Source of the DNA: Cornus controversa | Lineage: Eukaryota; Streptophyta; Magnoliopsida; Cornales; Cornaceae | DNA: 64,000 bases | Assembly (NCBI GenBank): GCA_026545225.1 | Contig: CM048853.1 | Location: 18,373,255 to 18,437,254 of the forward strand | Reading direction: 5' to 3' | Part shown: one piece after another, positions 1 to 64,000 of the stretch | How the letters are laid out: each line of letters opens with the position of its first letter | How positions within the stretch are numbered: position 1 is the stretch's first letter | The notes under the pieces: model-generated | Seen by the model: only the letters and a program-made list of their open reading frames with translations | Told to the model about the DNA's origin: nothing | Databases searched by the model: none | Position numbers and translations under genes: made by a program

Positions 1-296
1 TATCTTCTAGGTCCAATATTTAGGGTCTGTTGCTTCTGGAATAGAAACTTCGCCCGTGAGATATTCATCTTTCCCTCTACTACAGATACACATGAAAACT
101 AATTGTGACCATTGAAGAAAATTATGGCCATTGAGTTTGTGATTGGTGATGAGAGGAGATGAATTTTCTGTGATGTTTGTCTCGGGTCTAGAACTGACTT
201 CCGAGGAAGAGGTCTGTGTGTTCATGCCGTATTTGGTCATGATGAGAGAATGTCAATGAAGAATGGTTTAGGGTTCAGAGACCTGCTCTGATACCA
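1..296 (-). mobile_element. Ty1/copia element F, gag start and primer-binding site (left edge)
   Basis: On the minus strand an ORF from 240 to the window edge encodes a copia gag start: LITNHKLNGHNFLQWSQLV, then GKDEYLTGEVSIPEATDPKY. The primer-binding site TGGTATCAGAGC (complement of initiator tRNA-Met) is at 296-285, directly inside the LTR. The rest of the element lies left of base 1. It is inserted in a plus-strand copia fragment. Confidence 0.8.
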
Positions 297-530
297 TGAG
301 AACTTTGATGAAGAATTTTGGAATTTCTCATTATATAAATAATGAATTACAAACTAATATTTATGCTAAAGTGGCCGGCATTTCAGTCCACAGTTCTAGG
401 AGAAAAACTAGGAAAGAATCCCTCTAAATTAGGAATCCCACCATAATAGGAAACAGAAAGTAAATTCTAATTTAAATAAAGAATAAACAATTCCTAACTA
501 ATTACACAAGGATCGACCCCTTTCTACACA
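297..530 (-). repeat. 5' LTR of copia element F
   Basis: This 234-base LTR reads TGTGTAGAAAGG to AAAGTTCTCA on the minus strand, with canonical TG...CA ends and the PBS immediately after it. On its right the sequence resumes in the reverse transcriptase of a different, plus-strand copia, so this is a nested insertion. The left target-site duplication is outside the window. Confidence 0.75.
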
Positions 531-1281
531 AAGAAAGTACGTGTTGGATTTTTTAGCAAAAACAAGTCTGTTAGGTGGTCGTCCAGTTGAGGCACCTATA
601 GATCCAAACACAACTTTTCGCCGATGATGGTGAATTATTTGACGAACCAAGCAGATACCGACCTCTAGTTGGAAAACTAATTTATTTCACTGTTAATCGA
701 CCGGATATCTCTTATGAAGTTAGTGTAATGAGTCAGTTCATGGAAGCTTGCAGGTGCCACATTGGAATGCTTTCATTCGGATTATACATTATCTAAAGTG
801 AGCTCCAAGTCTCGGTCTATTGCATAAATCCAATGGGCATCTTAAGGTGGAAGGACTTACAGATGCTGACGGGGCTAGTTTGCCTTCAAATAGGTTCCAC
901 AGGTTATTGCACCTTCTTAGGAGGTAATCTAGTTACTTGGAAGAGTAAGAAGCCAACATTTGTTCATACTTTAGTGAGTTGACATAGTTACAACATTTTC
1001 GTAAAGAACTTGGCCTTGGAGTTCAAACTCCTCTTTCATTGTTTTGTGATAATCGAGTAGCTATCCATATTGCCTCTAATCCATTGTTCCACGAAAGAAT
1101 AAAGCATATTGAAGTTGAACGTCACTTCATCCGAGACAAAATATTGACTGGAAACACCTCTACTCCATTCGTGAAGTCCGAAGATCAATTAGCCGATATG
1201 TTCACGAAGTCTCTTAGTCAAAATCGATTGAAGGCCATTTGTTCCAAGCTAGGATTATATGATATATACTCTCCAGCTTGA
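531..1281 (+). pseudogene. Copia element G, end of RT and RNase H, broken
   Basis: Frames on the plus strand encode KYVLDFLAKTSLLGGRPVEA at the start, then a broken RNase H region, then an intact stretch from 1039: FCDNRVAIHIASNPLFHERI and HIEVERHFIRDKI, ending in DIYSPA with stop at 1279-1281. The usual DADW/AGS region is frameshifted. Copia F is inserted at its left edge. Confidence 0.8.
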
Positions 1282-1288
1282 GAGGGAG

Positions 1289-1465
1289 TGTTAGAATTGT
1301 TAGGATATTTTTGTAATTAGGTTAAACCCAAAAGGGTATTTTAGTCCTTTACTATCCTTTACTCTCTTGTATACTAGACATACACACTTGAGGTTTGAGG
1401 AGAAATAATACACACACAAAATCATTCATCCATCTCTCTCTCTCTCTCTCTGTGCAGAATCAACA
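1289..1465 (+). repeat. 3' LTR of copia element G
   Basis: A purine-rich tract (GAGAGGGAG) precedes TGTTAGAATTG at 1289, the typical PPT-LTR junction. The LTR probably ends at CAACA around 1465 after a CT microsatellite at 1432-1452. The right boundary is estimated. Confidence 0.55.
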
Positions 1466-3038
1466 AAGCCCATGCCATAAAATCACATTGGAAAAATAAC
1501 TAAAGCAAGTGAAAGATAAGAATCACATATTTATGGGAAAAAAAAAGATGAGAATCACATAGTTGTGCAAAATGTTCATGTCATATTATGGGAACACTGT
1601 TAGACACAGTTTGATATCATGGGAATAATCTATTAGAAAACTGCACTTACATCAGAGCATCTTGGAGAGTAAATTTAAGCATATTAACAAAGGAAATTAA
1701 CAAAGTGAGACTTCACTTGTCCAAATTTGAGTTTACTGCTACATAAAGAACTTCTAAAAAGAGCCAAGCATCTGGTTCAAAGCCCAGGTTCCAGCCTGTA
1801 ACCTTTTTACAGAAACCAGTTCTAAACCTCACATAGACATCGTCGCCTGTTGCAATGGTAAATGGTTGGACTACAAGTGTGAGGTTGTGGGTTTGAGTCA
1901 TAGAGCAGCCACTTTGTGCAAAATAGCAAATGTTAGGCTCTCTATCTAGTCTTTCCCTCCCAATACTCTGCATGGGTGGGACATACGCTTTAGTTCTGAA
2001 CTTCACAAGGAATCTCTCCAATTAATTAAGAGAGAGAGAAAGAGGTGTTGAAGGCTGGAAGTCCAGTAAACTGAGGCTCAGGATCTCAAGCTGGGTTGAT
2101 GAGCGAACTAGGTCTATGCATGTATTAGTTATTATCTTTGCAGAATAAGGTGGTTCGTATGCAATAAAAAGATAAGGGGTTCTGCAAAAGGTCAGCACAC
2201 AAATGGAACCCTGCTTCAATAATTATTACCGAGTAAGTCATACAACACAAATCACACCACACAATGTTACCATGATAATAAGATGTTTTAGGCCCCCTTT
2301 AATTCCACATAATTCTCAGAAGAACAAAGAACCTCCATTTTGAACAAGAACATAATATTACATGGATAGAATACCAAAAGTGAATTTTCGGAAGTCCTTT
2401 CTGAAAAAGCCGTACCCTTATATGACATGCTTATCATGTGAAAAATATCATAGACAAATCCTTGCGCAGGAAAATATTGTACAGTGACCAAGAAAAGGGA
2501 CAAGTGGTCAAACAGATCCAAGATTGCTATTTAGCGAGTTAACAATGACAATAAAACCTTCAAAAGGCTTAGTCAAGAAAAAAGGACAATATATGGGATT
2601 ATAAGATAATATTATATGAAACAAATTGAAGTAACAATAAGACTTATATGTCCAAAATCAGCTTTAATTGAGCGCACACAAAATATATTATCTTTCTCAG
2701 GTGAAATCAGGGAAAAAAGATAAGTCATCAAAGATTTCCATCAACTTCACAGTAATACCATAATTTTAATAGGCTGAAGTAGACTTGAGAGAACTCTATG
2801 TTTCTTTTTACATGTTTTAAGTGTTTGAATTTTATTGACAGACAAAATAGACATCTGAAATTGAAATAATATATTTTGAGGTGCCAATGAAAATTTAAAA
2901 TCATGAAGAAAGGCACAAAGAAACTAGAATCTATCTTATGAGCTGGGTTCAATTCTACAGTCCTCCCCTCTCGCTCCAAAGAGAAGAGAAAGGAGACGAG
3001 CAGAAAATAAAATAGAATAAAACAAGTGTTAGACATAC
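1466..3038. other. Intron sequence 3' of visible exon 12, no gene recognised
   Basis: No coding exon of the NQR-like gene could be found here although the next one is expected to the left. The only structured part is a possible SINE around 1845-2010. The rest is AT-rich with short unrelated frames. Confidence 0.5.
1845..2010 (+). repeat. Possible tRNA-derived SINE
   Basis: The stretch contains GTTGCAATGGTAAATGGTTG followed by GGGTTTGAGTC, which resembles a pol III B box (GGTTCRANYCC). It continues with pyrimidine-rich unique sequence, as in plant SINEs. The A box is weak, and no flanking duplication was identified. Confidence 0.4.
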
Positions 3039-3158
3039 AGTTTTGATGTCTTCCGCTTTATAGTCTATGACCCGATCAACTCCCAAATCTCTCAAAAGCT
3101 TAGCCTTTTCACCACCACCACAAGTTGCAACCACTTTATTTCCAGCTAACTTTGCAAG
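3039..3158 (-). CDS. NQR: NQR-like visible exon 12 (MDR Rossmann second half)
   Basis: The exon has 40 codons, acceptor AAGTGCAG and donor GTATGT. It encodes [20 protein letters not shown], then [20 protein letters not shown]. This directly continues the preceding AVQ across a 5383-base intron and is typical of the MDR Rossmann fold ([25 protein letters not shown]). The following exon, expected to begin with a short basic stretch and continue to the GGxMFDxCLNALA-type region, is not present in 1-3038. Confidence 0.93.
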
Positions 3159-6100
3159 CTGCACTTACCACGGTTCAAATTAGAAGAGTCGTCATCATAA
3201 TGAGAAAGATTTGCAAAAAGAAAAAAAAAAAAAAAAGAGATAAAAGAAGTTAATGTTCAATCAATCATGACATGATTTTATGAATAACACATGGAAAGAG
3301 AAATCTTAGGGGAGTAATATTCGACCCAGAACCTGGCCCCATCCTCCTGATGGTGCCAGCTAGCTCACTTGTATTGTCTTCCTGTGGCTACCTGAGACCT
3401 GCGCTAGAATTTTGCCTCTGTGACGTATTTGTAGACCTCTGGTCATGGGGAGAGCTAAACCCCATCATGTAGCCCACTGTTCCCTTTGGACCAGAAATAA
3501 AAAATAAAAATAAAAATAAAAATAGATGAAACTACCATCAGCAGGATTGCCCGGGCAAACAATGTGCAATTTTGTTACAAGCACATTAGATATTGCTTAT
3601 TTGCAATCTCTGTATATAAGAAGAAACTATAGTTTGTTTCCACTTTCAACTTCAACAATAGTAAAATACAATGATTCTAATTAGCCAGCGAATGACTTAC
3701 ATGCCATCTTTTTTTTCTCTTTTTTCCTATATGCTTACCACCAAGTTAAGATATAGCCAACTTGAACAGGATTTACTTTGACTACAACCATTTGGTGGAA
3801 GAACAGGATCAATAGCCATCTTGTTGATAAAATAAAATAAATTGAAGAGAGAAATTAAACAAGAAGAACAGAAGAATATAACGTGGTTCGGCCACTACAG
3901 CCTACATCCACGGCACACAAAGCCCAAAGGGTGGCTACATTACTTTTATTGTATTCTCTCTTAGTTTTGTTTACAATGACCACCTCTATTTATGTAAGGA
4001 CCGGATTATTTTTGACCGGTTCCGGATTATTTTTGGACCGGATTTCTTTTTCCGAATTAATTAATTTCAGAAGGATGTGAGAATATATATATATAAATGG
4101 AATTATATATATATATATAGATGGAGAAAGTATATGTATATGAGATTATATAATATGGATGGACGATGCACATATATATATATATATAGTAGATATATTT
4201 ATATTTAATTATAAATATATATATAGATACATGTATATTATTAAACATGTATGTGGAGGAGTATGTGGGTATATACGGTATTGTATAATGTATATGTATG
4301 TAAGTGTTTAACTATACACATGTGGTGATATATATATATATATATATACATATTATATGTATGTATGTGAACATGTGGAGGAGAATGACTAATGGGACAT
4401 GTCGTGTGAGAGAAAAGAAAGAAAGAAGGGTTCAAAATGAAAAGAAGAGAAAAGCAGACCAATGTGGTCGGCTGGGAGAGGAGAAAAAGAAAGAAAAGAA
4501 AAAGAGAAGAAGAAAGAGAGAGAAAGAAGAGAAACCGAGAAGGAGGAAGGTGGTGTCCAACGGTGGGGACTTGGCTGAGTCTTCTCACATGGGTTCTGTT
4601 CGGGACAGTGGTGGCGGACCGTGGCTGGGCTGTGAGATGGTGTGTTTTACGGCGGCAATGATGGTTGAGCTTGGAGGATCGGTTTGAGGCAGCCAGTGGT
4701 GATCATGGCTGGGTGAGGTTTAAGACCATGGTGGTTCGACCATGGCAGTTCTGATCGGCTGACGGTCTGGTGGTAGTTGGCCATGGAAGATGACCGGAGT
4801 AGTGGCTGGTTTGTGTTCGAACTAGGCTCCCTATGGTTCGGTTTTGGTGCTGGGTTTTCACGGTTGAAGTGAGGGTTGAGGGTGGTGGTGAATTGGTTGT
4901 TTGGTACTCCGGTGAAACTTGGGCAGCGAGGTGCTTGTCAATGGTGGTACCGAGATGGTTGAACTCGGTTGAAGTGGTTTTGGGTTCCATGGTTTTGAAT
5001 GGGGGTTATTTCCCATGGTGACCATGGGAGCTTGGACTTTTGGCAGTGGGCTTTGAGATTAAGATTGGTAGTTCACGGTTGGGTCTTTGCGGCAGTGGCG
5101 GTTTTGATTGGCAGCAAGGATGGTGGCTTCAATATGAATGGTGTTTGGTTTGGACTTGAACAGTGGACCGAAATAATAAATTGGGTTTACTTTTTCTTGA
5201 CCCAATTGGAGATTTAATTCGGATCAATTAATTGGGCTGGTTTAATTGGCTTGAAGATGGGTTGGACTTGAGACTTGAATTTAAATTCAGCTTCCCATAG
5301 ACTTTGGATATGCGTGGCCGTGTAACACAATTCCGGCAAAACAGTGGATGACGATCTTTTCAACTTTCTCGAAATTGGAGATTTTTGGAGTTCTCACTCA
5401 AATTGAGGTAGGGGTGTGAAGTTTTTCTTTGCTTTAATTCTATAGGTCCTTTAACTATGACATGAAGGATAGATTCAAGATTTCGTGAGATTAGGGTTTG
5501 GTGTATATGTTTATATATTTATGAAAATGTGATTTATGCATATGTATATGTCTAACATGTTAGTTAGGGCTTATATATGTTGCATATGTGAAATTGAGAC
5601 GTTGAATGTAGTTTGTTGAAATTGTGTTCATTTGATGAAAATATGACTTTCTTAAAAAATGCATAAGCACGATGATTTTCATGAGATGAGTGGAATGACA
5701 TTGTGACAAGCTTGAGTTGAGAAAGAAAATGCATTGCATTGTGTGGGATATGTGCATTTATGTGATAATGTGCACTATGTGAAAAGCGAGTTTTTGGGGC
5801 ATCACAACATGAGAATTAAGATAAGGGCATGGATCCCTAGGGTAAAAGACCCAAAACTTGGCCAAGTGGATGGCGCTTCCATCGCGTTAGTAGCCCGAAA
5901 AGCGTAACCAGAGTTTGGGTGCCGAAGAGACCCTTACTATTGGTGTGATAAGCTAGTCTCCATTGAATTGCTTTCCGGATTTATGTGGCGTGAGTTTATA
6001 TATGAACTATAATTTGTTCAACTTGATATATATGTATATATATATTGAAATGTAAAGCATCACACATGATTTCTAAAACTTGATTGTTTTGAAGGTAAAA

Positions 6101-9100
6101 CATATGGATATTTGTCATGTAGACATGTAGTGATTTTATATGCATTCATGCATGGCTGCCTGAATTAGAGTAGAGTTGGGTGGATCATTCCTACTGAGCC
6201 GTCGTGGTGCTCACTCCCTTTTCCCAAACTCTTTTACAGATAAAGCAACCATGGAGGATGAGGCTTAGAGAGCTAGAGTGGTTTGAAAGGACATTTTAGA
6301 GTTTCTGTTGGATATAGTATTTATGAATTGTGTATTTGGCTATCCATGCCAGTAATTATGTGGCATGTGGATTATATTGATGTGAGACTACAATTACAAT
6401 TATGTTAGTTAATTTCTCCAGTTGTAATTATACATGTGATATTATCTATTTGAGATGGACATTCAGGGTTTGATTGTTTAAATTGAGGAATATGATTTTT
6501 CTTAGAATGTAACAAGGAAGTTGGATTGTAATGATTTTTATAACTAGATTGTGGAGTGACAACCCAGTCACCCTCGATTTTCGGGACTCGGGAATTGGAG
6601 CGTGACAATTTATAGGAGAAAGAATACACGTGATAAATATGAAAAATATATTAATGGAAGATTCCTAAAATCAATCCCTTAAATCATCTTCTATCAAGGC
6701 TTAAATCACTCCAATAATATATTCTCTAACACCCCCCCTAAGTTGGTACACGGAGATTTTAGCTTAAGTGTCCAACTTGAAACTAAATATGAAGTTTTAG
6801 GGGATCCGAGTCGAGTTGATCTGGAGATCCGAGACGAGTTGATCCGAAGATCCAAGACGAGTTGATCCTGAAATCTGAGACGAGTTGATTCGGAGATCTG
6901 AGGCGAGTTGATCCGAAGATCCGAAATGAATCTATACCATGTTGATAAAATAAAATAAAATTGAAGAGAGAAATTAAATAAGAAGAACAGAAGAATATAA
7001 CATGGTTCGGCCACTACGGCTTACATCCACGGCAAACAAAGCCCAAAGCGTTACATCACTTTTATTGTATTTTCTCTTAGTTTTGTTTACAATGACCACC
7101 TCTATTTATAGGTGAAAGAATACAAGTGATAAATATAAAAAATACATTAATGGAAGATTCCTAAAATCAATCCCTTAAATCATCTTCTATCAAGGCTTAA
7201 ATCACTCCAATAATATATTCTCCAACACATCTCATTATCAGATACTAGATCGAATTATGTTATGATACAGAGCAACACTTTGGTGTCTCATTGTGTGATC
7301 TCAACAGGCAAGTGCATAAATGATTCATCAATGCGAGAATTTTAAGAAATATATTACCCGAGGAATTGATCTCTATGCTAGTGAGTTCAAAATTCTTAAG
7401 GTATTCCAAGATTTAACCATGATGAAATGACATATTGGTCAAACAAGAACAACAGGGTGTCTCGTTGTGTATATTCAGTGGTCCGTGACTAGTTGTTTCA
7501 TGCTTTGGTCGGAGTATGGGAGTGTTTAATCCTGTCCTTGTGGCTTTGAAAGCGAGCCACTCCGATTTATTGGAGCCCGGAGCTCATGGAAATTTATTAA
7601 ATTTAATCAAGATGATTGATTAACTAACTGATTTATTAAGATTAAGGAAGATGTAACTTGAGTGGAAACCACATAAAGTTAACCGAGATGGATAACTAAT
7701 TAATGATTTGAGATTGAGGAAACGGTTATATGGGGAAACTGTTTGAATTTTGAAATCTAATATAAGAATTAATGAGATATTAATTATTATATGAGACTGG
7801 TTATGATAATGAATGATATATAAATTATTTAGTATTGAGGTGAATATATGATAATTTTTGAGATAATAGTTATTATATGGATTGAGGCTGAGTAAAATTG
7901 TGTAGTTTTCTTCTATTGTGGTTGGAAAGAAATATAATAATCAATTAGATATTAATTATTATATGAAATCGGCGGTGATCATATATGAAACTTGATTAAA
8001 TAACTTGAGATAAGTTAAGCATGATTAATGTACCTTTTACAATTTGCTTTTATATATGGAAGTATAAGATAAGATCAATTTGCTGAGCAATGATTGTGTT
8101 GAGCAGTTTTCTTGTTGGGCTTGTGAGCGTCTATATCTTTTCAGGTACTCATGGATTGACATGTGATAGAGAGACACTTGATGGACTAGAGCTCTATTCT
8201 GGAGATTGTTTCTTTGAGTGAGTGAGTTAGTTTTATTTGAGCGGCTTTTGTAGTGAGGATAACCGTGCGATGAATATTACTTATATTTGTTTGGTTTATG
8301 TCAGTGTATATTGTGGACATGATTTATTGGATTTATGATGTTAATTGATGGTATAATTATTTAGATTTATTTTGAGTGGTTATTGATATTGGAATTGAGC
8401 TGGGCACCAAGTTTATGTACTTGGACTAGATGTTCCACTGTTTAAATAGGGGGCGTGACATCTTACATATTTGGCAGTACATAACAAATTAGCAATCAGA
8501 AACTACCATAACAAGGTTCTACTAATATTTGGAAAATAAACCTGGACTGCAAACTGTCCAGTCCCTCCTGCAGCAGCAGTGACGAGAACTACTTCTCCAG
8601 AAACCATTTGTGCTGCCTACAAGTTCCCAAAAAACCACGTCATCAATCAACTGCTGTCTGATTGACACAGAAATTACCACAACTGACAATATCTCGAACA
8701 AGTCTGAAAAAAAAAATGAAGTAATAAACCTTTTCTAAAGCAATTGATGCGGTAAGTCCAGATGTAAGCATGGCAACAACTTCAGGATCTGGTCTGGCAA
8801 CAGGAAGTATGTGCTTTGAGGTAACCTAAATTATACAAAAGCCAAAAGTGATAAATTTAATTGTCAAATTAATTACGATTAACAAGAAAATGAATATGGT
8901 GAACAAGGAAAATTAAAGGACAAAGCAAACTTCGCAAAAGACAAGAACTAGTAATTTTATATAAAGTGTACCATCATGAATTCAGCATAACTTCCAAAAG
9001 TCATGAGTGCAACAGGAGTTCCAACTTTCAAGTTATCAACAGAACTGCCCACCGCAGCAATAATTCCAACAGCCTACAATATAAGGAGATTGATTTAATG

Positions 9101-9705
9101 GCCAGAAAAGGAAAACAAAAAACAAAACAAAAAATTCTATCAGCGGAAGGACAGAAACACTTGTTAAGAAACATAAATTCTGTCAAGGATCCTCAGGGTT
9201 CCATTTACATGGTAGGAGGCTTGAGGCAATGTCTTTCTATCAGAATGATACTTATTTAATATTTCCAGGATGTTACTAGGAACATCAATGTCTTGCACTG
9301 CCTTTGACACACTGAAATTTTGTCTATTTCTGCATCAGGACTTCAGAGCAGTTATGATGTTTGAGCAAGTAATGAATGTCGGTGTTAAGAGAGTGGGGCA
9401 TATTAATCCCCTTCACAACGTTTGCATCGATAATCAAATATAATTCCTACAAAACCATTGTTTAATTTTAGAATTACAGAAAAATTGTTTAAGTTCTCTC
9501 ACATTAAGTGATACCAGTATTTTGGCTTTGAATAACACTAGCACACAGGAATCACCAACACGCCCAAACATCTAGGGTCTATGTCAACAACATTAACAAA
9601 TTTATATGAAAAAGAGCATTCAGAAAGGCTGACAGCATAGTGAATTCCAACAGTAATACTACCCTGAGAAAGAAAATTAAGATTCTCCAGAACAAGGAAA
9701 TACGC

Positions 9706-9782
<77 letters not shown>

Positions 9783-12700
9783 AAGCCTCTCAATATAATG
9801 AATATTACAAAAATCATTTCAACTGAAATGAAATAAAACATTCTATATACTAAAATTGCACATTAGAGCAAACAATTATCAAAATTGCGTCTAACAAACT
9901 ACCTTGAAACATATGGACTTTAAGTAGGCTTCTCTCAAACATTTAAAAGTTACAGAACACTGCTGACCAAATTTCACCATATAGTGACTACAGAATGCAA
10001 GATTAACTGCACATTTCTACAAGTAATATCAGCATCATGACACCATGTCACTCAAATTAGTATTCTCCGCACCTCAAAACCAGCATCAAATGGAAGATGG
10101 GAGCCAAGGTCTCTGTTGTTGCCACTGAAATAACGGCCCGAACTAAAATTTACCTGTCCACAAAATGCCCATTTTAACAAACATTTGAAACTGAGGACAG
10201 ATATTGGTCACCCTAGGAAGATGTTAATCCTTTCCACTTGGATCACAAGCCAATCTAGATTGACCAGGCAATGTAAGCTCATGTCAGTAACAAAATGGTC
10301 AAAATATGCAAGGACATATGCATGCAAAAAAAATTAACAAGACAAATTTATGTTTGTATGCAGATATTATATACAGAGGAAAAAAAGAAAAAGAAAAAGA
10401 AAGAGGGTAAACAGACTAGGTGTTAAAGTATGGAATAACAAATTATGGAATGTGAAAATGGATACAGAAAAAAAAATCAATGAAAGCAGATAAAAAAGAA
10501 ATGAAAAGAAATACATAAAGTTTGGGATCCTTTCTAATTCCATATTCCTCACCCCAATTTATTTTCTCAAATTAGTTGCTATTTCTGCTCATTCAGACTC
10601 TCCTCATCAAAATTCCTAATGGCTAACCACAACCCAGATGTTCTCCCCTCCTAAAGCCCTCCAGAAAATTAAAAATAAGTAAATAAACATTGAGCATCCT
10701 GCTGAGCTTTACAGAATTCATAATCTAGTTGTCAATGCTACAATATAAGCCGTGTGGCTAAAATGATTGTTATAGGTGATTAGCTATAATTTGGCGAGAA
10801 AATATGCAGGGATAAGGAGGAAGAGGGGGAGATAACCAAGAAACAGGCTGCTTCAAGTTCTGACAATTATCAACAATGCAAAAAGCAGACATTCCACATC
10901 CAAATGGGAATCATTCAACCTTTGTTGTGGTGGAGGTACCCAAAAGTAAGGAGAAAAATTGAATTCCTATAAACAGTCAGCGGCTTAAATATAAATTTGA
11001 CTTCAGAGACAATCATATCAAAAAGACAAACTAAGAGTAACTTAAAATTAAATTGAAATTTCCTATAAGTTAAAGTAACTTTATGGAGAGAGAATAAATT
11101 ACAAACCCTCTAACTACCATCTACCTTGCACATAGACAATCAAAAAGGCTCCCCAACTACCAGTGATTAATAAGCATGGATTGTTCTGCACAAGTTAGCC
11201 ATAAGGGGCCACATTGCTGTGACTAGGACATCTATTCTGTCACGCAGCCAATCAGCCAGCTGCTCACTCAGCTTATTCTAGTTTTATGTGGTTGGTCAAA
11301 AACATTACGTTTTTTGAGATATTCAAGATACACGAAAGTGAACAAGATGTATGCAAATTCCAACAATCTATATTAGTTCCAACAATAAAAAGAAATATAA
11401 AATCAATTCCAAGGGGAGCCACAAACTCACATCACTAGCGTTAACACCGGCATAAATGGTCTTCACAAGGACATGATCTGGATTAATTGGCAATCTCAAT
11501 GGCATGCGCACTATGCTGGTAGCACTACGAAAGTTGTGACTCATGGTGTGAACAACTCTAGAAAACAAAAATCAGTGTCAAGAAACTTATTAAAACAATC
11601 TGTTGGCTTCTGAATAAACATGAACAAATGACGATTAAATCCACCAAGTAGAAGAAGAAGCTGGCATAGATGCATTCTTAAAAAATGAATGAGGTAATTT
11701 CATGGGAATGAAATATGGAGAAAGTGAAATATGCTGAAGAAAAGCATATTAAAAATATAAGCAACAAGACAGAGCACAGCTTAGAATGAGTATTTTAAGA
11801 GCTTGTCACGAAACTAACTGTGTAAAGAACTATAAATCAGGGAAATGTAAATTGTTCCCAAATTATGGCTCAAAATCTCATTAATAACAAAATTTAAATT
11901 TTAAAAATATATATTTATGAAATTACTATTTGAATTTAAGAATAAGAACCTCCCGATCGAAAAGAAATTAGTGAAGTGAAAATCCAGAACCATATCATTC
12001 AATTAGTTCTTTGACGCAGCTAACTCAACTAGAAGTATATCATTCGGTTGTAAGACATAAGTAGTTATCTTTTACCTTCTCTAAGTGGTTCAATTTGATC
12101 AAACAGAACTAAAAGTAAGAGGCCAGGAGCCCCACGACAATGTCACGGGATACATAGAGATTAAAAAAAAAAGCAAGATTTAACCACTAAGAAGGGATAA
12201 TAATGCCACAGTTATTACACCATCTATTCCTATACACTTTGAAAGCTGAAGACACCAGAACCCAAGTACCCAATTATCTATCTCACTCTCAAATAATCTA
12301 TTTTTATACCATTTGAAGGGTTCATCGTGACACAAGACCTTAATACGTCAGAGTACGCAATGCCCCAAACTAAATCTAAAAGGGTGTAAATGATGACATA
12401 TATAGATAATTAGCATAGTTATAGGACATATGTTGATTATCTGTTGACATATATAGATAATTAGCATAGTTATAAGACATGTACTGATTATGTGTAATTA
12501 GCATAGTTATAGAAGTTGATTATTCGCATTTAATTTATTTCCTTCTTTGTACTATTTAAACGCCCCTCAAGGAGAAGAATACACACAGTGAATTATTCCT
12601 ATTCCTTTATCTCCAGAGAAATCTTCATGGTATCAAAGCTCTCTAGAGATGAATTTTAAAACCCTAATTTTTTTCTTTTAGGTTGTTCTACAAATACACC

Positions 12701-15700
12701 TTAATACCCAAACACCAGATCTTTTTTTTACCTAACACTACAGAACCTGCCGACAGCCCTGCCCACCACCATAGACCAGGTGTCATTATTTGACTTCATG
12801 GCAGACAAAATTGAAATCTTTGTGACTTCTCAGATTGATTCTCAGACTCTAATGATTTCTCCAATCGCATCTAATCAAGATCTAATGAATGTCCAGTTGA
12901 TGCCTCATAAACTTGATGGCACCAATTATCTGGCTTGGTCTCAATTTGTTAAGCTATATATTACCGGCAAAGGCCGGTTGGGGTATTTGACTAGGGAAAA
13001 CCCCGACCTACGATCAATGACCCAACTTTCACGACTAGGGTTGCAGAAGATGCAATGCTCTGCTCTTGGCTACTCCAAACTATGATCTCTGATCTTAGTC
13101 CTGGATATATGCGGCTCAAGTCCGCTAAAGATATTTGGGATGCAGTATCTCGGACTTATTCTGTGGGAGGAAATGAGGCACAAATTTATGAGTTGAAGCG
13201 TCGTATTTAGGCTACTACTCAATAGGAAAGGACATTGGAGGCATATTACAATGCCCTCCAAGCTTTGTGGCAAGAACTCGACTATTACCAATCTTGTGAG
13301 ATGGAGTGTGCTGTTGATATCGCTTTGTTGAATAAGCGGATTGAAAAAGAAAGTGTTTTTGAGTTTCTTGTTGGCCTTAACCTGGATCTGGACCAAGTAA
13401 GGACTCATGTGCTTGGAAAAGATCTGTTTCCCTCTTTGCGTGAGGCCTATGCTTATGTGCGTACCAAGGCCCTCCGATGATCTACTATGCTCATGCCACC
13501 TTCTCCAGAAGGATCTGCTTTGCTTTCCACCACAAGTCAGCCACCTTGGGCACCATTAGTATATCATCCCGATCCTCCACCAACTGCAACATCCGGTAAT
13601 GTAGCTAAAACTACTAAATCTGATGACAAAGATTCTTTAGTTTGTGATTATTGTAACCAGACTAGACATGTGAGAGAGCAATGCTTTAAACTTAATGGTT
13701 ATCCGCCTTGGTGGCCTAGAAAAAAGGGTGACAAAGGTGAAGGCATTAAGGGCAGAAAAGGGAGTCGTTCTAGCTCTAAGGCTCATTATACCTCTTCAAG
13801 TGATCAGAATAGTGACCATTCTGCTGCTAAGTTTTCTTCTGCTCAGATGGAACAAATGATTCAGGAGTGTGCTCGCTTGCTATCTACTAAAGGGTCCAGT
13901 TCTTTAGCCACGTCCTCAGGTAACTTTGTTCGTTGTTTTAGTGTATCCGGTAAGTCTTCCTCAGACTCTTGGGTTATAGATATAGGTGCAACTAATCACA
14001 TGACCTGTACATCTCATTTTTTCTTATGTTATTCCTCACCTACTAAAACTTGCGTCACAACTACTGATGGTTCACCAACCCATGTGGCTGGTGAAGGTTC
14101 AGTCTCACTTTCTGATTCTGTCCCTTTCCAATGTTCTTCATGTCTCTAGATTGTCCAATAATCTGCTGTCTATCAGTCAACTTATTAAAACCTTAAACTA
14201 ATCTGTTACATTTTTTGACACTCATTGTATATTTCAGGATCTCAGGACGAGGGCGAGGATTGGTCATGGTAATGAAAGAGGCGGCCTTTATCTCTTGGAC
14301 GTACCAACTGCTTCAACCACAGTTCATGTTATATAGTCCACTAATGGTTCATCCCGTAACATTTGGCTATGGCACAAGCGTTTAGGACGTACATCATTTT
14401 ATTATTTAAAAAAATTGTTTCCTTCCTTATTTTCTGCTATTGATGTTTCACAATTTCAATGTGAAACTTGTGAACTTGCTAAACATCATCGGGTACCTTT
14501 TCCATTAAGTATTAATAAAAGTGTCATTCCTTTTGCTCTTGTTCATAGTGATGTTTGGGGCCCTTCTCGTATGACTAATCTTTCAGGTTCTAATTGGTTT
14601 GTCACATTCATTGATGACTACACCCGAGTTACTTGGGTTTATCTGATGAAGGAAAAAAGTGAAGTCTTCTCTATTTTTAAGTCCTTTTATCAAATGATCA
14701 ATACACAGTACAATTCAAAAATAAAGTCTTCCGCTCTGATAATGGGGGTGAATACATTTATTCTGGTGTCAAGTCCTATTTTTCTGATCATGGCATTATC
14801 CATCAAACTTCTTGCACCGATACCCCTCAACAGAATGGAGTAGCCGAACGGAAAAACCGCCATCTTCTCGAAGTATCCCGTTCTCTACTTCTATCCATGA
14901 CAATACCAAAGTCATATTGGGGGGAGGCTGTTCTCACGACAACCTATTTGATCAATCGGATGCCTTCCAAAGTTTTTCAATACCAAACTTCGCTTCAGGT
15001 TTTCACTACTTCTTGCTCGCCATCTACTGTTAATCATCTTCCTCCTCGAGTCTTTGGTTGTGTAAGCCTTGTTCATATTCATAACAGTGGTAAGCTTGAC
15101 CCTCGTTCCCTCAAATGCATTTTTCTAGGTTATTCTGCTACTCAGAAGGGTTACAAATGTTATCACCTTCCATCAAAAAATTCTTTGTATCTATGGATGT
15201 TACTTTTCAAGAGGAACAATCTTATTTTTCTAATCTTGCTTCTACGACTTCTCTTCAGGGGGATACCTTGAGTAGTGAAGAAAAGTCTTATATTGTGCCT
15301 ATGTTTGAATTGGATAGTGAAAATAAAAAAAAAAATTTGAAAAACAAAAGGCGGTTCTTTGACTCTCCCTCTAAAAGGTCATCATATGTCTCCATTTGAG
15401 TAGGTATATCTAAGAAGAGAAAAGGTACCTCTCGAGCAAAATGATCCGTCTGCCCCAATAACAGGTAATCCTGAGACAGAGTCTATTGAATCTCCATTCT
15501 CTTTTGTTGATAATAGTTCTGTAGATCCTAATGCTCCAGATGATTCTAATGTTGTTAATGACTTAGAATTGCCTATTGCTTTGAGAAAATCACATCGTAC
15601 TTGTCAGTCAAAATATAAATATCCTATTTCAAGTTTTTTATGTCTTCCCATCGTCTCTCACCATCCTTTAAGGTTTTTGCCCATTAGTTGTCTTCTATAT

Positions 15701-18700
15701 TTATTCCTAAAAAAATTCAAGATGCACTTGACAATCCAAGGTGGAAAGAGGCAATGGTTGAGAAATTGAGAGCTCTCTAGAAAAACTCTACATGGGAGTT
15801 AGTGGAGTTGTTGAACGGGAAGAAAACTGTTGGCTGCAAATGGGTATTTACCATAAAGCATAAGGGAGATGAGTCAATTGACCGATACAAGGAAAGATTG
15901 GTGGCAAAGGGCTATACTCAGACATATAGCATTAACTATCAAGAAACGTTGCTCCAGTTGCGAAGATGAACATTATTTGAGTTCTTTTATCTTTAACAGC
16001 TAACCTGGAGTGGACTCTCCAACAGTTTGATGTGAAGAATGCTTTCCTCCATGGCGATCTAGAGGAGGAAGTGTACATAAACATTCCTCCAGGTAGTGAT
16101 GAAAGTACCAAAAAGGGGAAAGTATACAGACTAAGGAAATAATTATATGGCCTTAAACAGTCTCCTAGAGCATGGTTTGGTAGATTTTCACAAGCTATGT
16201 AGAAGTATGGATATCGTCTTAGTCAAGCAGATCATACGTTATTCCTTCGACACTCTCAGGGGTTAGAATTACAGTTGTTATTGTCTATGTAGATGATATC
16301 ATTATGACCGGGGATGATACTGAGGAGATTAGGAGACTAAAGCTACATTTGGCTAAGGAATTTGAAATTAAAGACTTGGGTGTCCTGCGGTATTTTTTAG
16401 GTATTGAAGTGGCTCGCTCAAAGCAAGGAATCTTTGTTTCACAGAGAAAGTATGTACTTGATTTTTTAACTGAGACAGGGATGTTAGCCTACAAGCCTAT
16501 GGATACTCCTATCGATCAGAATCATAGATTGGGTGAACAAATTGATGATACACCTATTGAAAGAGAGAGATATCAGAGGTTGGTTAGAAAACTAATATAT
16601 TTGGCTCATGCACGACCAGATATAGCCTATGCAGTGAGTGTTGTCAGTCAGTTCATGCACGAGCCACGTGAAGTTCGTATGCAGGCAATAGAGAGGATAC
16701 TCAAATACTTGAAATCAACACCTGGTAAGGGCCTTTTGTTTTCGAAACATGATCACTCTGCAGTAGAGGCCTATACAGATGCCGATTGGGCGGGTTCTAT
16801 TTCCGATCGAAGATCAACTACAGGATATTGCACATTTGTGGGTGGCAATCTAGTTACTTGGCGAAGTAAAAAGCAATTGGTTGTGGCCAGGTCTAGTGTC
16901 GAGGCTGAATTCAAAGCTATGGCCCACGATGTGTGTGAATTATTATGGTTGAAGATCCTGTTAAGAGAATTGAGGATTGTTTGTCAAAGTCCTATAAAGC
17001 TATATTGTGATAATAAGGTAGCCATTAGCATTGCTCATAATCCTGTGCAACATGATCGGACTAAACATGTTGAGATTGACAGACACTTTATCAAAGAGAA
17101 GTTAACAGAAGGTGTGATTTGCACTCCCTATGTGAGGACCGAGGATCAACTTGCTGATATTTTGACTAAAGGAGTCTCTAGCAAAGTGTTCAATTCTACT
17201 TTCGCCAAGCTGAGAATCCCAGGACATCTATTCTCTAGCTTGAGGCTAAGTGTTGACATATATAGATAATTTGCATAGTTATAGGACATGTGCTGATTAT
17301 GTGTAACGTTGACATATATAGATAATTAGCATAGTTATAGGACGTGCTGATTATGTGTAATGTTGACATATATAGATAATTAGCATAGTTATAGGACATG
17401 TGTTGATTATCTGTTGACATATATAGATAATTAGCATAGTTATAGGACATATGGTGATTATGTGTAATTAGCATAGTTATAGGAGTTGATTATTCGCTTT
17501 TAACTTATTTCCTTCTTTGTAATTATTTGTGTACTATTTAAATCCTCCTCAAGGAGAAGAATACACATAGTGAATTATTCCTATTCCTTTATCTCCAGAG
17601 AAATCTCAGTAAATACATCTTGTTAGCTAAATTAACTATGCAAATTAAACTACTTGATAGCATGTAATGAACAAAGTAAAAGAAGCAATCACATCAAATA
17701 ACATAACAATTTACATGGAAAAAAAACATGGGACCATAGGCCAGGCAAATTCAATCGACTATAGAACAAAGGTATTTATGTTGATCATGTTAGTGTAAAT
17801 GTGCTAGCAAATTTCGTTCCAAACCTTTCGAGTTGTATTTTTGTATTTTTTAGTGAATGTGTTTGAAGGATAATGATACTCAAGTCAACTCAAGCCCAAT
17901 GGAACGAAATGAGGCCACACTCAGGCAAAGGTTATTATGTGTGTGAGGAAACAAATTTATTTTTGAGATTATATATTTATTTTTTGAAGTGTTCTGAAAA
18001 ACTATTGGTTGGTAAAAAGCTGAAACTTCAAGTGTTTTTTAAAACTAAATAGAGAGTTTAATTTACCATATATTGGTTTATATGGACAGGTGCATTGTTC
18101 TATTAACTCTAGTAGCCCCTATGCAGCAGCACATCAGGAGGCAGCGAGCACAATATACCAGCACATTTGTGACGACCTCTGTGGTGGGTGTGATGTGGAC
18201 AGGTCTGAGGCACTGGGCGAGTTAGCACACTAGTAGGCTACGTGTGTCAGGATACCACATCGCCTAGGGAAGGTGAAGGTGAAGTACTTATATGTATGTT
18301 CGCACCCTTCTATGACACAACACGTTTCAAAGTCATAATGGTCGTGAACCCATCAGAACTTCGCAATTAAGCATGCTTATGCAATAGTAGTACCAGGATG
18401 AGTGAACCCCCGGGAAGTCTCTAGTTCAGGGGAGCAAAAAGCAGATAATATTGTGTCAGGTAGGGTGGGGGCATTACAAATGGTATCAAAGCCAAAACCT
18501 AGCCAGAAGTGTGTCAACGGAGATGTTGGGCCTCCAAGGGGGGATGGACTGTGACTACCTCTGTGGGCGGGTGTGATGGGGGTGGATGTGAGGCACTGAG
18601 CGAGCTACCACACTGGCAAGCTACAGGTGTCATGATCCTATATCGCATGGGAAGGTGAAGTACTTATATGTATGTTTGCATCCTTCTATGACACAACGCG

Positions 18701-21700
18701 TTTTAAAGTCATGATGATCGTGAATTCATCAGAACTCCGCAGTTAAGCATGCTTGTAGAGACCTGGATTTCTTTTTTTCTTTTCTTATGAGTTTTGATAT
18801 GATTCTTGTCATGGGAGATTTGTTTTGGGTGTTCGTATTAGTTTCTTTTTCATGTTAGGGCACATTCGAGTTCGGGTGTGTTGGCATGGGGAGATTTTAG
18901 GACTTGGGAATTGTCGGGGGCACAATTGAACATCTTTAGAGGCTTTGGTGAAAAGTGTGAAATGATAGAGTGTCATTTAGTAATTTTTCTAAACTTGCTA
19001 GGAACAACGAGCAATTTTTTTAAAAGGTGTGGGTTAAGTTTGTAATAAGAAAATTAGAAATAGGAGAAAATGTTAGAAAATATCATTTGTCTTCCATTTC
19101 ATCATCTCCCATAAGACTCTCTCTCTAAAATTCTCCTCTAACTTATCTCTAGATTCTTAGTGCCTTGGAGCTTGATTTTGGAGAAGCCACAAGGGGAAAG
19201 TTTGTTGTCCTCGCCGTTGTCTTCAATTCTACGATTTCAAATCAAAATTTGAAGCACTTCCTTTTCGGTGGGCCATTTCTAGATCAATAACTTCTCTCTA
19301 ACTTTTGATTTCCTTATATTGATTTCGAGGAAGCTATACAAGGAAATAGTGTTTTCCTCACCAATCTCTACGAGTTTATGATTTTAGATCCAAGTTTGGA
19401 GCAGTTTGATTTCGGAGGGATTTTCTTGGTTTGCTCATTTGTGAGGTAGGGGTGTTTTAGTCTTGTTGGCTATAATTCTCAAGTGTATTTATATAGTTTA
19501 TTTTATTTATAGCACGCTTTTGTAGCATGTTAGAAATCCCTAGTGTGCTAAATTGTGTAGAAATTGAAAAAATGTTGTTTCTTGCATGATATTGGTTTAC
19601 TATGATGTTAGAATTGTTAATCCATGTTGTACATATGTACTGTAATTTGGATGGAAGAGAATGTTATGTTAGTTGTGTATATTGTTGATGTTGGAGAATT
19701 TCATTATAGAGTGATTGAAGCCTTGATAGAATATTTGATTGGAGTGATTCATAGGAGTGATTTTAGGAATCCTTCATCAATATATTTTTTTTTCACATTT
19801 ATCACATGTGTATTCTTTCACCTATAATAGAGGTGATTATTGCAAATAAAACAAAGAGAGAATACAATAAAAATGATGTAACCCTTTGGACTTTGTGTGT
19901 TGTGGATGTAGGTCGTAGTGGTCGAACCACGTTGTATTCTTGTGTTCTTGTTTAATTTTTCTTTTCAATTTTATTTTATTTTATCAACATGCTATCAAAG
20001 CAGGTTAATCATATCCTAGTCTAACTCGTCTCGGATCTTAGGATCAACTTGTCTTGGAGTTTCGGACCAACTCGTCTCGAATCTCAGGATCAGCTCATCT
20101 CAGATCTTTGGATCAACTCGTCTTAAGTTCTCAACAACTTCCTATTTAGTTTCAAGTTGGACATTTGGGAAAATCTGCATGTACCAACTTGAGGGGAGGT
20201 GTTGGAGAATATCATTATAGAGTGATTTAAGCCTTAATAGAATATTTGATTAGAGTGATTCATGGGAATGATTTTAGGAATCCTCTAATATATTTTTCAT
20301 ATTTATCGCATGTGTATTATTTCACCTATAAATATAGGTGATTATTGTAAACAAAATAAAGAGAGAATGCAATAAAAATAATATAGCTCTTTGGGCTTTG
20401 TGTGTTGTGGATGTAGACCGTAGTGGCAGAACCATGTTATATTCTTATGTTCTTCTTGTTTAATTTATCTCTTCAATTTTATTTTATTTTATCAACATGG
20501 TATCAGAGTAGGTTTATCATATCCTAGTCTAAACTCGTTTTGAATTTCAGGATCAACTCGTCTCGGATCTTCAGATCAACTCGTCTCGAGTTCTTGACAA
20601 CTTCTTATTTAGTTTCAAGTTTGGACACTTGAAGAAATATCCATGTACCAACTTGAGGGGGGGGGGGGGTGTTGGAGAATATCATTATAGAGTAATTTAA
20701 ACCTTGATAGAATATTTGATTGGAGTGATTCATGGTAGTGATTTTAGGAATCCTCTGTCAATATATTTTTCATATTTACCACATGTGTATTCTTTCACCT
20801 ATAAATAGAGGTGACTATTGTAAACGCAACCAAGAGAGAATACAATAAAAGTGATATAGTCCTTTGGGCTTTGTGTGTTGTGGATCTTCATTATATTCTC
20901 GTGTTCTTGTTTAATTTCTTTCTTTAATTTAATTTTATTTTATCAACAGTTGATATATTCTAAGTGTTTGATAAAATTCTTAGGAGATGGAATTAAATAT
21001 TGTAAGTGGATTTTGCGATGTTGAAATGAGAACTAACATGCATTGGATATATGATGTGGTAGAAACATGATAGGAAAACATATCATGAATATTGAAAACA
21101 TTGGTTGGATGCGCATGTGATATGCTATAATGAATCGTTGAAAATATGTGTTACTTTGTGATTGAGTGTTGATTTTTGGAATTCGGTCAGGTAAAACAAG
21201 AGGGGATAAAGGTGCTCCAAGGGTGGAAGACCCTGAAATTTGGCCAAACGATTGCATTACCGGCGGGCTAGTATCCCAGGAAAACGAGACAGAGGTGCGG
21301 GGCTTAGGCACGTACTTGGGTGTGTGAGTAACAAACAATTCCAGTCTTGCATTTGATTTGGAATGTGATTTCCTTCATGTACTAGTTGTTGAAATTGAAA
21401 TGTAATTGATGTTTGGTTGATTTTAGTAGGAGGTTTATGTACTTGTTAACGTGAATAATGTGATAAATTACATGTTTAAAGTCGTATGAAGTTAATGTTG
21501 TTCACTTTGTGACATATGTTTATAATGCCTCTTGATGAAATGTTGTCATGCCATTGAACTAGACGTTAAAGAGTATGTTACGTAGCGATTATATCATTTT
21601 ATCACATATGCCATGTATGCATGATTTGTAGAACCATTGGTTGACTTGCTTACCACATCATCTACTGCGCTAGTTTTGCTCACCCTAACATTTTTCAGGT

Positions 21701-24700
21701 ATGGAGCATGCCATGGGTGATGCTTAGACCTCCTTGAGAATGGAAGCATGATTGAGAGATTATTGTTCTCTTGTTGAAGTTGATCTCATGCTACTTTCAT
21801 TTTGAAGATCTTGATGTGACCGCACTTATGATGCATTTATCCTAATTGTTTTGACATGGCTGCGAAAGGGGAGAATTGATGTGGGAATCATTATATGTTT
21901 AATTTTGTGGGAATCATTATATGTTTAATTTTGGTATTTTGAGGTTTAACAGGGCTGATGTAGAAAGAAATATAAGAATTAAGGTTGCATGTTCGTGCAA
22001 GGGGGAAGAAGACCCATTTTGGGTCTTCCCGCAAAGTCCACTTATATATATATTATATACCATTATATATAACAGATTATGCAATTAAGTTGTGTTTTGA
22101 TGCCGTAGTTGAATGTTTAGATATGTCGTAAAGTGTATAAACATAACCCTATGCTATGAGATTAAATTGTAGTTGTTTAGAGGATAGATTTTGAGGTTTA
22201 ACAGGGCTGATGTAGCAGAAAATTATAAGAATTAAGGTTGCAGAACAGGTACTGTTCAATCAAGGGGGAAGAACCCCACTTGCAGGCTAGGTGCGTGAGG
22301 AAGAGTATGGGCCACCTCAAACCCATTTTAGGCTTGGATTTGGGCCATTTGGGTCCATTCTCCGAGCCCGGCATTTTGGGCCCACCCTCAGGTCCATCTG
22401 ATAATAATTTATAATTAATATTTTTTTTATTTTATTTAAAATCAGGAAATATTAAGGAAAAATAATTATAATTTTCCGAAAATTATGAAAATTTACAGAA
22501 TATTATATTTCAGCATAATAAACTTAATTATGCCGAAATAATCGATTTTAGATGAAGTGCAGGTGATGAAATTAAATTAAAACTCGAAAAAGTACACTTA
22601 ATTGGAGAGTTCGACAACAGTAAAGAGTTAAGGTCTAAAATTTTACAGAGAGTTATAATTAATGTTAAGAAAGCTATAAAAATATTGTACTCTCACTGGT
22701 TTCGACTTGTGGAATCTGAATAATAATTGAAGAGCATAAGGAACACATTAATTATTGGTTGGAATTATTAAATGTTTAATACATTTAATAAATTTGACTA
22801 ATTGGTAATTATTGGATACTATTTGATTAGTCGGAGGAGTAGTTCGGGACTAACCCAATGATGACTTTGCTAGACATGGTCTAGGACCATGCCTATGGGA
22901 GTGCACTACCCTTTTTGTTATGGTCATTGGGCTGACCATGTCCTTATGATGTGGACATGGTCTGAGACCATCTAGGTGAGTAAACATACAAACCCAGCTA
23001 CACGTGTGTTTTCGATAGTCCGGGACTATGCAATGCACACCTTGTATGGGAGTGTTTGATCCTATACTCGTGACTTTGAGAGAAAGCCACCAGTTTTATT
23101 TGAGCTCGAGGCTCATGTTTAAAAGCTGAAAATCTAATTAAAGTTAATCCAGATGATTAGCTAAGAGAAGTTTAGAGTTAAGGAATTTATAATCAATGTG
23201 AAAGTGGTAGCGGATATAATAATTAATTAGATATTAATTATTATGTAAGATTACAGATTTAAACGTGTTGATTAATGAGGATTTAATTAACTTAAATTGG
23301 GACAACATGAATTGTTAACATGAGTTAAACTTAAACATGGGAATATAAGGCAACATCAATTTGTTGAACGATGGCTTTTAGCAATACTCTTGCTAAGCTT
23401 GTGAGTTCATCTTATTTTTCAGGTACCCGTTGATGGAGACACGTGATAGAGATGGAAACCATCTACTTATATTTTCTTATGTATAGTTATTTCTGTTGTT
23501 CATAGTTGATACTCATGTAATTAGGATGATACTTTTGATGGGAGTTGTACAGATGGACTTAATATTATAAACTTTGTTTTGTATTAATGGAAATATTGGT
23601 TGGAGAGTTGGTTTTACGTAGTATTATGACAGATGTTAATCATAAGTCACACACCAAATTTAAGTATAGGACGATGGTTTCCTGTATTTAAATTTGGGGG
23701 CATGACACAATTATTGCAACATTCATAGAATAACTTCTACTAAATGTCCTACAACTGAAAATCATAAATTTGATAGATTTTACTCACAACTTTTCAAAGC
23801 TCTCAGGAATTTGAAGATTTAATGAAGATTGGAATGAAGATCGTCTCGCTTTTGAAGAATGCACCAAATATTTTGCTTCTTCCAACGGAGATGGCCAATA
23901 CTCCATGCCCCTTCGCTTAGTGATCCATAAACATGATCCAGCTTTACTCTCATCACTGATAAGCTGAAAAGCACCTGAAAAAATAATGATCAGAACATCC
24001 AAATTACATAATATTGGTTCAGGTTAACTGACAATAAATATTTAATTGAAGTTTCAATGATATTATGAAATATACTAATATAGGAGAAACTATTTAGAGA
24101 AGTGTTCTTACCTCAAACAAATTTAAAATATTGAATTTATTTAATCATACTTAGCAAAAAAAAAAAAATATTTAATCATGAATCTCTCTTATTCCATATG
24201 CTTATATTTATACCTACATTAATATGCTTGCACATGTTAAATCGTGATTTGAAACCAATAATTTAAGTGTATGTCTACATAAGTTTATATACTTATTAAT
24301 CATATATATGTCCAAGTAGCTAGGTGTGTGTATATATAGATACATGTAAACTTATATATAGATGTTCATATACAATTAGGCTAAGTGACCATATCATTGG
24401 ACATAGAAGAAATAGAAGATAAAAGAGATACAAGAGAAATATGTAAAGGCTTGAATGAGAGTAATCACCTACTCATAGCTCTTGTATTTATATACTAAAA
24501 GAGCATATGTTACATATTAGAATAAAGGAAACCAAATAAAATCACTGCAGATTCTATACCTAAATATATGTGTAAATAAAGTCAAATCCCATGATTCGAG
24601 GCTAAGATATCTCGGCTAGCACTCCCCCTCAAGTTGGTACGTGGATATCTAAGACACCCAACTTGGATCATGCATCCTCAAACACGGTCTTGCTGACACC

Positions 24701-27700
24701 ATTCGTAAGAATGTCTGCAAGTTGCTTAGAGGTAGTGGCAAACGGAGTGCAAATCTGACTGGAGATGGTCTTTTCTCGAATGAAGTGTCGACCAACCATA
24801 CTCAGTGGGATTTGCTGCAATGCTAATGGCAGGCTTGTTGTCACAGTAAGGTGAAAATGAAAGTGATACTGGAAGCTAGGTCTATCATCAACATTTTCAG
24901 CGATAGCAACTCACACACTCCAAGAGCCATAGCCCTATACTCTGCCTCTGCACTCGATCGAGTGAAAACATCTTGCTTCTTACTGCACCAAGTAACCAAG
25001 ATGGCACCAACAGTATTACAGTAGCCGGAAGTTGACGTCCTATCTGAAATGAATCATGTATAATCAACATCTGTCCAGGCCTCAACTCGTAAGTGACCCT
25101 GATTGGAAAATAAAATACCGTGGCCCGAACACCCCTTCAGGTAGCGAAGGATCCGAATAGCTGCATCAATGTGAGGGGTGCGAGGAGAGTGCATGAGATG
25201 ACTCGCGACACTCACGGCATAAGCAATGTTAGGTTGAGTCATAGATAGGTAGATGAGCTTCCCAACAAGCTTTTGGTACTGACCAACATCCGACAATAAC
25301 TCTTCTTCAGAATCATCCAACCGATGATTCTACTCAATCGGAGTATCAGCTACACCTTGATGTAAACAAAACTAGAGCATAGTAGTGCCAAAATGATCAA
25401 ACCAAGCTCAAGGGGACTACTTGAGGTCATACAGGAAGTGGCGAAGACAACAGACCATCCTTGAATGAGCAGGAGAGCGAAAGCCCGGAGGGGGAACCAT
25501 ATACACCTCCTCCTACAAGTCACCATTGAGAAAGACATTCTTGACGTCTAACTGAAAAAGTGCCCAAGAACGAATCACAACAATGAAAAATAATACGCGG
25601 ATGGTGTTAATGTTGGCAACAAGGGCAAACGTCTCCTGATAATTTATGCCGTAGAAATGAGTATAACCCTTGGCAACTAATCAGGCCTTACAGTGAGCAA
25701 CTGACCCATCTAGATTATGTTTAATTGCAAACACCCAATGACAACCCACAACCTTTCATCCAATAGGAAGTGGAACCATGACCTAAGTCTGATTGTTTTC
25801 ATGTGTCTGCAGTTCTTTAGTCATAGCGTTACACTACTGAGGTTGTGCCAGTGCATCTGCAACACTAGAAGGAAGAGGAACCGAGGCAACAGAAACAAGA
25901 AAACTCTGATAGGAGGGTGAGAGAGCACAATTAGAAACGAAATTCGAAATAGGGCAAGTACAAGAAAATTTACCCTTCCAAAGAGCAACAGGATGATCAT
26001 CAAGCAGAACAAAGCACACACACCCAAAGACCCGCGAGGGAATCAAACAAATAGATTGATTGCCATGTAGAATTGAAAGTGGGGCTGCAAAGTTAAGAAT
26101 CCTAGAAGTGGTCCTATTAATGATTTAGACAGTTTTAAGAATAGCATCTCTCCAAAATGACTGGGAAACATTCATGTCAATGTAGATGGCTTTGATTAAG
26201 TCAAGGATCTAGCTATTCTCTCTCAAAACGGCCAATCTATTGAGGGGTGTGAACATTAGACACTCAATTCCAAATTATGTACATAACCGTTGTACCTCCC
26301 CATAAGTATACTCTATACCATGATCAGATCTGAATTTTTTAATGGTACGGACAATTTGAGTTTGAACCATTGTCACAAAATTTTTAAAAATAATGTACAC
26401 CTCATTTTTGGTCTTTATAAGATAGACTAACATGACTATGATCATCAATAAACAACACAAAATAACTAAATCCAAGACTAGAAGTAACTGGGGAAGGCCC
26501 CCGCACATCTGAATGAACAAGATCAAAAGGCGTTGCAGCAAATTTATTACTTCTAGCAGGATAATTGGAATGAACAAGTTTAGCTAGGTGACATATCTCA
26601 AGATCTAAGAAGCATGGAAACGGATACGGGATACGGATATGACATGAACACCGCGACATGGCAAATCCTAAAAAAAAAGGACATGGAGGGGACACGGCAA
26701 ATAATAAATATATTTTTTTTATATAATATATGATGTTATACTTCAAAAAATTAAGAGTAATATTATTTTTCATCAACCTAGCAAAGAAAAAATTCACAAA
26801 TCATAAGTCACAAGTACACAATTGAATCTACTCCACAACAACAATAATTATAAAAGAACGATGTCATAAAGTTAATAAAATTAAATCAAAACAGGACATT
26901 AGAATAAAAATTAATCTTATCATTTAAACATCATTCCAGCTTACTCCAAATACAAAAGCATCATCAGAAAGTCACATGTAAAATATAGCAGTTGTAGAAG
27001 AAGAGAAATAGGAGCAAAAAAGAACAAAGATAAAGAGATGAGATGAGTTGTAGTTGAATTATTAAAACAACCTTTCTAGAACTTGCGTTTTGCTGGTAAA
27101 AAGAAAGAAACAAAGAGGAAAAAGAAAGAAAGAGACTAAAAAAAGAGAAAAAAGCCACGAAACAAAGAAAATTAGAGTTTTGTTAGAAAAAGAATTAGAG
27201 ATTAGTGAAAAATAAAGAAAGAATCCATGGAAGAGAAAAAATTCATGAAAACAAAAGGAAAAAGAGAAAAAAAAAATTTGCATGTCCAATATGTGTTTGT
27301 GCCGTGTTTGAAAATTCATGGCGTGTCCATGCCATGTCCGTGTCGTGTCTGAAAATTCAAAAAAAATAAAAAAATCCAGACACGTTTTTTAGCATGTCCG
27401 ACACGTGTCGTGTCTGAAACCACCATAATACTAAATAAAGAAGGAAACAAATGTTTTAAATAACCAAAAGAAATATGTCATAAACGCAAGGGTCAGCACA
27501 AAGCTTAGATAAAACAAAACTAGAAAAGGAAACTGAATATTCTTGTGGTCACAAAGGAGCATCCAACAGGTATAGGCCGTCCACTTCACGCCCACTGCCA
27601 ATTGTCCACTTCAACACTAGATCCTGAAAAGCACAGTGAGATGGAAAGGACATTCCACTGCAATTTAATTGTTTAGTAAGACTACTAACAAAAATAAGAT

Positions 27701-30700
27701 TAGTAGTGAGCTTTGAAACATAAAGTGTATATGATAAAGCTAAAGAAGGTTTGACCGATATGTGATCTTTCCCAGTAATGGAAGGGAAAGAACCATCAGC
27801 AAGGCGTACCTTGCAATGGCCAGAGCAGATATTATAAGAGTGGAAGGAGGAGGACATACCAACATATTGTCTGAAACACCAGAATCAATGATCCATGGTG
27901 TTGAAGATGTAGGTACGTTTTGTGTAGATGCAATAGTACATGAGTGGGCATAAGTTGAGGTTCGCTGGGATGATGCCTCCATCTTATCCAAATTAGCCTA
28001 AGTCAAAGTAAATGTCGCAGAGGATAAAGAGATAAAGTTGTCAGGAGTTGACGAGTCTGGCTGTGTAACAGAATGCGCAGAGGATCGAGGCTGCTATTGT
28101 TTTTTGCTGCAATGGACATTCATGTAGAGCATAAAAACGAGATTTGATGTGACCAAACTTCCCACAATAGTCACACAGCCCACATTGTCGTCTAAGAGGA
28201 GGGCCAATGCTAGCACTCTGAACTAAGTGGGATGGTGCAGTTCCTGAAGGGTTAGGAACACAAATTCCATAGCAGAGCTGTCAGTAAAAGCAACACCTAA
28301 TGGATGAGTCTAACGATTCTCATCTGACAACACATAGGAGTATGCATCCTCCAGAGTAGGGAATAAAGACAAACCTAACAAATGAACATAAGCATACTTA
28401 AAATTGTCGTTTAACCAGCAAGAAACTGAAACACTCGATTCTTCTCCACAATTCCCGCATATAAAATTGCATCTTCTAGATCCTTCCAAAAGTGGAAGGA
28501 ATCATAATATGACATCTCCTCTAAAATAGCACAAAGTCTAGCAATGTAACCAGATGTTGTTAAGTCACCTAAGTAATCCTAGTGATATCTCGCCCCAACT
28601 AGAAAATCTTTGTGTTACTTTGCCTATGAGAATAAGTGCATTGTACCTATCCCAAATCTGCTTAGCGGTCCTTCATGAGCAAATAGCCAACGGCTATGTT
28701 TGGTTGCATTGAATTAACTAGCCAAGACATAACCATGGCATTATCTGCAAACCATATTGGATATGTCTTATCTGACTCAACTAGTTCTTTCCCAAAACCA
28801 GTAATATAACTAATTTTGCCTTAGCCACCAATGAACATCTTGGTAGATTGTACCCATATCAGATACTTGGAACCATCCAACTTCACTGTGGTGATCTGAA
28901 GTCCTGGATTCTTTGATGAGTTGGTTAAAAAAAAGGGCACCACCACCCACAAAACTCGAGCAATGAAAATTAAAAATCGAGGACCCTGAATCTACATTCT
29001 CTGCCACAACAATGTCTCCTCAAACAATTCTCGAAAAGTCCAACAATAGACTCTTTTAGGAGCACTGCCTGCTTACATATAGTCGGACAACCTCCTTCTC
29101 AATATTCAGAACTTCTTTATAGAATAGCAAGAATTTACCTAAGCCCTTCTAGGTGTTGGAGACCAACTATACCAACTTATCCAACCCTAGAAGAGTAAAC
29201 ATAAAAAAAAACTTGTAAAACTTAGAAATACCTACTTTAGATCACAAAATAGCAACTCACAGGACCATACGCAAGCAGCGTCACAGACTCACAAGTTGTC
29301 GCAAGAGTCGCAAGACTGCTGGAGGTTGTGGAAAGGTGCTTGGTCTGATACCAAGAAAAAATACAAAATACAAGAGATATGCAAAGGCTTGAATGAGAGT
29401 AATCACTCATTCATACCTCTGGTATTTATATACTAAAGGAGCACATGTTAAATATTATAAGAAAGGAAGCCAAATAAAATCACTGCAGATTTTATGCGTA
29501 AATATATGCGTAAATAAAGTCAAATCCTATGATTCTAGGCTAACATATCTCGGCTAACAGATATGTATATGCATTCAAAGATCATTGAATCAATATAATA
29601 TGGAAGTCTAACTTATATATATTTGTTAACAACCATCTGATCTAAAAGCTTAAGCTATTAGAGAGGGTGTAACTTTAAAATATTTAAATCCTTCAACAAC
29701 ATTATATACATAAGAATGAGAATAAATGTTAAAAAGGAAATTCACTATAACATAAGTCGAAAACCGGGACATTCATGCCAAGAATAGTTTAAATTAGGAC
29801 GTGTTTCAAGTTTCAACACTATTTTTAGTCCAATAGAATCTTTCTAGTATGTAGAATCTCATTCCCCTATTCATATGAGTGTTTAAATTATCTTATTGCC
29901 CTCGAATGTAGCTTTAATTTCCAACTATGCCATTGGATAAGAGATAACCACCTAACTCTAGGCTTTGTTTGCATAACAAGAGAGAGAAGAAAAGAAAGTA
30001 TAGAAATAACCTATATTCATGTTTGGATAAATTATGAAAGAAAAGAAAAGAAATGATAAAATTCTTGTTTGGAAAAGCTATAGGAGAGAAAAGAAAAGAA
30101 AATAAATCATTTTAACCAATTTACTATCAACTTAGAGTGAAGTCAAAAATAGGTCAGAGATTTTCTCTAATGTTGGGCTTGGAGTGCAAGTTGCATGACA
30201 AAGATGTTAGTGCATGTACATATTACTCATAAATTTTGAAATACTTCTCCTTTCACAAACATGAAACAATAACTTCATATATATATACATATATTGATGC
30301 AATAAGATAAACATTGCCGAATAAAGGCCTTACCAAAAAAAACATTGCTGAATAAAGATTTGAAATAAAATGTACCTTTCACCACCATTTCCATAGACAA
30401 GTAGCCCCCCATCAGATTAATTAATTTAGAATCCACTTTCGAGGACAAATAAGTTTCAACAAACTGCAGGCAAAATAGGAAGTACATCAACAATAACCAA
30501 ATATTGTTTCTGGCTTTGTGCAGATCTTAATTGAGAAAATCACTAATGGATGCTTCAATTAGCATAAAAAATCTGGGTATCATTTACAAGAAAATATATT
30601 GGAATGAGCTGCAACTAAAAGAGTATCAAATGAAATTGTGCGACTGCTTGCACTAAACAAGCAATAATGCCCTTGCATATTATAGTCGATACATGTCCAT

Positions 30701-33700
30701 GAAGCTAAAACTTCTACCATATACCTGGTATCATTGTTCAAAGTTTAAAAATATGAGCATTGCTAATGTTGATAAAGAAAAAATAAAAAATTGAAGAGAG
30801 AAATAAAGAATGAACAACAAAAGGATATACGTGGTTCAGCCACCACGACACACAAAACCCAAAGGGCTACATTACGTTTATTATATTCTCTCTTAGTTTT
30901 GTTTACAATGATCACCTCTATTTATAGGTGATAGAATACATATGTGATAAATATATTGATGGAGGATTCCTAAAATCACTCCCATGAATCACTCCAATCA
31001 TATATTCAATCAAGGCTTAAATAACTCTATAATGATCTTCCCCAACCACCCCCCCCCCCCCTTCCCAAGTTGATACACAGAGATTTTCTCAAGTGTCCAA
31101 CTTGAAACTGAATATGAAATTGTCAAGAGTCCGAAATGAGTTGATCCGGAGATTTGAGACGAGTTGATCTGAAGATCCAAGATGAGTAGATCTGAAGATA
31201 CAAGACAAGTTTAGAGTAGGGTATGATAAACCTGCTCTGATACCATGTTGATAAAGAAAAAATAAAAGGTTGAACATAGAAATAAAGAATGAACTACACA
31301 AGGATATAAGTGGTTCGGCCACTATAGTCTACATCCAAGGCACACAAAACCTAAAGGGCTACATGTAAAGTCTTGGAAAATTTCTCAATTCTAATTTGTT
31401 TTGCATTGAGTTAAGCATGTTTAAATGATTAAATTGTCATGCTCTATGATTTTGAGGCTTTTCTTTAAGTTTTGTGTTCGGGTGTGGGACCGGGAAGGGT
31501 CTAAGTAAGCCGAAAAGTAATTATGGGATTTAATAAGTGACGTGGGGGTATAAATGAACTTATAACGACTTACGTGAAGTTTTAAGAAAAGAGGAAAGGC
31601 TAGTAAGTAATTAGGTGAGAGTGGAAAAGGGTAGAGGAGCAAAACTCAAAAGTTGAGGGACCAAATTGCAAATACTTGCAAATATCTTGTATATAGATAC
31701 ATGTGTATATCTACAAGTGGGAAATCAGATTTTCCCACTATCACTCTCTCTCTCTTGACTTGCCCTAAAACTATCCCTCTCCCACCATTTTCATCCTTAA
31801 GCTTTCTAATTTGATTTGGGTGCCTTAGAGTGAGATTGGAGTCTTGGAGCAAAAAGAAATGGTGTTCCTCTTTGCTTCCTCTATGTACTGATCGGAAGAA
31901 AGTTTGATTTGGACAACCTTGAAGCTTTGGTGATCCTAAAGTTTGTGTTTAAGGCTTGGAATTGAGGTAGGGGTGTCTATTCCTTCTCCTCTTTGATTCT
32001 TTAGGTCACTTAGGTGTGGTATTGATTCTATTGAAGTTATAACATGTTTGGTTGTATAAGAGTGACCTTGTCTCTGTGTTTTATGTATCTCACATGTTAA
32101 ATTATGTTTAAAGCAAGAATGTTATGTCCCTTCTCTTGCAATGATATTGGCTGTTCAAATGTGTAGAATTAGTTGAATTGTGATTGGGCATGATGTAGTT
32201 GTACCTTGAAAGTATGCTAAATTCGTTTAGAACCTATTTCATGTCTATGTGAGCACTAAGTGCATAGTCTTCCCCATGTGTTTGATAGAAGGCATGAAAG
32301 GTAAATTTTTGGTCAATTGCATGATTTTGAAGTACCATAATGCATAATGAGATTGCATCGTTGCATGCATGGTTTAGCTTGAAAATGCGTGGTTGATAGC
32401 TTGTAAAGCTTTTGTGGAGTCTTGGTGGAATTCTAGTTGTAATTGCATATTTGATGAGAATGTGAATATATGTGATGTTTGATGATTTTAGGAGAATGTT
32501 GTAAGAAGCAAGAAGGGCCCAGAGCCCTAAGGTGAAAAGCCCAAAACTTGGCAAAGCGGATGTCGCTACCGTCGGGTTAGCAACCCATAAGGCATAAGAA
32601 GAGTATTTGGCCTTCAAGGCACTTACTGTAGCTCCGTGGTTGACAACTCCCTACTTGGTTGATTTTGAGTATTATGTGATAATTGAGTTTCGGACGTGTT
32701 TTGAGCTCAATTAAAGTAGTTGAATTCGTGAATGTGTATAATGTGTATATGAACAATTGTAGGGTTGCATAGGATTGCATATGTGGTATGAATATAATTT
32801 TGTGTTGAGAAATAAGCCCCCAATCACGAACCACCAAATATTACGATGTGATGATAAGTAAACAAGCACGAAGAAATTTGCAAGAACACACCAAGAATTA
32901 TACGTGGTTCGGCTAAACAAGCCTACGTTCACGGAGAGCCCGATTTCACTATATAGATTGTAACAGTACAAGTAGAAAGATTGTATCAAGAGTATGCTCA
33001 ACTATCAACCCTTAACCCTTATACACCCAATCTCACTCAAAAGGAAATCACAAATTCTAAACAAGTGTCCTCTCAAAAACAATGAGAGTGTTGCCTCTTC
33101 TCTTCTCACTCATCTCAACCTATAACATAGGTAACTATTTATAGAGCCCAAAACCCAATTCCTTGGTGGACTAGGATTACAATTCCTTAGAGCCTAAGAT
33201 TTGCCTAACAAGTACTTTCCTTCCTTGAGACCAAGACTTGCCTACTAAGAAATTACCTAATAAAATACAACTTTATAATAGAAACCTAATCACAATAGAA
33301 ATTTGAGCCAACTTAACACTTTGTCATCATTAGCATTAGAAGCATGTCATGTAGATGAATAAATATAGAATGTTGCATTCATGCATGGCTACCTGGATCA
33401 TCGCCGGGTTGGTTTAAGCATCTCTACTGGGCAAGTTGTCGCTCACCCCCTCCCCCCAAACATTTTTACAAAAAAGGCACCTGCTATGGAGGATGCTTAG
33501 AAGTGCTATGTTGGGAGCACCAGACACCTTTTTTGTGTTTTTGTATAGTTTCATCCAATCTTGGGCATCCTTGAAGAAGTTAGATTAATGTGGTGGAACA
33601 ACGAATGTTAGTGTTAGGAAGAATATGTACTTTTCCAATTTGATGTTGTTCCCCATTAATCTCTTTCCTTTTGACTCTATGATATGTTTATTTTCACTTT

Positions 33701-36700
33701 GGACATGTATTCAATTATGGATGAATGTATGAGAAACCGTTTTATGTTCTTTTGTATGGATATGAATGATTTAAGAATGTGGGAAGATGATAAATTTTAG
33801 TTCATAGTTGTTGTTGACCCAAAGGTTTTAACCTAAGGGCAATCTTGTAATTTTGATGATAACAAATCATTAATGATGTTTTGTACTAATTCCCAATTTG
33901 AGTGATTGATTTTGAAGTAATGATGTTTATTCAAGAAAGCATTCACATTGAGGATGATGTCATGAAGAGGACAATGTTAAAGAAGCATTCCATTGAAGAA
34001 GAAGTGTAGTCCCAAGATTTAATGACAAATGCCATTTTTGAAGAAATGGGGTAGAAATAAGATGGTGAGAGCTAGGATTTCATTGTCAAAGTTAATTATG
34101 AATAACATGATTGAAGCTCATTTCTATGATAGGACCATGCATTCACAATCATATCATTTCTTGGTCTCTAATTTACTTAAAATAGGTCTTGATATTAATT
34201 CAATGATTTTCTAAGACCAAACAAGCTCAATGTCCTAACCTTTTCTTTGAATTTTGACTCTTTAAAGGTTAGAGGACTTTGAGGCACCTCAAACTTTAGT
34301 TTGAGCCACCTCAAAATTACATAAAGAAATTGAAGTTTTGAGAAGGCTTTTTGAGGCCCCTCAAACTCACTTTGAGCCACCTCAAACTCATTTCGAGCCA
34401 CCTCAAAATTTTTGAGGCGCCTCAAACTGCACTTTGAGCCACCTCAAAATGCACTTTGAGCTACCTCAAAGTTTATGAGGCGCCTCAAACTCATTTTGAG
34501 TCGCCTCAAACATGCTGAATTCAAATCCAACGGATAGTTTAGTGCATTTAATGCCCTCAACTACCTTCCAACAACTATATTTCAAAGGGGCTCTATATAT
34601 ATTGATGGCTCTGCATTTATTTCTTTCACTAACACTCTTGAGCTATTTTTGCTGAGCTATATTCATTACAACCAACACTCTATCATTCTCATTTATTAGA
34701 CTTGAGCTTCATCTTGAGATTCATATATAGCTAATAGTCTTGTGAGCTTTCATTTGAGATTTTATCTTTGAGAGATATATTCTTTGAGCTGTAAACCTTC
34801 TCCTCTTTTATTGTAAAGGGTTGGTTGAACCCTAGAAGACTAAGTGGAGGACTTCACTTAGTAAGAGAAAGGAAGAAGTTTGTAAACTTCATTGTAAAGG
34901 TTTGCTCTCCACCCGAAAGGAGAAGCCTTAGTGGATTTGGGGAAATCTCAAGAGGGATCTTGAGTCGTGGAGTAGGAGATTCCGAACCACGCTACATCTT
35001 GCGTCACTTGTGTTTGATTCTCTCTAACTCTCTCTTTTAATTCTTGTGCATCTATTTTTCCTCATTTCACTATTGCTTTTACTTTGATTTATTCTTGATA
35101 TTTAAATTTGCGAAAAATTGTCATTGATTGCCATTGACCCTATTCACCCCCCCTCTAGGGTCAATTCTTGGGTAACAGTTGTATTGGAATGCATGGTAGG
35201 AATGGACACTTTGGATTGTGCAAGAATTACAGTTTTGGACCTATGAGTAATCGCAATCTACATTATGATTCCGTGCAGTGCCAATTACACGGAATCTTAA
35301 CCTGAATTACTATAAATCGTAATATTAGGAAATTGAGGGTTAAAACCAGTGTGATTCCGATGGATGTGGGTGGATTTGGCGCTTAATCGTAATGGGTGAG
35401 TGCAGTATGGTATATTTATTTGAGTTCTTTTTGAATTAAACATGTAAGATGGGACCCATTGAGGTGAGTCAATGATATTATATGCAGATACATGACAATA
35501 TATATATATATATATATATATATGGTGAAGTTTCTGCGGGCATAATGAGAATGATGAATCGTTGAGTATAATGGCGAGTTGTTGAGGTAACACCTAATCA
35601 CCCCCATTTCCCTTATCCTCTCCCGGGGTTTTGGAAAACAGAGCATGACACTACATAACTTTTATTATATTCTCTCTTAGTTTTATTTACAATGATCCCC
35701 TCTATTTATAAGTGAAAGAATACGCATGTGATAAATATGAAAAATATATTAGGATTCCTAAAATCACTGCCATGAATCGTACCAATCAAATATTCAATCA
35801 AGTCTTATATTATTCTATACTTATCTTCTCCAACAGTTAACAATATATAGATTATTATTTTTTATTTCTAAGTAACAAGAATTATACTATGTACTAAATT
35901 TTATCACTTATAGAAAAAAGGTTTGCAAGTTAATTGTAGGGCATGGAAATCAAACCTTGATTTCCCTTTGTAATCTAGAATCAATAACATAAAATAGTAT
36001 TCCACAAGTATGCCAATCAGCTAAGCTGTCATGACATTTAAAATTCCTGGCACACTTCTGACATTGGTTTACTATAAGAGGAAAGGTTATGAAAAAGTGG
36101 TGCTTTATAACACTTCTGCATTACAATGAACCAATTTTAATTTTGATTCAGAATTCATATGGTGTGTAGCACCTAAGTCAAAAAACCCAAGTGGTCCAAG
36201 TCGACTAATGGGTGGAAAGGAGCATCTGCAACTACTCAACAATCGAAGACAGTATGGGAGCTGGCGGTAAGGCCTCATCTGGTGCAACAATGCCAGTGTA
36301 GTTATTCTTTGAAGATTGTTGCTTTTATCCATTAACTGCCTTATTCACCAGTTTAGGACAGTGAGCCTTCTAGTGCCCTTCTGTCGACAAAACTGCACTC
36401 GTCAAAACCAACTCTAGCATGCTGCCGGCTCTGTGCACTAGACTGAGGCTTAGGAGGAATAGCCAAGAGAGTCTGACTAGATCAAGAAATAATTCCTTTT
36501 CCTCAGCCAGCTTTGAGAAGAACTTCTTTAGCCAACAGTTCAATAACTACTGAATCACAGAGGAAAATGTACTCCGATGAAGAATAGAGCCACGGAGACC
36601 CTCAAAGTCATCTCTTAAGAGTCATAAAAAATTGCACCAATCTTTGCTCTTCTCTATACGTACGATACTGCTCATAAACTTCGTCGTGCAGGATCTGTTA

Positions 36701-39700
36701 GAGAGTTCGGGTTATTGGGCTTATTGTATTAAGGGTGTTTGTGTCTTCTTACTATTTTTCTCTATTAGTGAAGAGCATATAAGGGTTTTGTAAGAGGTCT
36801 GAGATGAAATACAACAATACTAAGAATCCTCTTCTCCTTCTTTTCTTCTTCTTCTTCTTCTTCTTCTCCTCTCATAAACCCTAACTCAAATTTGATCAAC
36901 TTCAACTTGGTATCAGAGCTCGATCAAGACCTAGAACTCATTCCTATTCACTTGGCCAACATCAGAGAGGAGTGACGTCAGCATACAGGTGCTGACGTCA
37001 TGATGACGTCATCATTTATAGGCCAAGAACCCTACAATCTGGTTCGCCTGATTTTTCTACGAATTATGGTGGTGTTTATTTTTTTATTTGAAGCAGATTG
37101 ATGGGTGTTTTCAATTTTTGAAACTTTTTCTGATTTTGGGTCTCGATTTTTTCGATCTGCGATTTGGGGGTTTTTCAATGGTTTTTGTTGGTTTGAAATT
37201 TGAATCCCTCCTAAGGGTGTCGTCTAGACCTGGTAAGGGCTCGTGTGGTGGTTGTTTGCTGATTTAAAGCATTTTGAAGTGTTTTTTGCCCCCAAAAGGA
37301 GGTTCGGCTGAGCCTGGAAGTGCCCTCTGGTGCGTGTGCTGCTGTGTCTTGCTCTTAATATCTACTGCAGATGCTGTGGGGAGTTGGGCAGGTCCAGGTT
37401 TGATGATTACTTGCCTCTAAAGATCAAATCTGATTCCCTTCTTCTCTTGTAACAAAATTCTGGTTCAACTTTGGATTTTCGGACTGTTTTTTTGGTGTAA
37501 ATTGGTCTCCGTGAGTTGATTATTGAATTTCAAACATAATCATGGCTGATAATCAACCACCACCTATCAAGACTGATGATATGTCTCGGTCGATTACCTC
37601 AGAAAAATTGAATGGTCTTAATTACCTTGCTTGGGCTCATGCTGTGCAAGTTTTTCTTCGTGGGCGAAAGAAAATTAAGTATTTAACGGAAGAACTTCCT
37701 GTAGACACGAAGAAACATGAGGATTGGATTTGTGAGGATTCCATTGTTATGGGATGGTTGTGGCATAGTATGGAATCCAATATTGCCTCTACTGTTGCCT
37801 TTTGTGATTCCTCTAAGAAGATTTGGGAGTCTCTTGCCGAATCGTTTTCGCAACAGAGTAATGTTTCTCGGGTGTATGAGTTGTATGAGAAGATTTTTGC
37901 TTCTAGGCAGTCCGAAAAATCATTGTCTGAGTATTACAGCATGCTTAAGAATTTGTGGGATCAATTATTGCAGTATCGTCCGTTTACTACTGATTTAGAA
38001 CAACAGAAGCGTCATTGGGAAGAGTTTATGATTGCTTCATTGTTGTCTGGTTTGGACTCTGATCTTCGTGGCTTTAAAGATCAGATTCTTGCTAGCGAGA
38101 AATTGCCCACTGCTGCTAATGCATATTCTCGCTTATTGAGGTCGTCCTTAGGACAACATTCCATTGTGCCTCCTTTTGAGTCGTCTGCCTTAGTCTCTAG
38201 TGACGGTGGTCGTGGTAATTCTCGTGGTGGCTTTTGTGGTGGTCGTGGTAATTCTAGTCGTGGCTTTCATGGTGGTTTCCGTGGTGGCGGTCGTTCTAGT
38301 GGACGTGGTGACTGGAAGTGTGATCATTGTGGTGGTACCAATCATACTGAACCTTACTGTTGGATGAAATATGGGAAGCCAGATTATGTACATCAGGTCA
38401 CTGAGAGTATTTCACAGCCACTGCAACCTAGTACAACTCGTGGACATGTAGCTTCTAATTCAGGTAATATTACATGTGTGGCTCAATCCTCTCCTTCTTG
38501 GGTCATTGATTCCGGAGCTAGCTCGCATATGTCTGGTAACTCATCTCTTTTCTCTGCTTTAAAACCCATTAACCATCACATTGTTCTAGCTGATGGTTCT
38601 TCTAGGCCTGTTCTTGGGAAAGGTTTTCTTCATCCCACTAATTCATTGTCTTTATCGTCCAGTCTACATGTTCCTAATTTTCCTTTTAATTTGCTTTCTG
38701 TGAGTCAATTGACTGAAGCCTTACACTGTTCTATAACCTTTTCTCCTACTGCTTGTGTATTTCAGGACCTCCGAACGAAGAAGATGATTGGTTCGGGGCA
38801 TGAGAAAAACGGTCTGTATTATTTGGATTTTGATGAACCTTCTTCGGTCGTGTCATCGGCTTTGAGTGCTACAGTCTCTCATCTTCAGTGGCATTTTCGT
38901 TTGGGCCATCCATCCTTGGCAAAACTGCGATTAACTATTCCCGGATTGAGTCATGTGTCTGTTTTAGAATGTGAGGCTTGTCAGTTGGGCAAGCATCACC
39001 GTAGTTCTTTTCCGAGTCGTATTCATAGTCGTCAGACTGAATCTTTTGATGTAGTCCATACGGACATCTGGGGTCCTTCTAGAACTGTTAGTTTGAATGG
39101 ATTTCTTTATTTTGTTATCTTTGTTGATGATTACTCTCGAATAACATGGTTATTTTTTATGAAAGAACGGTCTGAGTTACCTCGTATTGTTACAAAGTTT
39201 TATAATGAAATTTTTACTCAGTTTGGTAAGCGCATTAAAATTTTTCGCTCTGATAATGCCTTGGAATATACACAGTCTATCATGGATTCTTTTTGTGTTG
39301 ATCGTGGTATTATTCATCAGACTAGTTGTGCCCATACTTCTCAACAGAATGGTGTTGCTAAACGAAAGCATCGCCATCTGTTGAATGTTGCCCGTACCTT
39401 GTTATTTAATATGTCAGTACCCAAACAGTTCTGGGCTGATGCAGTTCTTACTGCTTGTTATCTCATCAACCGTATGCCATCTGCTGTTGTGGGTAATCAG
39501 ACTCCTTTTTCTCTTCTATATCCTAGTACCTCTCCCTTTCAGCTCATTCCTCGTATTTTTGGTTGTGTCGCTTTTGCTCATGTTTTGGATCCTGGTCGTG
39601 ACAAATTGTCCCCTCGTGCTCGTAAATGTGTTTTCCTTGGATACTCCCATACTCAAAAGGGATATCGATGTTATAGTCCCGAGTCTCGTCGATACTATGT

Positions 39701-42700
39701 GAGTGTTGATGTTACTTTTTTTGAATCTACTATGTTTTTTTCATCTTCTGGTCAACGTTTGTCTCTTGATCTTATCTCTGCTCGTCAGGGGGAGCCTTCC
39801 TCATCCTCCCCACAATTGCCGTTACCCTTAACCTCCTCGTCTGATTCCTCCTTGCCATCTGATTCCTCCTTGCCGTCTAATCCTCCACTGCTGGTTTATC
39901 AGCAATCTCGATCTCGGCCCGTTGTTTCTTTTGGTCCGGACACTACATCTTCTTCACCAGAGGTTCCTGATCCTCCCTTACTCACTTCTTCTACTGATGA
40001 TTTACCCATTGCTCAACGTCGCGGTAAGCGTACTTGTACTCAGCATCCTATTGCTAACTTTGTGTCCTATGATCGTATTTCTTCATCTTTGCACACTTTT
40101 GCTTTTACCTTGTCCTCTATTTCTGTTCCCTCCTCCTATCAGCATGCTATCTCTGTGCCTGGATGGAAACAAGCTATGGATGAGGAAATGAGTGCCCTTC
40201 ATAAGAATCAGACTTGGGAGCTTACTGGTCTTCCTTCGGGAAAACAAACTGTTGGGTGTCGATGGGTCTATACTGTTAAATATCTTCCTGATGGTTCTGT
40301 AGAGCGCCTTAAGGCACGATTGGTTGCCAAAGGGTATACACAGACGTATGGCGTGGATTACTTAGAGACTTTTTCTCCTGTTGCTCGTCTTAATTCCGTC
40401 CGAGTTCTTCTTTCTGTCGTAGTTTGTTGTTCTTGGCCTTTATATCAGCTTGATATCAAGAATGCATTTCTTCATGGCGATCTCCAGGAGGAAGTTTACA
40501 TGGCCCAACCGCCTGGTTATGTTGTTGCTGGTTCTGAGCACCTTGTTTGTAGACTGCGCAAGGCTCTTTACGGTCTAAAGTAGTCTCCACGTGCTTGGTT
40601 TGATAGATTCAGTGTTGTGGTTATTGCTTTTGGTTTTCAGCGTTCCACGTCTGACCATTCTGTCTTTATTCGTCGCTCTTCTGCTGCCATTATTGTGTTA
40701 ATTGTTTATGTTGATGATATTATCATCTCTGGTAGTGACTCTATCGGTATTGCAGCCTTGAAACGACATTTGGGTCAACAGTTCCATACCAAAGATTTGG
40801 GTGCCTTACGCTATTTTCTTGGTATTGAAGTTGCCCATTCTGCTCAAGGTCTCTCTCTCTCTCAACGTAAATATGTACTTGACCTTTTATCTGAGACTGG
40901 TATGTTAGGGGCTCGACCTATTGATACTCCTATGGACTCTACCGTGAAACTGGATGGTGAACAAGGGGAATTATTTACTGATGTTGGACGTTATCGTCGT
41001 TTGGTTGGGAAGTTGATTTATCTCACTGTTACTCGTCCTGATATCACCTATGCTGTTAGTGTGGTTAGTCAGTTTATGCATGCTCCTCGTCATCCCCACT
41101 TCGAGGCTCTTTGTCGTATTTTGCGGTATCTAAAAGGTGCCCCTAGGAATGGTTTGTTGTATAAACCCTCTTCCTCCATCAACGTGACAGGCTTTAGTGA
41201 TGCTGATTGGCAGGTAGTCGCTCTGATAGGCGTTATACATTTGGTTATTGCACGTTTGTTGGTGGTAATCTGGTTACTTGGCGTAGTAAAAAGCAAACTG
41301 TTGTTGCTCGTTCTAGTACTGAGGCTGAGTATCGTGCTATGGCTCACACTGCTTCTGAGATGCTGTGGGTTCGCTCTCTTCTTCAGGAGATGGGTGTTGT
41401 GGTTCCTGCTCCTATGCCTATGCACTGTGATAACCAAGCCGCCATTTTTATTGCTAGTAATCCTATTTTTCACGAGCGCACCAAGCATATCGAGGTTGAT
41501 TGTCATTTTATTCGTGATTTGTTGATGCAAAAGCACATTGTTACCCCCTATATTTGTTCTGACGATCAGTTGGGGGATATTTTTACGAAGCCATTAGCTC
41601 GTGGTGCCTTTCAAATATTGTGTATCAGGTTGGGCATGTTCAATCTGTATGCTCCAGCTTGAGGGGGAGTGTTAGAGAGTCCGAATTATTGGGCTTATTG
41701 TATTAAGGGTGTTTGTGTCTTCTTACTATTTTTCTCTATTAGTGAAGAGCATATAAGGGTTTTGTAAGAGGTCTGAGATGAAATACAACAATACTAAGAA
41801 TCCTCTTCTCCTTCTTTTCTTCTTCTTCTTCTTCTTCTTCTTCTCCTCTCATAAACCCTAACTCAAATTAGATCAACTTCAACTGGATCTATGAGCACTA
41901 ACTGATCCCAATACCAGATCATATCTAAATAGAACTCCTGCATACTCTTGTCACCCTATCTAGCAGCCCGAATCTCATATTCCAAGATACCGTTTAACAA
42001 AAATAGATTGGACAAATAATCTCAAATTTCTTTGGTTGTGGAGAATTTAGCCAAATGCACACCAATGGATGCATAATTCTTAGTTTTTTTATCTAGAGGA
42101 ATGGTCACAGTTCCAGTATCATAAACCCACATATTTTTGCCCAACAGAAAGTTTTTCATCACATATGCCCAATAAGCATAATTGTCACCCGTTAATTTTA
42201 CACTAATTGCCTGAAGAGAATCAGCAATGCCACTGGCCATTTTTTAAAATTAATCCCGAGTACTATCCAATCAAATATTACCAATATCAGAAAAATTAAG
42301 CAGATAGAGAGCTCATTTCAAAGCTAAAGACAACTGTGCAAAATCAAAAAGAACTGTACGAAGCCAAAGAGTAACTAAGGAAGAGAACTGGTGTGATTTT
42401 GAACAAGAAGGGAGATACGAGTAGAGAGAAAATCGAGATGTTGCGATTAGGGTTTGCAATTGCTGAGATCGAACAGAGAGAGTCGAGATGCTGCAATTAG
42501 GGTTTGTGATTGCTGCCAAAGTAGATGACTGGTGCGAGAGTTGCGGGATGAGGTCGTTAACAGAGGGTCAAGTTGAGACCAACACAATTGCGAGAATGTT
42601 ATTGCGAAACAGAAGGTTAATGACGCAAGATGTTGCGGTGCGAAGTTGTTTGATGCTAGGTCTTGTAATGAAGTTAAGGCAAAGGCAACTTGCAGCTGTT

Positions 42701-45700
42701 AGGATTGCGAACATAAAGGCAAATAGCACTGTAGTATTTCGTATGTTTCCAAATCGATGATTATAGTATTAGTACAATTACAAAAGAATAAAATATGCCC
42801 TTAAGAGGGCTGACTAACTAAAGAAGAGAAAGTACAATATTGCCCTCCAAAAATAAGATAGTCCTCTAACTGGTACAGGACCAACAGAATGAATCACTAA
42901 ACATTGCTAATCAGGGAATCACGTGATCAAACCATACAATTGATTGAAGAGGAAGAATTATTCAACTCGTAGAACTCAGTTGAAACATTGTCTGATCAAA
43001 AGATTCTGTCTACGAGTTTTATTTTTGTTGGTGTTTGACCATTGACAATTTCAGAAGAGTTGTTAAAATCTGCCATTTGGAAGACTCTCATGGCTGGGAC
43101 ATGTCAGTGCATTATGCTCCTAAATGAGAGAGGAATTGCAAGTAGCTACTAGAAATGACCAAGTCTGGCTCCTTTTATTATTATATAGTGATAGAAGAAA
43201 GAAAAAGAATGAATGAATGCCCTCCTGGTTACTCCAGATAAAATGAAACAATCATCAGATAGCTGGTAAATAATAGTACTTGAATAATGGAAGGACAGTT
43301 GTAATGCTGAGTTTTGTTATACTAGATTCAATGACACTATTGAAAGAGAATGCAATGATCTAGCAATACCATGTTGAAGGCCCATTACTTTATAGGTCAG
43401 AAAAATTGAGCTATTACCTACCAAAAAGCAAAAATAATTGAGCATCAGCAACTAAAAGTCATCGTGATGAACTTCATAAAAATGCATATATTATGAATGT
43501 AAAGTATGTACCTCTGCGTCTTATAATGAAAATACTTGATTCCACTCAAAATATATATATTCATGTATGTATAAGGGTGTCTTAGATTGAAAATGTTCAA
43601 TCCATCTAAAGAAAGCCATATTACAACTATTTGGATTTGGCTATATGAACTTGTTTTGCTCTTCTGATTTATCTAGGATCATAACTTTAGTTAATTTTAG
43701 CCTTTTTCTTCTTGTAACCTTATCCTTAATGTGGATCATGTCACTCTTCTTCACTATTGGAATTATTTTTCCACACTGCACATGACTAAGTCATCTTACT
43801 CAGTTATTTTAATTAAAATTGGTGCCACTTCTACCATCTCAAAAATGTATTTGTCATCCAGGCTAACTTTAGTTAAACTACATATGTTTCCATCATAACT
43901 CAAACCAAGTTAATTTTAGTCTTTTCCTTTCCCTAGCCCAACCCATAATGTGGACCATCTCACTCTTCCTGACTGCTACAATTATTGTCTTTGTTGCACT
44001 TGCACAAGACATATTCATTTTATTGGTTATTTTATTTCCAAAGGGTGTCACTTCTACTGTCTCACAGATGTATTCATTTCATCATTGTGTTGTATCCAAG
44101 ATCATAACTTTTTAGTTAAGCCTCATGCAGTCATATCTTTCCTCCCTTAACCCAAGTTAGTTTCAGCATTCTCTTTAGCCTTCTCTTCGATGTGAACCAT
44201 GTCATATTCCTCATTGCTGCAATTATTGGTCTTTACCACATATGACTAACTGAGTGCCACTTTTACTATCTCACGTATATATATTCAGTTCTAATTTTTA
44301 TCTCAAATCAAGCATACACATTAGAAAACAGAGCTACTCAATAATATTCCATGGGATAAATAGCCTCAGTCCTTTGTATCAATCGTAAAAATTCACAATT
44401 CCAAAGGTCCAAATTTACCTCAGGACAAAGCACATTGATACGAATCCCTTGACGCTTGTAAGGAACAAGTGCCCTGGTAAATAGAACAACGCCCCCTAAG
44501 AAAATATAATTTCATCAGGACCCAAGAATTACATGAAGAAACAAACCCAGAATATCTGACATATATTTAGGTATCTTATGGGTGTAAAATACATAAAGTA
44601 GTATAAACAGACAAAAAGAACATTAGAAAAACTTTAAGGTTATAAAAAAAAAACAATTAATGAAGAAAAACCAATACATGGATTAGCTCAAAGTAGCAAA
44701 CCTTTGGAGGCAGTGTAGATAGGATCATCATACATAGGATAGAGACCTGAAGCAGACCCCATGTTAATGATTACACCAGGCTTTTGTGCAACTTGCATGG
44801 TTTGAATCTGCCATCAGCATTAGATGATTATTTGACAATTACCATATAGAATGACCAATTATAAGAAATATGATTATATTACCAAGAATAAGTAACATTC
44901 CCTATTCCAACAAGTTCACTATCATTTGTCTAACTCTTTAGTGGTCATCCCCTTTGTAACATAGCTATATATGACACCATGAGAAGCAGATAGGAGCACC
45001 AATAGTACAAACAAAAGCTTCTGAGTAGTTTACTTAAGGAAAGCTAAAGAAAGATTGTAGGGTCCAAATGACTGACCTAAAAGCTAGATATTCTACACCC
45101 AAAGTGTCTATCTATGTCAGCCACTACATCATATGAGTTATAGATACCACATTCATCACTTCACATAAGGTACTCAGTATCTTTTTTTATTTACATGTCA
45201 ATATTCTTTCAAAACACAATAACTGTTGTCAACGATACTTGCTAATACAAGGCCACATATTTTCCACAAACTAAAGAAAGTTTCAATTTGTTCCACATGC
45301 TTGATAACATAGGACATAGACCCAAAATTGATATTTAAATCATGAAAGCAAATTAACCAAGGAACCAATCACCTTGGTGGAATGCAGGGGAGGGGGAACT
45401 TATCCTTTACTCGTGCAATTATTTTGTCTTCCACGAGATGATCTTTACCACTGCAATGATAACAATTAAGTCTCCATATTCCCCTAAAAATTTTAGGAAT
45501 GGGGAAAGAAACAGAGAAGTAAACAGAATTCCTACAAGATCTAAGCTTCCTTCTAACATAACTAAGCAAGCTAGAAACCATGTTACTGACAAAGGCCAAC
45601 AACTAATGCATTGTAAGTACAAAAAATTGCTTAGCTAATTTATGATAATTAATTCAACGCACACACCCAATAAAATTAAGAACACCATATTTTAAGAGAT

Positions 45701-48700
45701 AAATTGAGATGAGGATTCCAGGATCCCTTTCATTCACCTTTTCTTGGATATTTATACAAGTTTGGAATTCGAATCCTTCTAGGATTCAAATTCTTTTATT
45801 TGTAACTATCTTTACTCTCAAAGATTCAAATTCCTATTTGAGTTTGGACTTATGTCTTGGACTGGGCTACTGGCCTTACAAAGGGGTGACTAGGCCCGTC
45901 CTCTTTCTTGAAACAATTCTTTGGGCCTTTTGCTGACACTTGGGCTCAAATCCTTTTGGGCTTGGTGTGCTTGCGTATCAGTTCGGCCCGTTTGAATAAG
46001 TGAGGTTTTTTTTTCCCTACACATTGCCCCCAATTCTCTTCAGTATGAGTTTATGCCAAACTGGAGGGAATTCCTAAAGGCGTTCTCATAATTTCATTGC
46101 CTATATCGAGGACCCTCATTAATGCTAGGGTACCAACGACGGCATTGAGCACGTAAGTGATCTTTTTACGCTATCTCTTGCGTTTTGTCTTCACACTTTG
46201 TCATTCTCAACCACAAATCTTCTGCAACTGATTATCTTCTATTCCAGATTCACTTTCCCTTGAACTTCTTGGTACCGATTTGTCTTCGCAGGTTAGTCTC
46301 CATCTTTTTATCCACGTCTTTTTCTTCTTCTTTATGATTTCTTCTAGTGACAGCGACCATACTCTTTCTGATAATCGCGAAGTCACATTGTCCTGTTCTT
46401 CCCTTCTAGTCGTAGAAACTGCCCGACCTACTGCTGTTGTTGGGAAGCAGTCACATCCGATCAGGGTGTGGTTGTTACTCCGGTGACTAGGAAGTGGGTT
46501 GACATTGAGAGGATCAGAGAAGAATGCCGTATCCCCAGTGACGTCATAATCGAGGGTTACCCCTTAGATTCTAACTACAGTGTTGGGGAGGGAGTCGAAA
46601 AAGGCGAAGTTCTTTTCTTGACTTCTCATTTGAAAACCTTCAAATTCCCCTTCATTCTTTCTACAATTTTGTTCTTTCCAAACTGAAGCTTGCACCACTT
46701 CAGTTAAACCCTAATTTTTTTTGTATTGTTTCTTGTTTGCTTTCTTTAAACTGTGTACATAAACTGGACTTAAATCTGAACGGCCTTTTGTTCTACTAGT
46801 CCCTCCACCGAGTTAGATTGGAGAATAACCGCTACCATCTGTTCCCCGACAAGGATAGAAAAATTTGTTTCGACACTTCCACTTCTGACAAGTTATGGAA
46901 GGAGAGACTTGTCTTAGTGAAGGGGGTCTGGAACGTTAGGACTGCTCAACGCTTCCCTATCCACAGTGCCTTTGGTGACACTATGATTCCTTCGTTCACT
47001 CTATCTGGCAACTTTTTTTGTAGGTACCCTAGGAGATTTTCAGCAGAAATTCCTTTCTTCTTTTGCTTTGCAACTGAACGGATTGAGTTCTTGAAGGAAA
47101 AAGTCTGGAATATTCGTCCTTCTGTGAAGAAGTACCTGTCACATCGCTAGCTTCAAGCTATTGCTTGTAACGCTTCGGTTGACTCTTTTTCTTTGTATCC
47201 TGCTTTAAATTCTTAGATGGAGATGCCGGAACCCAAGACAAGGAGGGGATCTTCCAATTCTGGCCATCTTAAGGCCAAGAATGCTGAGGGGAGGTCCAAG
47301 GCCAAGCATAACAAGAATAAGTCTGTTGCCCCCTCTTCTCCTTAGAAGAGGGCCTCCTCTGGTGCTCTTCCTACATCCAAGCACTAGAAACTGTTGGCCT
47401 CAGAGTTCCTTTTCTTCAGCTCTGATTCTGACTGATCTTGCCAGCAACGCTGCTAATGAACCGTTCGTGGGCTTGACTGAACGATGGCCTCCAGACTTGA
47501 GGAAGTTTGATGGCTCATTTTTTACGGTAGGGGACTGCTGCCCTTGACCGTGATGTTATAGGGGCTCTTGCTCGTGGGATCCCCCAAGGATGAGCTCTGC
47601 CAACAAGGAGTTGACAGGGATAAGCTCCTTGCCAACATGCCTCTTCATATCATGGAGGTTGGTTCCACTATTTTCTGTGGTTTTTCTTTTACTTACTTTC
47701 TATGTCTCTTTTCTGACTTCGTTTAATTTGCTACGATGCAGAGCACTTATATGACCATCTCCCTTTACAAGGCTTTGGAGGTCGAACGGTTGAACGGACG
47801 CAAGGCCAAAAACCTTGAGGGGAAGGCTGGCTAAGTCTCTTGCTAAAAAGCAAAAGGCTATTGGTTACTTTGAGCAAAAGGCCTTAAAGACCGAATAGAA
47901 GGTTACTGAGCTCCAGGCTATGCTGCAGGTTTGCAAGTCTGGAGGACTTGAAATGTACCAGTGGTTTTTGAAGATTCCATCTTTGAAGATCGCTAACGGC
48001 TTCCATTATGGCTTCAAACAAAGAGGGAAGCCTGACGCTGAACGGGACTACCAAGATCCTGATGAGTTCGATGCTCATCAAAGGATTGAACCGTCCAGTG
48101 AGTACAACATTCCTGTGCCTGGTGAAGCCGAACGGAAGTTTGCAGACTTCCTCAAGAGCTCATGTTCGACTCCACCTCCTTCTGCTCAGTTGTTGTTCCT
48201 TCTTCTCCTCTTTCGCCTAATCAGATCACGCAAGAGGTGCCAGCTCAAGCTAAGTAGAGCACCCTGATTGTTGACTCCTTTGATCAAGACTTCAACAAGG
48301 GGGATAGGGCAGGGCACCAGGATTGATTTTTGCAGTTCTTTTCTTTTCTCTTTTTTTTTTGTAACACTCAGTTGGAGCCTCTTTTTTAAAGGGATAGCTT
48401 TTGTTTTTATCCCTCTTTCTGTAATCATCATTCTGATCAATAATATATCTCTTTTGTGCTTCAGTTTCTTCACACTTATCTTTGTGATTCTGTTTGATAC
48501 TTCTGTGCTTGATATTTCTTGAACAGATAATTGCCTTGGCAAGTTAGGCCCTTAGTCCTTAGAACGAAACCTTCTTTCCAGTTTTGTTTATCAATTGAGA
48601 GTAAACGATCAGCGTTCGGCACTTGATGTCTTATCTTTCTTTACTAAGGAATTTGGCAAGGGACTTTTTCAAGCGATTGACTTGTGATAACAACTGCTTT

Positions 48701-51700
48701 TCCTATAAGTGACTGGTCATTTTGACCTCTACTTTAGTAAGCGATCAGTCGTTTAAGACCTTAGCTTGATTGGGCCTGTGACCTCTTTTTTGTAAGCAAT
48801 CAGTCGTTCAAGACCTTAGCTTCGATAAACAATCGAGGACCTCAGTTTGATTGGGCCTATGGCCTCTTTTTTGTAAGCAATCGGTCGTTTAAGACCTTAG
48901 CTTCAATAAGCGATCAGTCGTTTAAGACCTTAGCTTGATTGGGCCTATGGCCTATTTTTTGCAAGCGATCGGTCGTTCAAGACCTTAGCTTCGATAAGCG
49001 ATCGGTCGTTTAAGACCTTAGCTTGATTGGGCCTGTGGCCTCTTTTTGTAAGTGATCGATCATTCAAACCTTAGCTTTGATAAACGATCGGTCGTTTAAG
49101 ACCTTAGCCTCAATAAGCGATCGGTCGTTCAAGACCTTAGCCTCAATAAGCAATCGGTCGTTTCATATATCGGGTTCAACCCGAGTTATACCTCTAACCT
49201 GCCCAACCCGCCTGAGTTGCACCGTTACTCATACCCAGTTGTCGCATCGAACATATGATCGATCTTTGGAAGAGGAAAACTATCTTTGGGGCATGCCTTA
49301 TTTAGATTGGTAAAGTCTATGCATATTCGTCACTTGCCATTCTTTTTTTGGACCACTACCACATTTGAGAACCAATCCGGGAACTGTACTTCCCTGATGA
49401 AGCTCGCCTGGAGGAGGTGATCTATTTCTGCTACTATGATCTGATTCTTTTTGGGGCGAATTGTCTTTGTCTCTGTTTCACAAGTGGGTAGTTTGGATTG
49501 ACGTTGAGCGCATTGTATGATACTAACGGATCAATGTCTGGCATGTCACTGTTATCCAAGGCAAAGACATCTGTATTTTCTCTCAACAATTGTATTAGCT
49601 GCATTCTGTCTTCCTGACATAGAGAGGTCCCCAGATTTGTGAGATCCTTGCCGGGAATGATCTCCACCTCTTCAAGCGGTTACTCGGTTGACTTTTCTTT
49701 TTCTTGCTCTTGTGGAACCCTTTGGTAGAGAATTCTGTAATTGCTATTTAGCCCGTTCTTCCTTCACCATCTTCCCTTTCAGCGTAAGGGCATAACATTT
49801 TTTAGCGGCAACTTGGCCTCCTAAGATGTCGATTGTATCCCTTCCGTTTGGCGTTATACACCTCATTAGCTGATGGAGTGTCGATGGGACCCCTTACATC
49901 CTATATATCGAACCTCTTCCCATTATCATGTTGTACAATGAGCTGAAATCGACAATGACGAAGGTTTCAGTGTCAGGATTCTAGTTGTTGCTGTTACTAG
50001 GAGTTCCACTACCCTAGTTAGGATTACTTGTTCGCCGTCAAACCCTACCAGCGGCTCGACAGTAGGCTTAACGCATTCTGCCTCCAAACCCATCTATTGG
50101 AAAGCAGATAGGGTTAGGACATTTGCACTGCTCAAGCGATGAGGCTGATCACGAGCAGGTCCTCATGTGGCATTTGGATTTTGCTCATGTCCTCCTTCGT
50201 GAAGATGATTGATACATTGGTTGAATGGTTATTTATCGAGTGAATTTCTCTAATCCTCTGAATTTTCTGAGCATTCCTCACATTCGACAGCCTTTCGAAC
50301 TCGCGTCCTCGATTCGAAGCAGGTCGACCATGAATAGCATTGATAACGCAAACGGGAGTAGGGTTCAGCTGTCTGTTCGCCTTTGGGTGAGATTGATCAA
50401 AAGGCTTGGCTTGTTCTTCCCGAACGACATATTCTGATAAACCGCCCTTGGCGATCAGAGCCTCCACCTGTTGCCTTAAACTTCTGCACTCATTGGTGGT
50501 ATGGCCGAAGTCACTTTGGAGAAAATAATGTTTGTTCTTATCCCTCTGTTCTGGAGGTTGCCTGATTGCTGGAGGCGAACGAAAGATTCCCTTACTCTTA
50601 TTTTCATAATAAAGTCTGGCCAGAGACACTTTCAAAGGGGTGATCTTCTCTTCGACTTTTTGCTTTTTCGCAGGCTCTGGTGTAAATGAAGGAATAATTC
50701 GAGGTGGCTCTACCTTAGTGACCTGGGTTTTCGTTTGTTGTGCCATAGTGATCAAGGTCGATCGTTGTCTTCTAGCCGCTACATCCTCTTCTATCCTTAT
50801 ATTCTTTTAAGCGCAGAAGTTCAGATCTCCCATATCTCTTGGGATGCTTTTCACTAAAGATTTGTAGAAGTCCTCCTCTGGCAAAACTGTTATCTTAAAA
50901 GCTTCCACTGCTGCAGTCTGATCACACTGATCTATCATTGACATCTCTATATTGAAACGGGTTAAGAAAGACTTCAAAATCTCTCCTTTCACTTGCCTCG
51001 TGGTGAATAATGAGGAGATCGTCCTCTTTCGTTCCTAGTTTCCAGTGTATTAAGCTATGAACAACTTGCACAGTCTTGCGAAATTTAAGATCGAACGAGC
51101 GGTTGTTGCTTGAACCAAAGCAACGCTAGTCCAGCCAAGCTGGATTGAAAGATTTTGCACATGAGCACATCGTTTTTGGCATCCAGAGTCATCTTCTATT
51201 GATACTGGTAGATATGCTCTACTGGATCTGTTTTTCCATCGAAGGTGACAAACGTAAGCAGGGTGAACCTTCTCGGCCTTTCAGTCCTGACTATACTTTT
51301 TGTGAAGGGAGACTCGGTTAGCCTGGTGGGAGCGAGTGCTCGGTTAGCTGGGTAGCAGGACCGGCTGCCTTTCAGTTCGTCGATCTCCCGCTACATTTGG
51401 GCCTTCCATTCTGGGGAGATCAGCGATCTGCTGACGCAGAGCCTCGTTCTGCTTGGTTAACTGCTGAACGTTCGGTTGTGCCAGAGGATCCTGGACATTT
51501 GGTTGTACAGGCGGCACCCCTCTTTGATTCCTAAGAGGCCTGCCCAAATCAGCCACATCGTAAGTAGTTTTTCTCGTGTCCACCATGATTGCAAATTCTT
51601 CTAGCCCTTTTTTTTTAGAAAATGATTAAACGCCTCCCACAGAAGGTGCCAAAGTGCAAGTACAAAAAATTCTTAGCTAATTTATACTAATTAATTCAAT

Positions 51701-54700
51701 GCACACACCAAATAAAATTAAGAACACAATATTTTAAGAGATAAATTGAGATAAGGATTTGAGAATTCCAGGATCCCCTTCATTCACCTTTTAAAGATAT
51801 TACTCCTAATTTAATGGTAACTTTTTCAATAGATTTTCCTCAAAGCAATACAAGGGAAGATAGGTCAGTAGTTTGACTAAAATTATGATCATAGACAGAG
51901 CAGAATAGCGAGGTAAGACTAGTGCATCAGATCCAAAAAAGTTGGGATAATACTTTGTTGAGTTGAATTAAGTGCAACTTGAGTAGATGCCATTTTAATG
52001 AAACACTGGTAAAAATGCCATTACCCAGTGTTGGCTTGCCAAGTAGGATGCCAGGAGACTGGATTCAACCCAAATCTAAACTTCATGTTATTTGCATAAA
52101 GTGCTTACTCAGACTTCAAACCAGTTATAACACTTAGTAAATCAAGTTTTTACCATTGCACCAAGCAATGGCCCCTAAATTGAAGATGAACTATGAAAAC
52201 CATATCAATATTGTTCTGTATAAAGAATAATAGAGTTAGGCAGATAAGAAGCTTTGAGAGAGAGAGAGAAAGGCAATTAGGGTTTTCCTTGTTCTAGGGT
52301 TTCTTAGGTGGGGAAGACGAAGGCTTTTCAGCATGGAGGGGGGATCAAACCTTCTCCACACAACTACTGGCGGTTACTGTTGGCCAGCCAGTGTCTCCTC
52401 TACGTATGTCATGGAGAAAACTCTAACAGTGCTAAAAAGAATTCGTTTGTTAATCTAACTACTCATGAAGGTACTCGGAAGGATTCTATGATCACCATTA
52501 TGGATGAAGATGTTGCTGATGAAGTTAGTTATTGGGAGAAATCCATATTGGGATATGTTATGGGGAAGAAGCCGTATTTCCCATTTTCTGAAAAGTTTGT
52601 CAAGCGCAAATGGGGAGAGAGTTTGAAGGTGGTGTCATTGCATGATGGCTTTTTTATGGTGCGATTTGATAAAAAGGAAAGGATGGAGACTGTGTTACAA
52701 AGGATGCATACATTTGAAGGTCGTCCGATCATTGTCAAGAAATGGGAGAAAACTGTGAATCTTGGACGAGATATCTTGGGTTCTATCCCTATCTGGCTCA
52801 AGGTAAATGGTCTGCCCATACATTGTCAATGTAAGGTTATTTTGTCAAAGATTTGTTCTCTTTTTTTGAAGCCTTTGTTTCTTGATGATTCTTTGTCAAG
52901 GGAACTTGCACAGTATGTAAGGGTTGTGGTGGAGGTTAAAGTGCATGAGATACTCCCGGAGAAGTTAACTATCCTTGTTCATGGAAAGGAATGTGGGATT
53001 ACATTTGAGTATGAGTGGAAGCCGCAGGTGTGCTCACACTGTAAGTGCATGGATCATCTGGTTGTTCAATGTCCTTTGAAGTTTCCTGAATCCAAAAAAC
53101 AGAAGAGTCAAGGAGTATGGATTGTAAAGAGAAAAGGGAAGGAGGTTATGCATGGTGATCTTGAGAGGGCTAGTGCACACACACCTGTTGTTAATCAAGA
53201 TGTTCAACATGATGAGGTGCTTCCCATATCAGAAAACCCATTTAACGTTCTCCAATTGGGTGGTGATTCTGAGGAAGCTTTTAATCAAGATGGTGTAGGA
53301 ACTCATAGTGGAGATGCACTGGATCCTGTTTCAGAGTCCCATGTTGTAAATGAGGACGGTGTTTTGCCTGAAGATGGGGTGTTTGATGAAATTTCCAAAC
53401 AGGTTGTTCCTTCTGTGAATTCTGCTGGGGTTACTTCTAGCCCACGTTTTTCTACTTTGCCTTCCAAGAAGGCTTCTGATGCTTTCGTGGATGGTAAGGA
53501 GAAGTTGGTTTGGTGGACAATGTGCACATAAGGAATTATAAATCTGGAAAGAAGGGTAACAAAGCTAAGCAAACAGCTGTGATTACTGAGAGAGTTACTA
53601 GAAGCAAGGTGGGGTCCATCCCTCAGAATTTAAATCAGTCCTCATGATCTGTTGCTGGAATGTGAGGGGCTTGAATAAGCCTAGAAGGCAGAGGTAAAGC
53701 TTTGGTTAGACTCTAATTGTGCTCAGTTTGTGTGTTTGGTGGAGACTAGGGTTAGAAGTTGTTCTTTTGATCGTATTACAAGTAGAATTAGGAGAAATTG
53801 GAGGTGGTTAAATAATTATTTATAACTCTCATGAGTTGGGTAGGATTTGGGTGGGATGGAACCCTTTGTTTTTTACAGTGGATATGCTGCATGAAGGTGA
53901 CCAAAGTATGCTGTTGAAGGTCAGTTCTGAGCAGAGTGATGAAATTTTCTACTGCTCACCTGTGTATGCTTCTAATTTAGCCACTGAAAGCAAGAGATTG
54001 TGGGACGTTATCATTAATTATTCCACTTTGGTGGCAGGACCTTGGATGACTATGGGAGACTGGAATTCTGTCAGATTTCATGGTGATAAAAGATGTGGTG
54101 AGAGAGTTCCTCAAGCTGTTTTGGATATTTTCAATGATATACTCCAGAATGCAGGCCTTTTGGAGTTATCTATTTCTAATGGTAGCTGGACTTGGTCAAT
54201 AGACAGGGTATTAGCAGGAGAATTTTTTCCAAGCTGGATAGGGTCTTTGTTAATGTTGATTGGTTGTCTCAAATGCATGGGACTAAGGCATATCTAACCG
54301 CTGCTAATTGCTCAGACCATCATGGTTTGGTGATCAGTGTGGCCAGGAATTTTACAAGTGAGACCAAGCCTTTTAAGATGCTTAAGGTTTGGTGCTTACA
54401 GCAAGGGGTCTTTTCTATTGTGCAGGAAGCTTGGAAGTAGGTTGATTGGAGTCCTCTTCACAGACTGCAGAAGAAGCTCAGGAATGTGAAAGCTGCTATC
54501 AAGAGCTGGAATAAAAATTATTTTGGACATGTTGGAGAAAAAGTTATTAAAGCTAGGCAAAATTTGGAAACTATTCAAATGAGTGTGCTTAGTGACTCTT
54601 CCAATGAGTTATTTGAGGAAGAAAAGGAAGCTAGAGAATATCTGGAGGCTGATTTGACTGACCAGGAGGTGTTGTTTGCTCAGAAGTCAAGAGTGACATG

Positions 54701-57700
54701 GCTTAAAGATCGTGACAGATGTACTTCATTTTTTCATCAAAAGATGCAGCAGCACAGGAATTTCAATGCCATTACTATTCTGGAAGATTGCAATGGGCAG
54801 AGATCTTCTGATCCTAGCATTATTAAGGAGTGGATCATTGATTATTATCAACAGCTGTTTGCTATGAGGAGTGCTGTTCACAATGATTTGCTTCAACCTA
54901 GAAGGAGTCTTTCTTTGGATGATGATGTTCTCCTTGAGGGTGAGATCACGTATGATGAAATTAAAGGAGTGGTGATGGCTTTTATCCCTGATAAGGCCCC
55001 TGTGCCTGATGGTTTTCATCTAGATTTTTTCAAACTTACCAGACAATCATTGACAGGGACTTGGTGAGGGCAGTCCAGCACTTTTTCTCTCATTCTTCTC
55101 TTCCAACTGGAGTAGCGCTTTGATTACTTTGATACCCAAGAAGAATAATGCAGTAAAGGTCAGTGAGTTTAGGCCTATTTCTTTGTATAATTTTGTATAT
55201 AAAAAATCACACAGATTATGGCAAACAGGCTTTGTACTGTTTTATCAAATCTGGTTGGGAATGAGTAGTGTGCTTTCATTCAGGGTAGGAGGGTGCAGGA
55301 TGCTATGATTATAGCTCATGAGTTGGTCAAGGATATCAACTGCAGTAAGCATTCAACTTTAGTTTTGAAAATTGATTTAATGAAGGCTTATGATTCAGTT
55401 TCATGGGACTTTTTGTTGAAGCTGCTTAATTTGTATGGGTTTGGGAGCAAGTGGATTGGCAGGGTTTCTGCTTGTTTAAGTTCTACTAGATACTCTGTGT
55501 TGATCAATGGTTCTCCAAATTGTTTCTTTCAACCGAGTAGAGGGCTTAGGCAAGGCTGTCCTTTGTCTCCTATGCTCTTTACTTTGGTGACTCAGTATTT
55601 CTCAAGTTTGTTGGACAGAGAAGTGAATAATGGTGCACTTCAAGTGTCTAATTCAGCTAGAAAGGTTAACTCTTCTCTTTGTCATATTTTCTTTGCTGAT
55701 GATTTGATGATGGTTTGTAAGGCTTCCATATCAAATGCTTCAGCAATTTCAAGACTGCTTCAATAGATTGAGTTTCAGACTGGTTTTGAAGTGAATAAAG
55801 AGAAGAGTTGTGTTTTCTTTTCTAAAGCTGTGAAGACGAAGAGAGGAATTATGACAATTCTGCAATGTAGGAGGGATAAGTTGCCTTTGAAACATCTTGG
55901 TTTGCCTTTGTGTAGTCATGCTTTAAAGAAGGCCAATTGCAAGGATCTGTTGGATAAAATTTCAAACAAAATTTCTGTTTGGAGTAATAAACTTCTGTTT
56001 CTTGCAGGTAAGTTGGATCTTTTGAGAGCTGTTGTCACTCCTGTTATTTATTTCTGGTGTAATGTTTTCAATATTCCAGTTGCTGTGATAAATCAAATTC
56101 AGAAGATGTGCAGAGACTTCCTTTGGGGCAGTACAGATGATGCAAAGAAGCTTCATTTGTTGAATTGGAATCAGGTTACAAAAACTAATGCTGAAGGAGG
56201 TTTTGGTATTAGGAGGATCTCAGATATACAAGTTGCTGCTAAATGTGCTCGTCTGGGATTTTCTTCTCAGTAAGGACAGATTACGGGTTCCATGGTTCAA
56301 AAAATAAATATGAATCTGTAACCACTTATTGGGCTGCTATTCCACCTTCTACTCATTCAGTTATTTGGAAGGCTATGTTGGCAGTTAGGGACACTGTAAT
56401 GGCTAATTTTTCTTACCATACTGGAAATGGTCAGTCTATCCTGCTATTCCTAGATCCCTGGTGTAATGGTCAAACCTTATATCAAAGGTTTGGTCATAGA
56501 GTTATCAGGATGCTGCCATTGGGTAGAGATGCTCAGATGCAGAGATTGATTTTAAATGGTAGTTGGAATTGGGATTTGTTGCAGAATTATGATTTTCAGC
56601 AGTTGAGGGAATTTCTTTCTTCTGCTACTGTCCATGGTGGGGAGGATAAATGTCTATGGAATGGAGGGAATTTTACTTTTAAAAGAGCTTGGCAAAGTTG
56701 CAGATCTATTTATGAAGAGGTGTTCTTGTATAAATTATGCTGGAATAAAGGTAGACCTAGATGTTCGGTTACTTCTGCTCTGGCTATGCTGGATAAGCTT
56801 CCTTCTAATGTTAACTTACTTGGTGCTGCCTCCTTTTTGTTCTGACTGTTGGCATGATCTGAATTCTAGGAGGCAGCATATTTGCTTCTCTTGTCCATTT
56901 GCTAAGGGTGTTTGGTTGTGGCTAAATGAGGTTCTTCATTGGGATATGCCTTCTTTTGAGGGTGAAGGGACTGATCAATTCTTTCTTTTCAGCAAGTGGT
57001 TCTGGGATAAATTCCATTTCTTCAAGATCTGCAAGATGATCTTTTCTGCAGCAATGTGGGGTATTTGGCAAGAGAGGAATACCAGGTTGCATGTTGGCTC
57101 TATGAGATCTGCTTATGTGTTAGCAAGGACTATTTTGTTTGATGTTTTTTATGCAGCCTCCACTACTATTGAAATTTATGTTTTTTCTTTGTTTGGAAGC
57201 CTTGTTGGCTTTTTATTGAGGGCTAAGAAGCATGGACACGGATACGGGACACGGGTACGACACGACACGGACACGGCGACACGACAAATTTCAAAAAAAC
57301 AGGACACGACACGGCGGGGATACGACTATGAAATAATATATTAATATATATTCAACAAGTTAACCAATATCCACAATATCATAAATTTAACAATAAAAAA
57401 ATAATAAATCACACAAATACTTCAATTTATTATCAAGTAATTAATGTATTTTCAAAAAGGATGTTCATTATATTGGCTTTTTTATTTTTTTTGTTTCTAA
57501 ATTTATTATTTAGGAATTTTATCTAACTATTTTTTATTTTTAAAATTTTTTATTTTAGAAAATACTATATTTATATAGAAAAGGGCATAATAGTCATATT
57601 AAATAATATATGTCATTATAGTTATTTCAAGGGGTCAATATGTCAATTTTTAGAAGATGAGGGGCTGAAATGCTAAAAAAAATAATTCAAATGGGTCTTT

Positions 57701-59468
57701 TTGTAACTTTGCAAAAGTTCAGGGGTTTTTTTGCACTTCTAAAAATTACAAAATGTACCCCGCCGTGTCCCCCGCGTGTCCTTGCCGTGTCCCCCACGTG
57801 TCCTTGCCGTGTCCCAGCCGTGTCCTAAAAAAAAAAATTCCAGGACACTTCTACGGAGTGTCCGACACGTGTCCGAGGAGTGTCCGAGTGTCCGACATGG
57901 ACACGGCACCCCTATACGAAGTGTCCGTGCTTTCTAGATTGAGGGTATTCCCTCTATTTCATGTACTCTATTGCTTTATTTTTAATGAAACTCCAGCACA
58001 ATTTATGAAGAAAAAAAAAACCATATCAATATTGATTTTCAAGCATACCGCAAGGCGAGTGCCGTCAATAACTGCCATGAGGTTCACATTAATAGTGTGT
58101 CTCCATGAACCAGAACCATCAGTTTGATCCTTATAGAATGGCACAGGATTTGAAATGCCGGCACTGTTTATACAAATATCCAGCCCTCCATAAGTGGCCA
58201 AATGCTTTTTAAACGCAGCAGTTAGTTCTCCTGTTCATAGAAGAAAGAATAACCCACCAATTATAATCAATCAACTAATTAGAATTAGAGTCTCCATATG
58301 AAAAGTGTAGTGTATGATGACGATGTAAATTATATATCATGCAAAACGTATACTATGCAATTATATATATGTATACAACCCTTTTTTAAATTTATGAACT
58401 ACAGCAATAAAGTTGGTGTCAAACTCCTAGATCTTCTAGAACTGAACAAATATATATTACACAAAAATACAAAATCCTTTATGATATCCATGAACAGGAA
58501 CAATAATGCTGGTGTCAAATTCCTTGATTGAACCTCATGTAAAATTAATGAGCTCCAAAGCAGGATTAGACTTCTTATATTAGTATATTAGCAATTATTG
58601 ACCATTGCAAAACTTTTTCACGGTCATGATGTTAATATCATAAAGATCTTAATAAATTTTAATCACTTGGTAGTATTGATAACTGAATAAGACACCACAA
58701 AAGTAAAACAATAATGTGAGTCTATCATATGCCTAGAATGTTTCCAACTATATATCACCTTTCAGTTCCTTGAATCTACAAAAACGAACAAGAACAAGAA
58801 TAGTTGAAAAATTAATGCAAATGAAACAATCCATATAGAAATCAGCAGTTACAATTAATAAATTAAATGCAGAGATTCCAACATGATAATTTAAACAGAT
58901 ATTTTAGTCACAAGTGATTCAACACCAAAAGACTAGAAGTCACACAAGCATTTGGGTGTATCATGACCTCAAATGTGTCAATTGTGGGCATCATCCCAAA
59001 AAAAAAGGCATAGAGATATTCCAAGTCTTCTGGTTTATTATGAACTTGGTATTGGTGCTAAGCATATATAAAAAATAAAAAATTGATAGGAAACTTCATT
59101 AGAATCATTATTTATTGTAGGCACATTAATGGAGTCCTTTAACAAATTGGCTATATTCAGTATAAATAGAATTAGTTACAACACTATCTGAAGTCCATTA
59201 TAGAAAGCAGCTGATAAGAATTACTCTCTGGTCAAGAAACCAGGAGCAGCTGATAATAATTACTCTCTAGTCATGAAACCAGGAGTTTACTTACTTGTAT
59301 TAGTTACATCACATCTTATAAACATAGTGGATGGGAATTTCAACACTGGATGGAACTTGGCATTCTCTTTTTCAACGAGGGATTTAACTTCCCTTCCATT
59401 CTCTTCGGAGAAATCGACAATCGTAACAAATATTCCCTTCTCAGCAAGAGCCATACAAAGAGCTTTAC
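3039..59468 (-). CDS. NQR: SDR-MDR fusion oxidoreductase (NQR-like), 12 internal exons across 56 kb
   Basis: Twelve exons join in matching phase (1,0,1,0,1,2,0,0,0,0,0,0 at their 3' ends) into 471 codons without a stop; all introns are GT-AG. The N-terminal part is a classical SDR: CDV motif, NSAG in place of NNAG, NVNL, a serine in MGSAS and the YxxSK catalytic pair. The C-terminal part is a quinone-oxidoreductase-type MDR: GroES-like fold with GFE where zinc alcohol dehydrogenases have GHE, then the nucleotide-binding motif [12 protein letters not shown]. From recall, domain order and sequence match Arabidopsis NQR (AT1G49670, about 630 residues), a predicted oxidoreductase linked to quinone or reactive-carbonyl chemistry; the substrate is not established by this sequence. 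The Asp ending beta-2 in the SDR half (TIVDFS) suggests NAD(H). Exon 1 lies beyond 64000 and the C-terminal exons before base 1. Visible introns run from 113 bases to 13955 bases. Confidence 0.9.
3310..3527 (+). repeat. Possible retroposon with (AAAAAT)n tail
   Basis: A GC-richer block of about 190 bases ends in GGACCAGAAATAAAA and four to five AAAAAT-type units at 3488-3525. A 3' simple-repeat tail on an otherwise non-repetitive block is typical of SINE-like retroposons. No box A/B pair or TSD was established. Confidence 0.3.
3822..7227 (-). mobile_element. TRIM element 1, minus strand, with nested insertion
   Basis: This is a terminal-repeat retrotransposon in miniature with no coding capacity. 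The 5' LTR is 6940-7227 (288 bases), the internal region 6732-6939 (208 bases; PBS-like site at its right end, poly-purine tract CCCCCCC on the plus strand at its left end). The 3' LTR is 3822-3992 plus 6613-6731. The TSD is CATCT at 3817-3821 and 7228-7232. The 3' LTR is split by the element at 3993-6607. It lies in the 5.4-kb intron before visible exon 12. Confidence 0.85.
3993..6607 (+). mobile_element. Long solo-LTR-like element (family I) nested in TRIM 1
   Basis: This 2615-base insertion begins TGTAAGGACC and ends GAGCGTGACA. It is flanked by the 5-bp duplication ATTTA (3988-3992 and 6608-6612) and cleanly interrupts the TRIM LTR. No PBS, gag or pol was seen, so it is probably a solo long LTR of a gypsy-type element, but a non-coding element cannot be excluded. 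It shares blocks (GAGGTAGGGGTGT; a segment near 5840-5920) with 31364-35650 and 18752-21900. An alternating TA-rich stretch at 4081-4360 can form hairpins. Orientation is shown as TG to CA on the plus strand and is not independently established. Confidence 0.7.
7440..8460 (+). repeat. LTR-like repeat, family II copy 1
   Basis: The sequence shares blocks with 22800-23707, for example GGGAGTGTTTAATCCT at 7518 against a one-base variant at 23046, and both end in GGGGGC[G/A]TGACA (8449-8460 and 23696-23707). The CA terminus suggests the end of an LTR. No open frame or start boundary was found. It ends 81 bases from visible exon 11. The stretch 7233-7439 to its left is unassigned intron. Confidence 0.5.
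8542..8616 (-). CDS. NQR: NQR-like visible exon 11 (MDR nucleotide-binding motif)
   Basis: The exon has 25 codons, acceptor CTTGTAG and donor GTTTAT. It encodes [20 protein letters not shown] followed by [17 protein letters not shown] is the AAxGGxGxxAxQ dinucleotide-binding loop of the quinone-oxidoreductase MDR branch. The LTR-like element ending at 8460 lies 81 bases beyond its 3' end. Confidence 0.93.
8730..8825 (-). CDS. NQR: NQR-like visible exon 10 (MDR hinge)
   Basis: The exon has 32 codons, acceptor ATTTAG and donor GTTTAT. It encodes [20 protein letters not shown], then [12 protein letters not shown]. The [13 protein letters not shown] helix leads into the Rossmann domain of quinone oxidoreductases. 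A 146-base intron separates it from the previous exon and 113 bases from the next; these are the smallest introns seen and probably reflect the ancestral gene size. Confidence 0.9.
8972..9073 (-). CDS. NQR: NQR-like visible exon 9 (MDR core)
   Basis: The exon has 34 codons, acceptor TTGTAG and donor GTACAC. It encodes [18 protein letters not shown] followed by [16 protein letters not shown]. The pattern GxVxAVGxxVxxxxVGxxV and FGSYAEF is typical of the MDR catalytic domain. Both ends are in phase 0. Confidence 0.9.
9074..10072. other. Intron between visible exons 8 and 9 with TA/GA microsatellite
   Basis: This 999-base intron holds a compound microsatellite at about 9712-9780, (TA)n followed by (GA)n. 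I see nothing else recognisable in it. Confidence 0.7.
10073..10153 (-). CDS. NQR: NQR-like visible exon 8 (MDR substrate pocket)
   Basis: The exon is exactly 27 codons, acceptor GGACAG and donor GTGCGG. It encodes [16 protein letters not shown] and then HLPFDAGFE. In zinc alcohol dehydrogenases the GFE position reads GHE and binds zinc; its replacement by Phe fits the zinc-free quinone-reductase branch. Both ends are in phase 0. Confidence 0.9.
10154..11430. other. Intron between visible exons 7 and 8, nothing recognised
   Basis: This 1277-base AT-rich intron has an A/G-rich tract at 10376-10400 and no element or exon I can support. Confidence 0.6.
11431..11557 (-). CDS. NQR: NQR-like visible exon 7 (MDR GroES-like start)
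   Basis: The exon has 127 bases, acceptor TTCTAG and donor GTGAGT. It encodes [20 protein letters not shown], then [22 protein letters not shown]. The [14 protein letters not shown] stretch is the hallmark early GroES-like strand of quinone-oxidoreductase MDRs. The upstream intron is 12230 bases and contains copia A, Cassandra and the tandem TRIM array; from here on the exons are closely spaced. Confidence 0.92.
11558..12385. other. Intron sequence 5' of copia A, nothing recognised
   Basis: AT-rich intron sequence between visible exon 7 and the target-site duplication of copia A. No coding or repeat structure was found. Confidence 0.6.
12391..12627 (+). repeat. 5' LTR of copia A
   Basis: The LTR has 237 bases, starting TGATGACATA and ending ATCTTCA. 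It contains about two and a half copies of a 52-57 base unit built around GACATATATAGATAATTAGC and TAGCATAGTTATAGGAC. The 3' LTR has about four and a half copies. Confidence 0.9.
12780..14149 (+). pseudogene. Copia A gag and protease, broken
   Basis: Gag begins near 12798 ([19 protein letters not shown], a typical copia gag start), is frameshifted near 13010, has stops near 13208, and resumes in 13235-13480 and 13487-14149. The zinc knuckle [14 protein letters not shown] (CX2CX4HX4C) is intact. The protease motif reads [11 protein letters not shown]: the catalytic D-S-G triplet has become D-I-G, which should impair the protease. Confidence 0.85.
14150..15399 (+). pseudogene. Copia A integrase, broken
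   Basis: The GAG-pre-integrase zinc-binding part ([19 protein letters not shown]) and the first catalytic Asp ([11 protein letters not shown]) are readable in 14415-14843. Later parts are in shifted frames: [15 protein letters not shown] sequence near 14820-14860, then [13 protein letters not shown] and [17 protein letters not shown] within 14897-15271. Several frameshifts separate the segments. Confidence 0.8.
15740..17269 (+). pseudogene. Copia A reverse transcriptase and RNase H
   Basis: The N-terminal RT ([18 protein letters not shown], [17 protein letters not shown]) between 15740 and 16290 holds several stops. From 16304 to 17269 a clean 321-codon frame follows: YVDD is immediately upstream and in frame, then [40 protein letters not shown], and [13 protein letters not shown]. 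The three main RNase H acidic positions appear present. Only this C-terminal third could be translated. Confidence 0.88.
17251..17608 (+). repeat. 3' LTR of copia A, expanded by tandem repeats
   Basis: The LTR has 358 bases, TGTTGACATA to AAATCTCA, 121 bases longer than its partner. The extra length is two more copies of the 52-57 base unit starting GTTGACATATATAG. The remaining 3' portion matches the 5' LTR closely (CTCAAGGAGAAGAATACACA, then CTCCAGAGAAATCT). Confidence 0.9.
17614..18167. other. Intron sequence between copia A and Cassandra, nothing recognised
   Basis: No coding or repeat features were found in this AT-rich stretch. Confidence 0.5.
18347..18420 (+). repeat. 5S rRNA-derived segment in Cassandra LTR1
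   Basis: The segment reads ACCCATCAGAACTTCGCAAT, TAAGCATGCTT, then GTAGTACCAGGATGAGTGA and CCCGGGAAGTCTC. It parallels the 5S rRNA internal control region (A box, intermediate element, C box) with several substitutions. It is part of the LTR, not a functional 5S gene. Confidence 0.85.
18550..18751 (+). repeat. Cassandra LTR2, truncated within its 5S segment
   Basis: TGTGACTACCTCTGTGGGCG starts the second LTR. It ends at CGCAGTTAAGCATGCT, where LTR1 continues with the C box. TGTAGAGACCTGG, the start of another LTR-like element, follows at once, so an insertion split this LTR. The lost part was not found downstream. Confidence 0.8.
18752..21900 (+). mobile_element. Family I LTR-like element, truncated, hosting a TRIM array
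   Basis: It starts TGTAGAGACCTGG inside Cassandra LTR2, is interrupted at 19689-20948 by the TRIM array, and resumes at 20954. It shares with 3993-6607 and 31364-35650 the GAGGTAGGGGTGT block (19444-19456) and a block near 21215-21300. No coding sequence was seen. The right end is not defined and may have been overwritten by the family II repeat. Confidence 0.55.
19689..20948 (+). mobile_element. Tandem TRIM array: LTR-internal-LTR-internal-LTR
   Basis: Three LTRs (19689-19989, 20200-20497, 20670-20948) alternate with two internal regions (19990-20199 and 20498-20669). Each LTR runs TGTTGGAGAA to TTATCAACA. The internals begin with a PBS (TGCTATCAAAG in the first, TGGTATCAGAG in the second) and end in a purine tract (GAGGGGAGG; a run of about 14 G). 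The 1260-base block is flanked once by the TSD GTTGA (19684-19688 and 20949-20953), so it behaves as one insertion unit. It is the same family as the minus-strand TRIMs at 3822 and 30767. Confidence 0.9.
21930..23707 (+). repeat. LTR-like repeat, family II copy 2
   Basis: It ends GGGGGCATGACA at 23707 and shares several blocks with 7440-8460. A segment at 21948-21998 (GAGGTTTAACAGGGCTGATG, then TATAAGAATTAAGGTTGCA) recurs at 22191-22240, which may mark a start or a local duplication. No open frame or PBS was found. It ends 80 bases from visible exon 6. Confidence 0.5.
23788..23974 (-). CDS. NQR: NQR-like visible exon 6 (end of SDR, linker to MDR)
   Basis: The exon has 187 bases, acceptor TTTTTTCAG and donor GTGAGT. 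It encodes [20 protein letters not shown], then [18 protein letters not shown], and ends in [19 protein letters not shown] is the C-terminal strand and helix of the SDR fold; the following charged stretch is the linker that joins it to the MDR domain, and PESFEKL is where the MDR begins. This single exon therefore carries the fusion point. It ends in phase 2, with the Leu codon completed by the first base of the next exon. Confidence 0.9.
23975..24399. other. Intron 5' of visible exon 6, nothing recognised
   Basis: AT-rich intron sequence without supported features, up to the TSD of copia D. Confidence 0.5.
24405..24621 (-). repeat. 3' LTR of copia D
   Basis: On the minus strand it starts TGCTAGCCGAGATATC; the partner LTR starts TGTTAGCCGAGATATG. 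The two are clearly related over their length with scattered differences, in keeping with an old insertion. Confidence 0.85.
24897..26050 (-). pseudogene. Copia D reverse transcriptase and RNase H remnants
   Basis: The clearest stretch is 25054-25320: [38 protein letters not shown] and [18 protein letters not shown]. It is followed by an RNase H remnant near 24900-24990 (RAMAL-like, SRSVLTR). RT fragments further upstream are in different frames ([18 protein letters not shown] at about 26000 belongs to the integrase end). There are many stops and frameshifts. Confidence 0.8.
26275..26604 (-). pseudogene. Copia D integrase remnant
   Basis: Minus-strand frames give [20 protein letters not shown], then [20 protein letters not shown] and [18 protein letters not shown]. 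This includes the first catalytic Asp. [20 protein letters not shown] in the next frame contains the second. The frame is lost between the two. Confidence 0.82.
26605..27416. mobile_element. TIR element copy 1 in copia D, right end degraded
   Basis: The left end CTAAGAAGCATGGAAACGG matches the left terminus of the element at 57223, followed by CGGATACGGGATACGGATA-type subterminal repeats. Towards the right are GTGTCC/CGTGTC repeats up to about 27416, but no matching right terminus or 8-bp duplication was found. It interrupts the copia D integrase region. The interior holds A/G-rich sequence with no transposase. Confidence 0.6.
27549..27991 (-). pseudogene. Copia D protease and pre-integrase remnant
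   Basis: Minus-strand frames give [14 protein letters not shown] (protease; the usual DSGAS/T reads DSGVS), a frameshift, then [33 protein letters not shown] and [13 protein letters not shown]. These are the standard copia segments between protease and integrase. Confidence 0.8.
27992..29340 (-). pseudogene. Copia D gag remnant
   Basis: The minus-strand region between the PBS and the protease. A short frame at 28810-29007 begins [20 protein letters not shown]. Further fragments include a zinc-knuckle-like region near 28130-28200 ([18 protein letters not shown] when frames are followed). Heavily broken. Confidence 0.6.
29354..29559 (-). repeat. 5' LTR of copia D
   Basis: The LTR has 206 bases on the minus strand, starts TGTTAGCCGAGATATG and ends next to the PBS at 29353. 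It is related to the LTR of the copia E fragment at 60531. Confidence 0.85.
29565..30375. other. Intron between copia D and visible exon 5, nothing recognised
   Basis: AT-rich intron sequence; A/G-rich segments near 29980-30100 have no supported function. Confidence 0.5.
30376..30463 (-). CDS. NQR: NQR-like visible exon 5 (SDR substrate-loop region)
   Basis: The exon has 88 bases, acceptor CCTGCAG and donor GTACAT. It encodes [20 protein letters not shown] and then [10 protein letters not shown], the variable SDR segment after the CPE motif. It enters in phase 0 and leaves in phase 1. It is the most isolated exon: 13955 bases of intron lie upstream and 6401 bases downstream, both full of retroelements. 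Its assignment rests on phase, splice sites and resemblance to the family at this position. Confidence 0.85.
32803..33329 (-). repeat. Solo-LTR-like insertion with GTGGTTCGGC motif
   Basis: The block starts TGTTGAGAAATAAGC and ends CTTTGTCATCA on the plus strand; read on the minus strand it has TG...CA ends. It contains ACGTGGTTCGGC followed by GCCTACGTTCACGG, a motif shared with the TRIM LTRs here. It interrupts the family I element. A clear TSD was not found, so the boundaries are approximate. Confidence 0.5.
33812..35177 (+). mobile_element. Solo LTR (SIRE-like) with internal minisatellite
   Basis: The 1366-base insertion starts TGTTGACCC and ends TTGGGTAACA, with exact TSD GTTGT (33807-33811 and 35178-35182). 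The 5' part has TTTTGATGATAACAAA, seen in SIRE/Maximus copia LTRs, and near the 3' end CACCCCCCCTCTAGGG. No PBS or coding region was seen, so it is most likely a solo LTR left by LTR-LTR recombination. It is nested in 31364-35650, which is nested in TRIM 2. Confidence 0.75.
34270..34512 (+). repeat. Degenerate minisatellite of TTTGAGCCACCTCAAA units
   Basis: About a dozen imperfect units of GAGCCACCTCAAA and GAGGCGCCTCAAA alternate over 240 bases inside the solo LTR. The core TTTGAGGCGCCTCAAA is a perfect palindrome, so each unit can form a short hairpin. Confidence 0.8.
36060..36690 (-). pseudogene. Copia C, left part (gag end and protease), split by copia B
   Basis: On the minus strand the sequence encodes [16 protein letters not shown] near 36170-36110, a protease motif with D-L-G for D-S-G. 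A degraded zinc knuckle lies upstream near 36390-36340, and gag sequence such as [18 protein letters not shown] from 36685. It continues across copia B at 41890-42240. Confidence 0.75.
36696..36907 (+). repeat. 5' LTR of copia B
   Basis: It starts TGTTAGAGAG and ends CAACTTCAACT next to the PBS. It includes a (TTC)n run at 36842-36866. The end defined by TSD and PBS is CT rather than the usual CA. Confidence 0.88.
36908..36922 (+). promoter_or_regulatory. Primer-binding site of copia B
   Basis: TGGTATCAGAGCTCG directly follows the 5' LTR and is complementary to the 3' end of plant initiator tRNA-Met, the standard copia minus-strand primer. Confidence 0.9.
37542..40583 (+). CDS. Copia B gag-pol, first 1013 codons to a premature stop
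   Basis: Domains in order. Gag starts [21 protein letters not shown] Gly/Arg-rich stretch at about residues 224-256 precedes the zinc knuckle [14 protein letters not shown] (260-273). The protease motif [11 protein letters not shown] has its Asp at 323. Integrase has Asp 508 (HTDIWGPSR) and Asp 571 (RSDN), but position 607, the expected third acidic residue 35 residues on, is Lys (GVAKRK). Reverse transcriptase follows with [14 protein letters not shown]. The frame ends at TAG 40581-40583 inside LYGLK*SPRAWF, where the family has Gln. The RT palm and RNase H follow in the same frame after the stop. Confidence 0.93.
40584..41212 (+). pseudogene. Copia B RT palm and start of RNase H after the stop codon
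   Basis: The region continues in the same frame: [42 protein letters not shown] (YVDD catalytic pair), [20 protein letters not shown], and [20 protein letters not shown]. At FSDADW (about 41198-41212) the frame shifts because one base is missing from the codon run for ADWAG. Confidence 0.92.
41207..41662 (+). pseudogene. Copia B RNase H after the single-base deletion
   Basis: This frame continues the RNase [61 protein letters not shown] and CHFIRDLL. The C-terminus LYAPA with TGA is the usual copia pol end. The single-base deletion at about 41212 separates it from the RT frame. Confidence 0.92.
41670..41884 (+). repeat. 3' LTR of copia B
   Basis: The LTR has 215 bases, TGTTAGAGAG to TTCAACT. 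By eye it differs from the 5' LTR by a handful of substitutions and three bases in the (TTC)n run, indicating a recent insertion. Confidence 0.9.
41890..42245 (-). pseudogene. Copia C, gag start, right part
   Basis: The minus-strand frame from 42240 gives [40 protein letters not shown] and [11 protein letters not shown], a typical copia gag N-terminus. It is broken from its continuation at 36690 by copia B. The stretch 42246-42560 is probably its 5' leader and has a degenerate direct repeat (CGAGATGYTGCRATTAGGG). Confidence 0.8.
42246..43639. other. Intron and copia C leader, no gene recognised
   Basis: No coding exon or defined element was found apart from the possible copia C leader at its left. 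The 5' LTR of copia C was not identified. Confidence 0.45.
43640..44285 (+). repeat. Three degenerate tandem copies of a 220-250 base unit
   Basis: The phrases TTAATTTTAGCCTTTTTC, TTAATTTTAGTCTTTTCC and TTAGTTTCAGCATTCTC occur at about 43689, 43911 and 44157. Each is followed by ATGTGGACCATxTCACTCTTC-like and CACATGACTAA-like sequence. No coding frame runs through the units. The array ends about 130 bases before visible exon 4. Confidence 0.65.
44419..44495 (-). CDS. NQR: NQR-like visible exon 4 (SDR alpha-F and CPE motif)
   Basis: The exon has 77 bases, acceptor TTCTTAG and donor GTAAAT. It encodes [20 protein letters not shown] followed by NVLCPE. This is the helix after YxxSK and the strand ending at the position where most SDRs have PG; here it is PE. 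The entry phase 1 joins the G left by the previous exon, and the exon ends in phase 0. Confidence 0.92.
44702..44807 (-). CDS. NQR: NQR-like visible exon 3 (SDR catalytic Ser and YxxSK)
   Basis: The exon has 106 bases, acceptor GGCAG and donor GTTTGC. It encodes [20 protein letters not shown] followed by [16 protein letters not shown]. The serine in MGSAS and the Tyr and Lys of YTASK are the SDR catalytic residues and are all present. It is separated from the previous exon by a 13.2-kb intron holding a Tat-like gypsy and a LINE, and from the next by 206 bases. The 3' end is in phase 1. Confidence 0.92.
44808..45611. other. Intron between gypsy element and visible exon 3, nothing recognised
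   Basis: No exon or repeat was supported. Confidence 0.5.
45612..46021 (-). repeat. 3' LTR of the Tat-like gypsy element
   Basis: The LTR has 410 bases with ends TGTAGGGAAAAA to GTACTTACA on the minus strand, next to a purine tract (plus-strand CATTGCCCCCAATT). Its inner part matches 51655-51792 closely: AAATTCTTAGC-like start, GCACACACC, and GAGATAAATTGAGAT. Confidence 0.8.
46280..48267 (+). pseudogene. Antisense ORF region of the gypsy element, interrupted
   Basis: Plus-strand frames, opposite to gag-pol, give [20 protein letters not shown], then [13 protein letters not shown] (46480-46620). Next are [18 protein letters not shown] and [20 protein letters not shown] (46818-47150), a Lys/Ser-rich stretch (47220-47340), and [20 protein letters not shown] (47920-48267). 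The pieces look like exons or frameshifted parts of one long protein resembling the antisense ORF products of Tat-lineage elements. Function is unknown. Stops at 47152, 47345 and elsewhere break it. Confidence 0.55.
48733..49165 (+). repeat. Tandem repeat array in the gypsy element
   Basis: About ten imperfect copies of GCGATCGGTCGTTCAAGACC followed by TTAGCTTCGATAA. Some units are extended by GATTGGGCCTGTGGCCTCTT, giving alternating short (about 35 bases) and long (about 90 bases) periods. The array lies where pol has been truncated. Confidence 0.85.
49230..49667 (-). pseudogene. Gypsy reverse transcriptase start, truncated
   Basis: The minus-strand sequence reads [40 protein letters not shown], then after a stop [29 protein letters not shown] and [17 protein letters not shown]. 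This is the N-terminal RT of Tat-like gypsy elements. It ends at [17 protein letters not shown] sequence, where the catalytic YxDD part should follow but is absent. Confidence 0.85.
50132..50755 (-). pseudogene. Gypsy gag C-terminus and protease region
   Basis: The minus-strand frame of 207 codons contains [20 protein letters not shown] (a zinc-knuckle remnant in which the first cysteines are changed), [16 protein letters not shown] and [19 protein letters not shown]. This is the typical linker leading into the protease of Tat-like elements. [20 protein letters not shown] marks the start of the protease. Confidence 0.8.
50807..51586 (-). pseudogene. Gypsy gag N-terminus, broken
   Basis: From 51586 the minus strand gives [20 protein letters not shown] followed by a Gln-rich segment ([20 protein letters not shown]). 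At 50992-50807 [20 protein letters not shown] belongs to the retrotransposon gag domain. Frameshifts separate them. Confidence 0.78.
51655..51792 (-). repeat. 5' LTR remnant of the gypsy element
   Basis: The remnant matches the inner 140 bases of the 3' LTR and is followed inward by CTTTGGCACCTTCTGTGGG on the minus strand, which resembles the primer-binding region of Tat-like elements. The outer part of the LTR is missing, so the original right boundary and TSD are lost. Confidence 0.75.
52308..53531 (+). CDS. LINE ORF1 (DUF4283-like nucleic-acid-binding protein)
   Basis: A 407-codon open frame. Residues 70-230 carry the plant LINE ORF1 domain ([49 protein letters not shown]). A zinc knuckle [14 protein letters not shown] follows at 242-255. 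The C-terminal third is acidic and low in motifs. ORF1 proteins bind the element RNA in the ribonucleoprotein. The start could be the Met at 52308 or a later Met near 52491 ([18 protein letters not shown]). The frame ends at 53531, perhaps early. Confidence 0.85.
   Translation: MGKTKAFQHGGGIKPSPHNYWRLLLASQCLLYVCHGENSNSAKKNSFVNLTTHEGTRKDSMITIMDEDVADEVSYWEKSILGYVMGKKPYFPFSEKFVKRKWGESLKVVSLHDGFFMVRFDKKERMETVLQRMHTFEGRPIIVKKWEKTVNLGRDILGSIPIWLKVNGLPIHCQCKVILSKICSLFLKPLFLDDSLSRELAQYVRVVVEVKVHEILPEKLTILVHGKECGITFEYEWKPQVCSHCKCMDHLVVQCPLKFPESKKQKSQGVWIVKRKGKEVMHGDLERASAHTPVVNQDVQHDEVLPISENPFNVLQLGGDSEEAFNQDGVGTHSGDALDPVSESHVVNEDGVLPEDGVFDEISKQVVPSVNSAGVTSSPRFSTLPSKKASDAFVDGKEKLVWWTMCT
53644..54440 (+). 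pseudogene. LINE ORF2 endonuclease domain, frameshifted
   Basis: ORF2 starts [16 protein letters not shown] at 53644, the usual APE-type endonuclease N-terminus, but is frameshifted within 20 codons. The open stretch 53836-54297 carries [18 protein letters not shown] (the GDWN/GDFN motif) and [13 protein letters not shown]. The next frame has [11 protein letters not shown] and CSDHHGLVI (the SDH motif). Confidence 0.85.
54486..56273 (+). pseudogene. LINE ORF2 reverse transcriptase domain, broken
   Basis: Open stretches carry [58 protein letters not shown] (first catalytic Asp), [17 protein letters not shown] and [14 protein letters not shown] (the FADD motif). A thumb-like region follows to 56273 ([21 protein letters not shown]). 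Frames change near 55070, 55290 and 55780. Confidence 0.9.
56300..57214 (+). pseudogene. LINE ORF2 C-terminal zf-RVT-like region, broken
   Basis: The region contains [36 protein letters not shown] and [20 protein letters not shown], the C/H-rich zf-RVT pattern typical of plant L1 ORF2 C-termini. Frames switch near 56845. Confidence 0.82.
57223..57937. mobile_element. 715-bp TIR element copy 2 in the LINE, 8-bp TSD
   Basis: Ends are CTAAGAAGCATGGACACGG on the left and, reverse complemented, CTAGAAAGCACGGACACTTC on the right. The TSD is ATTGAGGG (57215-57222 and 57938-57945). Subterminal arrays of GACACGG/CGTGTCC flank an AT-rich core with no coding capacity. An 8-bp TSD points to a non-autonomous hAT-type element; the superfamily is an inference. 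A related copy lies at 26605-27416. Confidence 0.8.
58049..58230 (-). CDS. NQR: NQR-like visible exon 2 (SDR NNAG-region)
   Basis: The 182-base exon begins after AACAG and ends before GTATGC. It encodes [18 protein letters not shown], then CINSAGIS and [23 protein letters not shown] is the NNAG strand motif with the second Asn replaced by Ser. The Asn in NVNL corresponds to the fourth residue of the SDR catalytic tetrad. It starts in phase 1, continuing the arginine codon begun in the previous exon, and ends in phase 0. A LINE target-site duplication ends only 12 bases past its donor. Confidence 0.9.
58231..59294. other. Intron between visible exons 1 and 2, nothing recognised
   Basis: This 1064-base AT-rich intron shows no element. 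A short imperfect repeat (GGTGTCAAACTCCT at 58415, GGTGTCAAATTCCT at 58511) is the only structure. Confidence 0.6.
59295..59468 (-). CDS. NQR: NQR-like visible exon 1 (SDR cofactor-binding part)
   Basis: This 174-base exon encodes the SDR segment [19 protein letters not shown] and ends near FIRCDVTN. The acceptor is ATGTAG at 59470-59469 and the donor is GTAAGT. It starts in phase 1: its first two bases complete a glycine codon, so the preceding exon should end in the GIG of TGxxxGIG. The Asp closing beta-2 is the usual NAD-preference residue of classical SDRs, and CDV is the adenine-pocket motif. No preceding exon was found up to 64000, so intron 1 is at least 4.5 kb. Confidence 0.9.
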
Positions 59469-60530
59469 CTACATGTGAACCACAACACCACACACAAATT
59501 ATATAAAATGTAACATCCACCAGATATTCACAAAATTGGAACACAAAAATATGCAATACATCTCCTTTAGTAAAGTCATATAAAGTCCACAACATCTAAG
59601 TCCTTCATACATATACCAAGAAGTTTGGAAAACAATGGAAATTAATTAGTCCACAAAAAAGAGTTATTTATGTAAAGTCATATGTATTAAGAGATTTGGC
59701 AAATGCTCTAACAAGGGAGACTCTAATGTTTAAACAAAACGTCTAAATATGTCCATGTTATTCAACTTGCCAAGGAACATCAAGATACAAGTGAAGACTA
59801 CTGACTGAAGATGGAACTACAAGAAGAATCTCAAAAGGTCACTTCATAGAAAACTTTCGTTCAACTAGTGATCTGTATTGTGAACATAAAATTTTACGGA
59901 GAAAACCATTGTGTTTGATCAATCATTCTACCAAGTCAAACTTATCCTTCAAGATCAAGGAGGGTGGAGCATACAATCACTTGTGAAGAAGGAAGATCAT
60001 TTAGGAAACGATTGCATTGAGTCATTGACACAACAGCAGATCATCTTACAGATTCAAGTGTAAGACTGAGATGTCCACAACAACTGGGCTCGTTGGTGGC
60101 AAATGATAACAAGGCATTAGACTAACGCAATTAGTAACTGGGTTTTGACAAGTTTTTGTTTGGAGCAAAGAATAGTATGATTTTACGAAGACGTTGGCAT
60201 CACATGTCATGTTCTTTACATGGTTTAAAATATGCTACGAGAATAAATAAATTTCTTATTTTTCCATAAGACATAAATGTTTTCGCTAAAAATACAACCA
60301 CATGGCTTTTTGGTACTTACAAGATTGTAGAGTCAGTACATCCCCCTTTTACAAAAATCAGATTTCAAGTAAATTAAAGGAGGGGTCACTACTTGAAGAT
60401 TATATGAAGTGATTCTACCCTTTAAATGTATTCAGGTTTGGAATACTTTACAAGGGAAGGACACACTATGGGTTGCTTGGTTTGAAAAGAAACATGCTTC
60501 TATTACCAACTATTAAAACTGCATTAATTG
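59469..60530. other. Intron 5' of visible exon 1, nothing recognised
   Basis: No TGxxxGIG-coding exon was found here or to the right. No repeat was identified. Confidence 0.5.
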
Positions 60531-60786
60531 AGAAGAAATATAGGAGAAATATGTAAAGGTTAGAATGAGATAATTCGCTCAATCACAGATTTGGTATTTA
60601 TACATTAAATGAGCACATGTTAAATTTTACAGGAAAGGAAACCAAATAAAATTATTGCAATTCTTTGCCTTAATATATGGGTAAATAAAGTCAAATCTCA
60701 CAATTCTTGGCTAACATATCAAATCCCATGATTCTAGGCTAACATATCAAATCCCATAATTCTAAGCTAACATATCTCTGCTAACA
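60531..60786 (-). repeat. 3' LTR of copia E with triplicated 28-base unit
   Basis: The LTR is related to those of copia D. Between 60691 and 60776 the unit CAAATCCCATGATTCTAGGC plus TAACATAT occurs three times; copia D has it once. Confidence 0.75.
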
Positions 60787-62243
60787 ACTCTCCCTCAAGT
60801 TGATGCATGGATGTCTGAGATGCCAAACTTGGAGAATGCATCATCAAACACAATCTTGTTGACACTCTTCGTAAGAATAACTGCAAGCTGCAGAGAAGTA
60901 GTGACAAATGGAGTGTAAATCTATCCTGAGATGATCTTCTCTTAGCAGACGATGTCAAAGAATAGTGAGAATGGAAGTGACACTAGAAGATACAAGTTTG
61001 TCATCAACGTCTTCAGCCACAAAACTCACACTCCAAGAGCCATAGCCCTATACCCTGCCTCTGTACTCATTCAAGAGACCACATCCTGCTTCTCACTGCG
61101 CTAAGTAACCAAGTTGCCGCCATCAATAGCCCAAAGTAGACCTCCTATCTGAAATTGATCTTGCATAATTAGCATATGTCCAGGCCTTAACCCGTAAGTG
61201 ACTATGATTTGCAAACAAAATGCCGCAACCCAGACACCCCTTCAGGTGGTGAAGGATCTGAATAATTGCATCAAGGTGAGGGGTGCGAGGAGCGTGAATG
61301 AATTGACTCACGACATTCATAGCATAAGCAATGTCAGGTCGAGTCATGGACAGGTAAATGAGCTTCCCAACAAGCCGCTGATACTGACCGATATCAGATG
61401 ATAACTCCCCCACAAAATCAGCCAACCCATGATTCCGCTCAATTGGAGTATCAACTGGACAAGCCCCAAGCTAGCCAGAAGCACGAAGCAAGTTAAGAAC
61501 ATACTTGCACTGAGAGATGAAAATGTTAACCTTGGATCGAGCCACCTCAATGCCCAAGAAGAACTAAAGGGACCAAGATCCTTAGTCTCAAACTAGCGAC
61601 CAAGATAGCTCTTAACCTCAGCAATCCCGGCAGTGTCACCTCCGACAAGAATAATGTCATTCACATACACAATGAGAGCAACTATCTTACACCCAAAATG
61701 GTGTAAGAACAAGGTATGATCAGCTGCACTTTGATGGAAACCCAATTGGAGCATAGCAATGCCAAAGTGATCAGACCAAGCTCAAGGCCACTGCTTGAGA
61801 CCATACAAGGAGTGGCAAAGATGACAAACCATCCTAGAATGATCACGAGAACAAAAGCCTAGAGGAGGAACCATATACAACTCCTACAAATTACCATTGA
61901 GAAAGGCATTCTTGACATCTAACTAAAATACTGGAGTAGTGGCTAAGAATGAATCACAACAATGGAAAACAATATGCGGATGGTGTTCATCTTGGCGAAG
62001 GGGCAAAAGTCTCTTGATAATCTATACCATGGGTCTGGGCATACCCCTTGGCAACCAATTGGGCCTTATAGCGAGCAACTGACCCATCTGGATTACGCTT
62101 AACTGCAAACACCCAACGACACCCCACAGCCTTTCGTTCAACAGGAAACGAAACCATTTCCTAAGTCTGATTTTTCTTAAGTGCCTGTAGTTCTTCAATC
62201 ATAGCGTCACACCACTGAGGTAAGGCTAGTGCATCTGCAACAC

Positions 62244-62245
<2 letters not shown>
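60531..62245 (-). mobile_element. Copia E fragment (family of copia D), minus strand
   Basis: The 3' LTR is 60531-60786, followed inward by a CTCTCCCTC purine tract. RNase H and RT remnants follow: the clearest is 61123-61425 with [40 protein letters not shown] and [11 protein letters not shown]. The order and wording parallel copia D throughout. The fragment stops at 62245 where the RTE remnant begins. Confidence 0.8.
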
Positions 62246-62274
<29 letters not shown>

Positions 62275-62827
62275 TGCCTTATTCTCGTATAAACGAGGTC
62301 GGTCACATAAATTCTCTTTCTCCATTCTTTTCTATTAGTCGCCATTTCACCTAATATGTTTAACTTTTTAAAATTGTTTCTAATAACTTCATCCCACATT
62401 ATTTTGGGTCGGCCTCTTCGTCTCTTGCCTTATATAGATATTAACTTACCTCTTCTTACCGGTGCAATTATAGGTCTCCGTTGTATGTGACCAAACCACC
62501 TAAGTCTACTCTCTCTTATATTCTCGTTGATAGGTGTTATTTCTAATTTTTCTCTTACACTTTCATTAGTAACTCTATCTCTTCTAGTCACTCTCACGAG
62601 TTTCACCATCCATCTTAGCATTCTCATTTCTACAACATGAATGCGTTGTTCTTGTTTCTTTTTTAAAACCCAACACTCCACTCCATATAGCATAGTTGGC
62701 CTAATAACGGTCCTATAAAATTTTCCTTTTAGCCTATGTGTTATTTTTTTATCACATAAGATGCCACTAGCTTCTCTCCATTTTGTTCATCTAGATCCAA
62801 TTCTACTAGCTATATCACTATCAATCT
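62246..62827 (-). mobile_element. RTE-type LINE 3' remnant
   Basis: The minus strand reads REASGILCDKKITHRLKGKF, YRTVIRPTMLYGVECWVLKK, KQEQRIHVVEMRMLRWM, then RESRLRWFGHIQRRP. This is the C-terminal part of plant RTE reverse transcriptases. The 3' end is an ATG trinucleotide array (plus-strand CAT repeats at about 62246-62270), typical of RTE tails. It is 5' truncated near 62827 and abuts copia E. Confidence 0.85.
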
Positions 62828-63729
62828 AGTGATGACAATGGCGATAGAAGATTCTAACGATGACGCAACAAATAGGCATTAATAAGGATCTATAAATGGC
62901 CGGACTGAGCAGCAAGGCTTCAACATGATTCCAGTGAGGAGGCGCAATTTCTGAAGACGGCTAAGGGTTCTGCAATGAGTGGACAGGGATTGATGGCCTT
63001 TAGGGATTAGGGTTTATTTAGGGAACTACTAGGGTCTAGGGTTTTGATGGATAGTGAATGGTTGTGATGGATGGCAATGGTTAAGGTTGTATTAGGGTAT
63101 AGTGTGTTGTTGCAGATGGTGGTAATGGTGACTAGGGTTTCGTGGTGTGGTTTTCGGTTGGCTTGGTTACAATGGTTGATTGAGGTAATGCTGGTTTGGT
63201 GTGTGGAGGTTGTGAGAGGTAGTGACAGCAGCGATCAGTCATGTATGGCTTGGGTAAAGGTTAATGTTAAGGTTTCCGTTCATGAACAGTAATCGATGGG
63301 TTTAAGATTGCTGTGAACAGTAGATGAATGCTTAACAAACTTGGAACTTTCACTCTGGTACCAAAATTGATGATATTAAAACTAATGCAAGACAGGTAGG
63401 AATGTTTCGATATCAAAATTGACTAAGAATGAAGAACAAAATGAGAGAGAAGAGAAGAAGAATAAGGGAGAGAAGAAATAGGGGAAGAAGTCCATAATGT
63501 ATATTCAATAATCAATAATCATAAAAAAGTGCCTGTTCAATGTTATCAACCTACATATATATAAAGCCTTAAAGTAGAACCCTAATCAAATCCTACTAAA
63601 AAAAAAAAATACTAAAATACAAAAATATCCTAAAATTAAAACGTTCCCAAAATAATAATAATAAATGGACAAAAATCCCTAATTCTATATAGCTTTCCGA
63701 TGTCTCCAATAGTAGGTGCGGATCATGCG
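62828..63729. other. Unassigned sequence 5' of the RTE remnant
   Basis: No exon, domain or defined repeat was recognised. It contains several scattered TAGGGTTT words and GATGG-rich sequence, and a small plus-strand frame (63071-63292) without recognisable similarity. Confidence 0.45.
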
Positions 63730-64000
63730 TACTTCAAGCTCTCAGGTCATGCCCCGTTCTCCATCACATAGCCCACCTTGTCCACGACAATACGAAAGTC
63801 TTGGGAAGGTAGACACTAGCAAATGGTCCCCACATTACACATCCACCCAAAAACTAACATACCTCCCACTCTTCACCTTGAAGCGAATATGTTTGGAAAA
63901 TTCATTCCATCCCTTTTGAATGAACTTCCAAACCCCCACCCCTCCCAAGGATCTCACCTCAAAAGAGCACCCTCCACCTTCATCGAACTTTCTGCAAATA
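63730..64000 (-). pseudogene. LINE ORF2 C-terminal fragment at the right edge
   Basis: On the minus strand the edge reads SFEVRSLGGVGVWKF, then WNEFSKHIRFKVKSGRYVSF and WVDVWCGDHLLVSTFPRLF, followed by a frameshift and stop. The pattern FKVGSGxxxxFWxDxWCGxxxLxxxFPRL is typical of the region after the RT in plant L1-type ORF2. The element continues beyond 64000. Confidence 0.75.

Follow-up and report, generated by a model that had tools for sequence, protein, structure and literature searches.

Apparent constraint on a plant NQR-type gene whose exons are dispersed among transposon-bearing introns

Very long, transposon-rich introns are described in Cornus officinalis, in which 13,567 introns exceed 12 kb (11.7% of all introns) and the mean intron is given as 3.8 kb; for C. 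wilsoniana and C. controversa the mean is about 1.1 kb (PMC12860560). The same report describes Gypsy elements as enriched in the elongated introns and associates longer first introns with higher average expression. In grapevine, ESTs are reported to support 2,697 introns with lengths of 3-100 kb (PMC3058033). Intronic heterochromatin is described in over 10% of rice genes, in the context of OsIBM2 (PMC7145194), and introns of up to 1.49 Mb are reported from the Wollemi pine (PMC10473749). As for the expression of such genes, the accounts of grapevine (PMC3058033) and rice (PMC7145194) point to lower levels, unlike that of C. officinalis (PMC12860560). Here we describe a gene whose long introns hold transposons and whose coding exons are intact. 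It lies in a stretch of 64,000 nucleotides, which we call the window.

The Arabidopsis member of the plant SDR-MDR fusion is AT1G49670, which we take to go by the name NQR. The Arabidopsis gene is presumably compact. A plant SDR inventory includes AT1G49670, in an entry with neither an SDR number nor a function (PMC3541173).

The exons of the window gene were first located from minus-strand reading frames, and their edges were then set with homologous proteins. This gave 12 minus-strand exons, from 59468 down to 3039, with a total of 1415 bases:

59295..59468, minus strand, visible exon 1, SDR domain
58049..58230, minus strand, visible exon 2, SDR domain
44702..44807, minus strand, visible exon 3, carries the SDR catalytic Ser, Tyr and Lys
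44419..44495, minus strand, visible exon 4, SDR domain
30376..30463, minus strand, visible exon 5
23788..23974, minus strand, visible exon 6, linker joining both domains
11431..11557, minus strand, visible exon 7, ADH_N begins
10073..10153, minus strand, visible exon 8
8972..9073, minus strand, visible exon 9
8730..8825, minus strand, visible exon 10
8542..8616, minus strand, visible exon 11
3039..3158, minus strand, visible exon 12, ADH_zinc_N, domain cut by the window

The visible exons make up just 2.5% of their span (1415/56430 bases). The 11 complete introns are, in gene order, 1064, 13241, 206, 13955, 6401, 12230, 1277, 999, 146, 113 and 5383 bases long, and the five long ones are these:

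44808..58048, minus strand, intron of 13241 bases
30464..44418, minus strand, intron of 13955 bases
23975..30375, minus strand, intron of 6401 bases
11558..23787, minus strand, intron of 12230 bases
3159..8541, minus strand, intron of 5383 bases

The initial annotation had proposed this same chain of 12 exons, which is exact to the base, and the same five long introns, whose lengths are also exact. It had put the neighbouring introns at 113-206 bases, which fits those of 113, 146 and 206 bases but not those of 999, 1064 and 1277 bases. It had also held that frame and phase are kept throughout. Indeed, each of the 12 exons has AG in front of it and GT behind it, which makes 24 of 24 edges AG/GT with both outermost ones counted; every junction is in phase, and the 471 codons contain neither a stop nor a frameshift.

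A 420-residue draft of the product had as its best match a 633-residue protein from Cornus florida (P0001). Residues 20-490 of P0001 pair with the 471-residue product in a gap-free alignment (471/471), at 92.6% identity (436/471), and the product is 88.3% identical to a protein from Davidia. With P0001 as the tblastn query, all 12 exons were matched, collinearly and on the minus strand, at E values from 7e-33 to 7e-10, and the next best match in the window had E = 0.66. The 12 collinear matches and the gap-free alignment exclude chance as the source of the exon chain. E. coli QorA and FabG were too distant to serve as tblastn probes: QorA matched two exons, at E = 0.23 and 3.6, and FabG matched none.

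The product matches the Pfam families adh_short, ADH_N and ADH_zinc_N, in that order and each above its curated cut-off; ADH_zinc_N is matched at positions 1-46 of 129 only, as the window end cuts the domain. The best solved structure for the first half (residues 2-207) is 15-hydroxyprostaglandin dehydrogenase (E = 1.1e-29), and for the second half (residues 255-470) it is prostaglandin reductase 3 (ZADH2; E = 1.6e-44). Homologues carry names such as "like AT1G49670" (P0072), "ARP protein (REF)" (P0068 and P0116) and "prostaglandin reductase-3". Judged by these matches, the gene is of the plant NQR type, as the initial annotation had it: a fusion of a short-chain dehydrogenase with a quinone-oxidoreductase/PTGR3-like domain. 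The product keeps Ser136, Tyr149 and Lys153, which we take to be the SDR catalytic residues and which are present in 115 of 115 homologues. It has NSAG in place of NNAG; this is the commonest form here, with Ser in 75 of the 115.

The initial annotation had a single gene crossing nearly the whole window, with further exons off both ends. An ungapped scan with windows of 19 or 20 residues, which a very short or diverged exon could escape, recognised neither the N-terminal 19 residues of P0001 in 59469-64000 nor its C-terminal 143 residues (491-633) in 1-3038. For the N-terminal piece, the best score was 21, with a self score of 93 and opposite-strand controls of up to 25. For the C-terminal pieces, the best score was 26, with self scores of 95-116 and controls of up to 21. 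For two C-terminal pieces the scores (25 and 26) were above those of the controls (15 and 14), but these matches cross in-frame stops, and a third piece (26 against 21) matched inside copia-like sequence near 983-1042. These results suggest that the gene probably continues past both ends of the window, in agreement with the claim of outlying exons, so that a gene of nearly the window's length is probably an underestimate. The outer introns would then be at least 4532 bases (upstream of visible exon 1) and at least 3038 bases (past exon 12), and the exons for the N-terminal cofactor motif and for the C-terminal 143 residues presumably lie outside.

To describe constraint on the coding sequence, we used the 120 best-ranked matches listed, out of 1856 matches among 7999 scored candidates. 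Sizeable insertions or deletions relative to the window product are present in 7 of these 120 gene models. Some lie at exon borders of the window gene: insertions that follow residue 178 (P0004 and P0038; border 179) or residue 406 (P0003; border 406), and deletions of 164-179 in P0003 (border 179) and of 251-271 in P0103 (border 270.7). The others, in P0004, P0013, P0031, P0038 and P0102, lie away from the borders. Because of these latter cases, the indels hint only faintly that intron positions are shared with the homologues.

Conserved columns were counted over 115 full-length plant homologues, after the 5 of the 120 that covered fewer than 465 of the 471 positions were dropped. The window copy deviates at none of the 107 columns that are invariant in these homologues, at 1 of 168 columns at the 98% level, and at 2 of 220 at the 95% level. 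This is unremarkable, because the median deviations over 116 sequences are 0, 1 and 3. For the C. florida copy, the columns that are invariant in its case contain 3 changes. Furthermore, in relative-rate tests with five outgroups, changes specific to the window copy numbered 10, 10, 17, 13 and 14, while those specific to C. florida numbered 16, 13, 13, 12 and 14; the largest chi-square was 1.38, and the window branch had no excess. We also ran 2000 neutral simulations for each of three settings (10, 13 or 17 residue changes). A profile as clean as that of the window copy arose with probability 0.012, 0.0005 and 0, respectively, and a stop-free outcome with probability 0.63, 0.55 and 0.45. The absence of stops is thus by itself a weak sign of function. 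With no change at the 107 invariant columns and a rate of evolution no higher than that of its C. florida counterpart, the window copy is, by these measures, a constrained gene and not a decayed relic, and the view that it has stayed under selection holds up.

The best-surviving alternative is that this is a recently silenced duplicate, whose exons are clean for want of time while another copy supplies the protein. Such a copy would look the same as a functional one, which we count against the functional-gene reading, and neutral sequences of this length are expected to stay free of stops in about one run out of two. We nevertheless consider it quite unlikely, in view of the undeviating invariant columns, the absence of a rate excess and the retention of every splice-site dinucleotide. 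A further argument comes from the age of one of the transposons. The principal elements are as follows:

36696..41884, plus strand, copia LTR element within the 13955-base intron, 96.7% identity between its LTRs, flanked on either side by GGATC
12391..17608, plus strand, older copia LTR element, decayed, within the 12230-base intron, 89.7% match between its LTRs, flanked on either side by GTAAA
about 52308..56842, plus strand, decayed LINE-like element in the 13241-base intron, with DUF4283 and RVT_1 above cut-off and zf-RVT below

All three are antisense to the gene. The LTR match of the older copia element implies that the gene has borne a long intron for some time while its exons stayed clean, which speaks against this alternative. 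Its frames are decayed, and its GTAAA duplication was found by an automatic scan for TG...CA ends. The copia element at 36696-41884 ends in CT, and the same scan gave no duplication for it; GGATC was read from its flanks. Its polyprotein frame is broken by a stop in the reverse transcriptase, and the sequence following its left LTR resembles a tRNA primer site. With two copia elements bearing 5-base duplications, the LINE and other repeats, the long introns hold transposons as first described, and no recognised element overlaps an exon, so the visible exons are indeed untouched.

An assembly artefact, in which repeat-rich sequence favoured the misplacement of a compact gene's exons among repeats, is extremely unlikely: 12 of 12 exons lie on one strand, in order and with matching phases, the two insertions with duplications on both sides each lie inside a single intron, and the window contains no N.

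The window contains other repeats. Copia-like pieces, identified by DNA similarity to the element at 36696-41884, are present at 668-964 (67.5%) and 61999-62205 (69.8%). Upstream of visible exon 1, the stretch 60533-62244, which contains the second of these pieces and so partly resembles that same element, is related to 24423-25866 inside the 6401-base intron (70.5% and 80.2% identical in two blocks); one frame of the latter and two of the former had no match in Pfam. In the frame at 27552-27884, a match to Pol_BBD falls just short of the Pfam cut-off. A family of short repeats has copies, some in one orientation and some in the other, at no fewer than five sites (3822-3993, 6608-7231, 19689-20948, 30766-31364 and 35651-35835). 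Its copies are 72-96% identical in pairs, several contain tandem 23-base units, and it is possibly a non-autonomous element. Finally, a 6.2-kb stretch (45612-51792) has a higher GC content (about 0.43-0.44), is bounded by direct repeats that are 87.8% identical, and contains an 88-base tandem array (48754-49108). Six of its frames were scanned with no match in Pfam, and the TG...CA scan found no flanking duplication.

The window has 99 stop-to-stop frames that reach 80 residues or more; our Pfam scan covered 39 of them and revealed no nested host gene among these. Apart from copia- and LINE-type families, the scan gave only matches to CYP38_PsbQ-like (E = 3.8e-4) and APD1-4_N (E = 0.0094), which were below their cut-offs and which we took as chance. 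Searches of the window with Rfam (at gathering scores) and with ARAGORN gave no hits.

We conclude, with a probability of roughly 0.92, that the window is the middle of a functional plant NQR gene whose introns have grown by transposon insertion under purifying selection on exons and splice sites. Transposons would have inserted repeatedly into introns, where the cost is small, and selection would meanwhile have preserved the exons and splice sites. A single pre-mRNA, longer than the window, is presumably made from the gene, and the ordinary spliceosome presumably removes the long introns. The sequence itself shows the exon chain, its frame, the splice-site dinucleotides, the constraint on the protein and the transposons within the introns; we infer transcription and splicing (from the constraint), copy number, and the extension beyond both ends. 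Of the five long introns, four (13241, 13955, 6401 and 12230 bases) are situated inside the SDR half or directly after it. Intron size might thus be more than tolerated: heterochromatin or polyadenylation within the introns could conceivably adjust how much of a short product with the SDR domain only is made relative to the complete enzyme with both domains, although we regard this as very doubtful.

The swelling of these introns by transposons is real, yet it is an ordinary and already reported pattern, and the gene leaves our knowledge of introns, transposons and NQR proteins unchanged. As an annotation trap it is a clear case: a conserved enzyme gene of this kind would be missed or split by gene finders that allow only short introns. 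In grapevine, 188 EST clusters are presented as illustrating genes missed or split by gene finders (PMC3058033).

Compared with plant NQR/ARP proteins (REF) of the AT1G49670 type, the window gene has the same domain order and length, with no coding differences of note. C. officinalis, as described (PMC12860560), belongs to the same genus as the source of the best protein match, and in the window gene 3 of the 11 introns that are complete are longer than 12 kb, which would fit a Cornus with a large genome. Unlike the Gypsy elements reported from that species (PMC12860560), the families found in the 39 of 99 frames scanned are of the copia and LINE types only, a mismatch that we count against our best explanation. 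Grapevine is another lineage, in which transcripts support the introns and signs of lower expression are described (PMC3058033). Rice likewise has transposon-bearing introns within genes (PMC7145194), described there as heterochromatic. By analogy, lower expression as indicated in grapevine and rice would also count against our explanation. The architecture itself, as far as these reports describe it, is of the same kind in Wollemi pine (PMC10473749), grapevine (PMC3058033) and rice (PMC7145194) as in the window gene.
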